Part shown: positions 1 through 51,911 of the stretch, piece by piece
How positions within the stretch are numbered: the stretch's first letter is position 1
Layout: every line of letters starts with the position of its first letter
Assembly: GCA_018656555.1 (NCBI GenBank)
Contig: JABHZQ010000007.1
Location: forward strand, 1-51,911
Source of the DNA: an archaeon
Lineage (GTDB): Archaea; Nanobdellota; Nanobdellia; SCGC-AAA011-G17; GW2011-AR17
Direction of reading: 5' to 3'
Length of the DNA stretch: 51,911 nucleotides
Translations under genes and position numbers: made by a program
The notes under the pieces: generated by a model
Seen by the model: the letters and a program-made list of their open reading frames with translations, nothing else
Told to the model about the DNA's origin: nothing
Database searches by the model: none

Positions 1-26
1 AAAGAAAGAAGATTAAAAGAATTAAC

Positions 27-488
<462 letters not shown>

Positions 489-513
489 TTTAGAACTCTC
501 TTGTTGAGGTAGT

Positions 514-1137
514 TTAAAAGTATTTTTGTGGGTGAGTACATAGGTTTGCTAGTGGACATGAATTACAAGAAGGTTTTTTTGTACAGTGTTGTTTGCAATG
601 TTCTACAATTAAAGCATGATATTCTTTGTAAGTTTCAGAGGATATACTCTTGTGGAATAGTTCTTGAAGATCTTCATACTCTTTAAATTCAAAGCCCAAT
701 CTCTCAAATACTCTTTTTGTATAAGCATCAATCACAAAATAGGACTTATTGTAAGCATAGAGAAGTATTGAGTCTACTGTTTCTGGCCCTAAACCCCATA
801 CTTCAAGTAATTTTTCTCTTGTGAACTCATTTGCTTTTAGGAATTCTCTTATTTTTCTTGTTTTTTGATTATAATAACCAGAGGGTCTTATTTTTTCTTT
901 AAGTTTTTCATCAGAAAGGTTGTTAATTTCTTTTTTAGATATTTTTTCAAAATTGTTTAATGCTTTTTCTACATTTTTCCAGGAAGTGTTTTGTGTCAGA
1001 ATTGCACCTAGACAGATTTCAAATACTTCATTATCATTTTTTGGTGATTTACCGGAATATTTACCTTGAATGGGCCACCAACCTTGTTTCCCATAGTGTT
1101 TTAGTAAAATATTATAGACTTCTTGTATTTGATTCAT
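514..1137 (-). CDS. MagIII-like HhH-GPD DNA glycosylase (COG2231)
   Basis: Base-excision repair glycosylase of the endonuclease III superfamily, 207 residues. The N-terminal WWPIQG and the ILTQNTSWKNVEKAL segment are typical of the COG2231/MagIII group, which removes alkylated purines. The helix-hairpin-helix reads VWGLGPETVDSILL, followed by the catalytic Asp in FVIDAYTKRVF. Where endonuclease III has its Schiff-base lysine this protein has Glu, which fits a monofunctional glycosylase without lyase activity. The C-terminus carries a CX5CX2CX5C cluster (CTKKPSCNSCPLANLC) expected to bind a [4Fe-4S] cluster. Length matches the family. The substrate is inferred from the family only. Confidence 0.82.
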   Translation of the reverse strand: MNQIQEVYNILLKHYGKQGWWPIQGKYSGKSPKNDNEVFEICLGAILTQNTSWKNVEKALNNFEKISKKEINNLSDEKLKEKIRPSGYYNQKTRKIREFLKANEFTREKLLEVWGLGPETVDSILLYAYNKSYFVIDAYTKRVFERLGFEFKEYEDLQELFHKSISSETYKEYHALIVEHCKQHCTKKPSCNSCPLANLCTHPQKYF

Positions 1138-1169
1138 AGTATTAGAAAAAGAGATTATTTATTTAAAAA

Positions 1170-2135
1170 TTATTGCATTAATAGTTGGGATTGTCCAGTT
1201 AGGTAATCAGGACAGAAAGTTTTAGCTAACGCGACCATTGGATCATCTGTTTGGTCTCTAGGGCAAGTATAGAGATGTATTTCTGGTCTAGTAGCCATCT
1301 CATCAAAAATATCATACATTGTGGTTTGTCCTTCTGTAAGATGTCTTTCATGTAAACTTCCAATAACCATTGCAAAATCATCAAGTCCTCTTCTTTCTGC
1401 TTCTCCAAAAGAAAATTCAATTCCTGCTCTAGTTCTTGTTCTACCTTGTTCAACAAATCCACAAATTAATTGAGCCATTTCATTTGAAACTTGATTGAAA
1501 TAAGGATCATCAGCTGAAATCTCTCCCCTATGTAGTTTATCTGTTAGAACTATAACTTCATTTGCTAAATCTCCAGATCTTTGTAATTTTTGTCCTTGGA
1601 TAATTAGTTCTTCTGGGGTGTAGGGTTCCCATCCTTGATAATGAATTCCATCTGAGATATTATCAAATGCGAATTGTTGTGCACCACTACCGTCAGTATT
1701 AAAAATTGTAGTTCTTAATTCTAGATCATCTCTATGTGCTTCTCTATATGATCTTATTTTTTCTTCTGTTAATCCAGATTCAATAAAATCTTCATGCATA
1801 ATGTATTCAGAAGATGGACCTTCGTCAAAAATTCCATCAAGAGCTCCTGCTTTGTATCTTTCCTCTAATTCCCTATAGATTGATCCTTGACAGGCAATAG
1901 ATAAGGGAGTATGTCCCTCTAAATTTGCATGGGTCTGAACAAAAACATTAGCTCTTCCAGTTGAACCTCTTGCAGGTATGATTATTGGTTCCCCTATAAC
2001 TGAAGGCATTTTTGTTACTTCTTCTTGAGGTGGTTCATCTGTTCTTGGATTCTCAGTGTCCTTTCTAGAAGGATACAAAAGTAGTGCAGCCATAGCAGCA
2101 ACAGTTACAACCGGAACTATCCATCTTCTACTCAT
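1170..2135 (-). CDS. Membrane-anchored extracytoplasmic protein, possibly TraB/EreA-like
   Basis: About 321 residues from the ATG at 2135 (MSRRWIVPVV). A longer reading from a TTG at 2174 would run through the likely TATA box (TTTATAAATA near 2150-2160), so I prefer the ATG. One hydrophobic segment at residues 3-22 is a signal anchor, followed by a Pro/Glu-rich linker and a soluble domain outside the membrane. That domain has VQTHANLEGHTPLSIACQG, then GIFDEGPSSEY, and later MVIGSLHERHL. This is faintly like the H...EG...GxxH layout of the TIKI/TraB/EreA/ChaN superfamily. The match is weak and I would not assign a reaction. It is divergent from the archaeosortase gene. Confidence 0.65.
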   Translation of the reverse strand: MSRRWIVPVVTVAAMAALLLYPSRKDTENPRTDEPPQEEVTKMPSVIGEPIIIPARGSTGRANVFVQTHANLEGHTPLSIACQGSIYRELEERYKAGALDGIFDEGPSSEYIMHEDFIESGLTEEKIRSYREAHRDDLELRTTIFNTDGSGAQQFAFDNISDGIHYQGWEPYTPEELIIQGQKLQRSGDLANEVIVLTDKLHRGEISADDPYFNQVSNEMAQLICGFVEQGRTRTRAGIEFSFGEAERRGLDDFAMVIGSLHERHLTEGQTTMYDIFDEMATRPEIHLYTCPRDQTDDPMVALAKTFCPDYLTGQSQLLMQ

Positions 2136-2208
2136 AATTGAGAGTTTTTTGTTTTTATTTATAAAACTTAGCAAAAGGCTATAAATCTAAGAATATTCTA
2201 CTTTTTTT

Positions 2209-2715
2209 ATGAAAAATCTAGATTTACCAATAAGATATGTTTTGGCTGTTTTAGTAGGAGTATTTTATCAGATATTTTATTGGATTTTCTCTCCTTGGAC
2301 CTTACATTCTACTTACTGGATTTTAAATTTAGTCTATAATGTTGTTTTAGAAGGGAATCTTATAACTTTTGACTCTGTTACATTTGCTCTAATACCGGCC
2401 TGTACTGCTGCTACTGCTTATTTATTGTTGACTATGTTAATCTTAGTAACAAGAGGGATTAAACTCTTAACAAGGATTAAAATCTGGATCTATGGCTGTT
2501 TATTGATTCTTGTGTTTAATACTCTTAGAATCTTTTTACTTATTTGGATCTATGTTACATTTGGCCAAAATTACTTTGATGCTTTACACTTAGTATTCTG
2601 GCATGTTATTTCTACTGTTGTAGTTGTTTTGATTTGGATTGGGTTGACTAAGAAGTATAAAGTTAAAGGAATACCTATTTATTCAGATTTTAAGTATATT
2701 CTTAGTCTTAGATAA
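2209..2715 (+). CDS. Archaeosortase/exosortase family transpeptidase
   Basis: Polytopic membrane protein of 168 residues with five or six hydrophobic segments. It has the three expected catalytic residues of the exosortase/archaeosortase family in order: Cys65 in LIPACTAATA, Arg107 in FNTLRIFLL, and a His in the DALHLVFWH segment (His127 or His132). These enzymes cut near a C-terminal transmembrane sorting signal of exported proteins and usually transfer the protein to a lipid or other anchor. This is a short, core-only version. Several neighbours here are secreted with a C-terminal hydrophobic helix, for example the 656-residue protein at 17,068-19,038, and could be substrates, but I see no classical PGF or PEF motif. 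Start ATG follows an AT-rich promoter shared with the divergent gene. Confidence 0.85.
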   Translation: MKNLDLPIRYVLAVLVGVFYQIFYWIFSPWTLHSTYWILNLVYNVVLEGNLITFDSVTFALIPACTAATAYLLLTMLILVTRGIKLLTRIKIWIYGCLLILVFNTLRIFLLIWIYVTFGQNYFDALHLVFWHVISTVVVVLIWIGLTKKYKVKGIPIYSDFKYILSLR

Positions 2716-2720
2716 GAAGT

Positions 2721-4136
2721 TTATCCATATAAGATTTTTTTAAAAATTATATTGAATGTTGTTTTGGGTTTGGTTATTGCTCTCTTTAATACCCAAAATG
2801 GTCGTTTTTTTAAATCTCTTTTGATGATATCAATCTTAAAACTTTTCATTAATTCTCCTCTTTTTTTGTAAAATTTATGATATTCTTTCATATCAATATC
2901 ATCATCTAATAAAATTGGATTTAATGCTTGGTCTTCTGAATTTTGTCTAAGAAAATCCCAATCCATATCATCACTTACTTTTCCTTTTTGTTTTGCAATT
3001 TCCCATATCTCTGTTCCGGGGTAGGGAGTTAGTACAAATGTAGAAAGATCCTTAGCTCCTATTTTCTTGAACTCTTTTATTAGATCTAGTGTTTTATACA
3101 TATCTTCTATTGTTTCACCTGGAACTGCAAACATAAAACTTCCACCAACCAAGAACTTGTGTTTTATCATTAATCTTACAGCTTCTTTTGATTTTTCAAG
3201 ATTTACTGTTCCTTTTTTTAGATAATTTAATACTTTTTGACTACCACTTTCAAATCCACAACCAATTCTTACAACATTTAGTTCTTTTAGTGTGGATAAT
3301 AGATCTTCATTAATTAATTCAGCTTTTAACTGTACACCCCATTTTATTTTTTCTAAACCTTCTTTTTTTAATGCCCCAACTAATTCTCTTGCCTTCTTAT
3401 TATTGGTTAGAAATAGGTCATCTGGTACATTTATGTAATTTACTCCATATTTTTTATGTAATATTCTTACTTCTTCTACAATATAATCTACTGAATGATA
3501 TCTAATTTTTTTTGCCCAAAATTTAGATGTTGAGCAGAATACACATTCAAAAGGACACCCTCTTGAGGCTATCATATTATGCCTTATCCCTACACTCCCA
3601 TCTTCTAATATTTCTTTTTTAAAATATCCCTTATTGATCAAAGATCTGTCAGGATGAGGAATTTCATCAAGATTTTTAATTAATTCTCTTCTTCCAGTAT
3701 TGATAAGTTCTCCATTTTCCAAGAATAATAATCCAGTTATTTTTTTTAATTCTTCTTTAGGGAATTTATTATATTTTTTGTAAATTTTTATTAAATCAAG
3801 CAATATATATTCTCCTTCACCTAAAATACCAATTTTAAAACAATCCTTAAATGAATTTGGAAGTGTGGTTATATGGACTCCTCCAATTAAAATAGGGATA
3901 TTTTTTATTTTTTTTGCTAATTTAATTGCTCTACCATAATCTGTAGTCATTGCTGTAATACCAATAATATCTGGAGAATAATTTTTTAATTCTTCTTCAA
4001 CGTCTTCAAAATTAGCATCAATAATCCTTAATTCTTCTGAAGGATATTTTTGTTTAATAATTGTACTTAGATATACTAGCCCTAATGGGGCATTAGTGGG
4101 TTTATAGGTATTTAAACTTACAAAAGCAATTTTCAT
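2721..4136 (-). CDS. B12-binding domain radical SAM protein (COG1032)
   Basis: 471 residues. Residues 1-135 form a cobalamin-binding-type Rossmann domain (MKIAFVSLNTYKPTNAPLG... IIGITAMTTDYGRA ... GVHITTLPNSF). The radical SAM core follows with Cys194, Cys198 and Cys201 in RGCPFECVFC, which ligate the [4Fe-4S] cluster. Later strands include GCGFESGSQKVLNYL and GSFMFAVPGETIEDM, as usual in this group. The C-terminus is a basic helical tail. The group includes methyltransferases and ring-forming enzymes; the substrate cannot be read from sequence. It converges with the archaeosortase gene (stops 5 bases apart). Confidence 0.85.
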   Translation of the reverse strand: MKIAFVSLNTYKPTNAPLGLVYLSTIIKQKYPSEELRIIDANFEDVEEELKNYSPDIIGITAMTTDYGRAIKLAKKIKNIPILIGGVHITTLPNSFKDCFKIGILGEGEYILLDLIKIYKKYNKFPKEELKKITGLLFLENGELINTGRRELIKNLDEIPHPDRSLINKGYFKKEILEDGSVGIRHNMIASRGCPFECVFCSTSKFWAKKIRYHSVDYIVEEVRILHKKYGVNYINVPDDLFLTNNKKARELVGALKKEGLEKIKWGVQLKAELINEDLLSTLKELNVVRIGCGFESGSQKVLNYLKKGTVNLEKSKEAVRLMIKHKFLVGGSFMFAVPGETIEDMYKTLDLIKEFKKIGAKDLSTFVLTPYPGTEIWEIAKQKGKVSDDMDWDFLRQNSEDQALNPILLDDDIDMKEYHKFYKKRGELMKSFKIDIIKRDLKKRPFWVLKRAITKPKTTFNIIFKKILYG

Positions 4137-4187
4137 ATTATTGCTACAAATTGGTTACTTTTAAGTTTATCTTTTTTAGTAGTTATT

Positions 4188-4649
4188 CTATGTAAGAAGT
4201 GTAACAACTCCAGTTGCTACAAGTGTTAGAATTATTCCTGCTGTTATGACTCCAAGAGTTATGGCAACTAGAGACTTTTTTCTATCTAATTTAAAAAACC
4301 AAGAGACAATAGTTCCAGTGTAAGCACCAGTTCCAGGTAAGGGGATAGCTACAAGTAAATACAACGCAACAAACTCCCAAGAAGTACCTAGTCTTTTCTC
4401 TATTTTTTTTCTTCCTCTTTCTACAACCTTAGTAAATAGCTTTCTATAAGGTTTGATATTCATAAAAAATTCATGTAAGTAATCAAGAAATGCGAATATT
4501 ACAAGTATAATCAATATGTTTGCTAGTGTACAAAGTGCGAATACTAGAAGTGGATCATATCCAAAACCAATTCCATAAGGGATACCACCCCTAAGCTCTG
4601 CAATTGGGGCCATACTGAGTAAGATAGCAATTAACAGATTATTAATCAT
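4188..4649 (-). CDS. Small multidrug export family membrane protein (PF06695-like)
   Basis: 153 residues with three to four hydrophobic segments. N-terminal SMAPIAELRGGIPYGIGFG and the later LYLLVAIPLPGTGAYTGTIVSW are the two signature stretches of the COG2426 'small multidrug export' family, a DedA-like fold with re-entrant loops. The transport role is a family label with little experimental support. Its start overlaps the end of the upstream coiled-coil gene by 8 bases, so the two are probably co-transcribed. Confidence 0.82.
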   Translation of the reverse strand: MINNLLIAILLSMAPIAELRGGIPYGIGFGYDPLLVFALCTLANILIILVIFAFLDYLHEFFMNIKPYRKLFTKVVERGRKKIEKRLGTSWEFVALYLLVAIPLPGTGAYTGTIVSWFFKLDRKKSLVAITLGVITAGIILTLVATGVVTLLT

Positions 4650-5526
4650 CTTTAGATCCTTGGAATGCTATAAGATCTTCTGTAGTTAAAACTTTTTTCT
4701 TTTTTATTTTTTCTTCTACGGCTTTTGATTTCTCTTCAATTTTTTGTTCATCTATTTGCTGTTTTTTCTTTCTAACTTTATCTTTCTTGTCTTTATCCTT
4801 CCCATACAATCCCTTAACCATTTTTTGTTTTTCTCTTAGTTTTTTGTTCAACTCTGAGAATTCTTGTTTATATGTAATGAATTTATCAAAAGCATCTTCT
4901 TGTTCTTTTTTAACTGTATTGATCTCTTTTGAAATAGAATTAAATTCTTTGTAACCATCTTTGTTATCTTTTAGAGTTTCTTTTATTTTATTATGGAAAT
5001 CCTCTGCTTTTTTCTTAGTTGTATCAATTTTTTCTGATAGACCCTTAGATTCCCCTTGTAACTCATCAAGGTCTTTAACTCCAGCTATTTTTTTCTTTAG
5101 ATCTTTAATTTGTTTCATTAATTGCTTTTCTTTTGAGAATGATAGGGCCTCTGTTTCTAGATTAGTTTCTAGTTGGGCTATTTGTTTTTTAACAGAATCA
5201 GGATCTTTTATTTTTAATTTTTGAAGTTTGTCCTTCTTTTTATCATTAATTTCTTTTATTTTTTTAATTAATCCTCTAACTTCTTTGTTATATTTCTCTC
5301 TTTCATCTTTAAATTTCTTTATTTTATCAGAAAAAGTATCATTATTGGACTTAACACTCTTAACAGCTTTTATTAATTGAGCTATTTTATCCTTAAGTTC
5401 CTCTTTTTTCTTGAACCACTCTTCTTTGTGAGCATTTAGTTCATCTAATTTAGTTTTCAAACTAGTAATCTCTTTCTGTACTTCAGCTAGTTTGTCTTTA
5501 ACATTGATTTCAGTCATTATAACCAC
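4642..5526 (-). CDS. Archaeal coiled-coil protein (COG1340-like)
   Basis: 294 residues, almost entirely charged heptad-type coiled coil rich in Lys, Glu and Asp, with no membrane segment. This matches the widespread archaeal COG1340 coiled-coil proteins, whose role is unknown although they often sit near translation or protein-export genes. The tail ends in a short basic region and VLTTEDLIAFQ, a conserved-looking terminal peptide. The listed start is MVIMTEI; the second ATG (MTEINV, position 5517) is an equally good start. It lies just downstream of the ribosomal stalk genes. Confidence 0.75.
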   Translation of the reverse strand: MVIMTEINVKDKLAEVQKEITSLKTKLDELNAHKEEWFKKKEELKDKIAQLIKAVKSVKSNNDTFSDKIKKFKDEREKYNKEVRGLIKKIKEINDKKKDKLQKLKIKDPDSVKKQIAQLETNLETEALSFSKEKQLMKQIKDLKKKIAGVKDLDELQGESKGLSEKIDTTKKKAEDFHNKIKETLKDNKDGYKEFNSISKEINTVKKEQEDAFDKFITYKQEFSELNKKLREKQKMVKGLYGKDKDKKDKVRKKKQQIDEQKIEEKSKAVEEKIKKKKVLTTEDLIAFQGSKDD

Positions 5527-5567
5527 TTTTGGATTTGCGTCTAAATTAAAAAAAGGTTAAAAAAAAT

Positions 5568-5876
5568 TTAACCGAATAGTGCTCCTAAACCTGCAGCAGC
5601 TTCTTCAGTAGATTTTTTCTCTTCTTTCTTCTCTTCTTTCTTTTCAGCTGGTTTATTATCCCCACCTTGAGCTGGAGCAGCTTGTGCAGCAACTGGAGCT
5701 ACAGCAGCTTCTTTGACTGCTTCGTCAATATTAACTCCATCTAAAGCTGCAACTAAGGATTTAATTTTACCATCATCTGCAGCAACACCTGCTGCGTCTA
5801 AGACTTTTTTAACACCTGCTTCGTCTACTGGCTTTCCTGCCTTATGTAATAGCATAGCCGCATAGATATATTCCAT
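5568..5876 (-). CDS. rpl12: Ribosomal protein P1 (archaeal L12)
   Basis: Acidic stalk protein of the large subunit, 102 residues. The N-terminal helical dimerisation domain begins [19 protein letters not shown]. An Ala/Pro hinge and a charged [10 protein letters not shown] segment follow, then the conserved tail [10 protein letters not shown] that recruits translation factor GTPases. All features match archaeal aL12/P1. It is the last gene of the L1-P0-P1 operon, 17 bases after P0. A strong GGAGG precedes its start. Confidence 0.97.
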
Positions 5877-5893
5877 TTTATTGCCTCCTAAAT

Positions 5894-6751
5894 TTAAGTA
5901 GTAGTCTTGTTATGAAGACTTGATGCTTGTGCATTTGCTTTTTGTACAAGCCGTTTGATATTTTCGTCTGTGATTATGTCTTGTGAGTCTGCTAGAGCAG
6001 TACCCTCCCTATAAGCTTTTGATAATAATGTTTTGATAGTATCTTTTGAAAGGTATCCAACTTTAATTGCTAAGTTGAATGCTTCACTGTGCATTGATTT
6101 TAAGTTGTTCACATAAGCTTCTTCGTCAATGTCTAATACTTTTCTATCAAATAATGTTCCTGCTTCTAAAACAGAGATTATGTTTAAACCAACTTCCATA
6201 GGCTCAATTCCTAATCTAGTTAGAATTTCTGCTTGTTTAGCATTAATTGCTTCTCCTGCTGGAACTAATAATTTATCTTCTTTAATCGCGATCTTTCCAT
6301 CTTCAATTGCTGTTTTAATTCCTAGCTGTCCTAATTCACCAATAACAGGACCAGGTGCAAAAGGAGTCTTTCCTGCTGGAACTATAACATCTTTAGGTGC
6401 TATTGATCCTGCTTTTGCTGGAGCTGGACTCTTACTTTTTTGCAACATTTTGTAAAGTTTGAAAGGATTTTCCTTTGTGAATATTAAAGCCGGCATTCCT
6501 CTGATCTTTTCTTTAAGATCTGAAGCTCCAGGAACATCTTGACCTAATTTTGTAAAGGCCACTCTCATTAATCTTCCTTTTGTCATGAAAATTACTACTT
6601 TGCCCTTAAGTGAATCTCTCATTCTCTGCAGCTGTCTTGCTGGAAGGTTTTCCATATCTACTAAACCTAGAATAGGGTATTCTTTAGCAAAATCACTAAT
6701 TTGTTTAACAACATCCTTTTTCTGCTTTGAAACAAAAGGTTTGGGTTTCAT
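5894..6751 (-). CDS. rpl10: Ribosomal protein P0 (archaeal L10), short C-terminus
   Basis: Stalk base protein that binds 23S rRNA and carries P1 dimers, 285 residues. The rRNA-binding domain ([26 protein letters not shown]) and the archaeal/eukaryotic insertion ([32 protein letters not shown]) are clear, as are the helical P1-binding segments at about residues 205-275. It then ends in [13 protein letters not shown] and lacks the acidic hinge and the GLGALFG-type tail that most archaeal P0 proteins share with P1. Its start overlaps the stop of L1 by 4 bases. Confidence 0.95.
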
Positions 6752-7410
6752 AATTTACCTCCAAGTAAAATTGGTTTACCCATTGTTGTTTTTAAGAATG
6801 AATTTTTAATATTATGTTCGTGTTGTGGAAGTGAATTTGTTAATGTTGTGAATAAATGTACAACATTATCTGCTAGATCTTCATCTGACATTGATTCTGT
6901 TCCAATTTGACACTTAATAACTAGCTCACCTTTGGTTATTATCCTTACCATATTTTGTAATTTTTCCATAAGTGGTTTTAATTGTGCTTTTGGTGGAACG
7001 ATCATTCCTGCCTTTGGATTTGGCATTTTTCCTTTTGTTCCTAGAGCTCTACCAAAATTCTTTGCGATCAGAGGCATAATTGTTGCTTGACCCAGGAAGA
7101 AATCAAATTCTTTGATTAGGTTTTTTACTTCTCTTTTATTCTTACTTAATGCTTTAAATTCTTCTTGTGAGATTACTTTATCACAGTTTGCTTGTCCTTC
7201 TTTTATTAATTCAGAAGCAAATAAACCACAAACTTTGATCTTTTTTCCTCTTCCTTTGGGTAGATTTATGAATAGATCTACTTTTTGTTCGGGTTTTTTA
7301 AGATCAAGTTGTTGTAAATTGATAATTAGATCGAATGATTGAGAGAAATTTCTTTTTTTAGCAGAATCTCTTGCTTTTTTTAGGGTTTCTAGTACTTTAT
7401 TTTTATCCAT
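6748..7410 (-). CDS. rpl1: Ribosomal protein L1
   Basis: 220 residues, the normal archaeal length. It forms the L1 stalk at the ribosomal E site. Typical stretches are SFDLIINLQQLDLKKPEQKVDLFINLPKG near the N-terminus and LGTKGKMPNPKAGMIV in domain II. A strong GGAGGG sits 5-10 bases ahead of the ATG. It is first in the L1-P0-P1 operon; L11, often found just upstream in archaea, is absent here. Archaeal L1 commonly represses its own operon by binding the mRNA, and a small inverted repeat lies in this leader (see the separate entry). Confidence 0.96.
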   Translation of the reverse strand: MDKNKVLETLKKARDSAKKRNFSQSFDLIINLQQLDLKKPEQKVDLFINLPKGRGKKIKVCGLFASELIKEGQANCDKVISQEEFKALSKNKREVKNLIKEFDFFLGQATIMPLIAKNFGRALGTKGKMPNPKAGMIVPPKAQLKPLMEKLQNMVRIITKGELVIKCQIGTESMSDEDLADNVVHLFTTLTNSLPQHEHNIKNSFLKTTMGKPILLGGKL

Positions 7411-7414
7411 TATG

Positions 7415-7436
7415 CCCTCCTACTTCACGTAGTGAT
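7415..7436 (-). promoter_or_regulatory. Leader of the L1 operon with inverted repeat and Shine-Dalgarno
   Basis: Just upstream of the L1 start the transcript reads TCACTACGTGA, an inverted repeat, directly followed by AGTAGGAGGG, the ribosome binding site. A TATA-like TTTATAAA lies near 7463-7474. A hairpin next to the ribosome binding site fits autogenous control by L1, but I cannot confirm that it matches the L1-binding consensus. Confidence 0.35.
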
Positions 7437-7457
7437 GCGGGTATGTTTTGGGGAAAT

Positions 7458-7832
7458 TTAGGGATTTATAAAGGTTTCGGCCAGAATATCCCTTATTCTA
7501 GCGTCTAGAGTATCATCTTTAACAAGTACATATTGAGCTTGGTCTTCTGAAGTAATTACCCAAGGTATTGTGTAGCTGGCATCTACTAGTATATATGTCT
7601 TTAATCCTCTTCTATTCAATTTGTGGGCAAGAACAGCACCCTCTGGTTGAGTGGGTTTTTTGAAAATAGCATCTATGAAGAATAAACTATATTCTGATAA
7701 AACTGAGGTATTTTCTCCCCCAAATAAATCTACTGAAGTGGTAAGAGTAGTATATGTGTCTGCATCTCCACAAAGCTTAGCTATTCTTGCACCTAATTCA
7801 GGTTTCTTTGTAACTATGTATACTTTATTCAT
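7458..7832 (-). CDS. Hypothetical protein with receiver-like fold
   Basis: 124 residues with no membrane segment. The pattern KVYIVTKKPELGARIAKLC ... YSLFFIDAIF ... KTYILVDASYTIPWVIT ... AQYVLVKDDTLDARIRDIL alternates strands and helices like a small Rossmann or response-regulator-like domain. Asp54 in FFIDAIF sits about where a receiver phosphoacceptor would be. No partner kinase is nearby, and the match is by pattern only. Its 3' end contains the TATA-like element of the L1 operon. Confidence 0.55.
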   Translation of the reverse strand: MNKVYIVTKKPELGARIAKLCGDADTYTTLTTSVDLFGGENTSVLSEYSLFFIDAIFKKPTQPEGAVLAHKLNRRGLKTYILVDASYTIPWVITSEDQAQYVLVKDDTLDARIRDILAETFINP

Positions 7833-7864
7833 AGAAAGAGTTTTTGAGAGAGATTTAATAAAAG

Positions 7865-7984
7865 TTACTTTTTCCCTTTTGTCTCATTGAAATCATAGAC
7901 GAAAACTTTTCCGCAATTTGGGCACCAATGGTAGCCATTATAAAAATTGTCAAAGTCCTCCCCACATCTATTACATCCAGTCAT
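7865..7984 (-). CDS. 39-residue zinc-ribbon microprotein
   Basis: Short reading frame from the ATG at 7984 to the TAA at 7865, encoding MTGCNRCGEDFDN..., then YHWCPNCGKVFVYDF. Two knuckles, CNRC (Cys4, Cys7) and CPNC (Cys21, Cys24), 13 residues apart, make a complete zinc ribbon. An ATG start, the intact frame and the motif argue that it is real despite its size. It lies 32 bases downstream of the Mtq2-like methyltransferase on the same strand. Mtq2 enzymes in archaea and eukaryotes work with the small zinc protein Trm112. This protein is shorter than Trm112 and not clearly related, so a partnership is only a possibility. Confidence 0.72.
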   Translation of the reverse strand: MTGCNRCGEDFDNFYNGYHWCPNCGKVFVYDFNETKGKK

Positions 7985-8016
7985 AGGTTTAGAAAGGTTT
8001 TGATTATTTTTAAGGT

Positions 8017-8529
8017 TTACTGTAATAAGTATACACCTAATGTTTCCATGAAGATTTCTTCAGATTCTAATAATCTCCAAGAATAATCTTTGAATAAGGT
8101 TTCGGGTTTTCCAGTAAGTGTGGATATAAGAAGTAGGATCTTTCCATCTTTGTCTAGGTATTGTTTAGCTTGAGATAGGAACTTTTTAAGAATCTCATCT
8201 CCTTTTTTACCTCCTGTTGTGGCAAGCTTTGAATCTTCTGGCTCTTTTTTGTCTTCAGGTAAGTAAGGTGGGTTGAATATGATTAAGTCGAATTTCCCTT
8301 CCACATTTTCAAATAGATTGGATTGTATTGCATTAACTCCTTTTTTCTTTACATATTCTACTGCTTCAGGATTTACATCTACTGCTAGAACTTCATTTTC
8401 AGGATCTTCCATAGCAGTAATTGCTTGTATACCTGTTCCTGTACCCATATCTAAAACTTTTCCCTGAGCATGCTTTCTAACATGTTGGTTTAATAGATAT
8501 GAATCTTCTCTTGGTTCATATAAAGACAT
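8017..8529 (-). CDS. Mtq2/HemK2-like class I methyltransferase
   Basis: 170 residues. N-terminal YEPREDSYLL is characteristic of the archaeal/eukaryotic HEMK2-Mtq2 branch. Motif I is VLDMGTGTGIQAI, the acidic residue of motif II is in VLAVDVNPEAV, and the amide-binding IIFNPPYLP is the NPPY signature of enzymes that methylate glutamine or other planar nitrogens. The expected job is N5-methylation of the GGQ glutamine in the release factor, with Trm112 as cofactor protein. The start codon overlaps the stop of the upstream regulator gene. Confidence 0.88.
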   Translation of the reverse strand: MSLYEPREDSYLLNQHVRKHAQGKVLDMGTGTGIQAITAMEDPENEVLAVDVNPEAVEYVKKKGVNAIQSNLFENVEGKFDLIIFNPPYLPEDKKEPEDSKLATTGGKKGDEILKKFLSQAKQYLDKDGKILLLISTLTGKPETLFKDYSWRLLESEEIFMETLGVYLLQ

Positions 8530-8966
8530 TATAATGCTTTGACATATTCTCTAATACGTGCAACTATTGAAGGTAGTAAAAACTTTTCAATTTTTTCCTG
8601 AAATATTACTGAGATTTCTTCTTTTTCGTGAACTCGGTAGGTATTTTTGTATTTTTCAATAAAGTACATATCTCTTAATCTTTTTAATTGCCTTCGGATG
8701 TTAGAACTAGCTATTCCGTTTAATGGTAATTTATTATCTTTTCTTGACTGTATTACTTGTGTTCTTATCTCTTCACTTGTTAAATCTGATTTTGAATCAA
8801 GAAGTATTTGAAAAATATCAACAATTACATCCCTTGAATCTCCAGGTTGGAGTAATCCAGTCGACAAACAGACCTTTCTTATTAAATCTCTTCTTGACAT
8901 TTCATAAGGTTTTTCATATTTCCTTAGAGTCAATTCGGAAAGAGGAACATCTCTTGATACTTTCAT
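8529..8966 (-). CDS. Winged-helix DNA-binding protein
   Basis: About 145 residues from the ATG at 8966 (MKVSRDVPLSELTLRKYEKPYEMSRRD). The open frame runs further upstream to 9128, but that part is a low-complexity translation through the TATA-like element GGTATTTAAATTAC (8986-8999), so I take the internal ATG. The central segment DLTSEEIRTQVIQSRKDNKLPLNGIASSNIRRQLKRLRDMYFIEKYKNTYRV is a clear helix-turn-helix plus wing. Similar proteins are common in DPANN genomes as presumed transcription regulators. It precedes and touches the methyltransferase gene. Confidence 0.72.
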   Translation of the reverse strand: MKVSRDVPLSELTLRKYEKPYEMSRRDLIRKVCLSTGLLQPGDSRDVIVDIFQILLDSKSDLTSEEIRTQVIQSRKDNKLPLNGIASSNIRRQLKRLRDMYFIEKYKNTYRVHEKEEISVIFQEKIEKFLLPSIVARIREYVKAL

Positions 8967-9004
8967 GTATAAGGTAAAGAAATAGTAATTTAAATACCTT
9001 TTTG

Positions 9005-10135
9005 TTATATAGCAACTGCTTCTGCTATTGCTGTTGCAAAAACTGGTTGTGATGAAAAGAGCATTGTAAACAAAATAGCTCCTATTACCAACAAGATAGT
9101 TAGTGTTATTATTAAAGAAATTAAACACCAGATACCTTGTTTAAATCCATACTTCATTCCAATTAGTATTGGGGGGATGGCAAGTAATAATAACGAAATG
9201 AGTATGGTTATTAAGACAAAGAATAATGCAAATATATCGTCGTACCTGTATCCTATTAGATTGTGTAGGTTTGTTAGTAAATATGCAACAACTAACCAGA
9301 GTAATGATAATACCAAACCAAAAATTGAACCAAATAATACTGATTTTTTCATTTTCTTTTCTTTGATTCCAGTTTTAATTCCATATACTGCTGCTAATAA
9401 AACTGCACCAACAAAAAATATACCTAAGATAACTTTCCACCAGTTGATTGCAAACCAAGAGTTAGCATATTTTCCAGTTACATGGAAAGATTCATGGGGA
9501 TCTAAAGCCCCTGTACTCTCAATGAAGTTTGAGTTTTTCATGTAAGGAGCGTAAGCCATCTCTTCTGAAATATCAAAAGTTCCTGCTGCAAGGTTTGATC
9601 TATAGTCAGTTTCTGTTGAACCACCTTGTAAGTATAAATCTTCAACAACATCAACTGAGACACTCATTGAGTGGATATCAGATTCACTCATAATTGATTC
9701 AAAGTCAAAATTAAAAACATCTCCTCTTTGTTCTGCATAGGATTCTGATTTATAGTAAATATAGAGATATATTGATTCCTGATCTTCTTCAGGTATATTT
9801 AATGTCATTAGAATAGATTCAGATAGTTCTTCTATTTCATAGTCTACATTTGCAAAGTCCCAATCATAATACCAGTAGTCTTCTCCTTCATCTTCTATGG
9901 AATATTTTTGAACAACACTTATAATTCTAAAATCTTGTCCAGGTATTTCAAATTCTATAGTATCTAGATTATCATCATAATTATCTAAAGTTATTTGGGC
10001 TAATACTGCTGCTTCTCCTTCTCCATCATATACAACATAATAATCATGAGTTTGGAATCCTGGTTCCCAAGCTAGTGCTGTTGTGAAAGGAATTAATAGT
10101 AACATTAGTAGTAATATTGAGAATAATTTTTTCAT
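9005..10135 (-). CDS. Secreted-domain membrane protein of unknown function
   Basis: 376 residues. A signal peptide (MKKLFSILLLMLLLIPFTTALA) leads to an extracytoplasmic beta-rich acidic domain (residues 23-225) and then four transmembrane helices at about 228-250, 264-290, 300-322 and 335-365. The layout, with an N-terminal outside domain followed by a helix bundle, resembles archaeal DUF2207-like or sensor-type proteins. No catalytic motif is evident. It overlaps the upstream membrane-anchored winged-helix gene by 4 bases, so the two are translationally coupled and probably act together as a signal-receiving pair; that is inference. Confidence 0.7.
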   Translation of the reverse strand: MKKLFSILLLMLLLIPFTTALAWEPGFQTHDYYVVYDGEGEAAVLAQITLDNYDDNLDTIEFEIPGQDFRIISVVQKYSIEDEGEDYWYYDWDFANVDYEIEELSESILMTLNIPEEDQESIYLYIYYKSESYAEQRGDVFNFDFESIMSESDIHSMSVSVDVVEDLYLQGGSTETDYRSNLAAGTFDISEEMAYAPYMKNSNFIESTGALDPHESFHVTGKYANSWFAINWWKVILGIFFVGAVLLAAVYGIKTGIKEKKMKKSVLFGSIFGLVLSLLWLVVAYLLTNLHNLIGYRYDDIFALFFVLITILISLLLLAIPPILIGMKYGFKQGIWCLISLIITLTILLVIGAILFTMLFSSQPVFATAIAEAVAI

Positions 10136-10704
10136 TTTTTAGACCTCCTATAGTCCAAGTATACAATAGTTACAATGATAATACACACAAAGATTAAGAA
10201 GAATAACCAGTAAGGGTTGTAAACTCCTTGAGAGAGAGTATTTACAGCTGTGTCTGCTACTGCTTCTTCAGCTGCTTCTTCCATTATTAACATTTCTTTT
10301 GTTCCTGTTAATTGTATTACAGGTTGGAATACTTTTAGTAGAGCAGTTCCTACTAAACCCACTAAACCAATTGGAATTATTTTCTTTAACGAATCTTTCC
10401 AATCAAATCCTTTAGGAGCTATGATAATAAGTTTTCTTGCAATAGAATATAATTCTACTTTCTTTCCCTTATCACTCCAAGCATGATCTTTTGTTTCAAC
10501 TAAACCTTGTTTTTTTAGATGGTTTAAGTTGTAGGTTACTGTGGAAATAGGAATATTAAGTTTCTTTGATAGATGTACTGGAGCTACCTTATCATGTTCT
10601 CCTAAATAGTCTAAAATCTTTCTTGATGTATCATTAGAAATTACATTAGCAAGATCTTTTGATTTCTTTTCATCGAGTGAAACTAGTATGTATTTATCTA
10701 CCAT
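10132..10704 (-). CDS. Membrane-anchored ArsR-type winged-helix regulator
   Basis: 190 residues. Residues 15-85 form a winged helix (SNDTSRKILDYLGEHDKVAPVHLSKKLNIPISTVTYNLNHLKKQGLVET). Two hydrophobic segments follow, at about 110-128 and 166-182, so the DNA-binding domain is tethered to the inner face of the membrane. The upstream TATA box (TTTATATATAA, 10,724-10,734) sits about 25 bases ahead of the ATG, giving a nearly leaderless transcript. The gene is coupled to the membrane protein that follows and divergent from the EamA-like gene, whose start carries a palindrome that is a candidate binding site. Confidence 0.8.
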   Translation of the reverse strand: MVDKYILVSLDEKKSKDLANVISNDTSRKILDYLGEHDKVAPVHLSKKLNIPISTVTYNLNHLKKQGLVETKDHAWSDKGKKVELYSIARKLIIIAPKGFDWKDSLKKIIPIGLVGLVGTALLKVFQPVIQLTGTKEMLIMEEAAEEAVADTAVNTLSQGVYNPYWLFFLIFVCIIIVTIVYLDYRRSKK

Positions 10705-10793
10705 AGGAATTGTAAAGATAAGGTTATATATAAAGGCTTTTTTAGGTTTAATCTGAGTTGAAGTTATTAGGAAAACATTAAAAACTCTTATAT

Positions 10794-10809
10794 ATTAAGT
10801 AAACTTAAT
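10794..10809. promoter_or_regulatory. Perfect palindrome over a start codon, candidate operator
   Basis: ATTAAGT-AA-ACTTAAT, two 7-base arms that are exact reverse complements with a 2-base centre, overlapping the first base of the EamA-like gene's ATG. Position and symmetry fit a dimeric winged-helix repressor. The divergent membrane-anchored regulator is the obvious candidate. AT-rich sequence makes chance palindromes more likely. Confidence 0.4.
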
Positions 10810-11239
10810 GAAGAATATGTCTTGGGTCTTGTATGCTGTACTGGCAATGGTAGGTTTTGGATTATTTAATTACTTTGTTAAATTGTCAGCAGGGAAAATT
10901 AATGTTCCTTTAGCTGTAGCAATTATTGCAGGTACTGCTTCAATTATTGGATTTATAGTATTTGGTTATTACAAATTTACTGGACATGAATTAGTATTTA
11001 CAACTCAAGGTTTGAAGTTTGCTATTTATGCAGGAATCTTCACTGCTTTGGCTGAATTATTTTATTATTTAATGTTCCTTAAGGATACTCCCCTTTCTAT
11101 TGGTTTACCTGCTGTTGTTGGAGGGACTGTTGTTATAGGTGTAGTTTTAGGATTTGTTTTTCTTCATGAAACATTGCCTTTGTTAAAAATTATAGGAGTA
11201 ATTGTTACTCTCATAGGGATTACTTTATTATCTATTTGA
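10808..11239 (+). CDS. EamA-domain (DMT superfamily) half-size transporter
   Basis: 143 residues with five hydrophobic helices. The pattern WVLYAVLAMVGFGLFNYFVKLSAGKINVPLAV and the C-terminal VVLGFVFLHETLPLLKIIGVIVTLIGITLLSI is a single EamA repeat, half of a normal ten-helix drug/metabolite transporter, so it probably works as a dimer. COG2510-like single-repeat proteins are common in archaea. A second ATG at 10,817 is possible. Substrate unknown. Confidence 0.82.
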   Translation: MKNMSWVLYAVLAMVGFGLFNYFVKLSAGKINVPLAVAIIAGTASIIGFIVFGYYKFTGHELVFTTQGLKFAIYAGIFTALAELFYYLMFLKDTPLSIGLPAVVGGTVVIGVVLGFVFLHETLPLLKIIGVIVTLIGITLLSI

Positions 11240-11240
11240 C

Positions 11241-14108
11241 TTATTCTAGAAGTATTGCAGGTTTCCCAGGCATTGCATTATTCTTCTTTGCTTCAGAAGA
11301 CTTTTCAGCTAATTCAACTGTAACTTTAGCATTGAATTCTTTTTCAAGTAATTTTATATTCTCTTTCATTGTTTCTAGATCGTCCTTTTGAGTTAGAACT
11401 ATCTCAGGGATTCTTTGAGGATTCTTTACTAGCATTGGAACTAACTTAGAAATATCCTTTCCATGTTCTTTATCTACTAATCCTTTAATCAATTCACCAA
11501 TATTCCTTGTCTTCTCCATTAGTTTTTTGAACTTTTTAATAAAGTCATACTTCCACTTGTAAGAAATTATTAGTTTGATCTCTTTTGGCTTGTCTACTTT
11601 GGCCAATTTCTTAACTTCATTGATATCACTGATCAAATTAGATAAAGTATCTTGTAAGAATTCTGCTTTTTGATCTATTTTCTTAGCATCAAACTTTGGC
11701 CAAGTGCTTAAAGAACAGAAATCCTTACTTAATTTAGACCAAAGCTCTTCTGCAAGGTGGGGTGCTACTGGACACAATAGTTTAATCCATCTTTCTACAA
11801 TATAATCATAAACAACTGCTAGCTCTTCTTTTGATAACCTTCTTTGAACTTTTTTCAATTCATTTGTTAAACCATAGACTACTGCAGTTCCATACTCTCT
11901 TAACTCCATGTTTTCAAGATGTTCTGTTGATTCTTGGATAGTTCTTTCAAACTTAGAGATAAAAGCTAATGAATTTGAAGGAAGTTTACCTTTTTTCCTC
12001 TCTTTTATTGCTGTTTCTAAATATTCATAGGTTTTACCTAGTATTCTTTTTACATTTTCTGCATCTTCATCTCTCCAATTAAAAGCTCCATCAAGTGTTG
12101 TTGATGTAGTCATGTAGAATCTAAAGACATCTGCAGAGAAATTAGTCTTAATATCTAGTAAAGTAATTACATTACCTTTTGATTTTGACATTTTCTGGCC
12201 TTCACTAGTTACAAATCCATGTAATGATATTTTCTTTGGCCAGTATTTCTCAGGGAATATACCTGCATGTGCAAATATGAAAAATGATAGGTGATTTGAC
12301 AGATGTGCTGTATAGGTATGTCTGTGATCATTAGGATACCAGTAATCAAATTCTGTTCTAAGTTCTTTTAGTGCTGCTTTAGATATCTTTGTTTCTTTAG
12401 CAACTTTGTCTACATCTCCTTTATCTAAGTAGACATAGTCAAAGAAAGACAAAGTTAGTTGATTAGGTTTTATTTTGTGTTTGTTGATTAGATTCTTTAT
12501 TATGTAAAAAGACATGTAGATTGTTGAATCACTTAGAGATTCTATGATCCACTCTTTGTTAAATGGTAAAGGTGTACCAATACCTCTTCTTCTTGCACAA
12601 GGTCTTTTGTCTAACCAGTCAAATGCATCATCAAACTGTTTTCTAGACTGTTTTGGGAAGAGTTCCATTTTTGAAAGACATTTCTTTGCCTTATCCTTCC
12701 ATCCTTTTGCATTAAAATCTAAGAACCATTGATCATTAAGTACAGAAACAACTACTTTTCCCCCACATCTACAATATGCTTCTCTGGAGGTTTCATACAT
12801 CAGATCTGCTTTTTTCTTTTTGATAAGTTCTTGTTTCATTAATTCTTTAGCTTTAGTTACTGTCATCCCAACATATTTACCACATTCTTTTGTAAGAACA
12901 CCTGAATGAAAACCTTCTTTGTAGATCAATTTTGTGGCTTCTTCTAGTTTTTCATCCTCTTGATCTTTTATTTTCATGATTTCAACTATTTTCTTAGCTG
13001 CAAAGTCTCCATATTTCTTTGTGGTTAGAATTCTAATTGGTTTTATTTTCTTAATCTTTTCTGGATCGAGGCCATATCTTTTACACAAGGCTTTGTCCTT
13101 TTGTAAATCTAATATTGCTACATAATCATAAGCTGAATCTGATGGTACTGAAGTTACTAGACCTGATCCTATATCTGGATTAGTGAATGTAGATGGTAGA
13201 ATTATTACTTCTCTTTCTATTCCAGGAGCTATTGCATACTTTCCAATTAATTCTTCTCCTTCTAAGTATCCCTTTGTTTCTAGTTTTGATTTTTGATTTG
13301 CTAATTTTTCATAACAAGGTTTTGACATAACCCATGTTTCTTTTTCTACTTTTACTTTTACATAGGTTGTATTTGGATTGACCCATAAGTTTGTTTGTCC
13401 ATAGATTGTTTCAGGTCTTAGTGTTGCTGCTACTAAGATTAAATCAGAATCTTTTAATTTGAATTTGAGCAATGTAAACTCTTGTTTTTCAACTGGTTTT
13501 GTATCTGCATCTTGGATATCATCTTCACCCACTGCATTGTCACAAGAAGGACAGAATAGAACAGGATAGCTTCCTTTTATTAGGTAGTTTTTCTCTTTAT
13601 ACTTATTAAATTGCCAAGTAATAAATTGTTGATAATCTTTATCTCCAGTTGTGAATCTTCTTGTCCAATCTATTCCTAGACCTAAACTAGCATATTCATC
13701 CATCATTTTAGGAATAAAGAATTTAACAATGTTCCAAGGGTCTTTGAATGACTTGATTGTTTTTTCTATCTCCTTTTCATTGGGGAGATAGTTTTTAACA
13801 TAACTCTTGTAAAGTTTTATTTTCTTTTCATCCCCTTTTTCTATAGCGGCTGAAATTCCAAGAACAGGTGTACCAGTGATATGAAATGCTAGAGGGAATA
13901 TTGTGTTGAACCCTTGCATTTTCTTATATCTAACATAGACATCTCCTTCTACTGCAGCCCTACCATGACCTATGTGTAGAGATCCAGAGATATATGGATA
14001 AGGAGTTGTGAAGAAGAATTTCTTTGATTTTGTTATTTTTGGTTCAAAGATCTTATCTTTTTTCCATTTTTTTTGCCATTTATCAGATAATTTCTGTAGG
14101 TCCACCAT
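11241..14108 (-). CDS. leuS: Leucyl-tRNA synthetase, archaeal type
   Basis: 955 residues, the usual archaeal/eukaryotic size. It attaches leucine to tRNA-Leu. The HIGH motif is at residues 45-48 (GSLHIGHGRA), a zinc knuckle starts at Cys186 (CPSC), the editing domain has LVAATLRPETIYGQTNLWV, and KMSKS is at residues 639-643 (EGQKMSKSKGN). The C-terminal anticodon-binding and tRNA-elbow domains are present through residue 955. The gene converges with the EamA gene (1-base gap). Confidence 0.97.
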   Translation of the reverse strand: MVDLQKLSDKWQKKWKKDKIFEPKITKSKKFFFTTPYPYISGSLHIGHGRAAVEGDVYVRYKKMQGFNTIFPLAFHITGTPVLGISAAIEKGDEKKIKLYKSYVKNYLPNEKEIEKTIKSFKDPWNIVKFFIPKMMDEYASLGLGIDWTRRFTTGDKDYQQFITWQFNKYKEKNYLIKGSYPVLFCPSCDNAVGEDDIQDADTKPVEKQEFTLLKFKLKDSDLILVAATLRPETIYGQTNLWVNPNTTYVKVKVEKETWVMSKPCYEKLANQKSKLETKGYLEGEELIGKYAIAPGIEREVIILPSTFTNPDIGSGLVTSVPSDSAYDYVAILDLQKDKALCKRYGLDPEKIKKIKPIRILTTKKYGDFAAKKIVEIMKIKDQEDEKLEEATKLIYKEGFHSGVLTKECGKYVGMTVTKAKELMKQELIKKKKADLMYETSREAYCRCGGKVVVSVLNDQWFLDFNAKGWKDKAKKCLSKMELFPKQSRKQFDDAFDWLDKRPCARRRGIGTPLPFNKEWIIESLSDSTIYMSFYIIKNLINKHKIKPNQLTLSFFDYVYLDKGDVDKVAKETKISKAALKELRTEFDYWYPNDHRHTYTAHLSNHLSFFIFAHAGIFPEKYWPKKISLHGFVTSEGQKMSKSKGNVITLLDIKTNFSADVFRFYMTTSTTLDGAFNWRDEDAENVKRILGKTYEYLETAIKERKKGKLPSNSLAFISKFERTIQESTEHLENMELREYGTAVVYGLTNELKKVQRRLSKEELAVVYDYIVERWIKLLCPVAPHLAEELWSKLSKDFCSLSTWPKFDAKKIDQKAEFLQDTLSNLISDINEVKKLAKVDKPKEIKLIISYKWKYDFIKKFKKLMEKTRNIGELIKGLVDKEHGKDISKLVPMLVKNPQRIPEIVLTQKDDLETMKENIKLLEKEFNAKVTVELAEKSSEAKKNNAMPGKPAILLE

Positions 14109-14114
14109 TGTGAT

Positions 14115-14543
14115 TTAAAAAGAAAAGATTGTTTTTAAAGTTTTCTTTAATTTCTTCCTGAAGATATAGACTGTTGCAATAGGAATTACCAGCAATGTCC
14201 ATAACCAAGAATAATCCTTGCCTATTTTTAGTGCTCCAAGGTTTAATCTTGAATCTGATTCTTTATCTATTGTTATTTTAATTGAATTGGCTATTCCTAA
14301 CCCCTGGATATCTTGTATTTCGTAGATGTATATTTCTTCTGAAAAATCTTCAGTAAGGTTTAGTTTTATTTTTTCATTAGGGCTTAGTTCAAATCTTTCT
14401 TCATAACTTCCAGACTTTACTATATAGTCTGCTTTTTCATCTATATTGTTTATTACTAAAAAATCAGAGGTTACAGTTGTTGGTGTTACTGCTAGTGCTG
14501 ACACAGAAGGGAGTAATAATAAAAAAAGTAAAAAATATTTCAT
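14115..14543 (-). CDS. Secreted beta-domain protein with C-terminal membrane anchor
   Basis: 142 residues. A signal peptide (MKYFLLFLLLLPSVSALA) precedes a single beta-sandwich-like domain (residues 19-105) and a C-terminal transmembrane helix (WLWTLLVIPIATVYIF) with a basic end. It looks like a small surface protein of type I topology. It overlaps the following DUF1016-like gene by 4 bases and lies 6 bases from LeuRS on the same strand. No family recognised. Confidence 0.65.
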   Translation of the reverse strand: MKYFLLFLLLLPSVSALAVTPTTVTSDFLVINNIDEKADYIVKSGSYEERFELSPNEKIKLNLTEDFSEEIYIYEIQDIQGLGIANSIKITIDKESDSRLNLGALKIGKDYSWLWTLLVIPIATVYIFRKKLKKTLKTIFSF

Positions 14544-14797
14544 TTTTTCTCCCTTAAGGTGTGTACTTGGTGGTTTCTGTAATAGTCATAACTTATTTCT
14601 AGTATTGATTGGTTGACTTCAAGATCTTTACTTAACTTAGTCATTATTTTTTTCAAATTCTTTGAAGAAAGCTCTTTTAATTCAAATCCAATCTCCCAAT
14701 ACATTGTTTCTAGGTTTTCTCTTAAGGAAAACGTTAATTCAACTTCTGTTTTGTTTATTATTCTTCTTATATTTTCAAGTAATATATCATAGTACAT
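14540..14797 (-). CDS. Small DUF1016-N-like protein
   Basis: 85 residues. ENLETMYWEIGFELKELSSKNLKKIMTKLSKDL and the later YDYYRNH echo the N-terminal domain of YhcG/DUF1016 proteins (LYWEIGK ... LSKDL ... FY), usually fused to a PD-(D/E)XK nuclease. Here only the N-terminal helical domain is present. This may be a stand-alone remnant or simply a similar helical protein. It sits one base from the lamin-tail protein gene and overlaps the next gene. Confidence 0.55.
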   Translation of the reverse strand: MYYDILLENIRRIINKTEVELTFSLRENLETMYWEIGFELKELSSKNLKKIMTKLSKDLEVNQSILEISYDYYRNHQVHTLREKK

Positions 14798-14798
14798 T

Positions 14799-15980
14799 TT
14801 ATGTGCTCTCCATACTTGTTACTGTTATTATCCCATTGTAGTCTCCAGGTGTTGCCTCTCTAGGTACTGTTATCTTGAATAGAAGTTCTTCATTGGTATT
14901 AGGAAGTACATCTAAGTCTAGTAGTGGATTTGTGCTTAAAGGCAACCAAATATCATTAAAGACTTCTAGATTTTCTATAGATATATTATAACTGTTTGAT
15001 ACTAAATCTGTTCCTCCAACTTCTAAATCTACTACTACATTTCCAGTATTTGTTATTTGTAGGTTTGTCTCTTGTTGTTCATTTACATTTAGTTCAAAGT
15101 CTAGAGATGAAGTGTTTATTATTGTACTAATAATTCCTAGATATTCAAAAGAGGTTAGTTCTGAATCACAGTAGGTGTTATCACAGATGGTTATGTTTAC
15201 TGTATATTCTTGTGCAAGATCATAAGTTTGCATTTCAAAACTTAGATTACTTGATGTAAAGTTGTAAGTATTGTTATTTACCTCTAAGAATATTTGGTCT
15301 ACATCTCCTTCATGGTCTTCATAGTCTATATTTAGATTGATTTCTTTTGGTAGATCTATGTTTGGTAAGACTTGAACTCCTTCATCTAAAGAGTCATCTG
15401 TTAGGAAAGTTATTCCAGTTAGGTTTGGAGGGGAGTTGGCTACGGTTAGATGTATTTCTACTTCTCCATCTGATGGTTCTGTTGTTGTGAAGATTCCATT
15501 TCCAGGTGTTGCAGGACCTTCTTCCCATTCAGTTAAGGAAAGCCTTTGTATTGAGTTTCCTCCATCTCCTCCAAATGATTCATTGTAAGAAATAATCTCA
15601 CTATAAGTTCCATTCAAAATAATTGTGTCTTCTGGAGTTAGAGAGAATGAACCATCTGCACCTTGATAGGGTTCGTCCCATATTCCATTGTTATTTCCCC
15701 AATAAGATTCAAAAGAGTCAGTGTCTTCATCCTCACCATCAAGAAGTTCTCTTGCTATGATAACATACTCATCAGGTTCTATGGTTATATCATCAAAATT
15801 ACTTCCATCTAAGGTGTAGTCTGAAAGGTTGACTGCTTCATTACCTGAGTTGTATAGTTCTATCCATTCTCCATCTGGATCTGAGATATCAGGGGAGTGC
15901 ATTATCTCAGTGATGTAGATGTTGGCTGTGGCTAGGGGGATAAAGAGTAGGAGTAAGGGTAAGATCAATAGTTTTTTCAT
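14799..15980 (-). CDS. Secreted lamin-tail-domain (LTD) protein
   Basis: 393 residues. A signal peptide (MKKLLILPLLLLFIPLATA) is followed at once by a lamin tail domain: YITEIMHSPDISDPDGEWIELYNSGNEAVNLSDYTLDGS ... EPDEYVIIAREL, matching the 'EI...GEWIELYN' signature. After it come two or three Ig-like beta domains with many Asn-rich N-glycosylation sequons. No C-terminal membrane helix is present, so it is either released or held by other surface proteins. LTD proteins are often found on microbial surfaces; the ligand is unknown. Confidence 0.82.
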   Translation of the reverse strand: MKKLLILPLLLLFIPLATANIYITEIMHSPDISDPDGEWIELYNSGNEAVNLSDYTLDGSNFDDITIEPDEYVIIARELLDGEDEDTDSFESYWGNNNGIWDEPYQGADGSFSLTPEDTIILNGTYSEIISYNESFGGDGGNSIQRLSLTEWEEGPATPGNGIFTTTEPSDGEVEIHLTVANSPPNLTGITFLTDDSLDEGVQVLPNIDLPKEINLNIDYEDHEGDVDQIFLEVNNNTYNFTSSNLSFEMQTYDLAQEYTVNITICDNTYCDSELTSFEYLGIISTIINTSSLDFELNVNEQQETNLQITNTGNVVVDLEVGGTDLVSNSYNISIENLEVFNDIWLPLSTNPLLDLDVLPNTNEELLFKITVPREATPGDYNGIITVTSMEST

Positions 15981-16060
15981 TTTATCACCAAGTCTTTTTT
16001 TGATCGTATTTTTAAAAAGAGTTTATGAGAAAAAGCTGAAGGATTTTCAGGTAAGACCAA

Positions 16061-16074
16061 AAAGTATAAAAAAG
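16061..16074 (+). promoter_or_regulatory. TATA box of tRNA-Arg
   Basis: AAGTATAAAAAAGG about 27-38 bases ahead of the tRNA 5' end, the expected archaeal TBP-site distance. Confidence 0.55.
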
Positions 16075-16099
16075 GCTAATTTCTTTGTTTTCATTATAT

Positions 16100-16174
16100 G
16101 GGCCCGTAGCTCAGCTTGGATAGAGCGCTAGCCTTCTAAGCTAGAAGTCGTGGGTTCGAATCCCTCCGGGCCCG
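16100..16174 (+). tRNA. tRNA-Arg (anticodon TCT)
   Basis: 75 bases forming a full cloverleaf. The 7-bp acceptor stem GGGCCCG/CGGGCCC has discriminator G. The anticodon stem CTAGC/GCTAG has loop CTTCTAA, giving TCT. The T loop is TTCGAAT. The T stem has one T-T mismatch. No intron and no encoded CCA. Confidence 0.95.
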
Positions 16175-16195
16175 TATTTTTTCTTTTTAGATAAA

Positions 16196-16205
16196 TTTTT
16201 AAATA
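16196..16205 (+). promoter_or_regulatory. TATA box of the sigma-like gene
   Basis: TTTTTAAATA 21-30 bases ahead of the ATG at 16,226. This shows an archaeal promoter driving the bacterial-type sigma gene, with a nearly leaderless message. Confidence 0.5.
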
Positions 16206-16225
16206 GATACTAAAAAAGTTATTTT

Positions 16226-16894
16226 ATGATAACTACAGATCAAGACCATTTTTCAAGACATCCCATACTTCCAGATAGTGAGGTCTATAGTTTATTAACA
16301 AGTGCTCAAGATGGAGATGGATACGCAAGAAACAGACTGATTCAATGCCATTATAAGTTAGTTAAAGGTTTGGCAAGAAGATATGCCCTAGGGCTTGGTG
16401 TAGATGAGCCAGATCTTATTTCAAGAGGATTAGAGATTGTTAATAGAAGTATAACGGCTTATGATGGAGCACAGGGTGTACCATTTCCTAGTTATTTAAC
16501 AAAAAATGTTGCTAGAGGTTTATCCTCATTAGCTAAAGCAGAAAGAAAAAAAAGAATGCCAGTTGATAGAGATCAAGTGGGTGATGATGGTTCTTGGCTT
16601 GAAAATATTACAGAAGATGATAGCGCTAATCAAGAAATGAGATTATATCAAGAAAGGTTGGTAGCTATTATGCCTAGATTTTTAGGAAACCTTGTTGATT
16701 CGGGTTTATTAGCAGCAGACTATGCAGAAGCATTAAGTATGCGATATGGCTTAGATGGAAAACCCCAACATACTAATGCAGAGATAGATGCTTACTTTGG
16801 TATGTCAAAGGGTTGGGCAAGGGTAACTTTAAGTAGATGCTTATCAGAAATAGGTCCAAAGTTAGAAGGTAAGGGTCTAGACGATTTCTTATAA
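16226..16894 (+). CDS. Bacterial-type sigma-70 family protein
   Basis: 222 residues. Residues 26-112 match sigma-70 region 2: AQDGDGYARNRLIQCHYKLVKGLARRYA, then EPDLISRGLEIVNRSITAYDGAQGVPFPSYL, the counterpart of the 'DLIQEGNIGL...FDP..GF.FSTYA' core-binding and -10 recognition segment. Residues 165-210 match region 4, with MRYGLDGKPQHTNAEIDAYFGMSKGWARVTLSRCL as the helix-turn-helix. Region 1.1 is absent and region 3 is reduced to an acidic linker. Archaea use TBP/TFB and do not normally encode sigma factors. Key aromatic residues of region 2.3 look partly altered, so it may have been recruited as a DNA-binding regulator. It sits between two tRNA genes. Confidence 0.85.
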   Translation: MITTDQDHFSRHPILPDSEVYSLLTSAQDGDGYARNRLIQCHYKLVKGLARRYALGLGVDEPDLISRGLEIVNRSITAYDGAQGVPFPSYLTKNVARGLSSLAKAERKKRMPVDRDQVGDDGSWLENITEDDSANQEMRLYQERLVAIMPRFLGNLVDSGLLAADYAEALSMRYGLDGKPQHTNAEIDAYFGMSKGWARVTLSRCLSEIGPKLEGKGLDDFL

Positions 16895-16905
16895 TAACAA
16901 CAAAT

Positions 16906-16914
16906 CTTATAAAT
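16906..16914 (+). promoter_or_regulatory. TATA box of tRNA-Cys
   Basis: CTTATAAAT 25-33 bases ahead of the tRNA-Cys 5' end. Confidence 0.55.
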
Positions 16915-16938
16915 CAAAAATTATTCTATTTTGTCTAT

Positions 16939-17010
16939 GCACCCGTGGCCAAGCGGCTAAGGCAAGTGGCTGCAACCCACTGATCCCCAGTTCGAGTCTG
17001 GGCGGGTGCT
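16939..17010 (+). tRNA. tRNA-Cys (anticodon GCA)
   Basis: 72 bases. Acceptor stem GCACCCG/CGGGTGC with discriminator T, the identity base for cysteine. Anticodon stem AGTGG/CCACT with loop CTGCAAC gives GCA. T arm CCCAG-TTCGAGT-CTGGG pairs fully. No intron and no encoded CCA. A T-rich run follows directly. Confidence 0.95.
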
Positions 17011-17067
17011 TTTTTAACATAATAAATTCTAGAATCAAATTAAAATAAAAGAAAAAAAATAGAAAGT

Positions 17068-19038
17068 CTATCTTGTCAATAGTCTTACTAAGATGATCAG
17101 GATCACAACCAGGATAATAATTCCTAGGATCCAGAACCACAATGTAGTGTCCCAATCTGAGATGCCTGCAAAGTTTCCAGTAATTTCATTACCTTCTCCA
17201 AAGTCGAGACTAATCAATTCTGATACAACGTCACCATCAGCATCTTGAACTTCAATAACTAGGTCATGGACACCAGTTGTATCAGTTTCTAGATTTAGGT
17301 AAACGTATGCATGAAGTGATTGTCCTGCTTTGATTGAACTTAGGTATTCAGTACCTTCAATGTCTCCCCAATTAACATCATCAACTTTCAAAGAGATTGT
17401 TGAATCTTCATCACCCATATTTTGGATAATTAATGGAATTGTTAACTGGTCTTGACCTTCAACATCAAAGTCGTTATCAACACTTAACTCAATTTCAACA
17501 CCTGAAACAAGGTCATCGTTTGGTTCTGTAGTTGAACCACCATCTGTACCATCTGTTCCATCTGCTGAACAAGAGTCAACATCAATACTAATAAGCTCTG
17601 AATCAAAAAGATCTCCAGATTCATCATAAAGCAAAATATCGATGTAATAGGTTCCTGCTACAAGATCTTCTGGTAAGTTTAGATTGAATGTAGATGTATA
17701 ATCATTGTCATTGTCATTATAGTCACCTAAATCAAATCCAGGTGTACTTTCACTAATATCCAATTCAGATTCACCAATTTCAATGTAAACATTGTCTTGT
17801 TCATCATTACCTACGCTCTCTACTTCTACTTCAAGAACATATGAATCTCCACATTCAAGGTCTGAAGGTGAAACTGAGGTAGATATGATTCTAACATCAT
17901 CATCTTCTCTATCAAAGTCGATTCTTACTCTTTCATAAGTACACTCATCGTCTTCGTCTCCATCTTCGTTAACCTTTACATATAAGTAATATGTATTGTC
18001 TTCATCAATATCTGTAGGTAATTCAAACTCAACATCAAAGTCTTGTTCTTCATCATCATCAATATTAACTGTATCAACATTTTCAGTTCTAACTTCTTCT
18101 CCTTCTGTAAGATCCCATAAGATTAGTTCAATTTCAACATCAATATCATCATTGTCATCATTTTGAACTTCGAATTCAACTGTAATGGATTCTCCAGGAG
18201 TGAAATCATCACCATTATCTGGTTCATCAATAGTTACTTCTAATTTGTTTCCTTGAAGACCATCTTCACAAATTTCTGCATCTAGATCAACATCTAAAAG
18301 GATCTCTGCTGTTGCAGTACCTGCACTTAGAGTAATTACACCTTCGTAAGGTTCTCCAGAATCAATATCATCATCAGCTGCTGTGTTTAAAGTAATATCT
18401 GCTGAATCTCCAGGTGCAAGAGCTGTTGGAATATTTGTAAATGTTAGAGTGATAGGATCACCATCATTGTCTTCCATTACACAAGGTCCATCTTGTACAC
18501 AGGTTGGATCATCATTTTCATCACTTACAAAATCAACATGAAATGCTAATGTGCTTGAACCAGTATTTGTAACTGAAATTGTAGAGTCTTCAGAATTATC
18601 TGGAAGTACTTCTACATCTAGAGTTGAAATACTAGTTGTGAAAGCATCTGCAGAGTTTACAGTTAGAGTTAATGTTGTTTGCTGTGTAGCTAGATCAACA
18701 TTCTCAGTACAAGTTACTGTAGATGTGTATGTTCCTGCCCCGATATTCTGTGGGACTGTTATTGAAAAATCTGAGGTTCCTGTCAATCCTGCTCCGATTC
18801 CAGTAATATCTGAAATTGTAGGAGCTACAATTGTGTAGGTTCCATCAGTTAAGTCTGTGGAAGTGCAAGTGAATGATAGATCAACTGCATCATCATTTTG
18901 CAATTCAAGTGTGTAGGATACGCTATCACCGATATCGCCACTACCAGAGTTTAAACTAACTATAGAAAAACTCGCAGCTGCAACGCAAACGATCCCTAGC
19001 AACATGATTGCTAATATGGCCAATAATAGCTTTTTCAT
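17068..19038 (-). CDS. Large acidic surface protein with CARDB/Ig-like repeats and C-terminal anchor
   Basis: 656 residues. A signal peptide (MKKLLLAILAIMLLGIVCVAAA) leads to at least five beta-sandwich repeats of the NPCBM/COG1470 or CARDB type (for example GDSYVLEVEVESVGNDEQDNVYIEIGE), strongly enriched in Asp and Thr. A C-terminal helix (DTTLWFWILGIIILVVILIILV) ends in RLLTR. The topology is that of a cell-surface or S-layer-associated protein. The anchor could be a simple type I membrane segment or an archaeosortase target; no canonical motif is visible. The TATA box GTTTTATAAGT (19,086-19,096) and a GGGGG ribosome site precede the ATG. Confidence 0.82.
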   Translation of the reverse strand: MKKLLLAILAIMLLGIVCVAAASFSIVSLNSGSGDIGDSVSYTLELQNDDAVDLSFTCTSTDLTDGTYTIVAPTISDITGIGAGLTGTSDFSITVPQNIGAGTYTSTVTCTENVDLATQQTTLTLTVNSADAFTTSISTLDVEVLPDNSEDSTISVTNTGSSTLAFHVDFVSDENDDPTCVQDGPCVMEDNDGDPITLTFTNIPTALAPGDSADITLNTAADDDIDSGEPYEGVITLSAGTATAEILLDVDLDAEICEDGLQGNKLEVTIDEPDNGDDFTPGESITVEFEVQNDDNDDIDVEIELILWDLTEGEEVRTENVDTVNIDDDEEQDFDVEFELPTDIDEDNTYYLYVKVNEDGDEDDECTYERVRIDFDREDDDVRIISTSVSPSDLECGDSYVLEVEVESVGNDEQDNVYIEIGESELDISESTPGFDLGDYNDNDNDYTSTFNLNLPEDLVAGTYYIDILLYDESGDLFDSELISIDVDSCSADGTDGTDGGSTTEPNDDLVSGVEIELSVDNDFDVEGQDQLTIPLIIQNMGDEDSTISLKVDDVNWGDIEGTEYLSSIKAGQSLHAYVYLNLETDTTGVHDLVIEVQDADGDVVSELISLDFGEGNEITGNFAGISDWDTTLWFWILGIIILVVILIILVRLLTR

Positions 19039-19138
19039 TATGTTTTACCCCCAAGTAAATTTTATAGTCTGTAAAATACATGTTTGTTTTATAAGTATTA
19101 TGTAATATAGAAGGGATTTTTGTCTCTATATGGGGACA

Positions 19139-22100
19139 TTAGATTTTTAGTGAAACTACCTTAGAAATACCTTCTTGCATAGAAACACCATAAATTACAT
19201 CTGCTTCTGAGATAACAGAGTCATTGTGTGAGATAACAATATACTGTGCTCCTTTTGCATATTTAGCTATTAGTTTGGATAATAGTTCGGAGTTTCTTTT
19301 GTCAAGAGCTGCATCAACCTCATCCATTAGATAGAACCAGGATGGCTCGAATTCTTGTATTGCGAAGATGAATGAAAGAGCTGCTAGGGTTTTTTCTCCA
19401 CCTGAAAGGCCTTTGATATCTAAATATCTAGAACCTGCTATTTTTACTCTTATGTCTACACCAGATTCAAATATGTTTTCTTCGTCTTCTATTAGAAGCT
19501 CTGCAACTCCTTTTGTGGATAATGATGTAAAGATCTCTTTGAAGTTTCGCTCAAGCAGTTTGAAAGTTTTCATGAAAACATCTTTTTTCTTGGTTTCAAT
19601 CTCATACATTAATTTTAGAACATCATCTTTTTCTACCTTTAAGGTGTCATGTTTTTCTAAAAGTAGGGCATATTCTTTGTTTACTCTTTCATAGATTTCT
19701 AGAGCTCTTAGGTTTACATTTCCAAGAGTTCTTAGCATGTTTTCAAAGTTTTTAATTTCTGCATTAAGATCTTCAATTGAAATACTTCTTCTTAGTTGTA
19801 CTTTTTCATATTGTTCAAATTCTTTCTTTAATCCTTCTACTTCACCAGAAAGAACTGCTTTTCTTACATTAACATCATTTCTTCTACCTTCTACAGACCT
19901 TATTCTTTCTTCTTGTCTGATAAGGTTAGTGTCTTTGTTTTGTATTTCTTTTTCAAATCTGGATCTTTTCTTGAATAGTCCTTGGTATTCAGCATAGAAC
20001 TTTCTTTGATTTGCTTCTTTAATCTTTAATATGTCTTTGTTTCCTGCTAAATCTTCTATTAGTTCTTTTTGTTCTTGGTTGAATTCTTCATATTCCTTAT
20101 CACTGTTTTTTAGGATTGTAAGTGTTTTTTCTTGTTCTGATTTGTATAACCCTATTTGATCTTTTAAAGAATTTACTTCTGAGTCTCCTTTGATTATTGA
20201 TTCTCTTACACTATTTTTCTCATCTTCAAATCTAGTTAACTCTTGGTTAAATTCAGAACTATTTAATTTTGATAATTTTTCTCTATGAGTGTTTCTCTCT
20301 TTCTTTGCTCTTTCAAGTTCAACATCAATTGATTTAACATCTTGTTCAAATCCTTTGATATCTTTTTCAAATGTCTTTAGAGCTTGTAATAGTTCTCTTT
20401 TGTTATTTACTAGGTCTTTTTCATCCTCTCCAGCATCGAATTTAACCTCAGCCGCTTTGATCTCTGCTTCTAGTACTGCTTTTCTTTCTCTTAGACTTAT
20501 GATCTCTTCTTCATTTGCAAATTTCTTTTTCTCTAAAAGTTCTACTGTGTTTTGTAGTCTAGAAATATCAGCTTCTAGGTTTTGCATTCCTCTATTTACA
20601 TCTTTTTCTTGGAATCCTAAGCCAGTTTTTCTTCTGTAACCCCCAACCATTGCTCCAGACACTTCAACTAGGTCTCCATCTAGAGTTACCATTCTTGATC
20701 TTCCAATACCTAATTTCCTAGCTGTTGAAAGACTCTCTACAACTAGAGTTCCTGCAAATACATATTTGAATACATTTTGGAATTTAGAATCATACTTTAC
20801 AAGATCTATTGCTAAACCTTGAACACCACTTTCATTTTTTAGTCTTTTAACTTCTGGAGAGATAATCTTTTCCTTAAGTTTGTTTAAGGGTAGGAAGGTA
20901 ACAACTCCGGATTTACTATCTTTTAGTATTTGTATACATTTAGCTGCAACTGTATCTGTTGATACAACCACACTTCTTAATCTTGCTCCTGCTGCAACTT
21001 CAAGTGCTAATGAATATTTGGAGTCCACCTGTCCTAAGTCTGCTACTTGGCCATAGACCCCTTGAATCTTCATATCTTTTATCTTTTGGATTGCAAAATT
21101 ACTAGATGCTGCTTCTTTGATTCCTATACTTCTTGTTCTAAGTTTTGTATACTCATCATTGGCATCCATTAGTTTATTTCTTGCTGTTCCAAGTTGAACT
21201 GAGAAAACTGAACTTTCATTTAGTGAATTTGTTAATTTTTTTGTAACCTCTTTGAATTCTTCTCTGTTTATTTTTAGTTTTACAAGTTTTTGTTTATCCT
21301 CTTCCTTAAGATTTAGAGTCTTTTCAATTCTTTCTTGTATTGTGCTTAATTGGTATTCTATCTTATCTTTTTCTCTAATTACTTGTTGTCTCTTTTCTTC
21401 TGCATCTAATACTTGTCTTTGTTTGTCTTCTACTTTTTTATCCAATTCATCAATTTTTTGTGAAATATCTTCTTTATCTTCAATCCCATTTCTTTTTTTG
21501 TAACTAGCTATGTTTCTTTCTATTGAATCTTGCTTTTTCAAGAAGTTTTCTTTATTTTTTAGAATTGAATCTCTTTTTACTGTTAAAGATTTAATTGTTT
21601 TTTCTGATTCAGTTAGAGAGTCTCTTAAGCTCTTTTTTCTATCTTTTATTTTCTTTAATTCATTCTCAACAACATCTTTTCTTGTGGATAGTTTGATTAT
21701 GCTTGTTTTTAGCTCTTCTATTTCTTTTGCTAATTCTCTCTGCCTTTTGTCACCTTTTTCATTTAATTCATTATTAATAGATTCTATTTCTTTTTTCTTA
21801 TCAATTATCTCTGCCTTTATTTGATTGATTCCCTCTTGAATTTTGCTGACCTCTTTTTCATAATTAGCAAATTTCTTTTCTTCAATGTCCAGCCTTTCTT
21901 GTTTGCCTTTTAGAAGGAAATTTATTTTTGTTGCTTTGTTTCTTTCAATATTCTTTTCTAATTCTTTGTATTTTATTGCTTGATCTCTGTCTTTCTTTAG
22001 ATCTTTTAGGGTTTTTTCCCTTTCAGTTAGAATAATATCAGCTTCATTTAATTTTTCTTGAACCTTATTAAGTTCGTTCATTGCTTTGTCTTTCTTTTCT

Positions 22101-22615
22101 TCAAAAACAGATATACCTGCGATCTCTTCAATTATCTCTCTTCTATCTCCACTCTTCATGTCCATGAATCTTGCAATGTCTCCTTGAAGGACTATGTTGT
22201 GTCCATCTGGATCTATTCTTGCAGTTCTTAGTAGGTCTACAACTTGGGTTCTTGTTCTTACTTTATCATTAATGTAATACTTACTGTTTCCTGTTTTTTT
22301 AACAATCCTTGTAACCTTGATCTCTTTTTCTTCTAATGGAAATGACTTATTATCATTACAGAAATAGATAGAAACCTCTGCTTCTTTTGCAGGTGATCCT
22401 TTTTTTCCACCATTGTAGATTAAGTTTGCGGATTTTTCAGCTCTTAAGCCTCTTGCCGAGCTTTTACCTAGAACAAAACAGATTGCATCTACTACATTGG
22501 ACTTTCCATTACCATTTGGACCGATAACACAATTGAAATTGTCTCCTAGAAGTACCTCTGTTTTTTTGGCAAATGACTTGAATCCCCTCGCAGTAATCTT
22601 CTTAATTATGGTCAT
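19139..22615 (-). CDS. smc: Chromosome segregation protein SMC
   Basis: 1158 residues, full length. The P-loop is GPNGNGKS at residues 32-39 (the more usual form is GPNGSGKS). Long coiled coils flank a hinge domain (GVYGQVADLGQVDSKYSLALEVAAG...RSVVVSTDT...). The ABC signature LSGGEK is near residue 1070 and Walker B FYLMDEVDAALD near 1097. SMC dimers condense and segregate chromosomes with ScpA/ScpB kleisin partners, which are not in this window. A TATA box (TATATAAATC on the complementary strand, 22,637-22,648) lies 22-33 bases ahead of the ATG. Confidence 0.97.
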   Translation of the reverse strand: MTIIKKITARGFKSFAKKTEVLLGDNFNCVIGPNGNGKSNVVDAICFVLGKSSARGLRAEKSANLIYNGGKKGSPAKEAEVSIYFCNDNKSFPLEEKEIKVTRIVKKTGNSKYYINDKVRTRTQVVDLLRTARIDPDGHNIVLQGDIARFMDMKSGDRREIIEEIAGISVFEEKKDKAMNELNKVQEKLNEADIILTEREKTLKDLKKDRDQAIKYKELEKNIERNKATKINFLLKGKQERLDIEEKKFANYEKEVSKIQEGINQIKAEIIDKKKEIESINNELNEKGDKRQRELAKEIEELKTSIIKLSTRKDVVENELKKIKDRKKSLRDSLTESEKTIKSLTVKRDSILKNKENFLKKQDSIERNIASYKKRNGIEDKEDISQKIDELDKKVEDKQRQVLDAEEKRQQVIREKDKIEYQLSTIQERIEKTLNLKEEDKQKLVKLKINREEFKEVTKKLTNSLNESSVFSVQLGTARNKLMDANDEYTKLRTRSIGIKEAASSNFAIQKIKDMKIQGVYGQVADLGQVDSKYSLALEVAAGARLRSVVVSTDTVAAKCIQILKDSKSGVVTFLPLNKLKEKIISPEVKRLKNESGVQGLAIDLVKYDSKFQNVFKYVFAGTLVVESLSTARKLGIGRSRMVTLDGDLVEVSGAMVGGYRRKTGLGFQEKDVNRGMQNLEADISRLQNTVELLEKKKFANEEEIISLRERKAVLEAEIKAAEVKFDAGEDEKDLVNNKRELLQALKTFEKDIKGFEQDVKSIDVELERAKKERNTHREKLSKLNSSEFNQELTRFEDEKNSVRESIIKGDSEVNSLKDQIGLYKSEQEKTLTILKNSDKEYEEFNQEQKELIEDLAGNKDILKIKEANQRKFYAEYQGLFKKRSRFEKEIQNKDTNLIRQEERIRSVEGRRNDVNVRKAVLSGEVEGLKKEFEQYEKVQLRRSISIEDLNAEIKNFENMLRTLGNVNLRALEIYERVNKEYALLLEKHDTLKVEKDDVLKLMYEIETKKKDVFMKTFKLLERNFKEIFTSLSTKGVAELLIEDEENIFESGVDIRVKIAGSRYLDIKGLSGGEKTLAALSFIFAIQEFEPSWFYLMDEVDAALDKRNSELLSKLIAKYAKGAQYIVISHNDSVISEADVIYGVSMQEGISKVVSLKI

Positions 22616-22663
22616 TATTTAATCCTACTATTATAGTATATATAAATCTTTTTATTTTTATAT

Positions 22664-23293
22664 CTATATTAAAGTGGTTTGTTGTACTCTCTTGTAAGAA
22701 GCCCAAGTTTTTCTAAATATTTCGGGGTATTTTTTATGGTATTTTTTTAGAAATTCTTTGGTTTTTGGGTCTGCTGGATATCCCGAACCTAGATCTCCAT
22801 ATTTTTCTCTGAGTTTTTTTACTTCTGCATCCCTTGTTACTTTTGCTAGAATTGAAGCTGCACTAACAATTGGATAAGTATCATCTGCTTTATTTTCTAC
22901 TATCAATTTTGTAGGTTGTTTCATAAGATTTTCCATGTAATCTTTGAATGCAGTGTTATTATTACTTGGGCAATCCACATAAGCTGTATCTGCTTTTAGG
23001 TAGTTGATAGTCATTGCATATTTAATTGCTTCAAGCCAGTTTAGATTTAGAGTAGGAGAATTGAGTGCATCATCTATTTCTTGGGGTGGGATTATGAATA
23101 TTTTGTATTTTGTTATTTCTTTTATTTTAGGAAATAGTTCATCTCTTTGTTTTGGTGATAATAGTTTAGAATCCTTTGGATTAAGAGCTAATAGTTTAGG
23201 TAGATCTTTTTCATCTATTGCAACTCCAGCTACTACTAATGGACCGATCAATGGTCCTCTTCCAGCCTCATCTACTCCACAAATTATTGTCAT
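22664..23293 (-). CDS. rnhB: Ribonuclease HII
   Basis: 209 residues, typical for archaeal type 2 RNase H. It cleaves the RNA strand of RNA-DNA hybrids, including single ribonucleotides in DNA. The first catalytic pair Asp8-Glu9 is in CGVDEAGRGPLIGPLVVAG, a further Asp in AYVDCPS, and SAASILAKVTRD carries the fourth. LGSGYPADPKT is the conserved C-terminal stretch. Confidence 0.96.
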   Translation of the reverse strand: MTIICGVDEAGRGPLIGPLVVAGVAIDEKDLPKLLALNPKDSKLLSPKQRDELFPKIKEITKYKIFIIPPQEIDDALNSPTLNLNWLEAIKYAMTINYLKADTAYVDCPSNNNTAFKDYMENLMKQPTKLIVENKADDTYPIVSAASILAKVTRDAEVKKLREKYGDLGSGYPADPKTKEFLKKYHKKYPEIFRKTWASYKRVQQTTLI

Positions 23294-23346
23294 GAGTGAT
23301 ATATTTCCTTCTAGTTTTTATAATTTGTGTTAAAAGAAAAAGAAAA

Positions 23347-23757
23347 TTATTGAGGAAAATCAATTTTTCCAATTTTTTTATTCATGAAAACAGCTGTTAA
23401 TTCCAGTTTTTTCATTGCATTAAGATCTTTTTCAAGAGCTATAGTAGCTGTTTGATAAGCTGGAGGTAATGTATCTTTATTGTATGCGACAAAAGATGTT
23501 TCAGCTATTTTCAATGTAGCTTTAACTTCTCCCATTTTATCTGTTTCCATTCCTGCATTTTGTAATGCTTCAAGAATTCTAGATTTGTATTCCAGTTGAT
23601 TTCCGCCTGGAAAAGATTCCCATTCTTTTATTACTCTATTAGATTTAAAAGTTCTACTAGTTTCCAAATGAGTGATAGTGTAGTCAAAATGCGACTCTTT
23701 GTTAGTAGGATGTAAACTGAAGGACAAAGCAACCCTCAAACTAATTTGATCTTCCAT
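23347..23757 (-). CDS. Hypothetical soluble protein
   Basis: 136 residues, no signal or membrane segment. It looks like an alternating beta/helix domain: ISLRVALSFSLHP, HFDYTITHLETSRTF, KATLKIAETSFVAYN, LELTAVFMNKKIGKIDF. I recognise no family. It lies between RNase HII and the divergent kae1 with its own AT-rich upstream region. Confidence 0.55.
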   Translation of the reverse strand: MEDQISLRVALSFSLHPTNKESHFDYTITHLETSRTFKSNRVIKEWESFPGGNQLEYKSRILEALQNAGMETDKMGEVKATLKIAETSFVAYNKDTLPPAYQTATIALEKDLNAMKKLELTAVFMNKKIGKIDFPQ

Positions 23758-23813
23758 AATAATATCTTGAATTCTATAGTTTAAAATATTTTCTATACTC
23801 TATTTAGTCAAAA

Positions 23814-23824
23814 CCTATATAAAG
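23814..23824 (+). promoter_or_regulatory. TATA box of kae1
   Basis: CCTATATAAAG lies 22-32 bases ahead of the kae1 ATG, giving a leaderless or nearly leaderless transcript. Confidence 0.55.
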
Positions 23825-23845
23825 TACTTAAAATAATTTCTAAAT

Positions 23846-24820
23846 ATGATTGTTTTAGGTATAGAATCAACGGCTCATACTTTTGGTGTAGGTGTCACAA
23901 AAGATAAGAAAATTCTAGTAAATGAAAAAGATACTTTTACAACTAAAGAAGGGGGGATGATTCCTAATGAGGTTAGAGAACACCATGAAAAGGTTAAGGA
24001 TAAGGTTCTTAGAAGGGCTTTAAGAAAAGCAAAAGTTACTATAAAAGATGTTGACTTGATTTCATTCTCCCATGCACCAGGATTAGCACCTGCATTAATT
24101 GTAGGAAGAGATTTTGTGGAAACACTCGCAAAGAAATATAACATACCAATCATAGGAGTTAATCATATTGTTGCACATTTAGAAATAGGACTTGCAACTA
24201 CAAAAGCAAAGGATCCTATTTTTTTATTCACTTCTGGAGCAAATACACAAATTATTGCACATGAGGGTGATTACTATAGAGTTTTTGGAGAAGCACTTTC
24301 AATTGCAGTTGGAAATGCATTAGATAAGTTTGGAAGGAATATTGGTTTAGGATTTCCAGCAGGACCAAAGATAGAACTTTTAGCAAAGGAAGGTAAATAT
24401 GTAGAATTACCTTACAAGGTAAAAGGTATGGATGTTGATTTCTCTGGTATTGTAACAAAGGCAACCCAATTATATGAAAAAGGAGTTCCAAAAGAAGATT
24501 TATGTTTCTCATTTCAAGAGACTTGTTTTGCAATGTTGGTAGAAGTTACTGAAAGAGCTCTAGCACATTGTGAGAAAAAAGAAGTTTTACTTATTGGTGG
24601 AGTTGCAGCTAACAAAAGATTTTCAGATATGTTAGATATAATGGCTAAGGCGAGAAAAGCAAAAGCTTATACTGTTCCTTTTGAGTATGCTGGAGATCAA
24701 GGTGCTATGATTGCCTATCTTGGAGATGTTATGTATAATAGTAAGAATTATAAAGCTCCAGGTGTTATAGATATTGATCCTAGACAGAGGATAGATGATA
24801 TTAAAACATTTTGGAGGTGA
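23846..24820 (+). CDS. kae1: Kae1, tRNA t6A threonylcarbamoyltransferase subunit
   Basis: 324 residues, ASKHA fold. It transfers the threonylcarbamoyl group to A37 of ANN-decoding tRNAs within the KEOPS complex. The start MIVLGIESTAHTFGVGV, the metal-binding His107 and His111 (VNHIVAHLE), SHAPGLAPALIVGRDF, and the C-terminal EYAGDQGAMIAYLG are diagnostic of the archaeal form. Bud32 is not fused to it, unlike in some archaea. A 10-base Shine-Dalgarno for the next gene overlaps its stop codon. Confidence 0.96.
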   Translation: MIVLGIESTAHTFGVGVTKDKKILVNEKDTFTTKEGGMIPNEVREHHEKVKDKVLRRALRKAKVTIKDVDLISFSHAPGLAPALIVGRDFVETLAKKYNIPIIGVNHIVAHLEIGLATTKAKDPIFLFTSGANTQIIAHEGDYYRVFGEALSIAVGNALDKFGRNIGLGFPAGPKIELLAKEGKYVELPYKVKGMDVDFSGIVTKATQLYEKGVPKEDLCFSFQETCFAMLVEVTERALAHCEKKEVLLIGGVAANKRFSDMLDIMAKARKAKAYTVPFEYAGDQGAMIAYLGDVMYNSKNYKAPGVIDIDPRQRIDDIKTFWR

Positions 24821-24822
24821 TC
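24813..24822 (+). promoter_or_regulatory. Ten-base Shine-Dalgarno deciding a TTG start
   Basis: GGAGGTGATC, the exact complement of the usual 16S rRNA tail, straddles the kae1 stop codon and sits 3 bases ahead of the TTG at 24,826. It implies translational coupling with kae1. Confidence 0.75.
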
Positions 24823-24825
24823 ATT

Positions 24826-25179
24826 TTGTCTGAGGAAAGTATATGGATTCTTATACCTGTAGTTGCTTTGCTAGTTGTTGCTTTAGCAGTCTACTTGAGA
24901 TATAGAAAGGATATGGCACTTATTGCAAAGGGAGGTAAACTTCCAACTAAAGATAGAGCACCAGAAGGCGATTTAGCAACAGGTTTAATTCTTTTAGGAT
25001 TAGGAATTGCTTTGTATCTTGGTTTCTTTTATGGACTTGGCGGTTTTGGAGCTTATATGATTGCACCACTAGTGCTTTTCTTTGTGGGTATTGCATTCTT
25101 GTTATTGTATTGGGCTAAGAAACCTAAAAAGGTTAAAGCTAAGAAAGTAAAACCAAAAACTAAGAAAAAGAAGAGATAA
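24826..25179 (+). CDS. Small membrane protein with basic tail
   Basis: About 117 residues from a TTG at 24,826 (MSEESIWILIPVV). The sequence GGAGGTGATC just ahead of it is a full 10-base match to the 16S rRNA 3' end with 3 bases of spacing, so this TTG is preferred over the more upstream in-frame TTG at 24,811. Three hydrophobic segments (WILIPVVALLVVALAVYL, LATGLILLGLGIALYLGFFYG, YMIAPLVLFFVGIAFLLLYW) are followed by a lysine-rich tail (KKPKKVKAKKVK). It may be an anchor near KEOPS or the membrane surface. Family unknown. Confidence 0.75.
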   Translation: MSEESIWILIPVVALLVVALAVYLRYRKDMALIAKGGKLPTKDRAPEGDLATGLILLGLGIALYLGFFYGLGGFGAYMIAPLVLFFVGIAFLLLYWAKKPKKVKAKKVKPKTKKKKR

Positions 25180-25193
25180 TTTTTTTTATTTTT

Positions 25194-26306
25194 TTATCCT
25201 GTTCCAGTTTGAACTTTTAGAAAGGTTCCATCACCATCTAAACCTTCAACAGATAGTTCATCTATTGTTTCTTCTAATTGTACTAATTGTCCACTTCGGT
25301 ATAGTCTTCCATCTGGAGTTATTCTAAATTCTGATGCACCAGGTCTTTCAAGAATTTCAGCTGCAAATGCATGAGCACTTCTTGCTGCATCTAGTGGACT
25401 TGATCCTGCAAGAACATCTAAAGTAAATTTAACTGAGTATGCATCTCCTGCACCGGCAGGATTTATAGGATTTGCAACAACCATCCCAGAAGTAAGAGAG
25501 AAATCATGCTTATCTCCTCCAGTATATATTGTTGATCCTTTTGATCCTTTTGTAACTACAATTAAAGAAAGGGGGCTTAACTTTCTTGCAAAAAGTTTAG
25601 GTAGAGCTTCAGTATCCCCATCATAAAGATTATCAGCAACTATTTGTGCTTCTGTTTCATTTAAGAACAATAAAGAAGAATAATCAACAATGTCATCAAA
25701 TAAAGATTCGTCAAATGTTGGATTTTCTAAAGTCCCCAATCTTGGACCTGGAGTGTAAACCACAAAACCTCTATCAAAATGCTCTGATGTTAAAATGTCT
25801 CTTGCAAATCCTGGATGAGTTGTGGGTAGATGAAAAACATCTGTAAGTGCAATAGCTTGTCTAAAGTCGTCTGCTTTTAATCTATCAAATCTTCTTGAAG
25901 CTCTTTGATCATACCAAGTTCTTACTTGATCTTTAGACATATTTCCAAGAAGATATGCACATCTAGACATATTTCCAGTATCTTTTAATATACCACCAAT
26001 ATCAGCTAATTCTAGTGCTTCATAAGCTCTTCTTGCTGCTGCAGCATATTGATCTTTGCATCTTCCAAGAACAGTTAGTACTGCAAGTTTTGTAACTCTT
26101 CCAGAAAGATATGATGCTGTATTAAAACCAGGACCTCCCACCCAAGTAGTAGCCTCCCCTCCAAATCTATCTACAAATGTTTGAACTGGATCCTCAGAAC
26201 CACTTATTTCAGCAGCAACCCTACTATAATTTGTTTCGTGGTATGGAGTTACAATATCTAATGTTGTATTCCCAACAACCCAATTATTTTGAAACCTGGA
26301 ATCCAT
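25194..26306 (-). CDS. PfkB-family sugar/nucleoside kinase
   Basis: 370 residues, ribokinase fold. N-terminal WVGGPGFNTASYLSGRVTKLAVLTVLGRC is the substrate-binding glycine motif (PfkB signature 1). NPAGAGDAYSVKF near the C-terminus is signature 2, with Asp288 as the likely catalytic base. LLFLNETEAQIVADN and LIVVTKGSKGSTIY match the middle strands. It phosphorylates a sugar or nucleoside hydroxyl; the substrate is not evident. The C-terminus is about 40 residues longer than usual. Confidence 0.88.
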   Translation of the reverse strand: MDSRFQNNWVVGNTTLDIVTPYHETNYSRVAAEISGSEDPVQTFVDRFGGEATTWVGGPGFNTASYLSGRVTKLAVLTVLGRCKDQYAAAARRAYEALELADIGGILKDTGNMSRCAYLLGNMSKDQVRTWYDQRASRRFDRLKADDFRQAIALTDVFHLPTTHPGFARDILTSEHFDRGFVVYTPGPRLGTLENPTFDESLFDDIVDYSSLLFLNETEAQIVADNLYDGDTEALPKLFARKLSPLSLIVVTKGSKGSTIYTGGDKHDFSLTSGMVVANPINPAGAGDAYSVKFTLDVLAGSSPLDAARSAHAFAAEILERPGASEFRITPDGRLYRSGQLVQLEETIDELSVEGLDGDGTFLKVQTGTG

Positions 26307-26348
26307 TTTTTAAACTTATTTTTTGAAATTTGTTTCCTCTTTAAAAGT

Positions 26349-27200
26349 TTAACTATTTTTAAATAGTTTAAGTTCTGTCTCTAAAACACTCTTTGTGAAT
26401 GCTGTATCCTTTATTACGACCAATTTGAAATTTCCTTTTTCATGAATTATTTCAATTAATTCTCTTAAATTTATTCCTCTAAAATCTCTATTTTTATTGA
26501 AAAACTTTACTATTTTTTTATTGATATCTTCATCTAAATATATATTGAATAGTAAATCTCCAAATACATTGTGGGTCCATTGTATTCCATCTTTTGTTGG
26601 AGTGAAATGAACATTAATTCCTATACTCTTCTCATATTCACAGCACCATTTGTTTAATGTGTACTTTAAAGCGGTTATTCCATAGACATCTGCTTTTATC
26701 TTTGAGAAGATTCTTCTTTCTTCCATAGGATAGAGTAAAGGCCACCAATTATTGGAATAATGCATCAATATTGTATTTTTTTGTGGAAAAAGATCACTAT
26801 AGTAATCAAATAGTTCTAGGAAGAATGCATCTATTTCATTATAGGAACTAAAATCAAAGGATACCGTGTCTCCATCTCTTTTCAAATCTAGCAGTCTTAA
26901 GATAGAATTTCTCTTCTTTGAAGAGTAGTTGGAGAGGACTAAATCTGTAGAGAATCTTACCTCTTGTAACCAATGAATGTTTAATTGGAACTTTTGATCT
27001 TTCTTTATTGCAATTTTATCGTCGATAAGATTGTTTATTTCTTTGTGAATTGCTTGATAGGATACTGATTTATTATAATTCTTCTTTAATAATAATTTCA
27101 ACTTTTTGATTGAAAGAGGGAAATCAGTTGTTAAAATATTGACTATCATTTCCCTTACTTTGGTGGGCTTAGAACTGGGGGTAAGAGCTTTTATTACCAT
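26349..27200 (-). CDS. Winged-helix transcription regulator, TrmB-like
   Basis: 283 residues. The N-terminal helix-turn-helix (VREMIVNILTTDFPLSIKKLKLLLKKNYNKSVSYQAIHKEINNLIDDKIAIKK) is followed by a mixed alpha/beta domain with FLELFDYYSDLFPQKNTILMHYSNNWWPLLYP, GITALKYTLNKWCCEYEKSIG and FFNKNRDFRGINLRELIEI. This resembles the DPANN winged-helix proteins with a TrmB or PLD-like effector domain. A TATA box (ATATATAAAAC, 27,223-27,233) is placed to serve both this gene and its divergent neighbour. Target unknown. Confidence 0.65.
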   Translation of the reverse strand: MVIKALTPSSKPTKVREMIVNILTTDFPLSIKKLKLLLKKNYNKSVSYQAIHKEINNLIDDKIAIKKDQKFQLNIHWLQEVRFSTDLVLSNYSSKKRNSILRLLDLKRDGDTVSFDFSSYNEIDAFFLELFDYYSDLFPQKNTILMHYSNNWWPLLYPMEERRIFSKIKADVYGITALKYTLNKWCCEYEKSIGINVHFTPTKDGIQWTHNVFGDLLFNIYLDEDINKKIVKFFNKNRDFRGINLRELIEIIHEKGNFKLVVIKDTAFTKSVLETELKLFKNS

Positions 27201-27263
27201 ATTTTAGGAAAATGATATTGCAATATATAAAACTTCTTATTATCTTTTTTTTAAACCTTTTGG

Positions 27264-27665
27264 TTGAAAAAACATTCAACTGCTGCTTTAAGTATAAGTT
27301 CTGCGTTATATAGAAGTATAAATACCCTCCTAGGTATTGAAAAAAAAGTGAATCTTCAAATCCAAGAAAATAACTGTATGGATGAGGAGATAAGGGTTTT
27401 GGATACTAGACTCCCTTATTTCTATAACATGATCCGAGAGGCATTCGTAGAAGAGCCTAAAGATGTAGAGATTGTCATTGTTGGAGATAAGGGCCAAATA
27501 GCATCAATTAGTGGTGATGAAAACACAGTAGCTTGTACAAAAGGTAACCGAATTTTTATCTTAGAACCAAGTAAATTTGAAGAGTGTGAGCATTGCAGAG
27601 ATAATTTTTACAAAGTTCTATATCAAGAATTGGTTCATATGTTTTATTTGTACAAAAGAAACTAA
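27264..27665 (+). CDS. Hypothetical protein with protease-like HM motif
   Basis: 133 residues from a TTG at 27,264, about 31 bases after the shared TATA box, so a leaderless TTG start is plausible. An internal ATG at 27,378 (MDEEIRVLDTRLP) would give a 95-residue protein and cannot be excluded. The domain reads VLDTRLPYFYNMIREAF ... VEIVIVGDKGQIASISGDENTVACTKGNRIFILEPSKFEECEHCRDNFYKVLYQELVHMFYLYK. The QELVHMF end resembles half of a zinc-metalloprotease helix (HExxH-like), but the motif is incomplete. Its last 4 bases overlap the convergent U32 gene. Confidence 0.55.
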   Translation: MKKHSTAALSISSALYRSINTLLGIEKKVNLQIQENNCMDEEIRVLDTRLPYFYNMIREAFVEEPKDVEIVIVGDKGQIASISGDENTVACTKGNRIFILEPSKFEECEHCRDNFYKVLYQELVHMFYLYKRN

Positions 27666-28798
27666 TCAATTTTAAATACAGTATCATTCTCCCTTACAGG
27701 GGAGTCTAGTTTTAATCCAACCAAACCTCTTGCCTTCTTGACTTGTGAATGTTCTATTTGTAATGATGTAACTTGGGTTGTTATTGTTCCTGTTTTGTTA
27801 CCTTGAATCATTAATTTATCCCCAATTTTTATTTCTTTGTATAGTTTTATTGCTGCTACTTTGTTATTTTTATAGTAATTTGTTACTTTTCCTATAATTG
27901 TTTTCTTTACTTTTGAAACATTACCTTCTGCTTTTGTGAAAGAGTCTGGAGTGGGTAGTCCTTTGTAGAATCCTTCATGAAAACCTCTGTTGTATACTTG
28001 TTCTAGTTCTTTTAGTAAAGCTTCTTTCTTTTCTGGATGTTCTATTGCTTCTTTGTATACTCTTACAACAGTATCCACATATTCAGGAGTTTTTGCTCTT
28101 CCTTCTATTTTTAGAGAAGTAGGGTTTAGTTTAATTATTTCTTCAATAAATGGTAATGTGCATAGATCTTTTGGTGAGATTATTGATTGTTTTCCTAAAA
28201 GAAGTTCTTTGTTGTTTTCAGTGTCTATAATTTTGTAAGTTCTTCTACAGGGTTGGATGCATTTGCCTCTGTTTGCAGACCGGTTGAATAGGTGTTGTGA
28301 GAGGAAGCATCTTCCGGAGTAGGAGACACACATTGCTCCGTGTATGAATATCTCTATTTCTGCATCTGTGTTTTCTTTAATATGTTGTATTTGTTCTAAT
28401 GTGAGTTCTCTTGCTAGAATGAATCTCTTTACACCTAGTTCTTGGAATTGTTTGATTGCTTCTAGGTTGGATACTGAAGCCTGTGTTGAAAGATGGATGG
28501 GGATCTTTAATTGATTGGCTATTTTAATTATGGACATATCCCAACAGATTACAGCGTCGATAAATGGTTTTGCTTGCTTAAGTATTTCTTTTACCTTTTC
28601 TATTTCAGAATCATAGATAATGGTGTTTAATGCTAGATATTTTTTTACTTTAGGGAATTCTTTTAGGTCTTCTATGGAGAAGTTATTAGCTGACTCCCTC
28701 ATATTGAATCCTTTGATTCCAAAGTAGACAGCATCTGCTCCTGCATTGACTGCTGCTTGAAGCATTGCAAAATTACCTGCTGGTGCTAGTATTTCCAT
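27662..28798 (-). CDS. U32 peptidase-family protein (RlhA/TrhP-like)
   Basis: 378 residues. N-terminal MEILAPAGNFAMLQAAVNAGADAVYFGIKGFNMR begins a TIM-barrel-like domain. EIEIFIHGAMCVSYSGRCFLSQHLFNRSANRGKCIQPCRRTY is the U32 signature with three cysteines that likely bind an Fe-S cluster. The C-terminal beta domain is short. Members of this family hydroxylate RNA (tRNA wobble uridine, 23S rRNA) or act in ubiquinone synthesis, and the old 'peptidase' label is doubtful. A tRNA or rRNA modification role is the best guess. Confidence 0.88.
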   Translation of the reverse strand: MEILAPAGNFAMLQAAVNAGADAVYFGIKGFNMRESANNFSIEDLKEFPKVKKYLALNTIIYDSEIEKVKEILKQAKPFIDAVICWDMSIIKIANQLKIPIHLSTQASVSNLEAIKQFQELGVKRFILARELTLEQIQHIKENTDAEIEIFIHGAMCVSYSGRCFLSQHLFNRSANRGKCIQPCRRTYKIIDTENNKELLLGKQSIISPKDLCTLPFIEEIIKLNPTSLKIEGRAKTPEYVDTVVRVYKEAIEHPEKKEALLKELEQVYNRGFHEGFYKGLPTPDSFTKAEGNVSKVKKTIIGKVTNYYKNNKVAAIKLYKEIKIGDKLMIQGNKTGTITTQVTSLQIEHSQVKKARGLVGLKLDSPVRENDTVFKID

Positions 28799-28845
28799 GG
28801 TTTGAAAGAATTAGAGTGGATTTATAAAATTAATTAAAAAAAAAA

Positions 28846-29499
28846 TTAATAATGTGTTGAATAACCAGTACAGGTATTATCTACACAAGTTACAGCTCCT
28901 ACCATACCACAAGAAAATTCTTCCATTTCAACACCATATCTTCCTGCATCAACTTCTGGATCATATATACCATAGTCACAGTTATATTCTGTTAAGTACT
29001 GTCCAACATCATCACAAGAGTCAGTATAAACAGTTTCAACGCCAAACTCATCAGTTACTGTAACAGTTCCAGCAAGGCCATAACCACTTGAATCTAAATC
29101 ATGCCTTCCTTCTGCATCAGAATCAACACAACTTCCTAATGTGTAATAGGTTTCACCTTCCCATTCTGATTCTTCATAAACTACCCAACCCATTTCTTCA
29201 GGATAAGATAATTCTTCGTCCATTACTTCTTCTACTTCATCTTCACCTATAGCATCATCTACTACATCTGGAATACCTAGAACTTCATCTTCATCACAGA
29301 TTGCATTTGCATTCTGATCTAGACAGCATTCAGAACCATGTCTTATGTATGGATCATCACATTTTACAACAGCATCAGATAGTTTTGCAGCTGTTTCTTC
29401 GTCTACGCTTTCTGCAAGATCTGAAAAATTAATATCGCAAGCAGATACTAATAATAAAGTTAAAATTGAAATTATGAAAATATATTTCTTCATAAACAC
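28846..29499 (-). CDS. Lipoprotein-like Cys-rich secreted protein
   Basis: 217 residues. The N-terminus is a lipoprotein signal (IFIISILTLLLVSAC, with a lipobox-like LVSAC and Cys21). The mature part is very acidic and carries ten or so cysteines, including SECCLDQNANAICDEDE, a stretch common in DPANN secreted proteins. Repeated pairs (GSCVDS, DSCDDVG, FSCGMVGAVTC) suggest disulfides outside the cell. Likely anchored to the membrane by an N-terminal lipid. Function unknown. Confidence 0.72.
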   Translation of the reverse strand: MFMKKYIFIISILTLLLVSACDINFSDLAESVDEETAAKLSDAVVKCDDPYIRHGSECCLDQNANAICDEDEVLGIPDVVDDAIGEDEVEEVMDEELSYPEEMGWVVYEESEWEGETYYTLGSCVDSDAEGRHDLDSSGYGLAGTVTVTDEFGVETVYTDSCDDVGQYLTEYNCDYGIYDPEVDAGRYGVEMEEFSCGMVGAVTCVDNTCTGYSTHY

Positions 29500-29545
29500 A
29501 CCTCCGTTTAGGTTTATAGAGTATTTATTATTTAAAAAAGTTTTG

Positions 29546-30664
29546 TTAGAAGTTAATTTTTTTGTATAATAGGCCTTTCATATTCTTTTCTCTGTAATCT
29601 AATGCTTTTTTTGTTGTTTCTGCATTTGTTACATATATCGTAGGTAGTTTTAGATTTTGACCTTCTGTGAAAGCCAGTAGTAATTCTCCTTCATTTACTT
29701 TTTTCTTATTTTTGGCTTTAACAAAGTACATTAGATCTCCAACATTAGAAGGAACTTTTACTACAAAGTTGAATTCTCTGTTTTTCTTTATTGTTTGTTT
29801 TTCTAAGATGATGATATTTTTTCTGTTTAAGTAGGAAATTATTGTTTTTTCAAAGTCTTTTTCCTTGGGTTTTTCTTTATCTGGAGTTAGAATTGTTTTT
29901 TGTTCTTGAGGTTCTTGTAGTAGAGTTGTTTCTTCTTCTATTTGTTCTTTTGGTTCTTCTTTAGGTTCTTCTTTAGGTTCTTCTTTAGGTTCTTCTATTT
30001 GTTCTTTTGGTTCTTCTTTAGGTTCTTCTTTAGGTTCTTCTTTAGGTTCTTCTTTAGGTTCTTCTTGTTCTTTGAAATCTTCTTGTTCCTCTACAGGTTC
30101 AGGTTCTTCAAACTCTTGTTTTATCTTTTCATTTATCTGTTCTTGTTCAGATAGTTCTTCTTTAGGTTCTTCCTTTACTTCCTCTTTAGGTTTTTCTTTA
30201 TTGTATATTCTTTCTAGAATATTATTGATTAATATTTTTGTATCTTCATTTTCAAGAACATGCCACTTCCAGAATAATTCTTCATTACCTTCTATTGTAA
30301 CTTTTAGAGGTACTGCAAAATCAGGAATATCTCTTAATGCTGCTCTCATTGCAGGTTCACAATCAACATCCCTTAGAACTTTGTTATCTTTTAGTAAGTC
30401 AAAGGCTTTTTTGGGATATTGTTTTAGATAGTCTTTAAGTGCATCTCCTAGTTTGGCTTCTTGTCCTGGAGCATAATACAAGGGAGAACTACCAATTTTT
30501 GCTTTTGTTAATCTTAATTGGTTTCCAGATATTAATTCGGATAAGATTGCAGATATGAATATAGTATTAGAACCAAAGTGTTTTGCTACTTTAATAGGGA
30601 TAACAGGTCCTCTGCTCTGTACGAAACTAAGTACTTTGCTTTTTAATTCTAGAACCTTATTCAT
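29546..30664 (-). CDS. Winged-helix protein with KEEP repeats and nuclease-like C-terminal domain
   Basis: 372 residues in three parts. Residues 1-70 form a winged helix (LSFVQSRGPVIPIKVAKHFGSNTIFISAILSELISGNQLRLTK). Residues 165-275 are a disordered linker of tandem Lys-Glu-Glu-Pro repeats. Residues 270-372 form an alpha/beta domain with DFEKTIISYLNRKNIIILEKQTIKKNREFNFVVKVPSNVGDLMYFVKAKNKKKVNEGELLLAF, which has the strand-strand-K layout of restriction-endonuclease-like (PD-(D/E)XK) folds. Similar DPANN proteins exist. A role in DNA binding is likely; nuclease activity is only a guess because clear acidic catalytic residues are not obvious. Confidence 0.68.
   Translation of the reverse strand: MNKVLELKSKVLSFVQSRGPVIPIKVAKHFGSNTIFISAILSELISGNQLRLTKAKIGSSPLYYAPGQEAKLGDALKDYLKQYPKKAFDLLKDNKVLRDVDCEPAMRAALRDIPDFAVPLKVTIEGNEELFWKWHVLENEDTKILINNILERIYNKEKPKEEVKEEPKEELSEQEQINEKIKQEFEEPEPVEEQEDFKEQEEPKEEPKEEPKEEPKEEPKEQIEEPKEEPKEEPKEEPKEQIEEETTLLQEPQEQKTILTPDKEKPKEKDFEKTIISYLNRKNIIILEKQTIKKNREFNFVVKVPSNVGDLMYFVKAKNKKKVNEGELLLAFTEGQNLKLPTIYVTNAETTKKALDYREKNMKGLLYKKINF
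29951..30065. repeat. 12-base tandem repeat encoding KEEP
   Basis: About nine tandem units of GGTTCTTCTTTA with interruptions, coding for Lys-Glu-Glu-Pro on the minus strand. It is a coding repeat that forms an extended charged linker, and is not a CRISPR array: there are no spacers. Confidence 0.85.
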
Positions 30665-30709
30665 CCGAAATTCTAATAGAAAATTTAGTTTTTAAAGATT
30701 TGTGTGGTA

Positions 30710-31099
30710 TTACTCTAGAAATAAGTAGTGTTGAGTGGAAGGAACCTGACTTTGGGCTTCTGGACCCCATTCATAAGCTTTTAGAATTCTTGATGCTTCA
30801 GTAGGTGGTACTAAGTCTTTGTCTCTTTCATAGTTATATAATCCTTTAAGGGCTAATTCAGTAAACACAACTTCTCTGTATAACCCATTTAGAGAATTAT
30901 CAGTATTCCAACCTTCTGGCATTGCGTGTCCTTGGTTTAGAAGATCTTGTCTATCTATTAGAGATAGTGAATCAACTGTATCTGAAAGTTCAGCTGTAGC
31001 AGCTGTTGAATACCAAGTTATGTGTGGGACATTTGAATTCCAAACCCAACCTCCAGCTAACAAGGTAATTGCTGTTACACCATTTAGTATTCTTCCCAT
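30710..31099 (-). CDS. Hypothetical protein with N-terminal anchor
   Basis: 129 residues. A short hydrophobic segment at residues 5-20 (LNGVTAITLLAGGWVW) is a signal or anchor. The remainder is helical (SDTVDSLSLIDRQDLLNQGHAMPEGWN ... LNGLYREVVFTELALKGLYNYERDKDLVPPTEASRILKAYEWG). No family recognised. Lies 31 bases downstream of endA on the same strand. Confidence 0.55.
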   Translation of the reverse strand: MGRILNGVTAITLLAGGWVWNSNVPHITWYSTAATAELSDTVDSLSLIDRQDLLNQGHAMPEGWNTDNSLNGLYREVVFTELALKGLYNYERDKDLVPPTEASRILKAYEWGPEAQSQVPSTQHYLFLE

Positions 31100-31130
31100 A
31101 ATAATTAGAATTTATTTCTTATTTATAAAA

Positions 31131-31664
31131 TTATGGTCGTGTCCACTTAATTTCATAGTAGGTTACATCAGATTCGTCATCGACTACTCCAACTAGTAAT
31201 CTCTTTTTTGTAGAATGAGCTACTCTGTTCTTTGCTGAGAAATTGTACCAAGTTTCTGTTTCACCTTCATGTACTGGATAGATGATCCACTTTGCATGGT
31301 CTTCTCCTGGTTTTACTCCTCTATCATATACTCTGAAGTCTGCTCCAAACTTTAGTGCAGTTTTTACAATATAACCTCTGTTTCTCATATCTTTGAATAC
31401 TGCATACCTTACCCAAAAGTTAGGTTCTGCTTTTCTTGCTTTTTTTAGGAAGCTATCCAAGTTTAATTCAGATCTTGCAGTTTTTATGATCATTTTTCCT
31501 CTTTCAAATAAATATAAACCTTCAACTAAGGAATATTGGAATTTAGTTTTTCCTAATGGTTCTCCATATCTTGACTTATCATAATATTCTCTAGTAAGAT
31601 CATTAGCTGGTGCAATAACTCTTTCATTTGCGAAAGTAGCCATGATTTGTTCTTCTTTTACCAT
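31131..31664 (-). CDS. endA: tRNA-splicing endonuclease EndA
   Basis: 177 residues, the size of the homotetrameric archaeal enzyme. It cuts introns at bulge-helix-bulge motifs in precursor tRNAs. The catalytic triad is Tyr113 (ADFRVYDRG), His123 (GEDHAKWIIYP) and Lys153 or Lys154 (HSTKKRLLVGVVD). The RGYIVKTALKFGADF strand is diagnostic. Neither tRNA in this window has an intron. The gene is divergent from RNase Z with about 50 bases between starts. Confidence 0.95.
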   Translation of the reverse strand: MVKEEQIMATFANERVIAPANDLTREYYDKSRYGEPLGKTKFQYSLVEGLYLFERGKMIIKTARSELNLDSFLKKARKAEPNFWVRYAVFKDMRNRGYIVKTALKFGADFRVYDRGVKPGEDHAKWIIYPVHEGETETWYNFSAKNRVAHSTKKRLLVGVVDDESDVTYYEIKWTRP

Positions 31665-31715
31665 AATATATATTTTACAGTAAACTATTTAAAAAGCTTT
31701 TCTTTTCTTTTTAGT

Positions 31716-32597
31716 ATGGAAATAGTCTTTTTAGGAACAAGTTCAATGGTTCCAACTGCAGACAGGAATCATCAGGCCATTTTACTTAATCATAAGGCTG
31801 AACATATTCTTGTAGATTGTGGGGAAGGAACCCAGAGACAGTTTAGAAAGGCTAAGATTTCTCCAGCTAAATTAACCAAATTGTTGATTACTCATTGGCA
31901 TGGAGATCATGTTTTGGGAATTCCGGGTTTGATTCAAACTTTAATAGCTAACCACTTTACTGGAACTTTAGAAGTTTATGGTCCAAGTGGTACAAAGAAT
32001 TATTTTGCTAAGATGTTGGATGCTTTTATGATGAGAGGAGATATGATTGATTTGAAAATCAAAGAAGTAAAAGAGGGAAAAATCTGTGAGGATAAGGATT
32101 TTATCATTGAAGCATTTAAATTAGAACATGGTAATTGTTATGGTTACACTTTTATTGAAAAAGATAGAAGGAAGATTGATCTAAAGAAACATGGATTAAA
32201 ATCAGATCCTATTTTGAAAGATTTGCAACAAGGAAAAGATATTGTTTGGAATGGAAAGAAGATCAAGGCAAAAGATGCTACAACTTTGGTTAAAGGTAAG
32301 AAAGTTTGTTTTGTTTCTGATACTGGAAAGAGTGATAATATTGTTAAGTTTTGTAAGAATGCAGATTTAATGATTTGTGAAGCTACCCTAATGCATGATT
32401 TGAAAGAGGTTGCTAAGGAGAGGAATCATCTAACTTCAGTTCAGGCTGCAGGTCTGGCTAAGAAAGCTAAAGTAAAAAAATTAGTATTAACTCATTTCTC
32501 TCAAAGATATAATAATGTTAAGAATTTAATTAAAGAAGCAAAGGCAAAATTTAAGGAAGTTTCTGCCGCGAAAGACTTTTTGAAAATTTCTCTTTAA
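31716..32597 (+). CDS. rnz: Ribonuclease Z (tRNA 3' processing)
   Basis: 293 residues from the ATG at 31,716 (MEIVFLGTSSMVPTADRNHQ). The frame is open further upstream, but that part crosses the TATA element ATTTAAAA (31,685-31,694), so the internal ATG is preferred. The metallo-beta-lactamase motif HxHxDH is at residues 60-65 (ITHWHGDHVLGIPGL), with further ligands in KVCFVSDTGKSDNI and LVLTHFSQRY. The enzyme removes 3' trailers from tRNA precursors, matching tRNA genes without encoded CCA. Its 3' end overlaps the convergent membrane protein gene by 47 bases. Confidence 0.94.
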   Translation: MEIVFLGTSSMVPTADRNHQAILLNHKAEHILVDCGEGTQRQFRKAKISPAKLTKLLITHWHGDHVLGIPGLIQTLIANHFTGTLEVYGPSGTKNYFAKMLDAFMMRGDMIDLKIKEVKEGKICEDKDFIIEAFKLEHGNCYGYTFIEKDRRKIDLKKHGLKSDPILKDLQQGKDIVWNGKKIKAKDATTLVKGKKVCFVSDTGKSDNIVKFCKNADLMICEATLMHDLKEVAKERNHLTSVQAAGLAKKAKVKKLVLTHFSQRYNNVKNLIKEAKAKFKEVSAAKDFLKISL

Positions 32598-33378
32598 ATT
32601 TTAAGAAAATAAACATATCTAACCAAGTATGATGTATTACTCCGATTAATATAATTAGGTAAGATATTACTCCCCAAGGAACTATTGATAATAAAAATGT
32701 GAGAATACCAAACAAAATTGCAACTATTATTGTCATCAACCAAACTTGGAAAGTGAATTTTCTGTTTTTGTTGAATTTTTTAACTGATTCTATTAAAACT
32801 CTGTACGGGTTAATGGTTTTTGTCATAAACATTATTGGATATCTAAATAGAAATCCAAGTTTTAATAAGATTAAACCTGATGCTGCTAGTAAAATAGTTA
32901 CTACTGTACTAGCTTGGTTTGCTAACAAGTAGTCAAATGGATTTATTATTAAGAATACTAAATAACCAATCACCCAGAAAATCGCTATGAAACCAAGAGC
33001 TATTATTAAGAAAATTAATACTTTCATTGATATTACTCTGAAAAAGAAATGGAATTTATGTTTTAATGCATAACCTAATGATGCTTTTTTATGTCTTACT
33101 ACATTTGCAATTAATTCTAATTTTATTACTTTCTCTCCTACACCAATAATAAAAGTTGTAAAGAAAAATATTACTAATGGCCATAACACTTGAAATAAAT
33201 TTTCTTGGAAAAAATTCCTTAATATATCCTCTGTTATGTCTGTTGCTAATAATCCTTCAACACCAGTCCAGACTAATGTAAACTTTGCTAATACTAAGAT
33301 AAATATTGCAAGTAGAAGATCTGGAAGCATTACAATTGGGTGCTTGATTAGATTTTTGAAAGCTTTAATTATAGCCAT
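32551..33378 (-). CDS. Multi-pass membrane protein
   Basis: 275 residues with six hydrophobic segments (LPDLLLAIFILVLAKFTLVW, LWPLVIFFFTTFIIGV, MKVLIFLIIALGFIAIFWVIGYLVF, VTIFLLAASGLILLKLGFLF-like, WLMTIIVAILFGILTFLL, VISYLIILIGVIHHTWL). The overall pattern is like DUF7847/'glycerophosphoryl diester phosphodiesterase membrane domain' proteins of archaea. No catalytic residues are visible. The last 47 bases overlap the convergent RNase Z gene. Confidence 0.62.
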   Translation of the reverse strand: MAIIKAFKNLIKHPIVMLPDLLLAIFILVLAKFTLVWTGVEGLLATDITEDILRNFFQENLFQVLWPLVIFFFTTFIIGVGEKVIKLELIANVVRHKKASLGYALKHKFHFFFRVISMKVLIFLIIALGFIAIFWVIGYLVFLIINPFDYLLANQASTVVTILLAASGLILLKLGFLFRYPIMFMTKTINPYRVLIESVKKFNKNRKFTFQVWLMTIIVAILFGILTFLLSIVPWGVISYLIILIGVIHHTWLDMFIFLKFKEKFSKSLSRQKLP

Positions 33379-33393
33379 AGAAAAATTAGAGGC

Positions 33394-34374
33394 TTATTTG
33401 TTTAAATAGATTTTGTTTCCATCGACCTTAAACTTAACATCTAGGAACTTTTCTATTGTTTCTATATTTGTTTTAATATGATTAGTTATCTCGGGTGCTA
33501 TGAATGAACCACCTACTAGTGCAATGTATGGAAGAAGCATATCTGCTGTGAATTTATCAACTGATCCACTACTGTAAGAAGAGATTAAAGACTCACAAGC
33601 TTCTTCTGCTACTTTTTCTGATTTTTTTCCTATTTCTCCTAAAGAATCTCCTCCAAATAATGAATTAGTTGTTTTTAGTGTCAGTTGTATTCCAGAACCG
33701 GGATTTAATGAATCTATATATCCAGTTTTTATTTTAACTTCTTTAAACCATTTTGCAAGTATTTTCTTTGCATGGTTTGCTTGTCTTTCTGCAACTCTTT
33801 TTGGTTTTAAGGTACTTGAGGCTATTGATATCCCTTGAACTTCTATTGGTTTTCCTTTTTTTAGATGAATTGGTTTTAATTCTGTTTTTGAAGAGATTAC
33901 TTCTAATTTTGCTCCACCTTTTGGATAGAAACCATGCTTTAATAGATTTATTTTTACAGGATAGTTGATTAGAGGAAGTAAAACATTTTTATAGTGATAT
34001 ACAGGGGGTGCCCATTTTGAGAATGTTGAACCACCGTCGATATTAATCTTTAAATCAGTTTTAAGTGCAGGTATTAACAATACTTGTAAGATCAACCCTA
34101 ATGAACCAGCTGTTGATACTTTTACTTTAAGATCACCAGATCTTATTTTATTTGGTTTGAATGTTAATGATGTTGAACCAATTTTTGCATCCACTTCTGC
34201 ATCTGTAAGATTTTTTATGGCTATTAACCCTTGTAAATGCTGTTCTTTTAGTCCTGGTTGGGGTCTGTTTTTCCTTATATTTGTTATTTTGAATGGTTTT
34301 TGCGTTATTGCAGAAAGTCCTAGGGCAGTTCTAAGTATTTGTCCCCCTCCTGACTCTCCATTTATTGTTATCAT
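33394..34374 (-). CDS. rtcA: RNA 3'-terminal phosphate cyclase
   Basis: 326 residues. It converts RNA 3'-phosphates to 2',3'-cyclic phosphates with ATP. N-terminal INGESGGGQILRTALGLSAITQKPFKI is the family signature (usually 'GEGGGQ'), with NIRKNRPQPGLKEQHLQGL next. The adenylated nucleophile is His299 in ITNHIKTNIETI. A TATA box (TTATTTAAAGG, 34,396-34,406) lies 22-32 bases ahead of the ATG. It is divergent from the large plus-strand operon. Confidence 0.95.
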   Translation of the reverse strand: MITINGESGGGQILRTALGLSAITQKPFKITNIRKNRPQPGLKEQHLQGLIAIKNLTDAEVDAKIGSTSLTFKPNKIRSGDLKVKVSTAGSLGLILQVLLIPALKTDLKINIDGGSTFSKWAPPVYHYKNVLLPLINYPVKINLLKHGFYPKGGAKLEVISSKTELKPIHLKKGKPIEVQGISIASSTLKPKRVAERQANHAKKILAKWFKEVKIKTGYIDSLNPGSGIQLTLKTTNSLFGGDSLGEIGKKSEKVAEEACESLISSYSSGSVDKFTADMLLPYIALVGGSFIAPEITNHIKTNIETIEKFLDVKFKVDGNKIYLNK

Positions 34375-34467
34375 AAAAATTTTAAAAGAAAAGAGTTATT
34401 TAAAGGTTCTGAGTAATATCATTTCCTATTAGTTTAACCATTGTCGAGTAGTAGCAAAATCAAAAGA

Positions 34468-34510
34468 CTTATAAATGGTTAAAAAATTCTTCAACCAAAG
34501 AGATATAAAG
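34468..34510 (+). promoter_or_regulatory. Promoter region of the ubiquitin-like/radical SAM operon
   Basis: Two TATA-like elements, CTTATAAAT (34,468-34,476) and GATATAAAG (34,502-34,510), precede the ATG at 34,539. The downstream one is 29-37 bases ahead and would give a very short leader; the upstream one would give a leader of roughly 40 bases with GGTGA as ribosome site. The following ten genes have no obvious internal promoter. Confidence 0.45.
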
Positions 34511-34538
34511 AAAAATTAAATCCCATTCGGTGATATAT

Positions 34539-36038
34539 ATGCTCGATACACGATCCATAAGACAACATTTCCCTTATTTGCAGGGAGATCTGGCCCTAAA
34601 TGTACAGAGAGAATTTCCAAGAGATAGAACTTTTTTGGATAACACTGCTTCTACACAATTACCTTTACCAGTTTTTGAAAGAATTGCTGAATCTCTTTTT
34701 GAGTATGCTAATATTCATCGAGGAGAGTATGATGCTTCACGAAGAACAACTGAAGATTTTGAAAGAGCCTATAATACTGCTGCTAATCTAGTTAATGCTG
34801 ATTCTTGGAGAGAGATTATGTTTGGTAGAAATGCTACTGAGATGGTTAATCTTATTATGAGAGGTATTGCTGAACAGATTAGAGATGGAGATAATATTGT
34901 TTCAACTCAACTAGAACATAATTCCAACTATGTACCTTGGTTTGGTTTACAACAGATGCTAAAGAAGAGAGGAATTAATATTGAAATTCGGTTGGCTGGT
35001 TTTGATAGAGAGACTGGAGAATTAGATCAAGGAGAACTTGAAAGTTTAATTGATGGTAAAACTAAATTAGTTAGTGTTACTGGTGCTTCTAATTTTTTAG
35101 GATATAAACCGAATGTACCAAGAATTGGCGAGGTTGCACATTCTTCTGGTTATGAACATACTGACGGTAGAAAAGGTTCTTACTTCTTGGTTGATGGTGC
35201 TCAATTAGTACCTGGAAGTCCAGTTGATGTTAAAAAAATGGGAGCTGACTTTTTAGCTTGGTCTTTCCATAAAATGAGTTTACCTTTAGGAGTTGGTGGG
35301 CTTTTTGCAAGAAAAGAAGTTATTGAAACTTTTGATCCATTCTTATATGGTGGAGATATGATTTATGATGTTCAAGAGGGAGCTGTTGAATATCAAGAGC
35401 TACCTTGGAAATTTACTGCTGGAACTCCCAATGTTATTGGAACTCTGGCTACTGGTTTTGGAACTAGTTTTTTGATGCACTTAGGTTTAGGAAACTTAGG
35501 ATCAGAAGAGGCTAGAGCTAAATTTATTGAAACACAAGCTTTTATGAATACTCCACGAGGAGATTTTGAGTTACCTTTTGCTGTATCAGAAAGAGATAGA
35601 GAGGTTTGGATTCCTTACTTGAGATCTAATCCTGGTAAAATGGCAATATTCAAAGATCCTGCACTGAGATTGGCAGAGACAAGAAGAATTATAGATGTTG
35701 CTATGGGCAATATCGAAACTCATGAACAAGAGTTAACTCAATCAATGATTGAGGCTTTGAGTGGAATTCCAAATGTTACTATTTATGGTCCTAAAGATGC
35801 AACAAAAAGAACAGGCTTGGTTGCATTTAATGTTAATGGTGTAGATCCACAAAATGTTGCCTTTGAATTAAACAGATTAGGTGTTGAATCAAGGAATGGT
35901 AATCACTGTGCATCTTTGGCTCATAATTATTTAGGAATTGAAGGAAGTGTTAGGTTTAGTTTCTATGTTTACAATGATCAATCAGATTTAGATAAAGCAG
36001 TTGATGCTGTTCGAGAAGTGGCTAGGAGGGTTGCATAA
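34539..36038 (+). CDS. SufS-type (group II) cysteine desulfurase with insertion
   Basis: About 499 residues from the ATG at 34,539 (MLDTRSIRQHFPYLQGD), with GGTGA just upstream; a GTG 9 bases earlier is less likely. PLP-dependent class V aminotransferase that takes sulfur from cysteine as an enzyme persulfide. Lys245 in AWSFHKMSLPLG binds PLP, preceded by VDGAQLVPGSPVDV. The catalytic Cys457 is in ESRNGNHCASLAHNYL, the group II form of 'R.G.HCA'. Compared with SufS (about 410 residues) there is an insertion of roughly 80 residues at about 310-390 (LGSEEARAKFIETQAFMNTPRG...). First gene of the operon; its stop overlaps the next start by one base. It probably supplies sulfur for the E1-like protein or Fe-S clusters for the radical SAM enzymes. 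Confidence 0.9.
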   Translation: MLDTRSIRQHFPYLQGDLALNVQREFPRDRTFLDNTASTQLPLPVFERIAESLFEYANIHRGEYDASRRTTEDFERAYNTAANLVNADSWREIMFGRNATEMVNLIMRGIAEQIRDGDNIVSTQLEHNSNYVPWFGLQQMLKKRGINIEIRLAGFDRETGELDQGELESLIDGKTKLVSVTGASNFLGYKPNVPRIGEVAHSSGYEHTDGRKGSYFLVDGAQLVPGSPVDVKKMGADFLAWSFHKMSLPLGVGGLFARKEVIETFDPFLYGGDMIYDVQEGAVEYQELPWKFTAGTPNVIGTLATGFGTSFLMHLGLGNLGSEEARAKFIETQAFMNTPRGDFELPFAVSERDREVWIPYLRSNPGKMAIFKDPALRLAETRRIIDVAMGNIETHEQELTQSMIEALSGIPNVTIYGPKDATKRTGLVAFNVNGVDPQNVAFELNRLGVESRNGNHCASLAHNYLGIEGSVRFSFYVYNDQSDLDKAVDAVREVARRVA

Positions 36039-37981
36039 TGGAACAATTACAAAGATTAATTCAAGAGAGTGGCTTAGAAGATCAAGCTGCATGTAAAGAT
36101 AATATTTTGATGTTAGGAAATTCACTTTTTGAAGCTTTTGGAATAAATGGTGGATTGGAAACAGATTATGAGAGAGGTTATGAAAAAGCAAGAGAATTTT
36201 TAGGAAGAGTTTGTGGTGTTTTTGATGATCCTACTCACTTAGTTAGAATAGCACCATTTGCTTATGCTTTCTTAGGAGAGGAGATGTTTAATAGAACTTT
36301 AGATGTTGTTTTACAAAAAGCAAGAGATAATCCTGATGACCGATCAATTTTAGATCAAGTTTTTAGTGGTGCTACTTTATTGAGACCTGAACTTAGAGCG
36401 GCCTTTTTATCTGATATTAGTGCAGCAGATGTTTTAGATGATGGACTTTTTGGTATTGATGATTATATTTCAGATGTTGATCCTAGTTTACAATTTGAAA
36501 GTGCAGATGCATTTCCAAGTCAGTTTACAACTGCTAATGTTAGGAAAGCTACTGAGTTACTTGGAAAATATTTACAGATGGGTGTTTTTCGTTCTGGAGT
36601 AGGTTTTACTGAGAATTTTGAAGCATTAAATCAAAGTATGGAAGGGTTTGGATATTTGATGGAAAGATCTACTGATGATTTAACTTTAATTGTTACAAGG
36701 GATCCTGTAAAGTTTATGTCTATGGGTTTAGGTAATGTTGCTTTTACAGATAGAATTACTGCGCGACCTCAAGGTGATGGTGATCAAAAAGATTTTAGAT
36801 ATCCTGGAACTGTTCTTGTTGATGATGATGTATCTTTACAAGAGGTTCAAAGATTCTATGCAGATGCTACAGTTGTCTATCTTAATAGAGATGTTCCTAC
36901 TGGATTTGAGCATTTAGTTGTTGGTGATGATGAAGATGTTATTGGAGCCCATTTAAGATTTATTTCAAAGAATCGGAAAGAAGGCTTGGTTCATCTTGGA
37001 GCTATGTTAGAGGCAGAAGTTAGAAATGCTGAAGATTTAGTTAGTAGAGGGAATGAATATTTCTTAGATGTAAGAAAAGGATTAGAAGATTTAGGAAGAA
37101 GAGATCTTATTGATAGAATGGTTGAAGCTGGAGGATATAGTGTTCCTCACAGAACTGATGCTAATTTAATGGTTTTAGTTTCTCCTAAAAGAAAAGATTT
37201 AGCAGATATATTTGAAGGAAGAGCTGGAGCGGATAAGAGAATGATGTTTTATAGAGAATTGCCTACTATTGAAGATACTGGAATGCCTTTTGTTTTTGTG
37301 ACAACTGAAGCAATACCTCAAAGTGAAATACTTGCAGCTTATCCTTCTGCAACTATCTTGTATGTTGCTGAGAATGATGCTAAGGAAAAAGCAATTTTAG
37401 CGGTTGATGAGAATGCTTTTGTTGTTAATGAAAAAACTGTTGCACCAAGAGGTAGGTTTAGAGGTACAGATAAAGGTAGAGTTGGAGATTGGGTTGTTAA
37501 TAGTTTCTTTGATAGAATTGCAAGAGCAAGAGGAGAAGGAATTACTAGTATGTATGATATTGCAAGAGGAATATCTGATGAAGTGAAAGATAGAAGAGAT
37601 AAAATAATGTTTGCAACCCATCTTAGAGGTTTTTATGATGAAGCAGCCCCTTATTATCGACTGCAGGAACAATTTGGACAGATGCCATTAGTTTTGCAAT
37701 TGACTGATGGTGTTCTTATGGAAAGTTGTCCAACTGGTGGATGTTTTAATTTAGATGCACCAGACACTGGAGGTTGTTGTGGTGGGGGAAATCTTCCAGG
37801 AGTATTGATTGATTTTGCAATTGCATATAGAAAACAAGTAGGTGAAGAGAGGTTTATGCGGGAATTAACTGCATATCATGATGGAGACGTAAGAGAACCG
37901 TGGTATTTTGATAGTACCCACTATCAAAGACACTTTAAAGGTTTGACAGAAACAGCAGATCAAGATGGAATGATCTTATAA
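36038..37981 (+). CDS. 647-residue protein with internal duplication and CPTGGC Cys-rich motif
   Basis: Not recognised. The N-terminal 210 residues are helical. Two similar segments follow, at about residues 214-310 (LTLIVTRDPVKFMSMG ... YADATVVYLNRD) and 376-475 (LMVLVSPKRKDLADIF ... YPSATILYVAEND). Each looks like a small alpha/beta domain ending in a 'DE-x-(V/F)' strand. Near the C-terminus Cys564 and Cys569 (SCPTGGCFN) and Cys580-Cys581 (TGGCCGGG) form a Gly/Cys-rich loop that could hold a metal, an Fe-S cluster or a persulfide. The same CPTG-x-C motif opens the JAMM protein two genes on. Position directly after the desulfurase suggests a sulfur acceptor or scaffold; this is inference. 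Confidence 0.75.
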   Translation: MEQLQRLIQESGLEDQAACKDNILMLGNSLFEAFGINGGLETDYERGYEKAREFLGRVCGVFDDPTHLVRIAPFAYAFLGEEMFNRTLDVVLQKARDNPDDRSILDQVFSGATLLRPELRAAFLSDISAADVLDDGLFGIDDYISDVDPSLQFESADAFPSQFTTANVRKATELLGKYLQMGVFRSGVGFTENFEALNQSMEGFGYLMERSTDDLTLIVTRDPVKFMSMGLGNVAFTDRITARPQGDGDQKDFRYPGTVLVDDDVSLQEVQRFYADATVVYLNRDVPTGFEHLVVGDDEDVIGAHLRFISKNRKEGLVHLGAMLEAEVRNAEDLVSRGNEYFLDVRKGLEDLGRRDLIDRMVEAGGYSVPHRTDANLMVLVSPKRKDLADIFEGRAGADKRMMFYRELPTIEDTGMPFVFVTTEAIPQSEILAAYPSATILYVAENDAKEKAILAVDENAFVVNEKTVAPRGRFRGTDKGRVGDWVVNSFFDRIARARGEGITSMYDIARGISDEVKDRRDKIMFATHLRGFYDEAAPYYRLQEQFGQMPLVLQLTDGVLMESCPTGGCFNLDAPDTGGCCGGGNLPGVLIDFAIAYRKQVGEERFMRELTAYHDGDVREPWYFDSTHYQRHFKGLTETADQDGMIL

Positions 37982-38002
37982 TAAAATTTGGAGGCAAATA
38001 AA

Positions 38003-38692
38003 ATGGCTACATTAGGAGCATGTGGGGATGAAAGACCTGAAGATAGAAAAGCAGAGCAAAAAAGAGCAAAAAAAGTACATAAATTCAACGAGATAGGAGA
38101 GATGCCAATTACAATGGTTGCTTATCCTGGATGTATTGAAGGAGATAGAGTTCCTGTTTCTGTTAAAGGTGATGATAGAGCAGTTTTACTTTTTGGTACA
38201 GCAGACATGATTGCAAGATATGTAATTGGAGAAGAAGTTGCATTACCAAAAAAAGGTAAGGGTATTAAATCTATTCCTAAAGCACTTAGGGGACAAACAT
38301 TCAAAAGAAATGTTACTAGAAGATATGAAGAACCAGTTGAAAGAATTGGAGATGAAATGCATGGAACTGGTGGAGTTGGAGAATTAGCTAAGAGACAAAA
38401 TAAAACCTATAAGGGATATACTCTAAAAGCTAATGGTGACAGTTTAACTGCTGACTCTATTGTGAATAGTTACTTCACAGAGATGGTCTTTGTTGAGGGC
38501 CCAGAAGGTAGACCAGTACCTAAATCTGTTGATGACCTTGTTGCTGAAGATGTAAAAATCCTTAGAAAAGATCAGGAAGTTCATGTTTTAGGTGGAGTTG
38601 AAATGGTTATAACTGCGATTCTTGTTTCAGGACAATATGAACCTGCAGCAAAAACCCCTGCATATGGAGATGACATTACATCAAGAATATGA
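38003..38692 (+). CDS. 229-residue protein, candidate ubiquitin-like modifier precursor
   Basis: Starts at the ATG at 38,003 (MATLGACGDERPEDRK) behind GGAGG at 37,990-37,994. After a charged N-terminal segment come two similar-sized beta-rich parts, residues about 33-110 (MPITMVAYPGCIEGDRVPVSVKG...) and 135-210 (TYKGYTLKANGDSL ... LRKDQEVHVLGGVEM). The second part ends in LRKDQEVHVLGG, Gly197-Gly198, followed by a 31-residue extension; another GTGG lies at residues 121-124. A ubiquitin-like precursor cut after Gly-Gly by the JAMM protease would look like this, but the beta-grasp fold is not proven from sequence. Its stop overlaps the E2-like start (ATGA). Confidence 0.75.
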   Translation: MATLGACGDERPEDRKAEQKRAKKVHKFNEIGEMPITMVAYPGCIEGDRVPVSVKGDDRAVLLFGTADMIARYVIGEEVALPKKGKGIKSIPKALRGQTFKRNVTRRYEEPVERIGDEMHGTGGVGELAKRQNKTYKGYTLKANGDSLTADSIVNSYFTEMVFVEGPEGRPVPKSVDDLVAEDVKILRKDQEVHVLGGVEMVITAILVSGQYEPAAKTPAYGDDITSRI

Positions 38693-40137
38693 GTCTAGAA
38701 ACAACATTTTTAGATAGGATTGCTGAGAGGCAATCCTCTTTTGTATTATTTAAAGGTCAGGCTTATGCTATTACTGAAGATCCAATTAATGGAAATTTCT
38801 TGGATATTATGGGAAGCAGAATGGCTTTAGTTCCTTCTATGCCTTTTAGAGATTTTGAAAGGTTAGATGAACAACTTTATGGGGCTGATGTTGAAAACTA
38901 TTGTGCTAGATATGTTCGTGAAAAAATTGATAGTGAATTAAGAGCTGAAGATGAAGTAAGAAGAGAAACTTCTCGAATTAATACTTTAAAATATTTAATG
39001 GATAGATTATTACCTCATTTAGTTGCAAAAAAATATAGTTCTGATGAAATACTGTTACATGAGGTTCTTGGAACTGAAGTGGATAAAGGTCCTGTGGATC
39101 TAGCACGAGATGAAATAAGAGAAAAACTAAATCATGATTTTGGTGTTGAGGATATTGAAGTTGATGAAGATCCTGCTGAGAGAATGAGAGCTAATGTTTT
39201 GGCGAGAGAGAAAGGAGAGTTAGATAGAGCACCTTTAATGGGTGAAGCTGGAGAGTATGATTCTGTTTTACAGGCTGTTATAGGTAATCAACCAATTTAT
39301 GTTATGGATGGTAGATTGTATGCTCTTGAATCTCCGGGTGATATTGAAAGAGGAAAATTTACATTTGTTATGGGTGGTAGAGCTTATACTCCTTCAGAGA
39401 CAAGACTTCCAAGTTTAAGGGAAGTATCTCAAGAAATTTTGGAAAGGAGAAAAATGGTTTGGAGAATTGCTGCTCTTGAAAGGAGTCAAGATACTTTTGC
39501 AGGTATAAGAGATCAGATTCATACTGCAGAAGTTACTGAAAGACAGATGCATGAGTTGGCTAAGTTAGAAGAATTTGATTTAGGGAGTTGTGGTTTTGTT
39601 TTGAAAGATGGTTCTTATTATGTTTATTCAAGAGTTCCTAAGTTTGCAACACAAGATGGAAGAGATAAGGATGTTTTTTGGCCTTATGATGCAACAAGAG
39701 TTGCAATTAAGATTGGGTGGAGTGGGGGCCAAGCTCATAGTAGTGGTGATGGAGTTGTTATTGAGAAGAGAGAGTTTCATCCTTGTTTAAGAAATAGATC
39801 TAGTGGAGGGTGGAAAGGAATTTGTAACTTAACTCGGGGAGCGAGTGATTATGGAAAAACTCCTGCAGAGATGGTTAGAAAACTTTCTGATGCTGTTACT
39901 GTTATTACTGAACCTTTGTCAGAAATAAGTTTGAAAAGGCATGGGAGTCCAGGTAGTTATTCTTATTTTGGGGATAGTGTTGAGTCTATTTTAGGACAGG
40001 GTTCTCTAACAAGAGAAGAAGCTGAAGAACAAGGTTATGGTATTGTTGAAGTTATTGCAAAAACTTTGGAGTTAGAAGATTTACCAGAAATTGAAGAAGT
40101 GGAAGATGAGGGAGAGGATGGAAAAGTAGAGGAGTAA
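38689..40137 (+). CDS. E2 (ubiquitin-conjugating)-like protein
   Basis: 482 residues. Residues about 300-420 carry an E2-type pattern: LKDGSYYVYSRVPKF, DVFWPYDATRVAIKI (compare 'YPF.PP.V.F.T'), then FHPCLRNRSSGGWKGICNL with His364-Pro365 and the candidate catalytic Cys379 in GIC, as in the E2 signature 'HPN...G.IC', and a following helix (TPAEMVRKLSDAVTVITEP). The N-terminal 300 residues contain an internal duplication: FVLFKGQAYAITED...MALVPSMP (residues 18-65) and IYVMDGRLYALESP...AYTPSETRLPS (198-260). The C-terminus is acidic. The neighbouring E1-like and JAMM genes strongly support a conjugation role. The family assignment is from pattern, so it is probable but unproven. Confidence 0.78.
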   Translation: MSLETTFLDRIAERQSSFVLFKGQAYAITEDPINGNFLDIMGSRMALVPSMPFRDFERLDEQLYGADVENYCARYVREKIDSELRAEDEVRRETSRINTLKYLMDRLLPHLVAKKYSSDEILLHEVLGTEVDKGPVDLARDEIREKLNHDFGVEDIEVDEDPAERMRANVLAREKGELDRAPLMGEAGEYDSVLQAVIGNQPIYVMDGRLYALESPGDIERGKFTFVMGGRAYTPSETRLPSLREVSQEILERRKMVWRIAALERSQDTFAGIRDQIHTAEVTERQMHELAKLEEFDLGSCGFVLKDGSYYVYSRVPKFATQDGRDKDVFWPYDATRVAIKIGWSGGQAHSSGDGVVIEKREFHPCLRNRSSGGWKGICNLTRGASDYGKTPAEMVRKLSDAVTVITEPLSEISLKRHGSPGSYSYFGDSVESILGQGSLTREEAEEQGYGIVEVIAKTLELEDLPEIEEVEDEGEDGKVEE

Positions 40138-40141
40138 AAAA

Positions 40142-41923
40142 ATGGTTAAGAAGAAGAAGAAAAAGCAAGTAGATGATGAATGTCCTACTGGAGTATGTGG
40201 TTTAAATGGTGTACATAATGGTGGGTATGATGATGATGGTGATTTTGGTGATGAATTATTAGATATGGTTATGGGTGATGATGAGCCTAAAGTAGAAAAA
40301 GTTCCTGCTTTAGTTGATTTACTTCCTGCACAATTAGTAATTGAGGATAGGGCTTTACAGTTAGGTTATATGATTGGTCCTTTGACTCAACAGCATTATA
40401 AAAAAGCTTTAGAGGTTGGTGGATTTCTTATTGTTGATAGAGATGCTCCTGCCCATTATTTAGATTTTGCTATTCCTCATGGTTTACCTGTTACTTCAGG
40501 AACTGTTGTTATGGCTGATCATTATGATAATGTTGCTGTCGAGAATCGAGCTAATAATCAAAGAAATGGCACTCATCTAAAAATTGGTGCTATGTTTCAT
40601 ATTCATCCAAGTAAGGGAAATCAAGGTTTGTACCATAGTGGACAAGATGATGCTGCAAGTTTACAGTTACTTGGACGAATGGCAAAAACTACAAGAGTGG
40701 TTCATGAAGCTAAATTTCCTTTGTTTGAAGAGGCAATGAGAACAGAGTATGGTGAGGGCGAGTATGTTTTAAGAGGAGATGCTTTGAGTGATGCTATTCA
40801 GAGATTTGTTTATCCTGATGAACAAATGTTTAAAGAAGTTCTAAGAAGTTTTGGAATTAGAGTTCCAAGAGAGCTTAATAGAGATAAATTTTTAGGAAGA
40901 TTATTAGATACAATTGGAAAGGATACTCTTGAACCTAGAAAGGTGAATTATGCTGTTAGTTTTGTTTTTAATAATGGTGGAAAAGGACCTTATGTAAAAA
41001 TGACTGCTGAAGAGCGGTTTGCTATTTCAGGTAAGAAGAATGTTACTACTATTGATAATAGAAGTGGATTAAGTATAGTTAAATCTAATGTTGGAGTAAA
41101 TTTACCAACAGAGGAAGAAGTTTTGGCTCTTATTGCTGAGAGAGTTGTCTATAATCCTCCTAAGCCCCCTGCTAAAAAAGTTATTGGTGCAGGAGGAAGT
41201 CAAGGGGGATGGCAAAGTTGGGGTAGACAAGGTGTTGCTGGTGCTATTGGTCAATGGTTAGATGGTACAGGACAGGCTGGTGGTGCAATTCCTCTATCAG
41301 GAAGTAGTACTTATTATACTAGACCTGTAAGAAAAACTGTTGCTGAAAGAATTGCAAGTTTGGATGCATTGGTTCAAGCACAAGAACCAGATGATCAATC
41401 AGATGTATATGCAGAACTTATGGGTGAAGAGGTAGAACCTGTAAGAGCTAAACCAAAAGCTAAATCTAATCTTGATGTTATGGACAAAAGTGAAGAAGCA
41501 ACTTACACCAATGTGGAGATTATTGATCTTTTTGTTTTAAAGTTAGGAGCTTACATTACTGAAGCTAGACATAGTTGGGCAACTTATTCAACTTACCTTT
41601 ATGAATTGTTTGATGAGGGAATTGGAACCTATACAAAAAAAGATGGTTATGTGGGATTAAAAGATAGTGTTATGGAATTGGGTGAATTGGTTCAAGATAA
41701 TCCACAAATTGTTGAAAGACATACTCTGAGACCCTATAAATTTGGGCATGCAGGTGAAAATTTGATTAAAGAATATATGGCAGAGCGAGATGAGAGGACA
41801 GTTGACTTTATGTTATCTTTTGGTTTAGCTGCTGGATTCCCTGAAATGGATGCTGCTCTTGAAAGTTATGTGCAAGATGTGTTAGATTATGATCAAGAAG
41901 AAGCACCCGAAGGAGTAGAATGA
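40142..41923 (+). CDS. JAMM/JAB-domain metalloprotease
   Basis: 593 residues. The zinc peptidase motif is complete: Glu91 (LEVGGFLIV), His153 and His155 (MFHIHPS), Ser166 and Asp169 (HSGQDDAAS), the E...HxHP...SxxD signature of Rpn11- and Mov34-type deubiquitinases, with a slightly long loop between HxHP and S. The N-terminus is lysine-rich followed by ECPTGVCGLNG (Cys14, Cys19), echoing CPTGGC in the 647-residue protein. A Gly/Ser-rich linker (residues 340-400) leads to a helical C-terminal domain. Expected to mature a ubiquitin-like precursor or remove it from targets. Stop overlaps the E1-like start (ATGA). Confidence 0.88.
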   Translation: MVKKKKKKQVDDECPTGVCGLNGVHNGGYDDDGDFGDELLDMVMGDDEPKVEKVPALVDLLPAQLVIEDRALQLGYMIGPLTQQHYKKALEVGGFLIVDRDAPAHYLDFAIPHGLPVTSGTVVMADHYDNVAVENRANNQRNGTHLKIGAMFHIHPSKGNQGLYHSGQDDAASLQLLGRMAKTTRVVHEAKFPLFEEAMRTEYGEGEYVLRGDALSDAIQRFVYPDEQMFKEVLRSFGIRVPRELNRDKFLGRLLDTIGKDTLEPRKVNYAVSFVFNNGGKGPYVKMTAEERFAISGKKNVTTIDNRSGLSIVKSNVGVNLPTEEEVLALIAERVVYNPPKPPAKKVIGAGGSQGGWQSWGRQGVAGAIGQWLDGTGQAGGAIPLSGSSTYYTRPVRKTVAERIASLDALVQAQEPDDQSDVYAELMGEEVEPVRAKPKAKSNLDVMDKSEEATYTNVEIIDLFVLKLGAYITEARHSWATYSTYLYELFDEGIGTYTKKDGYVGLKDSVMELGELVQDNPQIVERHTLRPYKFGHAGENLIKEYMAERDERTVDFMLSFGLAAGFPEMDAALESYVQDVLDYDQEEAPEGVE

Positions 41924-43377
41924 CAAAAGAAGTACAAACTGGAATGATTGAAGAAGATCGATATAGAAGGCAGAAACTTATTTGGGGAGATGAAGGACAA
42001 GCAAAACTTGATAATGCAAAAGTTGCTGTTATTGGTCTTGGTCCTCAAGGAATTTATAGTGCCTTGTGTATGGCTGCTTTAGGTATTGGTAATATTGTTC
42101 TAGTTGATGGTAATAATAGTGATGTTGGAGAGATGTTCCTAGATATGGATGTTCCCCAAGGTGCAAGAGGAGATGTTTATCCTGAATTGTTAAGAAGAAT
42201 AAACGCTCAAATTGGTATTCAAGGTTATGCTACTAACTTAGAAAGTTCTATTGATCAATTAGCATTAAGTGGTGCGAATGTTATTGTTGATGCTACTAAT
42301 AACCAGAGATCTAAAAGATTAGCTCTTGCTTTTGGAAGAGAGAAAGATATTCCTGTGTTGAGTACTTCTTCAAGATGGGGTTATACTAAACTTATGTTGG
42401 GAAGTGAGGGAAAGGAGCCTGAAATGTTAATGCCAATGTTTGAAGGACATGAACAAGATCCATTAATGGCTTTGGTAATGGCTGGAATTGTAACTGAGAA
42501 AGTTAAGAAGTTAGCATTTGGAAGTTTGGATGAGGTTATTAGAGATCCAATTAGGTATAGACTTGGTGGGAAGAGGTTTGGATTTCCAGATGTAGATGAA
42601 GAGATACCTTTACCAAATTATGATTTGTATAGAGCATTGAATATTTTATTTTTAGGAGAGGGTGCATTAGGAAATTGGGCTACAATTGCAATGTCCCATT
42701 TAAGACCTGGAAGAGTTGATAAGGTCGACTATGATATCTTTGAATCACATAATATTAATAGACAGGTTTTGGCTTATGATGGAATTGATGCAGAAAAAGC
42801 TGCACACCTTGCTGAAAAATTAAGAAGGATGACAAAAGGTGCTACAGAGAGTGAAGGTTTTAATGTAAAGATTCTACCTGGTTTTTCTCTTGAAAGAGAG
42901 TATGATTATGTTTTTGATCTTGTTGATAATTTTTATACTAGGGCTGTGAATAGTGCTTTTGCTGTGAATAATCATATTCCTCTTGTTAGTGCTGGAGCAG
43001 GAGCACACGGTGGAAGATGGGATGTTCATGTTGAAGGAGAAACTCAATGTATGGGTTGTATGTTTGATATTTATGAAAGAGGAAGAGAGGAAGAGATTAT
43101 TAGAAGAGTTAGTTGTGCTGCTAATCCAAATCCTGCTGTTGTTATGAGTAATGCTATTGCTGGTGTTGCTGCTGTTTTAGAATTATTTAGTTTAGTGGAA
43201 CCTGAAAAATATGGTGGAGCATTTAATGGGGAGCAAACTTATAGGGCTGTGGGTAAGGTTAGGTTAGGTACTTCTCCTTCTAGAGGAGCTTGTGATTGTT
43301 ATTCTAATGAAGCTCCAAGTTTAGAGATTAGTGAGGCAGAGGTTGCAGCTTATACAGAGGCAGGAGGGGAGAAGTAA
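41920..43377 (+). CDS. Two-domain E1/ThiF-like activating enzyme
   Basis: 485 residues with two Rossmann domains of the ThiF/E1 family. Domain 1: YRRQKLIWGDEGQAKLDNAKVAVIGLGPQG, nucleotide loop at residues 39-44. Domain 2: LFLGEGALGNW, loop at 246-251, then VDYDIFESHNINRQVL with Asp270/Asp272 and Asn280-Arg281, the adenylation residues. CxxC (Cys377, Cys380) and CDC (Cys458, Cys460) are likely zinc ligands; Cys399 in VSCAANPNPAV is the best candidate for a thioester cysteine. The order of a first, less canonical domain and a second, complete domain resembles the inactive and active adenylation halves of eukaryotic E1. No ubiquitin-fold domain is seen. Activates the C-terminus of a ubiquitin-like protein with ATP. 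Confidence 0.88.
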   Translation: MTKEVQTGMIEEDRYRRQKLIWGDEGQAKLDNAKVAVIGLGPQGIYSALCMAALGIGNIVLVDGNNSDVGEMFLDMDVPQGARGDVYPELLRRINAQIGIQGYATNLESSIDQLALSGANVIVDATNNQRSKRLALAFGREKDIPVLSTSSRWGYTKLMLGSEGKEPEMLMPMFEGHEQDPLMALVMAGIVTEKVKKLAFGSLDEVIRDPIRYRLGGKRFGFPDVDEEIPLPNYDLYRALNILFLGEGALGNWATIAMSHLRPGRVDKVDYDIFESHNINRQVLAYDGIDAEKAAHLAEKLRRMTKGATESEGFNVKILPGFSLEREYDYVFDLVDNFYTRAVNSAFAVNNHIPLVSAGAGAHGGRWDVHVEGETQCMGCMFDIYERGREEEIIRRVSCAANPNPAVVMSNAIAGVAAVLELFSLVEPEKYGGAFNGEQTYRAVGKVRLGTSPSRGACDCYSNEAPSLEISEAEVAAYTEAGGEK

Positions 43378-45845
43378 TGGAGGAAGAAGAAGATTTTATT
43401 CTGGATCTATTTGAAGAGTCTCTAGATGCTGGGAAAAAAGAGGAAGTAATTGCTTGGGAAGCTCCTGCAGTTAATAGAGTTGCTAGGGTGTTGGAAGAGG
43501 GTAGGAGAGATGTTACTAATTATGATCCTTTTACAAATATTTTAGTGGGTTATTTAGTTAGAGAGGGGAGGAAAGGTTTGGTTGGAGAGTTGAATGGAGT
43601 TAGTCAAGAAGATAGAGTTAAAATATTATTAGCTGCTGAAGCTTTGGCTCCACATAGAGTTAATCCAAAAGTTAGCGATGTTGAATCTTTTGAAGATTAT
43701 ATGGGTGCAGTTGGTGTTGCATTTGGTGAAAGATTAGGAAGAATGTTGAGGTTGGATATGGAATTTAAGGGTGTTGAAGAAGCTAAAGCAGAAGGAGTTG
43801 AATTTGTTGATGAAATTGATCCTTTGTTTAGTGGTTTTAGAGCTGAAACTTTAATTGCTGCTAATGTTGTTTCTAATTTAGTTGGTGAGGTTGAGGTTGG
43901 AAGTTATGATGAATTAGCTAGAGCTGCTTTCTTAAATTTTAATGGTAGTGAAGGAAATGGAGTTTTAGATGTTACAAAAGTTCTTGTTGAAAAAAGTTTG
44001 GGTGCAGCAGATGTTGATTTAGATGTTGATACTGCTGTTGCAAGATATCAAGAGATTTTAGTTTCAAGATTTGGTTTTACTCAAGATTTGATTACTCAGT
44101 TAGAAAGGTTTCAAGGAATGACTTTTGATTTTAATGGAATGTCTAGAATGATTAGAACAGAATTTGAAGAGAGAACTGGTTATGTTCCTAATATTGGAAC
44201 TCATTATGATAGAAGAGCATATGAAAGATTGAAAGGAGAACTTCTTGAATTAGATGTAAAATTGTTTAAACCTCTTCCTACTGAACCGACTCAACATTTT
44301 AATAGTAGAGATTGGGCAAGACCACATCAGGCTATGGGTGAAGGTGGTAAACGTTATCATAGAAGAAGAAGTGAAACTATTGAAAAGCTTCCTCTTGGAA
44401 CTGTGGGTCATCTTGATGGTGATCATGATTTTGTGCCGACCAATAAAGGAGGATACTTTCATTTAAGATATAGAGAGTTGCAAAAGTTAGAAGAGGTTAT
44501 TCTTGAGGTTGCTGGGGCGGGTGGAGATTTTAGAAGAGGAGATAGAGTTAAACTTGTTAATAATTTAGGACCTCAATCACATTATGATACTGATGAATAC
44601 TATTATGGTGGAACTATAAGGGAAATGAAGCTAGGAATTGAAGGAGAGGTTATAACTGGAGATGATAGAATGGTTAGAATAGAGTTTCCGAGAAGAGCAT
44701 GGAATTGTCATCCAGATGAATTGAAAAACTTAACAAGAACTCCAGAAAAAATAGAAGATGAAAAAGATGAAAGAGAAGAATTGAAAGTTGTTATGGCTGA
44801 AGTTGTTAGTGGGGCTGAAGCTGATTTTGAGAGAGCAAAAGAGAATAAGGAAAGGTTGGTTAGAGATGGTGTTGATACTTTTAGAGCAATGGGTGTTGAT
44901 GATGGAGTTATAAGGTATTTCTTTGATCAATATTTAGATGATGTTGCTGAGTTTGGAGATTTTATGCCAGAGGGAACTATCTTTAATGAAATTATGGAAA
45001 TACAAGAGAGTATGAATTATGGTGGGCTAAGAGATAAAGTTGTTGCATTGGTTAAAGATAGGATGGATGTTTTAGTTAAAGTTGATGATGTAAGAGATGC
45101 TGGAGAGTATGGTAAGTTTAAGGAAGATCTTGTTGATAGAGTTTTACATGGATTTAAGGATAAAAAAGGTAAGAAAACTGAAGGGTTTGAAAGAGGAGAA
45201 CCAGTTATGTTGGATGAAGCTCATGGAAAATATCCAAAGGGAACTATTGCAATTTATCATGCTGATTGTGGGGATGATCATCATGTTGATTTTGATGATG
45301 GGGCTACTGATGTCCATATAGATGAAAGAGTGATAGGTGTTGCTGCTGCTTATGCTTTACCTAAGATTCCTACTGCATATGAGGGGATGAAAAAAGGAGT
45401 AAGGGTTAAGATTAGAAAAGATAGTGAGTATGCTCATCAAAATGATGGAGAAGGAGTAATGGTTAATAATTTTGGGGATGAAGAAGGAGGAAGAGAGCTG
45501 TGGGCCAAGGTTAAATTTGATAAGGGTAGAGGTAATAATTATAGGGAAAAAGATTTAGAACCGGTTGATCCTGCTAAATTAACAGGAAGGAAATTAAAAA
45601 AATATAACAAAGCTGTTGCTGCAATGGAAGAGTTGAAAGTTGGGATTGAAGAACAGTTAGGTCCTATAATTGCAGAGGCTGAGAGAGATCATGCTGATGT
45701 TAATAGAAGATTAGATGATCTTACTATGAAAACTATTGATACTTTTAGAAGTATGGGATTTGAGGATGAGGCTATTGGAACTATGTTTAGAGAAAACATG
45801 GGAGATACTTCTTATTTGAGAGAGAGGGAATTGTTAGACTATTAG
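43377..45845 (+). CDS. 822-residue protein with SH3-like (MIB/HERC2-like) barrels and MGF repeats
   Basis: Not recognised as a whole. Residues 1-375 are helical, with a FGFTQDLITQLERFQGMTFDF stretch that aligns with segments of the two following radical SAM proteins. Residues 388-454 are a barrel (GDRVKLVNN...EYYYGG...GIEGEVI...WNCHPDELKN) also present in those proteins. Two more barrels follow, at 604-652 and 670-730; the last (GVRVKIRKDSEYAHQNDGEGVMV...KVKFDKGRGNNYREKDLEPV) resembles the MIB/HERC2 domain of ubiquitin ligases. Two repeats DTFRAMGVDDGVI and DTFRSMGFEDEAI look like the MGF loop of UBA domains. A recognition or ligase-like adaptor is possible. Starts one base inside the E1-like stop. 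Confidence 0.75.
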   Translation: MEEEEDFILDLFEESLDAGKKEEVIAWEAPAVNRVARVLEEGRRDVTNYDPFTNILVGYLVREGRKGLVGELNGVSQEDRVKILLAAEALAPHRVNPKVSDVESFEDYMGAVGVAFGERLGRMLRLDMEFKGVEEAKAEGVEFVDEIDPLFSGFRAETLIAANVVSNLVGEVEVGSYDELARAAFLNFNGSEGNGVLDVTKVLVEKSLGAADVDLDVDTAVARYQEILVSRFGFTQDLITQLERFQGMTFDFNGMSRMIRTEFEERTGYVPNIGTHYDRRAYERLKGELLELDVKLFKPLPTEPTQHFNSRDWARPHQAMGEGGKRYHRRRSETIEKLPLGTVGHLDGDHDFVPTNKGGYFHLRYRELQKLEEVILEVAGAGGDFRRGDRVKLVNNLGPQSHYDTDEYYYGGTIREMKLGIEGEVITGDDRMVRIEFPRRAWNCHPDELKNLTRTPEKIEDEKDEREELKVVMAEVVSGAEADFERAKENKERLVRDGVDTFRAMGVDDGVIRYFFDQYLDDVAEFGDFMPEGTIFNEIMEIQESMNYGGLRDKVVALVKDRMDVLVKVDDVRDAGEYGKFKEDLVDRVLHGFKDKKGKKTEGFERGEPVMLDEAHGKYPKGTIAIYHADCGDDHHVDFDDGATDVHIDERVIGVAAAYALPKIPTAYEGMKKGVRVKIRKDSEYAHQNDGEGVMVNNFGDEEGGRELWAKVKFDKGRGNNYREKDLEPVDPAKLTGRKLKKYNKAVAAMEELKVGIEEQLGPIIAEAERDHADVNRRLDDLTMKTIDTFRSMGFEDEAIGTMFRENMGDTSYLRERELLDY
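44538..44740 (+). repeat. Shared SH3-like module, copy 1 (in the 822-residue protein)
   Basis: Codes for EYYYGG, then LGIEGEVI, then WNCHPDEL. The same spacing of Y-x-YGG, LG-x-x-GE and W-x-x-HPDE recurs in the two downstream radical SAM proteins. Confidence 0.75.
44871..44940 (+). repeat. Internal helical repeat with MG(V/F) motif, copy 1
   Basis: Encodes DTFRAMGVDDGVIRYFFDQYLDD. It matches a second copy at 45,735-45,800 (DTFRSMGFEDEAIGTMF) and is preceded in both by a charged helix. Confidence 0.65.
45384..45567 (+). other. MIB/HERC2-like domain within the 822-residue protein
   Basis: A GxRV start, a 'DGEG' turn, a (W/V)-K-F-D-x-G strand and NNYREKDLEPV end follow the order of MIB/HERC2 domains ('G..V.RG.D....DG..G.V...W.NG..N.YR...DL'). 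Found by eye, so a profile search is needed. Confidence 0.5.
45735..45800 (+). repeat. Internal helical repeat with MGF motif, copy 2
   Basis: Encodes DTFRSMGFEDEAIGTMFREN near the C-terminus. MGF between two short helices is the classical UBA loop. Confidence 0.6.
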
Positions 45846-45854
45846 GAGAAAAAA

Positions 45855-47254
45855 ATGAAAAATAGAACACTAACCTTGGTAAATGTTGTTAATGATGGCG
45901 ATTGTATAGAGCAACAAGAATGCCTGCACTATCTCTGGCGTATTTAGCTGCTCATACACCTGAAAATTGGGATGTAAAAATAGTTGATGAAACTGTTGAA
46001 CCCTTTGATGCATGGAAACATGTTGAAGGTTCAGATATTGTTGGATTCAGTGGTGGAAATGTATGTAATATTCATAGACTTACTGATCATATTTCTAGAG
46101 TTACAGAATATGATCAAGTTATGGGAGAAGAAACTCCAATTATTTTAGGTGGATATGTTGGCGGATTAAATATTGAAGGATTACCTAATAGAGTGGATGC
46201 TAGAGTTATTGGTCCTGGTGAATTAGCTTTACAAGAATTACTAGCTGATTTTGAAAATGGTGGAATGAAAAGAGAGTATGTTGGTCAAAGAGTTCCGATG
46301 AATGAATTAAGGACTCCTGATTTCTCTGGATTTAATGTTGCTGCTTATGGTAAAAATGTTAATTGGCCTGTAATGACTTCTGTAAGTTGTGGAAATACTT
46401 GTGGATTCTGTAGTGCAAGAGTTGTTTATGGTGATGGTTATGCAAGTAGATCTCCTGAAAAAGTTCTAGCAGATATGGCACAATTTGATCCTGATACTAG
46501 ACTTTATTTTGTAGACCCTAATGTTTTGCAACTTTCAAGAAATGGTAAAAGAAGAGCTAGAAAATTGTTTAAAGGCATGGCTAAACAAAATCATCCTTGG
46601 TTTGGATCTGCAACTTTTAGAGTTTCTGAAGATGAAAGAATGTTAGAAGCAATGGCAGAAAGTGGATGTAAGGGTTTGTTAATTGGATTTGATTCTGCTC
46701 TACCTGAAAGTTTACAGACTGTATCTGCTCCAAAATATAGAGTAAGAGAGGATCAAACTTTAATTGAATATTATGTTGAAGGTGTAAAAAGAATACAAGA
46801 AAAGTTTGGTATTGATGTTTTGGGAACTTTTGTTATTGGTTTTGATACTGATGATGAAAGAACTATTGCAAATACAATTAGGGTTGTTCAAGATTCTGGA
46901 ATGAAAGATGCACAGTATTTACCATTTACCCCTCTTCCAGGTACACCATCTTATAATGAAATGGAAGCAGCAGGTAGAATCATAGATCATAATCTTAATC
47001 GTTATGATTTTACTGATGTTGTTTTTAGACCACAAAATTTCTCTGGTGCAGAATTAAGAGATTCATTAGTAAAGATGTATGATGAAACCTTCCCCAGAAT
47101 GTTGGCAATCTATAGAAGATTTGGTTTGGTTAGAGATAGACCTGAATTGATTAAAGTTGAATCAATGAAGTTAAGAGCTGAAAGAGAAGAAAGAGCAGCA
47201 AGGGAAAGAGAAAGGAGAGGGAGAAGAAGGGGTGGAGGCGGAGGACATCATTAA
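45855..47254 (+). CDS. B12-binding radical SAM protein with apparent frameshift
   Basis: The radical SAM part is intact: CxxxCxxC in SVSCGNTCGFCSARVVYG, then GSATFRVSEDERML, GFDSALPES and GTFVIGFDTDDERT, with an N-terminal cobalamin-type domain (LYRATRMPALSLAYLAAHTPENWDVKIVDETVEP, GFSGGNV, IILGGYVGGL). The long frame opens only at a TTG (45,902) in mid-domain. The missing first strand, MKNRTLTLVNVVNDGD, is encoded in another frame from the ATG at 45,855 behind AGGAG. The frame changes by -1 near 45,897-45,902, so one base seems to be missing or the ribosome shifts. The tail is RRGRRRGGGGGHH, a basic, Gly- and His-rich end. No slippery heptamer is seen. Substrate unknown. Confidence 0.82.
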
Positions 47255-49524
47255 TGGAAGCTGCTTTACAACAACCTTCAACAGGAGATGCAATTGATAG
47301 TTTACTTAGGAAGACCTATCAATTAGTTGCACAAGATAGGATGCATCAGATTGCTGAAATAACTGGTAATCAAGGTTTAGTTCAAGAGTATGGTTCTGGT
47401 GTGAATAGTATCATAGATTTAGAATCACTTTTTGCATTTGCAGGAGAGTTACCTTCACAAGAAGTGCTAGCTCGTATGGTTAAAGCAAAAATTGTTAGTA
47501 AATATGGAGAGGGTGTTGGGGAAGAGGTTATAAGAGTTGAAGAGAGGAGAGAAAGCGAACTTGCAGATCCTCCTGTTGATTATGGTATGTTTGTTGGTGA
47601 GATTAGAGAGGGAATAAATGATAGATTTAGAATTAGTGTTCCTGAAGTAACTGTTCCAGGAAGAGAGGGTTATGGAAAACATAAAACTGAACTAGAAAGA
47701 ACTGTAGCAACAGAAATAGAAAGAAGATTAGATGGGAATTATGGAGAAATTATAGAAGTTACTGAGCTGGCTGGTTTTGATATGGATACTTTAGATCCTG
47801 AATATCATTATGGTGGAAATGAAGATGATCTTGCATTAGGAAGTAGAGGAGAAATTATTGAGGTTGGAGCGGATAGGTATTCTGTTATGGTTGATAGTGT
47901 TGAATGGCAATTACATCCTGATGAAGTTACTCTTACTGGTGAGAACAAATATGCTGGAGTGGATGTTGTTAAGGTTGTTAGAGATATAATTCAAACTGTT
48001 GAAGATAATAAAATGGAAGCTCATATTGCAGGGCAGATAGCAGCTATTAATCAAAATAGAGATAGAGATTTAGATATACGAACTCGTATTTTTAGAGAGG
48101 AATATGGATTAAGTATTGATCAAATATTGGCCATGCATAGAGAAGAAGATTTTGAATATGAAGTTCCAGGTCTACCTAAAGTTGGACCGGGTCTTGTCCC
48201 ATTTAGTGATTTGTATAAATTATTAGCAAAAGCTATTAGTCAAAGAACAGGAAAGGAAATATTGGGTGGGGCTGATGAAATCACTACTAGTGGTGAATTT
48301 AGAATTAATGTTACTGAAGCTGCTGATCATCTTGGTGTTGATAATGATTTGGTTTTAAGAGTTAGTAGTGAAGTTGCAGATATCTTAGATAAACAACACT
48401 ACCTAAAAGGTAGAGAATATGCTGCTAGAAATGGTGCTAAAGATGTTACAAGAGCTATGATTGAAGAAATGTTAGGTAGAGATGGTCTGCCTTGGACTAG
48501 AAGACTTGTGCTATATGCTAACAAAGATGTATATGAAGGAGGAGATCCTTTTGCACCTCCCTCTGAAGAACTATTCAGAGTTATAAAACTTGAAGTTGGT
48601 GGAGGTTGTGCTTATGGAAAATGTACCTTTTGTATGGAATATGCTGGTGCACCTTTCTTTGTTCATAAACAGGCTAAGTTTGAAGCCCATGCAAGAGAAG
48701 TTAAGAGATTGTTGGGAAGTGATAGTGAATATATTAGGAGAGTCTTTCTTTCAGGAGGAGATACTTTTGCTCTTCCAACAAAAAGATTGAAAGGTTATCT
48801 AAGCACTGTTAATGAACTTTTTAATGATGGTTATGAGAGAAATATTAGAAGAGTTGAAGCTTTTTCAAGAACAGAAGGAATTACAAGAAAGAGTGTTGGT
48901 GAAATTAAAGATTTAGTTGATCATAATCTTAGACTTCTTTATTGGGGAGCTGAAACTGGATCTGATGAACTTTTGGCTTATGTAAATAAGGGTATTACAA
49001 GAGCTAAAATGGATAAAGCTATTGCTAAATTAACAAGCACTTCGATGATGGTTTCTATTATGATTATGCCAGGGTTGGGTGGAATGAGATTTTATGATCA
49101 ACATGTAAGAGAGACAGTAGCTCTTGTTAATGCTTTGAAACCAAGATGGACAACTTTCCATACAATAACTCCAAAACCAGGAGCAAGATATGGTAAGATA
49201 ATGGCTGAAGAGATGGCTGCAGGAACTAATAGACCTCTAACTGAGGAAGAGGTTGTTGAACAGATGCATGATATTGTTGCAGGTATGCGTACAGGTTATA
49301 GAAATTTGGTTGCAACTTATTATCCACCCTCTGCAAAGATTGCAATTAATCCAGTTACATTTAGAGGTTATATGCATAGGGGAAATGGTCAATTTGGAAT
49401 TTTGACTGAATTGAAAGAGTGGTTTAGCCTAGGGGAGAGAGTACCAAGTCAAGATTTAGTTGATACTGATTTTAATAAAGGGAGTGGAATAAGAGCTTTG
49501 GCTAGAGGTGGAGAAGCATGGTAG
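47254..49524 (+). CDS. Radical SAM protein with N-terminal accessory modules (paralog 1)
   Basis: 756 residues. Residues 1-430 are accessory: a helical start (DSLLRKTYQLVAQDRMHQI), the shared barrel at 174-231 (EYHYGGNEDDLALGSRGEIIEV...WQLHPDEVTL), and REEYGLSIDQILAMHREEDFEYEV. The radical SAM core begins at FRVIKLEVGGGCAYGKCTFC with Cys452, Cys457 and Cys460, a CX4CX2C spacing seen in some COG1032-type proteins in place of CX3CX2C. FLSGGDTFALP, WGAETGSDELLAYVNKG and MIMPGLGGMRFYDQH follow. Paralog of the next gene, which it overlaps by 7 bases. Likely acts on a protein or peptide delivered by the accessory part; that is inference. Confidence 0.85.
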   Translation: MEAALQQPSTGDAIDSLLRKTYQLVAQDRMHQIAEITGNQGLVQEYGSGVNSIIDLESLFAFAGELPSQEVLARMVKAKIVSKYGEGVGEEVIRVEERRESELADPPVDYGMFVGEIREGINDRFRISVPEVTVPGREGYGKHKTELERTVATEIERRLDGNYGEIIEVTELAGFDMDTLDPEYHYGGNEDDLALGSRGEIIEVGADRYSVMVDSVEWQLHPDEVTLTGENKYAGVDVVKVVRDIIQTVEDNKMEAHIAGQIAAINQNRDRDLDIRTRIFREEYGLSIDQILAMHREEDFEYEVPGLPKVGPGLVPFSDLYKLLAKAISQRTGKEILGGADEITTSGEFRINVTEAADHLGVDNDLVLRVSSEVADILDKQHYLKGREYAARNGAKDVTRAMIEEMLGRDGLPWTRRLVLYANKDVYEGGDPFAPPSEELFRVIKLEVGGGCAYGKCTFCMEYAGAPFFVHKQAKFEAHAREVKRLLGSDSEYIRRVFLSGGDTFALPTKRLKGYLSTVNELFNDGYERNIRRVEAFSRTEGITRKSVGEIKDLVDHNLRLLYWGAETGSDELLAYVNKGITRAKMDKAIAKLTSTSMMVSIMIMPGLGGMRFYDQHVRETVALVNALKPRWTTFHTITPKPGARYGKIMAEEMAAGTNRPLTEEEVVEQMHDIVAGMRTGYRNLVATYYPPSAKIAINPVTFRGYMHRGNGQFGILTELKEWFSLGERVPSQDLVDTDFNKGSGIRALARGGEAW
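47773..47946 (+). repeat. Shared SH3-like module, copy 2 (radical SAM paralog 1)
   Basis: Encodes EYHYGGNEDDLALGSRGE followed by W-x-x-HPDE and TGEN. Near-identical to copy 3 in its first half, and related to copy 1. Confidence 0.85.
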
Positions 49525-51854
49525 CACAATTAGATCCAGGAATAAGTATAGGAACAACAACAAAAGTTGATACTACTTTTGATGATTTGTTTAGTACATT
49601 CTATAGACTTGCTGCTCAAGATAGTTTGATAAGAGCTATGGGTCCATTAAGAGAGACTGATGCTTTTGGTGAATATCAAGCACGAGTGTCTGATGTTCAA
49701 GACAGAGATAGTTATGATTCTTTTATGGGTTCTTTACCAAGTAATGCAGATATTAGAGCTGTTGTTAAGGCTGAAATTGTTGAAGCTTATGGAAGTTTTG
49801 ATGGACAGATAGGTGAGATTGAACAACAAAGAACTGCTGCATTAGAAAATCCAGAAGTTTATTATCCTGAATTTACTTCAGCTGTTATAGAAAGAGTTAA
49901 TGAAAGACTTGGTACTGATCTTGAAAGAGTTCCAGCTTCTAAAGATGACTATCCAACTTTTATAGGACTTTTGGAAGATGGTGTTAATCTATCTCTTGAA
50001 GAAAAACTAACTCCAGTAAATGGAGTAAGATATGCTGATGTTGTTGAAGTTACTAATATGAATGGATTTGATACATCTAATTTGGAGGATGAATATCATT
50101 ATGGTGGAAATGAAGATGATCTAGCATTAGGAAGTAGAGGAGAAGTCATTAATATTGTCTCTGGAGTTAGATATACAATTGTAGTTGATGGAAAAGAATG
50201 GCAAATTCATCCTGATGAGATTCAAGTTACTGGCGAGAATAGATTAGTTGCTTTGGTTGGTGAGGGAGATTATGGGGCAGCAGTAACTGCTTTTGTTGAT
50301 GGAATTGTAGAAGAGTTAACTCCTGAATTTATTGAAAGAGCTCGGGCTAAAATAGGGCAAGGTTTTGATGCTAAGGTTGTAGCAGTTACAAAAGAATTAA
50401 AAATAAAATATGGGTTGGTTGCTGAACAAGTAAGAGCCATTCATGCTGGAGAAGATTTTGTTTATGAGGTTGAAGGTGGAAGAGATGAAGGACTAACTTT
50501 ACCTTTTCAAAGATTAGCAAGTTTAGCTCTTAAGGCTTTAGGTTATAAAGTTGATAAACCTACAGTTACTATTCAAATTGGTTCTATTAAAAATGAAGAA
50601 GGATTTATAGATTTTGTATTAAATTCTGCTAAAGAGTTAAGAAATAAAGATTATGCTGGACTTGCAGGAGAACAGATGGATGTTTTATCACTTTTATTGA
50701 ATAATGAGTATGATGCAGTTAGTAGAAGATCTTTGCAAACTGGAGGAGAAAGACAGGGTCATATTTTAGAGGATACAATTGATGCTTGGATAAAGACAAG
50801 AACAACTGGTGGACAACTAGGAACTGCTTTTTCTTTAAATAGAGCTTTACTATATCATGATCAAGATATTTTTAGTTCAGTACCTTTTTCACCACCGTCT
50901 GAAGAATTACATAGAGTTATAAAATTAGAAGTTGGAAGTGGTTGTAGTTATGGTGCTTGTACTTATTGTACTGAATATGGTAGAGTGGATTTTACAATTA
51001 GAAAACTAGATGATTTTAGAGCACATGTTGCTGCAGTAAGGAAAAAAATGGGCAGAGATGTTTATAATATAGAAAGACTCTTTTTAGCTGGGGGAAATAT
51101 TTTTGCAATGCCTACTAAAAAAGTTCTTCAGTATAATGATATTGCAAGAAATGCTTTTAGAGGAGATACAGATATTAGAAGAATTTCTGCTTTTACAAGA
51201 ACAGAAGGTTTAGCTAAGAAAAGTGTTGGAGAAATTAATGACATTGTGGGGCATGGTTTGAATATGGTTTTCTGGGGTGTTGAAACTGGTGCAAATTCTG
51301 TTTTGGATTATGTAAATAAAGGAACAACTCATGAAAAAATGATGGAAGCTGCTTCAAAAATACCTAATAGTAATATGCAAGTTTCTGTTATGATCATGAC
51401 TGGTTTAGGTGGATTAAGACATTATGAAGATCATGTTGTTGAGACTACAAGATTATTGAATGCTATGCAACCTAGATTTGTTACTTTCATGACTGTTAAT
51501 CCAAAGCCTTGGTCTGTTTATGCAAAAAGAATGGCTGAAGAGATGGAAAGAGGAGAGAATATGCCACTTACTGATGAGATGGTTGTTGAACAGATGTATG
51601 ATATTGTTAGAGGATTAGATAGCAGGGCTTGGAGAGGACATAGATGTCTTGTTGGTGCTTATCGATTGCCTACTGAGAAAGTTGCAAATAATCCTGTTGA
51701 ATTTAGAGGAAGATTAGAAAATCATGGTGGTAAGGGACAAATATTAACTGGTTTACAAAATTTATTTAGAGGAGATTTTCAACCAAGTCCTTTGATTCCT
51801 GCTGGTGAGTTTAATAGAACCGGGAGTAGAATAAGAGCTATGCTCGAGGTTTAA
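49518..51854 (+). CDS. Radical SAM protein with N-terminal accessory modules (paralog 2)
   Basis: 778 residues with the same layout as the preceding gene: helical start (FDDLFSTFYRLAAQDSLIRAM), barrel at 183-241 (EYHYGGNEDDLALGSRGEVINI...WQIHPDEIQV), KIKYGLVAEQVRAIHAGEDFVYEV, then the radical SAM core with Cys476, Cys481 and Cys484 in GSGCSYGACTYC, FLAGGNIFAMP, WGVETGANSVLDYVNKG and MIMTGLGGLRHYEDH. The two proteins differ most in the 240-430 region, so they may act on related but different sites or form a heterodimer. The ATG at 49,518 lies inside the previous gene's last codons. Confidence 0.85.
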   Translation: MVAQLDPGISIGTTTKVDTTFDDLFSTFYRLAAQDSLIRAMGPLRETDAFGEYQARVSDVQDRDSYDSFMGSLPSNADIRAVVKAEIVEAYGSFDGQIGEIEQQRTAALENPEVYYPEFTSAVIERVNERLGTDLERVPASKDDYPTFIGLLEDGVNLSLEEKLTPVNGVRYADVVEVTNMNGFDTSNLEDEYHYGGNEDDLALGSRGEVINIVSGVRYTIVVDGKEWQIHPDEIQVTGENRLVALVGEGDYGAAVTAFVDGIVEELTPEFIERARAKIGQGFDAKVVAVTKELKIKYGLVAEQVRAIHAGEDFVYEVEGGRDEGLTLPFQRLASLALKALGYKVDKPTVTIQIGSIKNEEGFIDFVLNSAKELRNKDYAGLAGEQMDVLSLLLNNEYDAVSRRSLQTGGERQGHILEDTIDAWIKTRTTGGQLGTAFSLNRALLYHDQDIFSSVPFSPPSEELHRVIKLEVGSGCSYGACTYCTEYGRVDFTIRKLDDFRAHVAAVRKKMGRDVYNIERLFLAGGNIFAMPTKKVLQYNDIARNAFRGDTDIRRISAFTRTEGLAKKSVGEINDIVGHGLNMVFWGVETGANSVLDYVNKGTTHEKMMEAASKIPNSNMQVSVMIMTGLGGLRHYEDHVVETTRLLNAMQPRFVTFMTVNPKPWSVYAKRMAEEMERGENMPLTDEMVVEQMYDIVRGLDSRAWRGHRCLVGAYRLPTEKVANNPVEFRGRLENHGGKGQILTGLQNLFRGDFQPSPLIPAGEFNRTGSRIRAMLEV
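50064..50240 (+). repeat. Shared SH3-like module, copy 3 (radical SAM paralog 2)
   Basis: Encodes EYHYGGNEDDLALGSRGE, then W-Q-I-HPDE and TGEN. Confidence 0.85.
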
Positions 51855-51855
51855 A

Positions 51856-51911
51856 ATGGAATATCGTCAAATTCTGAGTCATATGATTTATGTTGCCAGA
51901 AAAGCTGGTGA
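51856..51911 (+). CDS. Start of a gene cut by the window end, possibly inositol monophosphatase-like
   Basis: An ATG two bases after the preceding stop opens MEYRQILSHMIYVARKAG, still open at the window edge. A helix with this 'A.KAG' ending is typical of the start of inositol monophosphatase/CysQ family proteins, but 18 residues are too few to be sure. The short spacing suggests it belongs to the same operon. Confidence 0.4.
   Translation, partial: MEYRQILSHMIYVARKAG

Follow-up and report, generated by a model that had tools for sequence, protein, structure and literature searches.

A predicted sigma-70 family protein with few remaining sigma contacts, encoded between two tRNA genes in an archaeon of the Nanobdellota

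The window, which is the whole stretch of 51,911 nucleotides that was analysed, carries an open reading frame of 222 aa (16226..16894, + strand). Its profile matches, alignment and predicted fold identify this frame as a sigma-70 superfamily gene with the architecture (1.2)-2-4 and without region 3. The putative product lacks most of the residues that a working sigma would need. We propose, at about an even chance, that it is a diverged sigma-derived DNA-binding regulator which no longer forms a canonical holoenzyme. A general initiation factor is not the best reading of the protein, and possibly it is a fading relic. In the textbook view, archaeal transcription depends on TBP and TFB for its initiation, never on sigma. 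Sigma-70 homologues are present in about a third of the sampled genomes of the phylum. The window gene lies at the far end of their range, where the sigma fold appears to be retained after the sigma contacts are gone.

An earlier note on this DNA had placed the frame between two tRNA genes and read its product as a sigma-70 homologue with regions 2 and 4. The position, the setting and the homology were confirmed. Region 2 (aa 38-93; 16337..16504, +) matches PF04542 with 27.6 bits, above the cut-off of 24. The TIGR02937 sigma70-ECF model matches at E 3e-10 over aa 34-209, and its 39.8 bits are slightly below the cut-off of 42.9. Among phage families, phrog_351 (RNA polymerase sigma factor, 3e-13) is matched best, and the solved SigA and RpoS chains are matched at E 1e-8 to 1e-6. 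Region 2 of the earlier reading therefore stands, while region 4 passed no Pfam region 4 model; alignment to relatives and the predicted fold support a region 4-like helix-turn-helix domain at aa about 132-214 (16619..16867, +). In the alignment, a short disordered linker (16559..16618, +) takes the place that region 3 has in most relatives. The AlphaFold2 model was built from an alignment in which the window protein stands together with sigmas of bacteria and phages, and has a mean pLDDT of 85.6. It consists of two helical domains with the disordered linker between them (pLDDT under 50 at aa 117-129). All top Foldseek matches of the model are sigma factors in RNA polymerase complexes. In VIA-align, domain 2 superimposes on Legionella RpoS region 1.2-2 (Z 13.7, rmsd 1.7 A, 96 residues). 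In the match to whole-length sigma-S (Z about 15) the rmsd is large, as the relative placement of the two domains differs. Such Z values are near the chance level of helical bundles, but no family other than sigma appears in the match list, and the sequence homology is a separate line of evidence.

The gene is native to its archaeal surroundings, as the earlier note had read it. It is flanked by tRNA-Arg(tct) upstream (16099..16175, +) and tRNA-Cys(gca) downstream (16939..17010, +), all on the same strand, and the latter has its own TATA-like TTATAAAT at 16907-16914. An archaeal LeuRS, an archaeal-type SMC, Kae1 and a PACE-CTERM S-layer protein are also encoded in the window. The GC3 of the sigma gene is 0.19 (mean 0.18) and its CAI is 0.668; both are inside the range of the 23 other window genes, which for the CAI is 0.618-0.796. 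The archaeal TATA box named in the note, TTTAAA, was found at 16198..16203 (+), 28 nt 5′ of the ATG. The window and contig C25, together about 190 of the 1083 kb of the genome, provided 108 upstream regions. In these, TTTAWA is concentrated at -30..-26 relative to the start codon, where it has 35 hits, compared with about 4 in each 5-base bin elsewhere. Such a peak is a mark of leaderless archaeal promoters, and the TATA box of the sigma gene lies within it. The bacterial origin of the sigma-70 family would speak for bacterial contamination or a chimeric contig, an explanation that we regard as barely credible. A bacterial chimera is contradicted by the composition, which is that of the contig, by the archaeal TATA box and by the archaeal genes on both sides; moreover, independent sigma genes occur in half of the order. 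The host genome contains a single TBP, a single two-repeat TFB and a single Rpb1_1, the archaeal RNA polymerase large subunit. Any sigma in this genome would therefore meet only the archaeal polymerase.

The contact surfaces of region 2 have largely been replaced (DLISRGLEIVN; PSYLTKNVARGL). The clamp and -10 contact positions, in E. coli RpoD numbering, are those of the bacterial sigma literature. At the clamp contacts L402, D403, Q406, E407, N409 and M413 the window protein has P, D, S, R, L and N, with D403 alone kept (1/6). The conservation of the polymerase-contacting residues of region 2, suggested in the note as a test, thus fails. The -10 residues Y425, F427, T429, Y430, W433, W434, Q437, T440 and R441 are V, F, S, Y, K, N, R, S and S, and two of the nine, F427 and Y430, remain. 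Both melting tryptophans, W433 and W434, are lost, while most paralogs retain them. In region 2 the identity to E. coli is 3/15 at the contact positions versus 19/82 residues overall. The structural or buried residues V387, D403, L404, G408, F427, Y430, R451 and P453 are retained. Since V387, L404, G408, F427, Y430 and P453 are buried positions, the fold seems to have been maintained through the changes at the surfaces. The alignment shows a deletion of region 3, and PF04539 has no match. The recognition segment of region 4 is GMSKGWARVTLSRCL versus LTRERIRQI in relatives, and this helix is degenerate.

In most of the 87 archaeal sigmas compared, the residues with which bacterial sigmas grip RNA polymerase and melt DNA are still present. 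The E. coli residue is conserved at E407 in 74%, at N409 in 73% and at W434 in 79% of the sequences, in a set that was collected largely by its region 2 score and thus leans to conserved copies. The aromatics at 433/434 and an acidic residue at 407 are both kept in 53 of the 87 and both lost in six, the window protein included.

A second sigma gene of the same genome is located on contig C25 (L032:9827-10717; G000:C25, about 39826-40716) and encodes 297 aa with regions 1.2, 2, 3 and 4. It is situated between a cyclophilin-like gene and a gene for a membrane protein, with an integrase and an HNH protein nearby, and has a TATA-like box, TTTAAG, at -28. The C25 sigma retains DLIQEGN and TYATWWIKQ and keeps 4/6 clamp and 6/9 -10 contacts; phmmer finds a relative in G003 at 258.9 bits. 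Judged by these residues, the C25 sigma is far more canonical than the window protein, and as a candidate for a working archaeal sigma it is to be preferred. The earlier note had considered the window gene as a possible conserved recruited factor. This was not borne out, given that 1/6 clamp contacts is kept and that a search of 17 other family genomes at E 1e-3 gave no match; the conserved candidates for such a factor are paralogs such as the C25 sigma.

The window protein is an orphan. A single-protein search with it returned no close relatives in the viral and genome contig collections, and the profile scans led only to relatives in bacteria and phages, with identities of about 22-38%. Its best archaeal match is L072 of genome G329 (E 1.3e-12, 25% identity). 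In the tree its terminal branch is long, and the nearest sequence is 3.8 substitutions per site away. The window protein pairs there with the sigma of genome G084 (support 0.89); both look like long branches, and the tree gave no clear phylogenetic home. The locus itself could be compared with that of genome G003, where SMC, the S-layer gene, tRNA-Cys and the ortholog of the 14799-15980 gene are found in the same stretch. Other genes are present there between the tRNA and this ortholog, and the sigma gene is absent. The site is therefore variable. No att-like repeats were found at the sigma locus of the window.

Among known sigma types, the best sequence and fold matches of the window protein are the bacterial SigA, RpoS and SigK (groups 1-3), with which it shares the order of a region 1.2-like helix, region 2 and region 4. 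Unlike these, it has no region 3, no melting tryptophans and few clamp contacts, and the host polymerase is archaeal. The ECF sigmas (group 4) are similarly small and have only regions 2 and 4. The window protein differs from them in its region 1.2-like N-terminus, in scoring 12 bits with PF07638 against a cut-off of 21.1 and in leaving PF08281 (Sigma70_r4_2) unmatched; in addition, its closest relative, L072, is of a region-3-less group 1-3 type. This sigma of G329 (L072/L130) is also the nearest in design, with 221 aa, regions 1.2-2-4 and no region 3. In contrast to the window protein, it keeps 3/6 clamp and 7/9 -10 contacts and a canonical region 4.

The occurrence of sigma-70 genes in DPANN archaea is already known. 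Rinke and colleagues are said to have reported sigma factors in archaeal single-cell genomes in 2013. The mention of sigma-like genes in DPANN in the earlier note agrees with Castelle 2021 (PMC8204110), whose passages on the family fam00359 report them mostly from Woesearchaeota, exclude mis-binning via co-encoded genes and state that no anti-sigma factor was found. As described in those passages, fam00359 resembles the window protein in being a bacterial-type sigma-70 of small archaea in which TBP and TFB are present as well, and no anti-sigma factor is seen in either case. The window copy differs in having no region 3 and in the loss of polymerase and -10 contacts. A residue-level and promoter analysis is given here and is absent from the same passages.

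Sigma genes recur in related genomes. Within the order, 48 of 103 genomes have a PF04542 match above the cut-off; in the phylum sample, in which completeness is 80% or more, 122 of 371 genomes do. In a control set this model matched only the 10 bacteria and none of the 4 archaea. No bacterial polymerase large subunit was detected in the genomes searched. Several sigma genes from different genera adjoin the same housekeeping genes or lie close to them; in G038 and G042, for example, they are located between ribosomal L10e-like and lysyl-tRNA synthetase-like genes (names by sequence reading). The shared neighbours argue for vertical keeping of those copies. No recurrent operon partner or anti-sigma gene was observed around the archaeal sigmas, the recurrent neighbours being housekeeping genes. 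The tree divides the archaeal sigmas into 28 separate groups with weak support and does not recover them as one clade.

Several other sigma-like proteins were observed in these genomes. Two genomes of the same family as the window genome encode orthologous 462 aa proteins (L062:9947-11335 in G002; L070:4310-5698 in G001). A sigma region 2-like N-terminus is followed in them by a long repeat-like region, without region 4, which by sequence is a different sigma-derived architecture. Archaeal sigmas of 496 aa (L041:9429-10916, G019) and 401 aa (L039:9485-10687, G041) have added N-terminal regions that resemble small helix-turn-helix domains, HTH_17 reaching only E 0.06 in L041. In genome G375 (L086), two adjacent proteins have a region 2 of FliA/WhiG look and may represent bacterial contamination or a flagellar-type sigma pair.

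No class of sigma-type promoters was seen in the 190 kb covered by the promoter statistics; a look for -10-like motifs in front of genes had been suggested in the note as a check. In the 108 upstream regions, two -35/-10 pairs were observed versus 2.8 expected, a test that a small regulon would escape. Neither TATAAT nor TTGACA has a positional peak, while that of the TATA box is sharp. The clamp coiled coil is nearly invariant in all large subunits located by motif search; the clamp helices are of the usual archaeal type, without a difference between sigma-positive and sigma-negative genomes. On its sequence the polymerase thus shows no sign of adaptation to sigma, and would remain compatible with sigma binding. 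Genome G058 has three Rpb1_1 matches (G058:C32, G058:C77), compared with one in the others; it may be a mixed bin or have additional polymerase subunit copies.

We propose that the window gene descends from sigma genes which circulate in the archaeal lineage, and that region 3 was subsequently lost. The protein would bind DNA through the region 4 helix-turn-helix and the remaining surface of domain 2. It may modulate the TBP/TFB-dependent transcription of a few genes, and would neither replace TBP/TFB nor melt a -10 element. The degenerate recognition helix of region 4 weakens the proposed DNA binding. The gene might instead be a fading relic: a lineage sigma, duplicated or transferred, that was inserted at the variable tRNA-flanked site and now drifts there without function. 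This main rival seems rather unlikely to us. The functional surfaces that are kept no better than the rest, the long terminal branch, the missing family matches and the other genes at this site in G003 are what drift would leave. The intact frame of 222 codons, the host codon usage, the well-placed TATA box, the retained buried residues and the confidently predicted two-domain fold speak against it.

Compared with the diverged regulator that we favour, a working alternative sigma would dock on the clamp coiled coil of the archaeal RNA polymerase and direct it to special promoters. The sigma fold and homology of the window protein are consistent with this, as is the retention of the DLIQEGN and WW motifs by canonical paralogs in genomes where no bacterial polymerase is present. 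For the window copy we consider it improbable in view of the replacements Q406S, E407R, N409L, M413N, W433K, W434N and Q437R, of clamp helices that are equal in sigma-positive and sigma-negative genomes and of -35/-10 pairs that do not exceed chance. A true alternative sigma is more plausible for the paralogs. We consider it unlikely that Nanoarchaeota have a second promoter system, in which special promoters would be opened by canonical paralogs such as the C25 protein, bound to the archaeal RNA polymerase, with degenerate relatives such as the window protein as modulators or decoys. A sigma-like factor derived from a virus or mobile element and acting on host transcription could account for phrog_351 as the best phage family, for the variable site next to tRNA genes and for the integrase and HNH protein near the C25 paralog. 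It is very improbable, given that the viral contigs with relatives, as far as examined, look like ordinary bacteriophages with RpoD-like sigmas, that the locus has no att-like repeats and that its neighbours are housekeeping genes. Sigma action on an archaeal polymerase can be tested directly, and the C25 protein is a better object for such a test than the window protein.

Apart from the sigma locus, the window contains a run of large + strand genes at 34530-51854. They encode a class-V aminotransferase (SufS-like), a ThiF/E1-like protein, several proteins of 234-822 aa without a Pfam match and three radical SAM proteins, one of which has a B12-binding domain. This run looks like an archaeal cluster for the modification of peptides or natural products.

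Follow-up and report, generated by a model that had tools for sequence, protein, structure and literature searches.

A likely ubiquitin-like conjugation operon joined to cysteine desulfurase and radical SAM genes in Nanoarchaeota

We analysed a window of 51,911 nucleotides, the whole stretch of DNA under study, and found that cysteine desulfurase and radical SAM genes are physically joined to a prokaryotic ubiquitin-like (Ubl) conjugation operon at positions 34539-51854, as a sequence-only reading had proposed. The best reading of the locus is a protein-conjugation system with an added sulfur and radical module, to which we give a probability of roughly 0.6. The conjugation core is likely, and we infer the add-on chemistry and every reaction step. 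Gene content and order, motifs, clade membership, module sharing and the separability of the desulfurase and gene 2 were each established computationally. Literature searches found no description of a Ubl operon combined with desulfurase and radical SAM genes, and no report of E1-E2-JAMM-type operons in Nanoarchaeota. Such conjugation operons can now be placed across this DPANN phylum. One conserved operon here brings together the two roles historically assigned to relatives of ubiquitin, carrying sulfur and tagging proteins, and the link between them becomes testable within one small gene set.

Operon layout, host and relatives

The ten genes all lie on the + strand and nearly touch, with spacings of -7 to +6 bp and a sole exception of 56 bp ahead of gene 8, in agreement with the earlier description of co-directional genes with short gaps or overlaps. 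That description was incomplete, as it overlooked the Ubl (gene 3) and an 11th gene which begins at 51856 and is cut by the contig end. The MAG that carries the operon belongs to Nanoarchaeota (DPANN), which bears out the archaeal origin. Over the 34 kb that precede the operon, the scanned genes resemble housekeeping genes. The GC skew of the operon is far above that of its flank; despite this contrast, we judged a chimeric contig unlikely because the operon was found again in other genomes.

The same gene arrangement was present in four other genomes (G002, G165, G362 and contig JAHJEM010000050; about 25-61% protein identity), so the gene order is not a chance one and its conservation elsewhere, on which the sequence-only reading depended, holds. 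The window E1 falls in a clade of seven (support 100/100), five of which retain the cysteine desulfurase, g2 (gene 2) and radical SAM proteins. In the phylum sample, about 10% of the genomes had such E1s, distributed patchily over many families, and E1, E2-like and JAMM genes were jointly present in 36 of the 46 loci examined. Many relatives share the Ubl-E2-JAMM-E1 order of genes 3-6. Related core operons carry varying add-ons, including kinases and proteasome-ATPase-like (AAA+) and ClpX-like genes; the latter two kinds of neighbour bear on the origin of ubiquitin-guided protein turnover. Carriage by viruses or plasmids was rejected, as no relatives of g7 (gene 7) or E1 were found in viral contigs and plasmid matches were to generic partial ThiF only. 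A known defence system was likewise rejected, with defence-model matches limited to E1-E2 and DndA/SspA look-alikes.

The predicted conjugation cascade

Genes 3 to 6 encode, in order, a predicted Ubl, an E2-like protein, a JAMM protease and a two-domain E1, the components of a conjugation cascade. Gene 3 (37988..38692, +; start at TTG 37988 or, going by homologues, ATG 38003) encodes a predicted beta-grasp ubiquitin-like modifier with an N-terminal CGDERPEDRK motif and a C-terminus, conserved among homologues, in which a Gly (at about residue 215) is followed by a tail. Its AF2 model (pLDDT 87, pTM 0.83) had Caldiarchaeum ubiquitin (6fno_D) as the Foldseek match of highest probability (prob 0.51, TMt 0.62, E 0.38), and neither sequence search nor Foldseek gave a significant E-value against ubiquitin. 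A Ubl fold is likely but not proven. Caldiarchaeum Rpn11 removes a nine-residue tail behind the Gly-Gly of its ubiquitin precursor (PMC6043591).

Gene 4 (38689..40137, +) encodes the E2-like conjugating enzyme, in which a duplicated N-terminal hairpin-helix region precedes a C-terminal E2-like lobe (residues 290-458) bearing HP364 and Cys379. The E2-type HP...C motif noted in the sequence-only reading is conserved in the family: of 43 sequences, all 43 have the Cys, 40 the Pro and 36 the His. A downstream His418 is invariant in a ten-sequence alignment, and the protein is kept throughout the family, even in operons that have no sulfur gene. The AF2 model (pLDDT 82) has an E2-like topology, but structure comparison backs the fold only weakly (Foldseek matches to E2s, prob 0.10-0.15). 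Pfam UQ_con gave no significant match at operons of the family in 40 genomes, and both hhalign to human E2s and a PDB profile search fell short of significance, although forced hhalign with human E2s placed HP over HP and Cys over Cys. Homology to E2s is not statistically proven, and the E2 fold is likely but not proven.

The E1 and JAMM assignments are secure. Gene 5 (40142..41923, +), a JAMM metalloprotease predicted to act in deubiquitination or Ubl processing, has invariant E91, H153xH155 and S166xxD169 residues and profile matches to BRCC36 (6.1e-7) and archaeal Rpn11 (1.7e-5), and carries an N-terminal tail with CPTGVC. Gene 6 (41920..43377, +) is a two-ThiF E1-like activating enzyme (PF00899 1.6e-36, two stretches); the genome gave no other ThiF match. 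By alignment its N-domain looks inactive, while its C-domain has nucleotide-binding and NRQ motifs and Cys399. Only 63 residues separate D336 of the C-domain from Cys399, and this interval contains no large Cys domain, an arrangement that we take to resemble MoeB/ThiF. A role in Moco or thiamine synthesis was rejected, as the genome has no ThiS/MoaD-family match above cut-off and no second ThiF match.

The large post-E1 protein g7 (43377..45845, +) is a possible E3 or adaptor. One of its modules recurs in the N-terminal half of the gene 9 and gene 10 proteins (hhalign of g7 against radical SAM alignments, probability 96%, E 3.6e-9), and matches to a module HMM show that this also occurs as stand-alone proteins of ~280 residues in core operons. 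The g7-type module adjoins E1 in several core operons and is joined to an E2-like domain in one (L075). Mind-bomb-type SH3 repeats are not claimed for g7 (one weak Pfam match, 0.086, in one member).

Genes 3-7 would together form machinery for Ubl conjugation, in which the JAMM protease would cut the Ubl tail to expose the glycine, and may later strip the Ubl from its targets; the two-domain E1 would adenylate and activate the Ubl, the E2-like protein would bear it on Cys379, and g7 would aid target selection or serve as an E3.

The sulfur and radical SAM genes

Pfam matches agree with the earlier identification of a desulfurase, a two-domain E1 and three radical SAM proteins (PF00266, PF00899 twice, PF04055), as do the catalytic residues and profiles of gene 5 with that of a JAMM protease. 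Gene 1 (34539..36038, +; its ATG at 34539 matches homologues) encodes a SufS/CsdA-type cysteine desulfurase (PF00266 2.7e-90; nearest NCBIfam model SufS), with the PLP lysine and active Cys460 invariant in an alignment of homologues. It is probably not the general Fe-S source of the host, because a second desulfurase lies apart from it, adjoining IscU. Gene 2 (36038..37981, +) encodes g2, an operon-specific protein with a C-terminal CPTGGC...GGCCGGGN motif; Pfam, NCBIfam and PDB searches gave no match, and in the phylum sample it was confined to the four genomes with the full operon.

Two sequence features accompany this gene pair. In a scan of 288,367 ORF residues, CPxGxC was limited to g2 (5/5) and JAMM tails (4/5) of full operons. 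Every one of the five operons with desulfurase and g2 (both genes stop-interrupted in G002) has a Ubl with the N-terminal Cys, which is missing in L082 and L065, the two without the pair. The desulfurase is linked to E1 and Ubl in five operons, again counting the interrupted G002 copy. The pair is broken or missing in three of the seven clade lineages (two in-frame stops in G002, decayed or lost in L082, absent in G144) and the cascade is intact there; judged from these genomes, the cascade therefore does not need the pair, which is separable from it.

PF04055 matches to the three radical SAM genes range from 5e-9 to 4.5e-8. Gene 8 (45902..47254, +; PF04055 1.6e-8, PF02310 1.4e-6) encodes a B12-binding-type protein with CX3CX2C at C163/C167/C170. 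Its called start is TTG; the true N-terminus is probably at ATG 45855 in a different frame, and the gene may be frameshifted. No counterpart was found in related operons, so gene 8 is seen in the window only. Gene 9 (47254..49524, +; PF04055 5.1e-9) and gene 10 (49518..51854, +; PF04055 4.5e-8) each have a CX4CX2C cluster motif and a g7-type N-terminal module, and the gene 10 type is found in every full operon. In all five clade members with radical SAM proteins, the N-terminal half is homologous to the post-E1 gene. Gene 11 (51856..51911, +) is a contig-end fragment (translation MEYRQILSHMIYVARKAG) that is CysQ/inositol-phosphatase-like: its first 18 residues resemble the product of a gene of that family which G165 and G362 have at the corresponding position (these homologues match PF00459 at 9.2e-36, and CysQ is their nearest NCBIfam model, under its cut-off). 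In these two genomes, phosphatase and HD genes come after the radical SAM gene.

The second module would have been gained in this branch, with the desulfurase giving sulfur, g2 likely acting as a relay, and the radical SAM enzymes drawn to the same partners through their fused g7-type module. Most likely, operon proteins, with CPxGxC tails as candidate sites, or Ubl targets would be modified in a sulfur- or radical-dependent way; a Ubl thiocarboxylate is a possible route to this. Tentatively, the Ubl cascade could be coupled directly to sulfur and radical SAM chemistry as a new post-translational modification, in which the desulfurase and g2 would load sulfur on the Ubl or CPxGxC tails, and the radical SAM enzymes with their fused g7-type module would work on the same operon proteins or on targets chosen by the Ubl.

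Alternative readings and known systems

Desulfurase, E1, Ubl and JAMM are also a known sulfur-carrier set, and JAB/E1/Ubl operons have been tied to sulfur assimilation and siderophore-like metabolism (PMC1779556). The operon could accordingly serve biosynthesis: E1 would activate the Ubl, the desulfurase would make its thiocarboxylate, and radical SAM, HD and CysQ/inositol-phosphatase-like enzymes would build a sulfur-containing metabolite or nucleotide, with the E2-like protein as scaffold or divergent acyl carrier. The short D336-Cys399 stretch and the phosphatase and HD genes of G165 and G362 fit this. We nevertheless consider it rather unlikely, since such systems lack an E2-like gene, which occurs in other operon types (PMC1779556), the HP...C protein is kept even where sulfur genes are absent, and what related core operons add is AAA+ unfoldases or kinases rather than enzymes of metabolism.

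Radical SAM enzymes require Fe-S clusters, and a SufS-like desulfurase might merely feed them, the modules being neighbours without common chemistry; a reduced genome may need such local cluster support. This is doubtful given the separate desulfurase and IscU and about 30 further radical SAM matches elsewhere in the host genome. CPxGxC and the Ubl N-terminal Cys, moreover, tie the sulfur genes to JAMM and Ubl, and the g7 module is part of the radical SAM proteins themselves.

Bil has an antiviral role. A Bil-like defence operon marking virus proteins is improbable: the four-gene order equals BilABCD as listed in PMC11354881 and the spread over families is patchy, but defence models matched only E1-E2 and desulfurase look-alikes, the genes scanned in the upstream 34 kb are housekeeping-like, relatives sit beside proteasome-ATPase-like and ClpX-like genes, fitting protein turnover, and no relatives were found in viral contigs.

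A conjugation system with an added sulfur and radical module, our preferred reading, resembles several known systems in part. Bil (BilA Ubl, BilB E2, BilC JAMM, BilD E1) matches the four predicted functions and their listed order, and has an E1 with an inactive-looking N-terminal and an active-looking C-terminal ThiF domain, and a Ubl tail for JAMM to process (PMC11354881). However, the Bil E1 has a Cys domain of ~80 residues that is lacking at Cys399, and BilB has a CEHH motif in place of HP...C; the present operon is archaeal, has an E2 and Ubl without detectable sequence match to known families, and adds desulfurase, g2, g7 and radical SAM genes. The Caldiarchaeum-type operon (Ub, E1, E2, RING E3, Rpn11) is likewise archaeal with a precursor tail; the Ubl fold here is nearest CsUb by Foldseek probability and the JAMM matches CsRpn11. 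Its RING E3 is absent from the Pfam matches of our ten genes, whose E2 is far more divergent and whose gene set differs, with sulfur and radical SAM genes. The operon that Iyer et al. 2006 call type 6d (PMC1779556; Ubl, JAB, E1, E2-like, helical protein) is alike in its stand-alone Ubl, JAB, E1, E2-like and extra protein. It is bacterial and is not described with desulfurase or radical SAM genes (PMC1779556). Its E2s have no His upstream of the Cys but a conserved one behind it, whereas gene 4 has both the upstream HP and downstream His418. Sulfur-carrier systems (ThiS/MoaD, SAMP/Urm1) share an E1-like enzyme, a small Ubl ending in Gly, and desulfurase and JAMM partners; unlike them, this operon, in a genome without canonical ThiS/MoaD above the family cut-off, includes an E2-like protein and radical SAM proteins with an adaptor-like module.

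The operon and its conservation

The sequence-only reading described ten co-directional genes at 34539-51854, and ten ORFs were present there, all on the + strand. Neighbouring ORFs are separated or overlap by a few bases, as that reading had it, except 5′ of the first radical SAM gene (gene 8), where the gap is wider. Pfam securely assigned the claimed desulfurase, E1-like enzyme and radical SAM proteins; it returned zero matches for genes 2, 4 and 5, and sub-threshold matches only for genes 3 and 7. Translation from the ATG at 45855 (45855-45902) gives MKNRTLTLVNVVNDGDC..., which resembles the start of a B12 radical SAM protein and is out of frame with the remainder of gene 8. The gene 8 N-terminus seems to have been lost through this frame change, which could be an assembly error or decay. 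The window is the whole of contig C10 of a 1.08 Mb genome (97.7% complete), and the named relatives are Nanoarchaeota/Woesearchaeota MAGs. GC skew jumps to about +0.3 to +0.5 across the operon (34000-51911), far exceeding the remaining contig.

A neighbourhood search recovered the order desulfurase, gene 2 (g2), ubiquitin-like protein (Ubl), E2-like, JAMM, E1, gene 7 (g7) and radical SAM in other genomes: G002, of the same family but a different genus, G165 and G362, of different families, and JAHJEM010000050. One additional gene separates g2 from Ubl in G362. As protein identities to the window were mostly 30-61%, and lowest for g7 (25-35%), gene order has survived extensive sequence change. 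In G002 a single in-frame TAA interrupts each of desulfurase and g2 and none of the other genes of the operon; decay or an error in the MAG could explain it. Genome G144 (locus L065) retains Ubl-E2-JAMM-E1-g7 alone, while locus L082 retains Ubl through radical SAM, with a 77-residue desulfurase relic upstream and no g2. In the E1 tree, these seven operons formed a 100/100 clade nested in a far larger Nanoarchaeota set. The simplest reading is that the sulfur/radical module was gained once and lost later, a single origin not being proven by the tree.

The sulfur and radical SAM module

Among sampled genomes, g2 occurred in exactly the four with the full operon. Its conserved C-terminus contains CPTGGC...GGCCGGGN (alignments of genes 2 and 7 are shallow), and the N-terminal JAMM tail carries CPxGxC as well. 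Among 908 ORFs the only ones with the motif were five g2 proteins and four JAMM proteins (out of five) from full operons; we judge it specific to these, with no formal probability attached. The L081 JAMM tail has one Cys at that place, and the L082 tail has CX4C, missing the proline-glycine pattern. All five operons that encode desulfurase and g2 have a Cys motif at the Ubl N-terminus; L082 has Tyr there and L065 lacks the motif, a correlation that, with so few lineages, is only suggestive.

In the radical SAM proteins the N-terminal half is homologous to g7 (hhalign 96%, E 3.6e-9), and in locus L075 the g7 module is fused to an E2-like protein, thus tying radical SAM to the cascade. A divergent 455-residue protein encoded in L082 (4218-5585, - strand) also has this N-terminal module, and Pfam detects no radical SAM domain in it. 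In both G165 and G362, the radical SAM gene is followed by HD and CysQ/inositol-phosphatase-like genes; the beginning of a gene of the second kind shows at the end of the window. Because another desulfurase in the genome adjoins IscU, and no canonical ThiS/MoaD scored above cut-off in the genome, the operon desulfurase is probably dedicated.

Relatives across the phylum

E1 was matched in 39 of 371 sampled genomes (E<=1e-15), and E1, E2-like and JAMM genes adjoined in 36 of 46 examined loci, where single distant assignments may be wrong because the E-values derive from profiles built iteratively on a limited local set. Add-on genes differ between operons. In L070, L076 and L087 a proteasome-ATPase-like AAA gene lies immediately upstream of Ubl; the L070 copy, which was scanned, has AAA and OB domains, and the other two cluster with it. 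ClpX-like AAA genes occur in L068 and L073, with profile matches adding L097 and L107. With AAA+ genes inside Ubl-E2-JAMM-E1 operons, these seven loci are candidates for direct ubiquitin-proteasome-like operons. Genes for the 20S proteasome were present in all 12 genomes checked, and a link of the cascade to protein turnover is plausible. Protein kinase-domain genes lie two or three genes downstream of E1 in L074 and L079, which come from two families and form one E1 clade. Upstream of E1 in L071 (G320, 583-7920) are tandem, very large JAMM-profile proteins of 1403 and 1026 residues.

The cascade and known systems

Protein conjugation is the most likely function of the core; competing readings are a sulfur-metabolite pathway, local Fe-S supply and defence. 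No published account of such a cascade joined to a desulfurase and radical SAM proteins was found in a search confined to open-licence PMC, so novelty is provisional.

For the conjugation components, structure models cover genes 4 and 3. The AF2 model of gene 3, the Ubl (pLDDT 87, pTM 0.83), had Caldiarchaeum ubiquitin as its highest-probability Foldseek match (probability 0.51, TMt 0.62); NEDD8 and further ubiquitin-like folds ranked lower, and none of the E-values was significant. In nearly all homologues the last strand is followed by Gly, commonly as Gly-Gly, and then by a short tail; Caldiarchaeum Rpn11 cleaves a comparable tail off its ubiquitin precursor (PMC6043591). The claimed E2-type protein held up in part: across 43 gene 4 sequences Cys is invariant and HP nearly so, and the model (pLDDT 82) runs from strand meander through HP...C loop to helix, in E2-like order. 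Foldseek matched E2s at low probability (TMt 0.30-0.36) and sequence methods, comparison with human E2 references among them, stayed below significance; we therefore call it E2-like. The JAMM assignment (gene 5) was borne out, with E91, H153, H155, S166 and D169 invariant in 14 sequences and with BRCC36 and archaeal Rpn11 as PDB matches to the profile. Gene 6, the E1, is the genome's sole ThiF match. Its C-terminal ThiF domain has a nucleotide-binding motif, an NRQ motif and invariant Cys399, and its N-terminal domain lacks NRQ, an arrangement like the inactive/active domain pair described for BilD, the E1 of the bacterial Bil operon (PMC11354881).

Follow-up and report, generated by a model that had tools for sequence, protein, structure and literature searches.

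The closest described system is BilABCD, a bacterial ISG15-like antiphage conjugation operon with the gene order Ubl-E2-JAMM-E1, an E1 composed of an inactive and an active half, and a modifier precursor trimmed by the JAMM protease (PMC11354881). Its modifier, BilA, has two Ubl domains, and its E2, BilB, carries a CEHH motif (PMC11354881). Among archaea, Caldiarchaeum subterraneum has a system of ubiquitin, E1, E2, the srfp E3 and Rpn11; there, a JAMM enzyme trims a nine-residue tail from the ubiquitin precursor, cutting precisely behind GG (PMC5654768, PMC6043591). The Gly78Ala variant of this ubiquitin is still processed, while bulky residues at the same position block cleavage (PMC6043591). 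Iyer et al. (2006) defined operon types 6a-6e, which combine a prokaryotic Ubl, an E1, an E2-like protein and a JAB protein and are patchily distributed; bacterial lineages are listed there for types 6a and 6c-6e, and type 6d E2s are described as lacking the classical His (PMC1779556).

The window analysed here is a stretch of 51,911 nucleotides (contig positions 1-51911) from an archaeal genome of 1.08 Mb. It carries an operon at 34542-51854, in which genes for a SufS-type desulfurase, P0002, P0001, an E2-like protein, a JAMM protease, an E1, P6 and three radical SAM proteins overlap or nearly touch, all on the forward strand. We consider it likely that P0001 is the modifier of a dedicated conjugation system with trimming by JAMM, activation by E1 and transfer by the E2-like protein. 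We regard the system as a variant of the prokaryotic Ubl conjugation systems, nearest to BilABCD, with which it shares the gene order Ubl-E2-JAMM-E1, the two-half E1 and a precursor that JAMM is predicted to trim. However, the models of P0001 and of a compact homologue show one Ubl domain instead of two, and the candidate catalytic cysteine of the E2-like protein is followed by NLTRGASDYGK instead of CEHH, with a canonical-looking HPx...IC kept. Since these two Bil-defining features are missing, the system should not be classed as Bil; it is, moreover, archaeal and comes with accessory genes for a desulfurase, a CPTGGC protein and radical SAM enzymes. With the Caldiarchaeum system it shares the archaeal host and a short tail that JAMM would remove, but the operon has no recognised RING-type gene, the Ubl has an extra helix and insertions, and there is no detectable sequence similarity between the two modifiers.

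The P0001 gene (38003..38692) encodes a precursor of 229 residues, and its stop codon overlaps the ATG of the E2-like gene at 38689; it is, as the initial annotation stated, the smallest protein of the operon and lies directly before the E2-like gene. The AF2 model of P0001, built with eight sequences in the alignment, has a mean pLDDT of 72.9 and contains strands at 36-42, 50-54, 134-143, 146-148, 159-163 and 193-209 with helices interspersed, while residues 212-229 are disordered (pLDDT below 50). Ubiquitin, ISG15, SUMO and Caldiarchaeum ubiquitin dominate the Foldseek list for this model, yet with E above 0.5. Better support for the fold comes from a compact homologue of 113 residues, which is modelled with a pLDDT of 89.3 and has the strand and helix order of ubiquitin: nearly all of its top 50 matches in the PDB are ubiquitin-like folds, the best being ISG15 (E 8e-4), with Caldiarchaeum ubiquitin among the nearest (TM 0.63). 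The clade of the window and the compact clade are homologous in a profile-profile comparison by hhalign (95.5%, E 1.4e-8). The structure prediction proposed with the initial annotation supports a beta-grasp, more firmly for the compact homologue than for P0001 itself, but both the P0001 model and the compact homologues show a single domain with insertions rather than the two domains suggested at about 33-115 and 135-198.

The Ubl and the E2-like protein have no family match in Pfam, NCBIfam or PADLOC, and PDB searches with their profiles gave no useful match. Direct comparison of the Ubl profile with ubiquitin by hhalign covers 18 columns and is not significant, though the LSDY region is in register. 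A DUF3326 match on P0001 (E 0.016) was below the cut-off and was set aside. Considering the fold of the compact homologue, the hhalign homology, the C-terminal GG of the family (see below) and the cassette context, which together bear out the original idea of a ubiquitin-like modifier, we believe that P0001 is very probably such a modifier, from a family to which standard databases are blind. The motif CGxxRPxDRK occurs at the Ubl N-terminus in four of the five members of the window's clade.

The initial annotation placed the cleavage site at Gly197-Gly198 (38591..38596), followed by 31 residues, and pointed out a GTGG at residues 121-124; the length and the GTGG are both correct. The GG dipeptides of P0001 are at residues 123-124 and 197-198; given 24 Gly in 229 residues, 2.4 such pairs are expected against the 2 present, so the dipeptide by itself is no better than chance. 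The family is more informative: GG lies within the last 25 residues in 27 of 40 small genes beside E2 or E1 genes, compared with a mean of 4.9 and a maximum of 11 over 2000 shuffling trials, and in just 2 of 42 E2 ORFs of the same loci. It mostly precedes a short variable tail of 1-13 further residues. In the hhalign alignment, QTGG|LEKCL of the compact clade falls opposite LVSGQ|YEPAAK of the window, so that the leading glycine of the family's GG lies at Gly210 (38630..38632), while Gly197-Gly198 is matched with YQG, where the last strand begins. Among 21 members, Gly occupies position 210 in 19, position 211 in 13, position 198 in 13 and position 197 in 5; Gly198 is a common residue opening the last strand, and Gly197 is mostly clade-specific.

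Conservation within the clade agrees with this alignment. Identity is 0.15 over residues 164-195, 0.75 over 196-198, 0.46 over 199-210 (the twelve residues VEMVITAILVSG) and 0.14 over 211-229; as it falls from 0.46 to 0.14, the conserved part ends at Gly210, and the tail begins at 211. The equivalent of Gly210 is kept in all five clade members. This glycine stands right after the last strand and before a variable, disordered stretch, the 19-residue predicted propeptide QYEPAAKTPAYGDDITSRI (38633..38689). We infer that the processing glycine is Gly210, twelve residues beyond the site first proposed, and that JAMM would cut there (VSG|QYEP). The idea of a cleavable C-terminal tail encoded beside a JAMM protease gene is thereby upheld, with removal predicted for 211-229; as for the expectation that homologues would keep Gly197-Gly198 invariant and vary in the tail, the pair is not invariant, and the tail does vary, but only from residue 211. 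That JAMM cuts after Gly198, leaving residues 199-229 as the propeptide, now appears highly improbable, although GG197-198 is kept in four of the five clade members: the site is within the predicted strand 193-209, the loss of 199-210 would strip most of this last strand, the next twelve residues are conserved while the following nineteen are not, and the terminal GG of the family aligns at Gly210.

The di-glycine terminus found in most of the wider family is absent from the window copy, which reads SGQ at this point, and this counts against conjugation. Most members of the clade have no second Gly (SG|Q, PG|G/D/S/H), so the mature modifier may finish with one Gly. As the residue after the first Gly varies (Q, G, D, S or H), and by analogy with Caldiarchaeum, the simplest reading for this clade would be that the cut falls behind the first Gly, which then forms the C-terminus by itself. 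One can also suppose that the modifier is not processed at all and that SGQ is the sign of a Ubl subunit that is degenerate or acts non-covalently, since the window copy has lost the second Gly, this position varies within the clade, and bulky residues there stop cleavage in Caldiarchaeum (PMC6043591). We find this quite doubtful, however, considering that the first Gly is kept in five of five members, that all the enzymes are intact and that the tail varies as a propeptide would.

The E2-like protein (38689..40137; 482 residues) contains HPCLRN...GIC with the candidate catalytic Cys379. In 26 homologues, selected for an alignable motif region, the HPx...IC motif never varies in its His, Pro or Cys, and the invariant HP distinguishes this family from the type 6d E2s described by Iyer et al. 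(PMC1779556). Some members read HPFVYDNGSIC, compared with HPNINSNGSIC in a canonical E2. An hhalign comparison with canonical E2s, represented by four human sequences, aligns the HPx...IC stretch over 14 columns, with E 0.014 for one comparison; a single E2-like sequence against the E2 profile was not significant, and searches of Pfam, NCBIfam and PDB profiles gave no match. There is good evidence for a putative E2-like active site in this 482-residue protein and weaker evidence for a UBC fold, the assignment coming from motif and position. That the E2 call comes from motif and position, with no PDB match and 14 hhalign columns, is to be held against the conjugation reading, as is the absence of a database family match for both the Ubl and the E2-like protein.

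The other two enzymes are recognised more readily. The JAMM/JAB protease (40142..41923; 593 residues) has its metal-site residues E91, H153, H155, S166 and D169 all invariant in the family alignment, and its family profile matches BRCC36, CSN5 and Rpn11 in the PDB profile search; PADLOC gave no match for it, as for the Ubl and the E2-like protein. The E1 (41920..43377; 485 residues) consists of an N-terminal inactive-type ThiF half and a C-terminal active half, the latter recognised by Pfam (E 1.6e-36), and carries the candidate catalytic Cys399. The E1 family profile matches UBA6, Uba1, the SUMO E1, MoeB, ThiF, Cap2 and BubCD in the PDB, and eight members share, without exception, the arginines and glutamine of RYxRQ, GxGA, the residues of DxD...NxNRQ and Cys399. 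A gene for an E3 was not identified, which is a further point against conjugation.

On present evidence the system would work like the Bil and Caldiarchaeum pathways. The JAMM protease would cut off the 19-residue tail of P0001 after Gly210; the two-half E1 would adenylate this glycine and load P0001 onto one of its own cysteines, of which Cys399 is the probable one; P0001 would then move to Cys379 of the E2-like protein, which would hand it over to a target amine; and the JAMM protein may also detach P0001 from its targets. The homology, the family fold, the gene order, the active-site residues and the conserved boundary between glycine and tail are supported directly. We infer the chemical steps, the exact bond that is cut and the targets.

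The distribution of the system is patchy. In single-sequence searches, 2 of 103 genomes of the order (that of the window included) contained relatives of P0001, and 9 of 378 genomes of the class contained relatives of the E2, while the profile search found E2-like relatives in 35 of 371 sampled genomes of the phylum (about 9%) and 32 of 378 of the class, several of them with multiple copies. In 40 loci with 45 E2 copies, a small ORF lies immediately upstream in 34 cases, the commonest order being E2-JAMM-E1; the order Ubl-E2-JAMM-E1 was found in most complete loci. When 84,980 species genomes were scanned, a further relative turned up in Asgard archaea; an Asgard contig (L025, 7288-11368) has Ubl-E2-JAMM-E1 in the same order and a GGG tail (MGGGAVENFFMKI). 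Searches of viral contigs yielded nothing beyond weak E1 matches, the majority of them partial. The window forms a clade with G002, G383, G472 and G367 in the E1 tree (support 100/100), and the clade covers four different families of the class. Other E2-like copies in G367 (L156, 352-1998; L159, 2780-6325) open with a region of the KVGSKVTIKKNLGP type that looks like a portion of P6, and tandem E2 genes occur in L159 and L155.

In the clade of the window, the cassette has further neighbours: the desulfurase and P0002 lie upstream in four of five members, and a P6-like gene lies downstream in all five. The desulfurase (34542..36038) matches Pfam with E 2.6e-90 and conserves the Lys of SFHK and the Cys of RNGNHCAS; its NCBIfam sufS match reaches 7.3e-100, yet is below the cut-off of that model. 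P0002 (36038..37981) is uncharacterised and has no Pfam match, but its conserved C-terminal region LTDGVLMESCPTGGCF...GGCCGGGN is kept in G002, G383 and G472, with the CPTGGCF...GGCC part invariant in clade homologues. In G002 (L005, 83-3567) two ORFs take the place of one for the P0002 homologue, and SufS is split as well, perhaps by sequencing errors or because the genes are broken. Motifs of the CPxGxC type are found in P0002 (CPTGGC...GGCC) and at the JAMM N-terminus (40142-40230; CPTGVC), in the latter case in the window and in G002; these motifs and the CGxxRPxDRK of the Ubl were noted in L149, L152 and L004 besides the window. P6 (43377..45845; 822 residues) is uncharacterised, although the homologue encoded in L149 matches SH3_15 (Mind bomb repeat) weakly. 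Pfam identifies RS1 (45902..47254) as a B12-binding/radical SAM protein with CxxxCxxC, and RS2 (47254..49524) and RS3 (49518..51854) as radical SAM proteins; RS3 is conserved in the G002 operon. RS2 and RS3 are mutually related and have the cluster motif C-x4-C-x2-C instead of C-x3-C-x2-C, and their YHYGGNEDD region resembles YYYGGTIRE of P6.

Given the desulfurase, the system may serve sulfur transfer, conjugation or both; as a neighbour the desulfurase fits sulfur transfer equally well, and this too weighs against the conjugation reading. The sulfur-carrier systems SAMP, Urm1, ThiS and MoaD share with the window a Ubl and an E1, in some cases a JAMM protein, and a nearby desulfurase. They have a single-half E1, often with a rhodanese domain, and are not known to have an E2. 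By analogy with ThiS, MoaD and QbsE, SufS and E1 could make a C-terminal Gly thiocarboxylate on P0001 that feeds radical-SAM chemistry. The desulfurase with intact Lys and Cys in the operon of four of five clade members and the radical SAM genes that come after are in favour of such a carrier; the genome has another cysteine-desulfurase-like gene elsewhere (as well as proteasome genes), so the operon copy looks dedicated. We nevertheless regard a carrier role as unlikely: the adjoining E2-like protein has a conserved Cys, the E1 is built of two adenylation halves and gives no match to rhodanese in Pfam or NCBIfam, and the majority of family loci consist of the Ubl-E2-JAMM-E1 core without a desulfurase.

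Under the conjugation reading, which we prefer, it is plausible that the desulfurase, the CPTGGC/GGCC protein and the radical SAM enzymes are substrates or partners of the modifier. It is tempting to propose that a DPANN Ubl pathway has merged with sulfur and radical-SAM chemistry, the single-Gly modifier tagging, or bringing sulfur to, the radical-SAM and CPTGGC proteins; we consider this a possibility, though a rather improbable one. If true, a single protein would serve a dedicated biosynthetic operon as its tag and as its donor of sulfur. In any case, the desulfurase-bearing clade bears on the relation of sulfur carriers to protein modifiers.

Among archaea with small genomes, complete E1-E2-Ubl-JAMM cassettes seem to be both common and diverse, with a Ubl and an E2 that escape Pfam, NCBIfam and PADLOC; we found no earlier description of them in the literature searched, the coverage of which is incomplete. 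The natural terminus variants GG, GA, PG and SG occur with matching enzymes, which makes terminus recognition by E1 and JAMM directly testable.

Lysine depletion was considered as a self-protection signal. Across the family, lysine content is 7.7% against 8.4% (37 of 48 loci, p 0.002); the effect is small and other window genes have a similar composition, so no such signal is claimed. The operon proteins (34542-51854) contain little lysine and much arginine (K 3-9%, R 5-9%), as do those of 1170-2174, 16226-16894 and 25194-26306, while most other long genes of the window have K 10-15% and R 2-4% with similar AT-rich codon usage. The 222-residue protein encoded at 16226-16894 has a Pfam Sigma-70 region 2 match above the cut-off (E 2.6e-6); bacterial sigma factors are not expected in archaeal genomes.

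Follow-up and report, generated by a model that had tools for sequence, protein, structure and literature searches.

The 51,911-nucleotide stretch of DNA analysed here (the window), from a small archaeon of the Nanoarchaeia (DPANN), encodes an E1-like enzyme in which two homologous adenylation domains, the first with a degenerate nucleotide site and the second with an intact one, lie on a single chain and fold in the predicted model as a pseudodimer. The protein carries a conserved cysteine, and its gene has a conserved linkage to genes for a JAMM protease and an E2-like protein. We consider it probable that in DPANN archaea this E1 serves a dedicated conjugation cassette, in which a JAMM-trimmed ubiquitin-like protein (Ubl) would be held as a thioester on C399 and transferred through the E2-like partner. 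The features of the E1 gene are as follows.

41920..43377, + strand: E1-like enzyme of 485 aa, a single-chain pseudodimer with an inactive (IAD) and an active (AAD) adenylation domain, in one open reading frame from the ATG at 41920 to the stop at 43377
41959..42612, + strand: N-terminal IAD (residues 14-231), with RYRRQ (14-18), GLGPQG (39-44), T126, N127, K132 and K197
41959..41973, + strand: RYRRQ motif (residues 14-18), a likely arginine finger into the active half
42619..43317, + strand: C-terminal AAD (residues 234-466), with GEGALG (246-251), D270/D272, N278-Q282, K293, D336 and R341
42727..42765, + strand: nucleotide/Mg site DYD...NINRQ (residues 270-282)
43114..43116, + strand: C399, in a flexible crossover loop corresponding to the loop of the ThiF cysteine; putative site of the thioester
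43048..43299, + strand: CxxC...CxC probable structural zinc site (C377, C380, C458, C460)

The Pfam ThiF family matches the protein twice (whole-protein E 1.6e-36), and in a search of the genome both halves score above the curated ThiF cut-off. The two glycine loops lie exactly where an earlier note on this DNA had placed them, and its reading that only the second domain has the adenylation residues holds across 51 full-length homologues. The AAD alone carries D270-Y-D272...N278-I-N280-R281-Q282, K293 and D336; G246, G248, D270, D272, N278 and K293 are invariant, R281 and D336 are each present in 50 of the 51 and C399 in 49. In the IAD, N127 aligns with the Mg-site residue D336 and is asparagine in 46 of the 51, and the N-x-N-R-Q motif is missing. 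The IAD nevertheless keeps a conserved set of its own, consisting of RQ 17-18 (R17 in 41/51), Q27, G39, G55, N95, T126, N127, K132 and K197. Since the Mg-site aspartate has become asparagine and N-x-N-R-Q is lost while this distinct set is retained, we regard the IAD as a domain that has been inactivated yet remains under selection.

A relative, L021, has an E1 that is 60% identical to that of the window over its full length, and full-length homologues occur in dozens of genomes of the phylum; judged by these comparisons, the two-domain match is far beyond chance. Distribution is patchy, with about one quarter of the sampled phylum genomes matching the E1 profile and far fewer doing so at full length. 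Against NCBIfam the protein falls under every equivalog cut-off (the best ThiF equivalog scores 105 bits against a cut-off of 275), and its two ThiF domains set it apart from the MoeB/ThiF activators, which have one per chain.

An AlphaFold model of the whole chain (pLDDT 86.9, pTM 0.89) has an E1-type pseudodimer fold over both halves. It superposes on Uba1, Uba6 and Uba7 with Z 32-33 over approximately 400-425 residues (rmsd 2.6-3.1), both halves being included (residues 10-465). Together with the residue pattern and the profile matches, this gives the protein the inactive and active ThiF pseudodimer of a canonical Uba1-type E1, and confirms the observation of a two-adenylation-domain enzyme, for which the earlier note had proposed structure prediction as a check. 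The bacterial E1 chains 8tz0_A and 8tyz_A match as well as the eukaryotic ones do (Z 32.7, 382-391 residues); from the title and release date of these bacterial E1-E2-Ubl structures, we take their E1 to be BilD. The note's description of the fused pair as eukaryotic in arrangement needs amending, since the IAD-AAD order is also that of bacterial BilD (PMC11354881) and the bacterial chains match equally. The model has no SCCH Cys domain in the AAD, there being only about 38 residues from the end of the strand at 370 to the helix at 408, and C399 lies beside a low-confidence loop. The chain ends at residue 485, some 20 residues past the adenylation domain. As this E1 has neither the eukaryotic Cys domains (SCCH/FCCH) nor a UFD, the details of any thioester transfer must differ from those in Uba1.

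Two lines of evidence bear on the origin of the halves, and neither of the outcomes that the earlier note had named as contradicting it is borne out. First, a profile of the N half alone matches ThiF, MoeB and Uba4 (2e-22 to 6e-18) as well as the IADs of Uba1 and NAE1; an unrelated Rossmann fold is thereby ruled out for domain 1 (ThiF/MoeB, E about 1e-22). Second, in a tree across 25 loci the N halves and the C halves form separate clades, which, with an N versus C profile identity of 13%, rules out a recent tandem duplication. Such a duplication is also contradicted by local alignment scores, the median being 64.5 for N against C of the same chain and 149 for the N half of the window against other N halves. 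On this tree the halves split before the family diversified. The phylogeny, a check that the earlier note had called for, separates the two halves, while its basal branches (support 47/0, with UBA1_IAD on a very long branch) resolve no special kinship to eukaryotic E1. Three of the five single-domain ThiF rows were retained in this tree, one of them poorly filled, and the N/C split is unaffected by this; the collected sequences were other than bacterial two-domain E1s. A viral origin was rejected because no viral contig matched; the plasmid and phage matches are ThiF/MoeB-type genes, and in several of them both E1 halves match the same MoeB gene.

Directly upstream of the E1 gene lie the three other members of the core cassette.

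37988..38692, + strand: candidate ubiquitin-like protein of 234 aa, with G215 in its tail followed by a further 19 aa
38689..40137, + strand: E2-like protein of 482 aa, with an H364 P365...C379 motif and a weak UBC-type model match over region 93-439
40142..41923, + strand: JAMM/JAB metalloprotease of 593 aa (E91, H153, H155, S166, D169)

The E2-like and JAMM genes both adjoin the E1 gene on the same strand in 40 of the 51 loci, a candidate Ubl gene was found beside it in 25, and in most relatives the four-gene core stands alone. The JAMM protein of the window has the E...HxH...SxxD metal site, with a loop three residues longer; the motif is present in 47 of 49 JAMM proteins, with a match to Rpn11 (E 7e-4) and Prok-JAB matches in 9 of 14. 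In the E2-like protein H364 P365...C379 is invariant among 31 aligned homologues, and an HP..C is present in 36 of 44 such proteins, none being readable in the other eight. The protein matches no Pfam E2 family, and its modelled region 93-439 has only a weak similarity to the UBC fold (Z 4.5-5.7, with a best Foldseek E of 0.23); nearly all of the 50 structural matches listed are UBC-fold E2s, the E2 part of Cap2 being among the best of them. An E2 (UBC) fold for this partner has only moderate support. In the alignment of the candidate Ubl the tail glycine G215 is the sole invariant column, and sequence searches with it returned no beta-grasp family and no PDB match. A family-wide depletion of lysine (against self-conjugation) is not claimed, as the lysine content of the system genes falls under the local median at 39 of 52 loci, with a mean difference of only 0.8 points; the depletion is strong only in some loci, that of the window included.

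Given these partners, the enzyme would work as follows. The IAD, with no productive binding of Mg-ATP, would stand in permanently for the second half of a MoeB-like dimer and, by analogy with MoeB and Uba1, would lend the arginine of its N-terminal RYRRQ to the sole active site, that of the AAD. The JAMM protease would trim the tail of the Ubl to expose its terminal glycine, which the AAD would adenylate with ATP. The crossover-loop cysteine C399 would then attack the adenylated glycine to form an E1~Ubl thioester, from which the Ubl may be passed to C379 of the E2-like protein and conjugated to targets. The same JAMM protease could later remove the conjugated Ubl.

The window holds further genes on either side of this core, all in the same direction.

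34530..36038, + strand: SufS-like cysteine desulfurase (Aminotran_5), at the head of the operon
36038..37981, + strand: 647-aa conserved subclade protein with a CPTGGCF...GGCCGGG motif
43377..45845, + strand: 822-aa subclade protein directly 3' of the E1 gene, present in 5/5 subclade loci
45902..51854, + strand: three radical-SAM proteins (450, 756 and 778 aa), at the end of the co-directional run

Three rival readings were weighed. One, possible although we think it unlikely, is a Bil-type anti-viral defence system, perhaps acquired from bacteria, in which the E1 would conjugate the Ubl to viral structural proteins. The inventory of Ubl, E2, JAB and IAD-AAD E1 is that of BilABCD (PMC11354881), the E1 is patchily distributed, and the E1-E2 models of PADLOC match weakly. 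However, PADLOC finds no defence-gene neighbours in the operon of the window, where only the desulfurase matches SspA/DndA, as any desulfurase may; the genes 5' of the operon are housekeeping genes, the Cys domain of BilD is missing, and no viral contig matches. This reading concerns purpose and not chemistry, and can be compatible with a conjugation cassette.

In the subclade of the window the cassette has a further rival explanation in sulfur or radical-SAM chemistry, which we hold improbable: the E1 would make a thiocarboxylate on the small protein, as MoeB does on MoaD and ThiF on ThiS, with sulfur from the SufS-like desulfurase, to feed radical-SAM reactions of a metabolite or peptide, while the JAMM protein would only mature the carrier. 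In the window and in L021 the operon opens with the desulfurase gene and closes with radical-SAM genes, C399 lies in a ThiF/MoeB-type loop and not in a Cys domain, and operons of JAB, E1 and carrier for sulfur chemistry are on record (PMC1779556). Across the family, in contrast, what stays beside the E1 gene is the E2-like and JAMM pair, not a desulfurase or radical-SAM gene, a full syntenic copy of the desulfurase gene was seen in only two of the five subclade loci, and the invariant E2-type HP..C is unneeded for sulfur transfer. Moreover, in this 97.7%-complete genome the E1 is the sole ThiF protein found and nothing of the ThiS/MoaD families scores over the cut-off, so that the usual cofactor partners appear to be missing.

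Far less credible is that, in the subclade of the window only, an ancestral E1/E2/JAB set was recruited for peptide tailoring (RiPP), acting to process or activate CPTGxC segments of the 647-aa protein or of the JAB N terminus, where a similar segment occurs, with the radical-SAM proteins modifying these segments. In its favour, L021 keeps CPTGxC in its 647-aa homologue and a related CPDGTC in its JAB, the 756/778-aa radical-SAM pair has homologues in the other four subclade loci and so is found in 5/5 (the 450-aa gene in none of the four), and the ThiF-type peptide modifiers PaaA and MccB are among the matches to the E1 profile. Against it, the CPTGxC resemblance is short and was spotted by eye, the core cassette stands alone in most relatives, and both Uba1 and bacterial E1 match the pseudodimer from end to end.

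A Ubl conjugation cassette is the reading we prefer, and it points to ubiquitin-type tagging of proteins as widespread across DPANN, one of the branches of life studied least. Likely E1-E2-Ubl-JAMM cassettes are placed in ultra-small archaea, here in a genome that also has proteasome-family genes, and archaea join bacteria and eukaryotes in having an E1 of the eukaryote-like layout. A literature search in which subscription journals were thinly covered found no earlier report of a DPANN E1/E2 system. The route from symmetric MoeB/ThiF dimers to E1s with inactive and active halves is a long-standing question. We offer as speculation, with low confidence, that DPANN hold old and diverse complete Ubl cassettes whose minimal IAD-AAD E1, having no Cys domain, survives as an intermediate stage between the MoeB/ThiF homodimers and enzymes of the Uba1 type, asymmetric fusion having come before the Cys and UFD domains. 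With its asymmetric pair and simple loop cysteine, this broad archaeal family also provides small, expressible enzymes with which to probe the role of the inactive half.

Among known systems, the bacterial BilABCD operon, which encodes an ISG15-like E1 (BilD), is made up of the same set of Ubl, E2 and JAMM, our Ubl and E2 assignments being provisional. BilA-type Ubls consist of two beta-grasp domains and BilB has a CEHH motif; the E2-like partners of the archaeal family are 320-550 aa long with extra N-terminal domains. BilD has an N-terminal IAD and a C-terminal AAD on one chain, the order seen here in model and residue pattern, and its AAD carries a helical Cys domain of about 80 aa (PMC11354881), which the window E1 is without, C399 lying in a short MoeB/ThiF-type loop. 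BilD is mostly alphaproteobacterial whereas this E1 is archaeal (DPANN), and no close BilD sequence match is among the matches listed. The cluster of Caldiarchaeum subterraneum (Ub-E1l-E2l-srfp) is likewise archaeal and encodes a Ub-like protein, E1, E2 and a JAMM-type protease (PMC11354881); compared by description only, it differs in an E1l with a catalytic-cysteine domain of its own, in a RING protein in the cluster and in a very different lineage. Cap2 of CBASS and the 6a-type E2-E1-JAB fusions also bring E1, E2 and JAB functions together, whereas here the proteins are separate and the E1 pairs an IAD with an AAD in place of a homodimeric E1 domain. With Uba1, Uba6 and Uba7 the window E1 shares the IAD-AAD order, a single nucleotide site, borne by the second half, and RxRQ at the N terminus; it is half as long, without FCCH, four-helix bundle, SCCH Cys domain or UFD, and differs in keeping the CxxC...CxC probable zinc site. 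That type of zinc site, like the type of catalytic cysteine loop and the ThiF-family halves themselves, is shared with the MoeB, ThiF and UbaA homodimers, from which the window E1 departs in having two diverged halves in each chain and a single active site.

Pfam ThiF matches two stretches of the E1-like protein (E 1.6e-36), and in a six-frame search of the source genome each half separately scores above the curated ThiF cut-off. Its gene overlaps the preceding one by 4 bases and the next follows directly:

41920-43377, + strand: E1 open reading frame, ATG start, 485 aa

Glycine loops lie at GLGPQG 39-44 and GEGALG 246-251, and D270-Y-D272, N278-I-N280-R281-Q282, K293 and D336 are present only in the second half, which confirms the earlier note's observation of two ThiF-type domains with adenylation residues in the second alone; we call these the inactive (IAD) and active (AAD) adenylation domains. 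The protein has only six cysteines: C50, C399, and C377, C380, C458 and C460, the last four a probable zinc set. By pairwise alignment C399 and the ThiF cysteine occupy the same crossover loop, at most 2 residues apart; residues 400-405, the loop next to it, are modelled by AlphaFold2 at very low confidence.

Conservation was counted over the 51 long E1 family members collected. In the AAD, G246, G248, D270, D272, N278 and K293 never vary; R281 and D336 recur in 50/51, and Q282 and C399 in 49/51. The IAD lacks N-x-N-R-Q and has lost its Mg-site aspartate (here N127, with Asn in 46/51). Since it nonetheless keeps a conserved residue set of its own, including R17-Q18, Q27, G39, G55, T126, N127, K132 and K197, the IAD is under selection rather than decaying.

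The AlphaFold2 model, built from 14 natural homologues (pLDDT 86.9, pTM 0.89), bears out the two-domain reading. Two-domain eukaryotic E1s take the top Foldseek ranks against the PDB, and in VIA-align residues 10-465 superpose on Uba7, Uba6 and Uba1, spanning both halves, at Z 32-33 (about 400-425 residues, rmsd 2.6-3.1). The bacterial E1 chains 8tz0_A and 8tyz_A, which from structure title and release date we take to be BilD, align at Z 32.7 over 382-391 residues, and since rows no more than 1 Z apart count as tied the model cannot decide between eukaryotic and bacterial likeness. ThiF, MoeB and SAE2 superpose on the C half only (Z about 25).

That domain 1 is an unrelated Rossmann fold is ruled out, as the N-half profile alone matches E. 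coli ThiF (2e-22), MoeB (3e-21) and Uba4 (6e-18); it also hits the Uba1 and NAE1 IADs. The halves are homologous by profile comparison (E 7.6e-24) at just 13% identity. A recent tandem duplication is likewise ruled out by a maximum-likelihood tree in which 25 halves of each kind were placed with single-domain relatives and references: the N halves group together (98/99), as do the C halves (91/95), so the N/C split is older than the E1 family. Deep branches have support of 47/0, and the tree therefore neither favours nor rejects the idea that the family descends from eukaryotic E1 or shares an origin with it.

E1-profile matches at E<=1e-30 occur in 98/371 phylum genomes, roughly 45 of them spanning both domains and the remainder mainly single-domain ThiF proteins. 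The source genome (1.08 Mb, 97.7% complete; the window is its contig 10) has relatives at 56-60% identity in 'Candidatus Nanoarchaeia archaeon' PL23a_bin.67 and 'archaeon' SI037S2_bin4. The six-frame search found no other ThiF-family protein in this genome, and its sole ThiS-like match, inside a 664-aa frame, is below cut-off; three proteasome-family genes are present. The window also carries archaeal ribosomal protein and tRNA-endonuclease genes, which together with these relatives mark the source as a DPANN archaeon. A 222-aa protein with Sigma-70 region 2 (PF04542, E 2.6e-6, over cut-off) is encoded between tRNA-Arg and tRNA-Cys genes at 16226-16894 (+); bacterial sigma factors are not expected in an archaeal genome. 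Most proteins encoded by 34530-51854 (+) are lysine-poor (3-6% K, pI about 5), many neighbours having 10-15% K and pI about 9; the operon lacks a GC3 rise, isolated genes at 1170-2174, 25194-26306 and 30710-31099 share its make-up, and among relatives the trait of the system genes is only weakly general.

Of the 51 E1 loci, 45 have an E2-like gene no more than 5 kb away and 46 a JAMM gene; 40 have both, on the same strand in 40/40, and a candidate Ubl was recognised at 25/51. The JAMM protein has the E...HxH...SxxD site; Prok-JAB matched 9/14 members, and Rpn11 matches at E 7e-4. In the E2-like protein H364-P365...C379 is invariant across 31 aligned members, and the typical form HPF...ICxG recalls HPN...C of E2s. 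For its model (pLDDT 83.6, pTM 0.58) Foldseek gave no match below E 0.2 and VIA-align only Z 4.5-5.7; nearly all of the 50 listed rows are UBC-fold E2s, the E2 part of Cap2 being among the top four, so a UBC fold is likely, not proven. A search for family matches to the candidate Ubl found none. Just one column of its alignment never varies, a glycine close to the C-terminal end (window G215), after which comes a removable tail (window ...ILVSG-QYEPAAKTPAYGDDITSRI; L021 ...IIIPGG-YESLDAKL; L023 ...KVGG-K, the latter two being homologous loci), as should be expected of a JAMM-trimmed Ubl. Near one E1, locus L022 has a pair of JAMM genes and an incomplete extra E2-like copy (6308-7591, 9139-10581, 4530-6311), and JAMM is likewise doubled at L077 and L089, which suggests cassette duplication. 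In many relatives (L022, L024-L026, L028-L030, L032) a 134-174 aa gene, Lrp/AsnC-like by eye with a helix-turn-helix start, follows the cassette and may regulate it.

Domain and residue anatomy, pseudodimer fold and gene linkage are directly supported; from MoeB, Uba1 and BilD we infer the remaining steps. The JAMM protease would trim the candidate Ubl, and the AAD, completed by the N-terminal arginine of the IAD, would adenylate its tail glycine. C399 would take the Ubl as a thioester and pass it to C379 of the E2-like protein, which would modify targets, the JAMM protease reversing the modification.

The window, L021, L101, L067 and L068 form a subclade supported at 100/100 among both N and C halves. 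Downstream, all five have the 822-aa type gene and 756/778-aa type radical-SAM genes; the upstream 647-aa gene is found at four (not seen on the L101 stretch) and a syntenic SufS-like desulfurase at two. Because of these shared neighbours, sulfur or radical chemistry may be an addition to the core cassette here. CPTGxC occurs in the 647-aa protein (SCPTGGCFNLDAPDTGGCCGGG; 36038-37981 (+)) and N-terminally in the JAB protein (ECPTGVCGLNG; 40142-41923 (+)); in L021 the 647-aa homologue retains the motif as ACPTGGCFKL, and the JAB protein reads CPDGTC instead. The 756-aa (47254-49524) and 778-aa (49518-51854) radical-SAM proteins, both + strand, are tandem paralogues (38% identity), and a short stretch of their sequence recurs in the 822-aa protein adjoining E1. 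In L021 (17568-19468 and 15984-17552; relative G001) the desulfurase and 647-aa homologue are each broken into two open frames, possibly frameshifts or assembly errors.

Among the open-access papers searched, which cover few subscription journals, we found no report of such an E1 family in DPANN archaea. The earlier note's interpretation was partly correct: it took a fused pair for the eukaryotic arrangement, which is not exclusively so, since bacterial BilD is described as a pseudodimer of N-terminal IAD and C-terminal AAD with a Cys domain of about 80 aa, from an operon also encoding Ubl, E2 and JAMM protease (PMC11354881). Compared with BilD, the DPANN E1 family has the same IAD-AAD layout without the Cys domain.

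Follow-up and report, generated by a model that had tools for sequence, protein, structure and literature searches.

A candidate adaptor encoded beside the E1-like gene of a ubiquitin-related archaeal operon

By what means the Ubl systems of prokaryotes select their targets in the absence of E3 ligases is, in our view, an open question. In the window (the whole stretch of 51,911 nucleotides analysed here), the E1-like gene of a ubiquitin-related operon is followed by the gene of an 822-residue protein, T822. It joins a helical domain, encoded next to E1 in relatives, to SH3-like barrel candidates of a type that other archaea carry on E2-like proteins, and is thereby a candidate for the specificity factor that these systems seem to lack. 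The initial annotation had placed the T822 reading frame at 43377-45845 and this was borne out: the ORF is single and intact, and an ortholog in another genome could be aligned with it at 29% identity across residues 2-814. The ATG of T822 overlaps the stop codon of E1 as TAATG and is preceded by GGAGG. The six full family members aligned show 22-36% identity to the window protein, and a seventh, in locus L034, matched nearly end-to-end at 7.5e-39.

The operon and its conjugation genes

T822 is gene 7 in a compact run of + strand genes that extends from 34530 to 51854 in a source genome of 1.08 Mb that is 97.7% complete. A SufS-type desulfurase, a Cys protein, a Ubl candidate of 234 aa, an E2-like protein, a JAMM protein and E1 are encoded before T822, in this order, and three radical SAM proteins after it (Table 1).

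Table 1. Coordinates of the features discussed. Positions without prefix are those of the window; L numbers designate loci.
Feature	Position	Strand	Basis
SufS-type cysteine desulfurase, opens operon	34530..36038	+	profile match, conserved context
Cysteine-containing protein, no family	36038..37981	+	accompanies operon in 4/6 T822 loci
Ubl candidate, 234 aa	37988..38692	+	hhalign with relatives' Ubl candidates, probability 93.7
E2-like protein, HPC...GIC site	38689..40137	+	motif-level only
JAMM/JAB protein	40142..41923	+	sequence motif; relative matches Prok-JAB
E1-like protein, two tandem ThiF domains	41920..43377	+	profile match
T822 (822-aa protein)	43377..45845	+	ORF, single and intact
N-dom, helical, residues about 1-240	43377..44096	+	profile matches downstream of E1
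Helical unit X1, residues 240-300	44094..44276	+	hhalign 240-330 vs 455-600, probability 93.0
Barrel candidate b1, residues 330-376	44364..44504	+	hhalign with b2, probability 86.6
Barrel candidate b2, residues 384-452, 'YYYGG...W..HPDEL' type	44526..44732	+	profile matches elsewhere
Helical repeat h1 with MGV, residues 464-530	44766..44966	+	hhalign
Helical unit X2, residues 536-600	44982..45176	+	hhalign
Barrel candidate b3, residues 603-657	45183..45347	+	model of residues 539-822
Barrel candidate b4, residues 670-732, initially annotated as MIB/HERC2-like	45384..45572	+	profiles, model
Helical repeat h2 with MGF, residues 735-822	45579..45842	+	models
B12-binding radical SAM protein	45902..47254	+	profile match
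Radical SAM protein with b2-type barrel at 47743-47943	47254..49524	+	
Radical SAM protein with b2-type barrel at 50037-50237	49518..51854	+	
AAA+ ATPases, ClpX-like	L036:599-2182, L043:6111-7475, L080:2473-3627		inside or next to Ubl operons
AAA+ ATPases, OB-AAA proteasomal-ATPase-like	L038:10156-11649, L055:14289-15770		next to Ubl gene

E1, E2 and JAMM genes had initially been noted as neighbours of T822, and the first and the last of these assignments hold. An E1-like adenylating enzyme, as found in Ubl-E2-JAB-E1 operons, is certain from Pfam (ThiF at 1.6e-36, two ThiF stretches). In UBA1 the N-terminal adenylation half is inactive and the C-terminal half active, and inspection of the window E1 by eye indicates a similar arrangement, the adenylation motif being lost in the N-terminal half and kept in the C-terminal half. 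The JAB/JAMM protease of such operons is present as well. The window protein itself had no Pfam match and was assigned by motif (E91, HIHP and HSxQD, by eye) and by homology to a relative's JAMM at the equivalent place, which matches Prok-JAB at 9.7e-5, slightly below Pfam's own cut-off. The E2 assignment stays at the motif level: H-P and, about 14 residues later, C were invariant in nine chosen rows, no E2 family appeared among the Pfam matches of 16 members, and the PDB profile search returned no E2. The C of 'HPC' in the window protein is F in most relatives, and C379 (window numbering), predicted by motif, was taken as the likely catalytic residue rather than the 'HPC' Cys.

The Ubl candidate of the window is related (hhalign probability 93.7) to proteins of 113-149 aa located just upstream of E2 in L034, L035, L036 and L038. 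Three of these four proteins end in GG followed by 5-6 residues, the one in L038 having GA; the Ubl candidate of L055 ends in GG plus three residues, and in that of the window one Gly ('VSG') precedes a tail of 19 residues. Pfam gave no RING family in the window operon, and PADLOC returned generic E1 and desulfurase matches only.

The other genes of the run admit a reading in which the Ubl would be a sulfur carrier fed by the desulfurase, T822 serving as a scaffold that joins the radical SAM enzymes and E1/Ubl. The desulfurase and the Cys protein occur in 4/6 T822 loci, radical SAM genes adjoin T822 in 5/6, and a barrel is common to T822 and radical SAM proteins; such genes would also be in keeping with a sulfur or cofactor pathway. 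Against this, the operon has a JAMM protein and an E2-like protein whose Cys is retained, the Ubl core was also found in L034 to L045, where desulfurase and radical SAM matches are missing, and L010 and L033 have no desulfurase within the stretch examined. We consider the sulfur-transfer reading unlikely.

The operon was also found in L010 (JANQNG010000051.1, a 'Candidatus Nanoarchaeia' MAG) and L011 (JABHLH010000014.1, an archaeal MAG), from which the host was taken to be a DPANN archaeon. The E2 profile matched in 3/103 genomes of the order, once weakly, and in 17/371 genomes sampled across the phylum; the T822 profile matched in 7/378 genomes sampled across the class, in some of them by the barrel part only. 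The system is therefore rare and patchy. No match was obtained by tblastn with T822 in phages or plasmids, with short T822 patterns in public named genomes, or among viral contigs with E1. Horizontal transfer was considered from base composition and rejected: the G+C of the operon was 0.356 versus 0.321, a difference too slight to build on, and of ten other loci the operon was slightly above its flank in eight and below it in two. Elsewhere in the window, positions 14799-15980 (- strand) encode a lamin tail domain protein (LTD, 1.2e-13).

Barrels and helical repeats of T822

Beyond its N-terminal domain (N-dom), T822 consists of four SH3-like barrel candidates and of duplicated helical units. 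Comparison of its parts with hhalign indicated that this region is repetitive, with probabilities of 97.3 for h1/h2, 93.0 for X1/X2 and 86.6 for b1/b2; b3 and b4 did not match the other barrels (0.3 to 14.8). The full-length model (mean pLDDT 41.2) was of too low quality for a structure search. In a model of residues 539-822 (mean pLDDT 55.6), both b3 and b4 contain strands. For b3, it matched the barrels of L21e, Spt5 KOW and NdhS at Z 4.7-5.8, a range called common by the tool. For b4, six strands are predicted, at a model pLDDT of about 36-57, and the best PDB match of the b4 profile was PsaE, an SH3-like barrel, at E 0.002. The barrels are thus probably SH3-like, and they probably number four, not one.

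The family label initially given to the barrel pattern at residues 670-730, MIB/HERC2, fared less well than its fold. MIB_HERC2 (PF06701) had no match at E<=1 in T822 or any of six orthologs, and none above the cut-off in the b4 segments, the best value being 0.067 in one of six; nor was there any match in 11 genomes, the control genomes being also without match. Mind bomb SH3 repeat reached 0.086 in one of six members (Pfam). Among PDB matches, HECTD1 appeared with b4 at 0.46 and 1.1, and MIB1 was the top match of a b2 profile of 10 rows, at 0.029. With 6 or 17 rows, MIB1 was absent at E<=10, and NfeD and L21e were listed with 17. Foldseek on the C-terminal model returned HERC2 chains at E 0.2-0.43, which is not significant; the Foldseek and VIA searches of this model covered mainly b3, so that missing UBA or MIB rows say little. 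As the weak matches (0.03-0.5) vanish when the alignment grows, membership of T822 in MIB/HERC2 is not established by these comparisons.

The initial annotation had also proposed UBA-like MGF repeats. The repeat itself stands, since both segments, 495-530 and 785-815, fall within genuine copies of it (hhalign 97.3). Its motif reads MGF at 793 in the second copy and MGV at 505 in the first, and by shuffling the occurrence of MG[FYV] twice is borderline at the composition of T822 (P about 0.05). UBA domains have a conserved MGF/Y loop and form a compact bundle of three short helices. MG[FY] was found in only 2/12 repeat copies, with Gly in 11/12, so that a conserved loop of this kind is not a feature of the family. 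The predicted T822 hairpin is also unlike the compact UBA in its first helix: both models place the second motif at the end of a 55-56-residue helix, after which come two short helices (737-792, then 797-808 and 810-821 in the model of residues 539-822, with a pLDDT of about 76-87 over residues 759-808). When repeat segments were compared with Pfam, UBA (0.017), WIYLD (0.025), UBA_3 (0.06) and UBAP-1_UBA2 (0.12) were each matched by one of the 12; of the seven families listed, four have names that denote ubiquitin binding. This is suggestive, and a short MGF-like motif could cause such matches. UBA was not matched by the whole T822 or by six orthologs, and a PDB profile search of the repeats gave no UBA, the top match being topoisomerase V (0.0013 over 17 residues).

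That T822 could be a true ubiquitin-ligase-like protein, with MIB/HERC2 and UBA domains homologous to the eukaryotic ones, is very improbable. Every one of the values that point to MIB1, HECTD1, HERC2, Mind bomb or UBA falls short of significance, MIB1 is lost at 17 rows, and the PsaE, L21e and KOW barrels score equally well or better. The alignment of six orthologs further contains no column with Cys in at least four of them (one His column is present in 4/6). The conserved zinc-binding or catalytic Cys of RING or HECT proteins is absent from T822 and its orthologs, and a RING or HECT mechanism is therefore unlikely.

The N-terminal domain and the b2-type barrel in other genomes

N-dom has an acidic start, followed by a 'DPVxKIASIL'-like motif, and is encoded just downstream of E1 in 15/17 loci with an E1 match. 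The exceptions are L044, with a weak match (0.041) two genes further on, and L045, with none. In a leave-one-out assay, each of the 12 trained members was recovered at E 2e-5 to 3e-34, and the profile also matched L035, L038 and L040, outside the training set, at 4.6e-10 to 5e-23. N-dom is a gene of its own in L036, L043, L041 and L042 (273, 296, 354 and 342 aa, respectively), and in L036 and L043 the same operon carries separate barrel genes. N-dom and barrels are thus fused in T822 and split elsewhere. No NCBIfam model matched three of the stand-alone N-doms. Two further candidates for N-dom were rejected: the gene following E1 in L081 and its L083 homolog gave no match by hhalign, and neither did the helical tails in L055, though the N-dom HMM scored one protein of L055 at 0.0038. 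One Ubl locus, L044, has a protein kinase gene (L044:1917-3635) three genes downstream of E1.

Short acidic amphipathic N-termini are alike in JAMM proteins and N-dom, for example at 40142 and 43377 of the window, and look UIM-like by eye. With a hand-placed N-dom motif, JAMM N-termini scored above shuffles (z 5.0, 6/15 at p<0.05), those of E2 hardly so (z 2.0, 1/14) and those of E1 not (z -2.0, 0/15). An unsupervised search settled on another N-dom motif, for which JAMM gave no signal (z -0.6). The statistics being mixed, an acidic N-terminal motif common to N-dom and JAMM is a lead only.

The profile of the b2 barrel (10 rows) matched 22 places, spread over 10 of 371 genomes, and nine of these matches were training rows. 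Twenty of the 22 lie in loci with E1, E2, JAMM or Ubl; the remaining ones are in L083, near a contig end, where the gene resembles that following E1 in L081, and in L078, elsewhere. Seven matches were at places unused for choosing loci; five of them fell in Ubl loci, four of these five being N-terminal in E2-like proteins (L079 twice, L080 and L082). L079 (G210:C29) had also weakly matched the E2 profile in the phylum-wide search. In L055, three stand-alone barrel proteins flank E1, and other carriers of the b2-type barrel are the two window radical SAM proteins and a 455-aa protein in L010. The b2-type barrel marks these systems and is nearly confined to them. Two of its carriers may be described further. 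The L010 protein (L010:4218-5585) is encoded upstream of the Ubl gene on the opposite strand; it has a Cys/His pattern that is papain- or transglutaminase-like by eye, with no Pfam match. The L078 protein (L078:7227-8540, contig 7 of the source genome) has 437 aa, is probably mostly helical and lies away from the Ubl operon.

AAA+ genes were found in 5/23 Ubl loci, those in L055 and L080 being called by motif only. Their presence argues against an E3 role for T822, as it would better fit a receptor: T822 and its split relatives would bind Ubl-tagged proteins and pass them to an unfoldase or to the proteasome, with the unfoldase coming from elsewhere for the T822 loci. Consistent with this reading, the AAA gene lies between the N-dom and barrel genes in L036 and L043, a 20S proteasome is present in 16/16 genomes searched, and UBA-type families are the best weak Pfam matches of the helical repeats. 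ClpP matches were partial and obtained in 5/16 genomes, the ClpX-like proteins being without a clear ClpP. However, neither the window operon nor the other T822 loci have an AAA+ gene, such a gene is absent from 18/23 loci (many of them truncated by a contig end or by the limits of the stretch examined), and the MGF loop is not conserved. The receptor reading appears to us doubtful. The ClpX-like and proteasomal-type ATPases of sister loci hint at a possible outcome of tagging.

An adaptor role for T822 and known systems

T822 is very probably a component of the Ubl system, and it looks like a dedicated, fast-evolving and non-catalytic adaptor in a ubiquitin-related protein-tagging system of archaea with small genomes. 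Our preferred reading, to which we give a probability of about 0.5, is that of an E3-like targeting adaptor. N-dom would dock on the E1/E2 machinery, and the barrels and helical arms would hold a target, or the barrel-bearing radical SAM partners, near the E2-Ubl thioester, T822 acting as a scaffold-type E3 devoid of RING or catalytic cysteine. The fixed place after E1 and the history of fusion and splitting indicate that N-dom and barrels act with the conjugation enzymes, and the barrels carried by E2-like proteins in other genomes lead to the same conclusion from the other side. The E3- or receptor-like component initially suggested is in this respect a sound proposal, as T822 belongs to the pathway and its barrel type is also fused to E2-like proteins; its role is what we infer. 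Several points weigh against an adaptor. Neither binding nor activity can be read from the sequence, the barrels are without an established family, and the ligands of SH3-like barrels are diverse, RNA being among them. In addition, two E1 loci are without a clear N-dom, E2 is assigned at the motif level and the structure models are poor.

More tentatively, a branch of small archaea may run its own Ubl tagging with specificity provided by a private barrel-helix toolkit, which would be a RING-free prokaryotic solution to the E3 function. In this toolkit a single barrel family would be attached to E2s, to an E1-linked helical subunit (T822) and to radical SAM enzymes, and would also occur as separate genes between JAMM and E1; some members would have a connection with unfoldases of the ClpX-like or proteasomal type. 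The barrel module, present both on E2-like proteins and on an E1-adjacent subunit of the same systems, offers a concrete and testable candidate for specificity.

MIB1, HERC2 and HECTD1 are eukaryotic E3 ligases with MIB_HERC2-type SH3-like barrels. T822 has in common with them the presence of SH3-like barrels in a ubiquitin-type pathway, but has no significant sequence match to them and is without the conserved Cys of their RING/HECT parts. The E1/E2/RING ubiquitylation cascade of an uncultured archaeon (PMC5654768) is reported to be an archaeal E1-E2 pathway using a small RING E3, whereas the window operon has no RING family. We did not find, in listings of open-licence papers, any description of an archaeal Ubl set with a barrel toolkit.

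The BilABCD system of bacteria (PMC11354881) also comprises a Ubl, an E2, a JAMM and an E1, BilD, in which the N-terminal adenylation domain is inactive and the C-terminal one active, as appears by eye for the window E1. The four-gene BIL operon, as described, has no T822-like adaptor, and the BIL E2 has a CEHH motif, of which none was seen by eye in the window E2. The closest precedent is provided by row 6d of Iyer 2006 (PMC1779556), bacterial Ubl-JAB-E1-E2 operons that encode a rapidly diverging, largely alpha-helical protein. The row 6d operons differ from the present one in being bacterial, in an E2 without the classical His (HP is mostly kept here) and in a helical protein thought to be an enzyme, and barrels, radical SAM proteins and desulfurase are not described there; the helical protein is likened to N-dom by its description. 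Common to both are a JAB, an E1-like protein, a diverging helical protein, an E2-like protein, assigned here by motif, and a separate Ubl with C-terminal Gly, which here is a candidate. Because operons of Ubl, JAB, E1, E2 and helical protein are described in Iyer 2006 (PMC1779556), the kind of system to which T822 belongs is already known.
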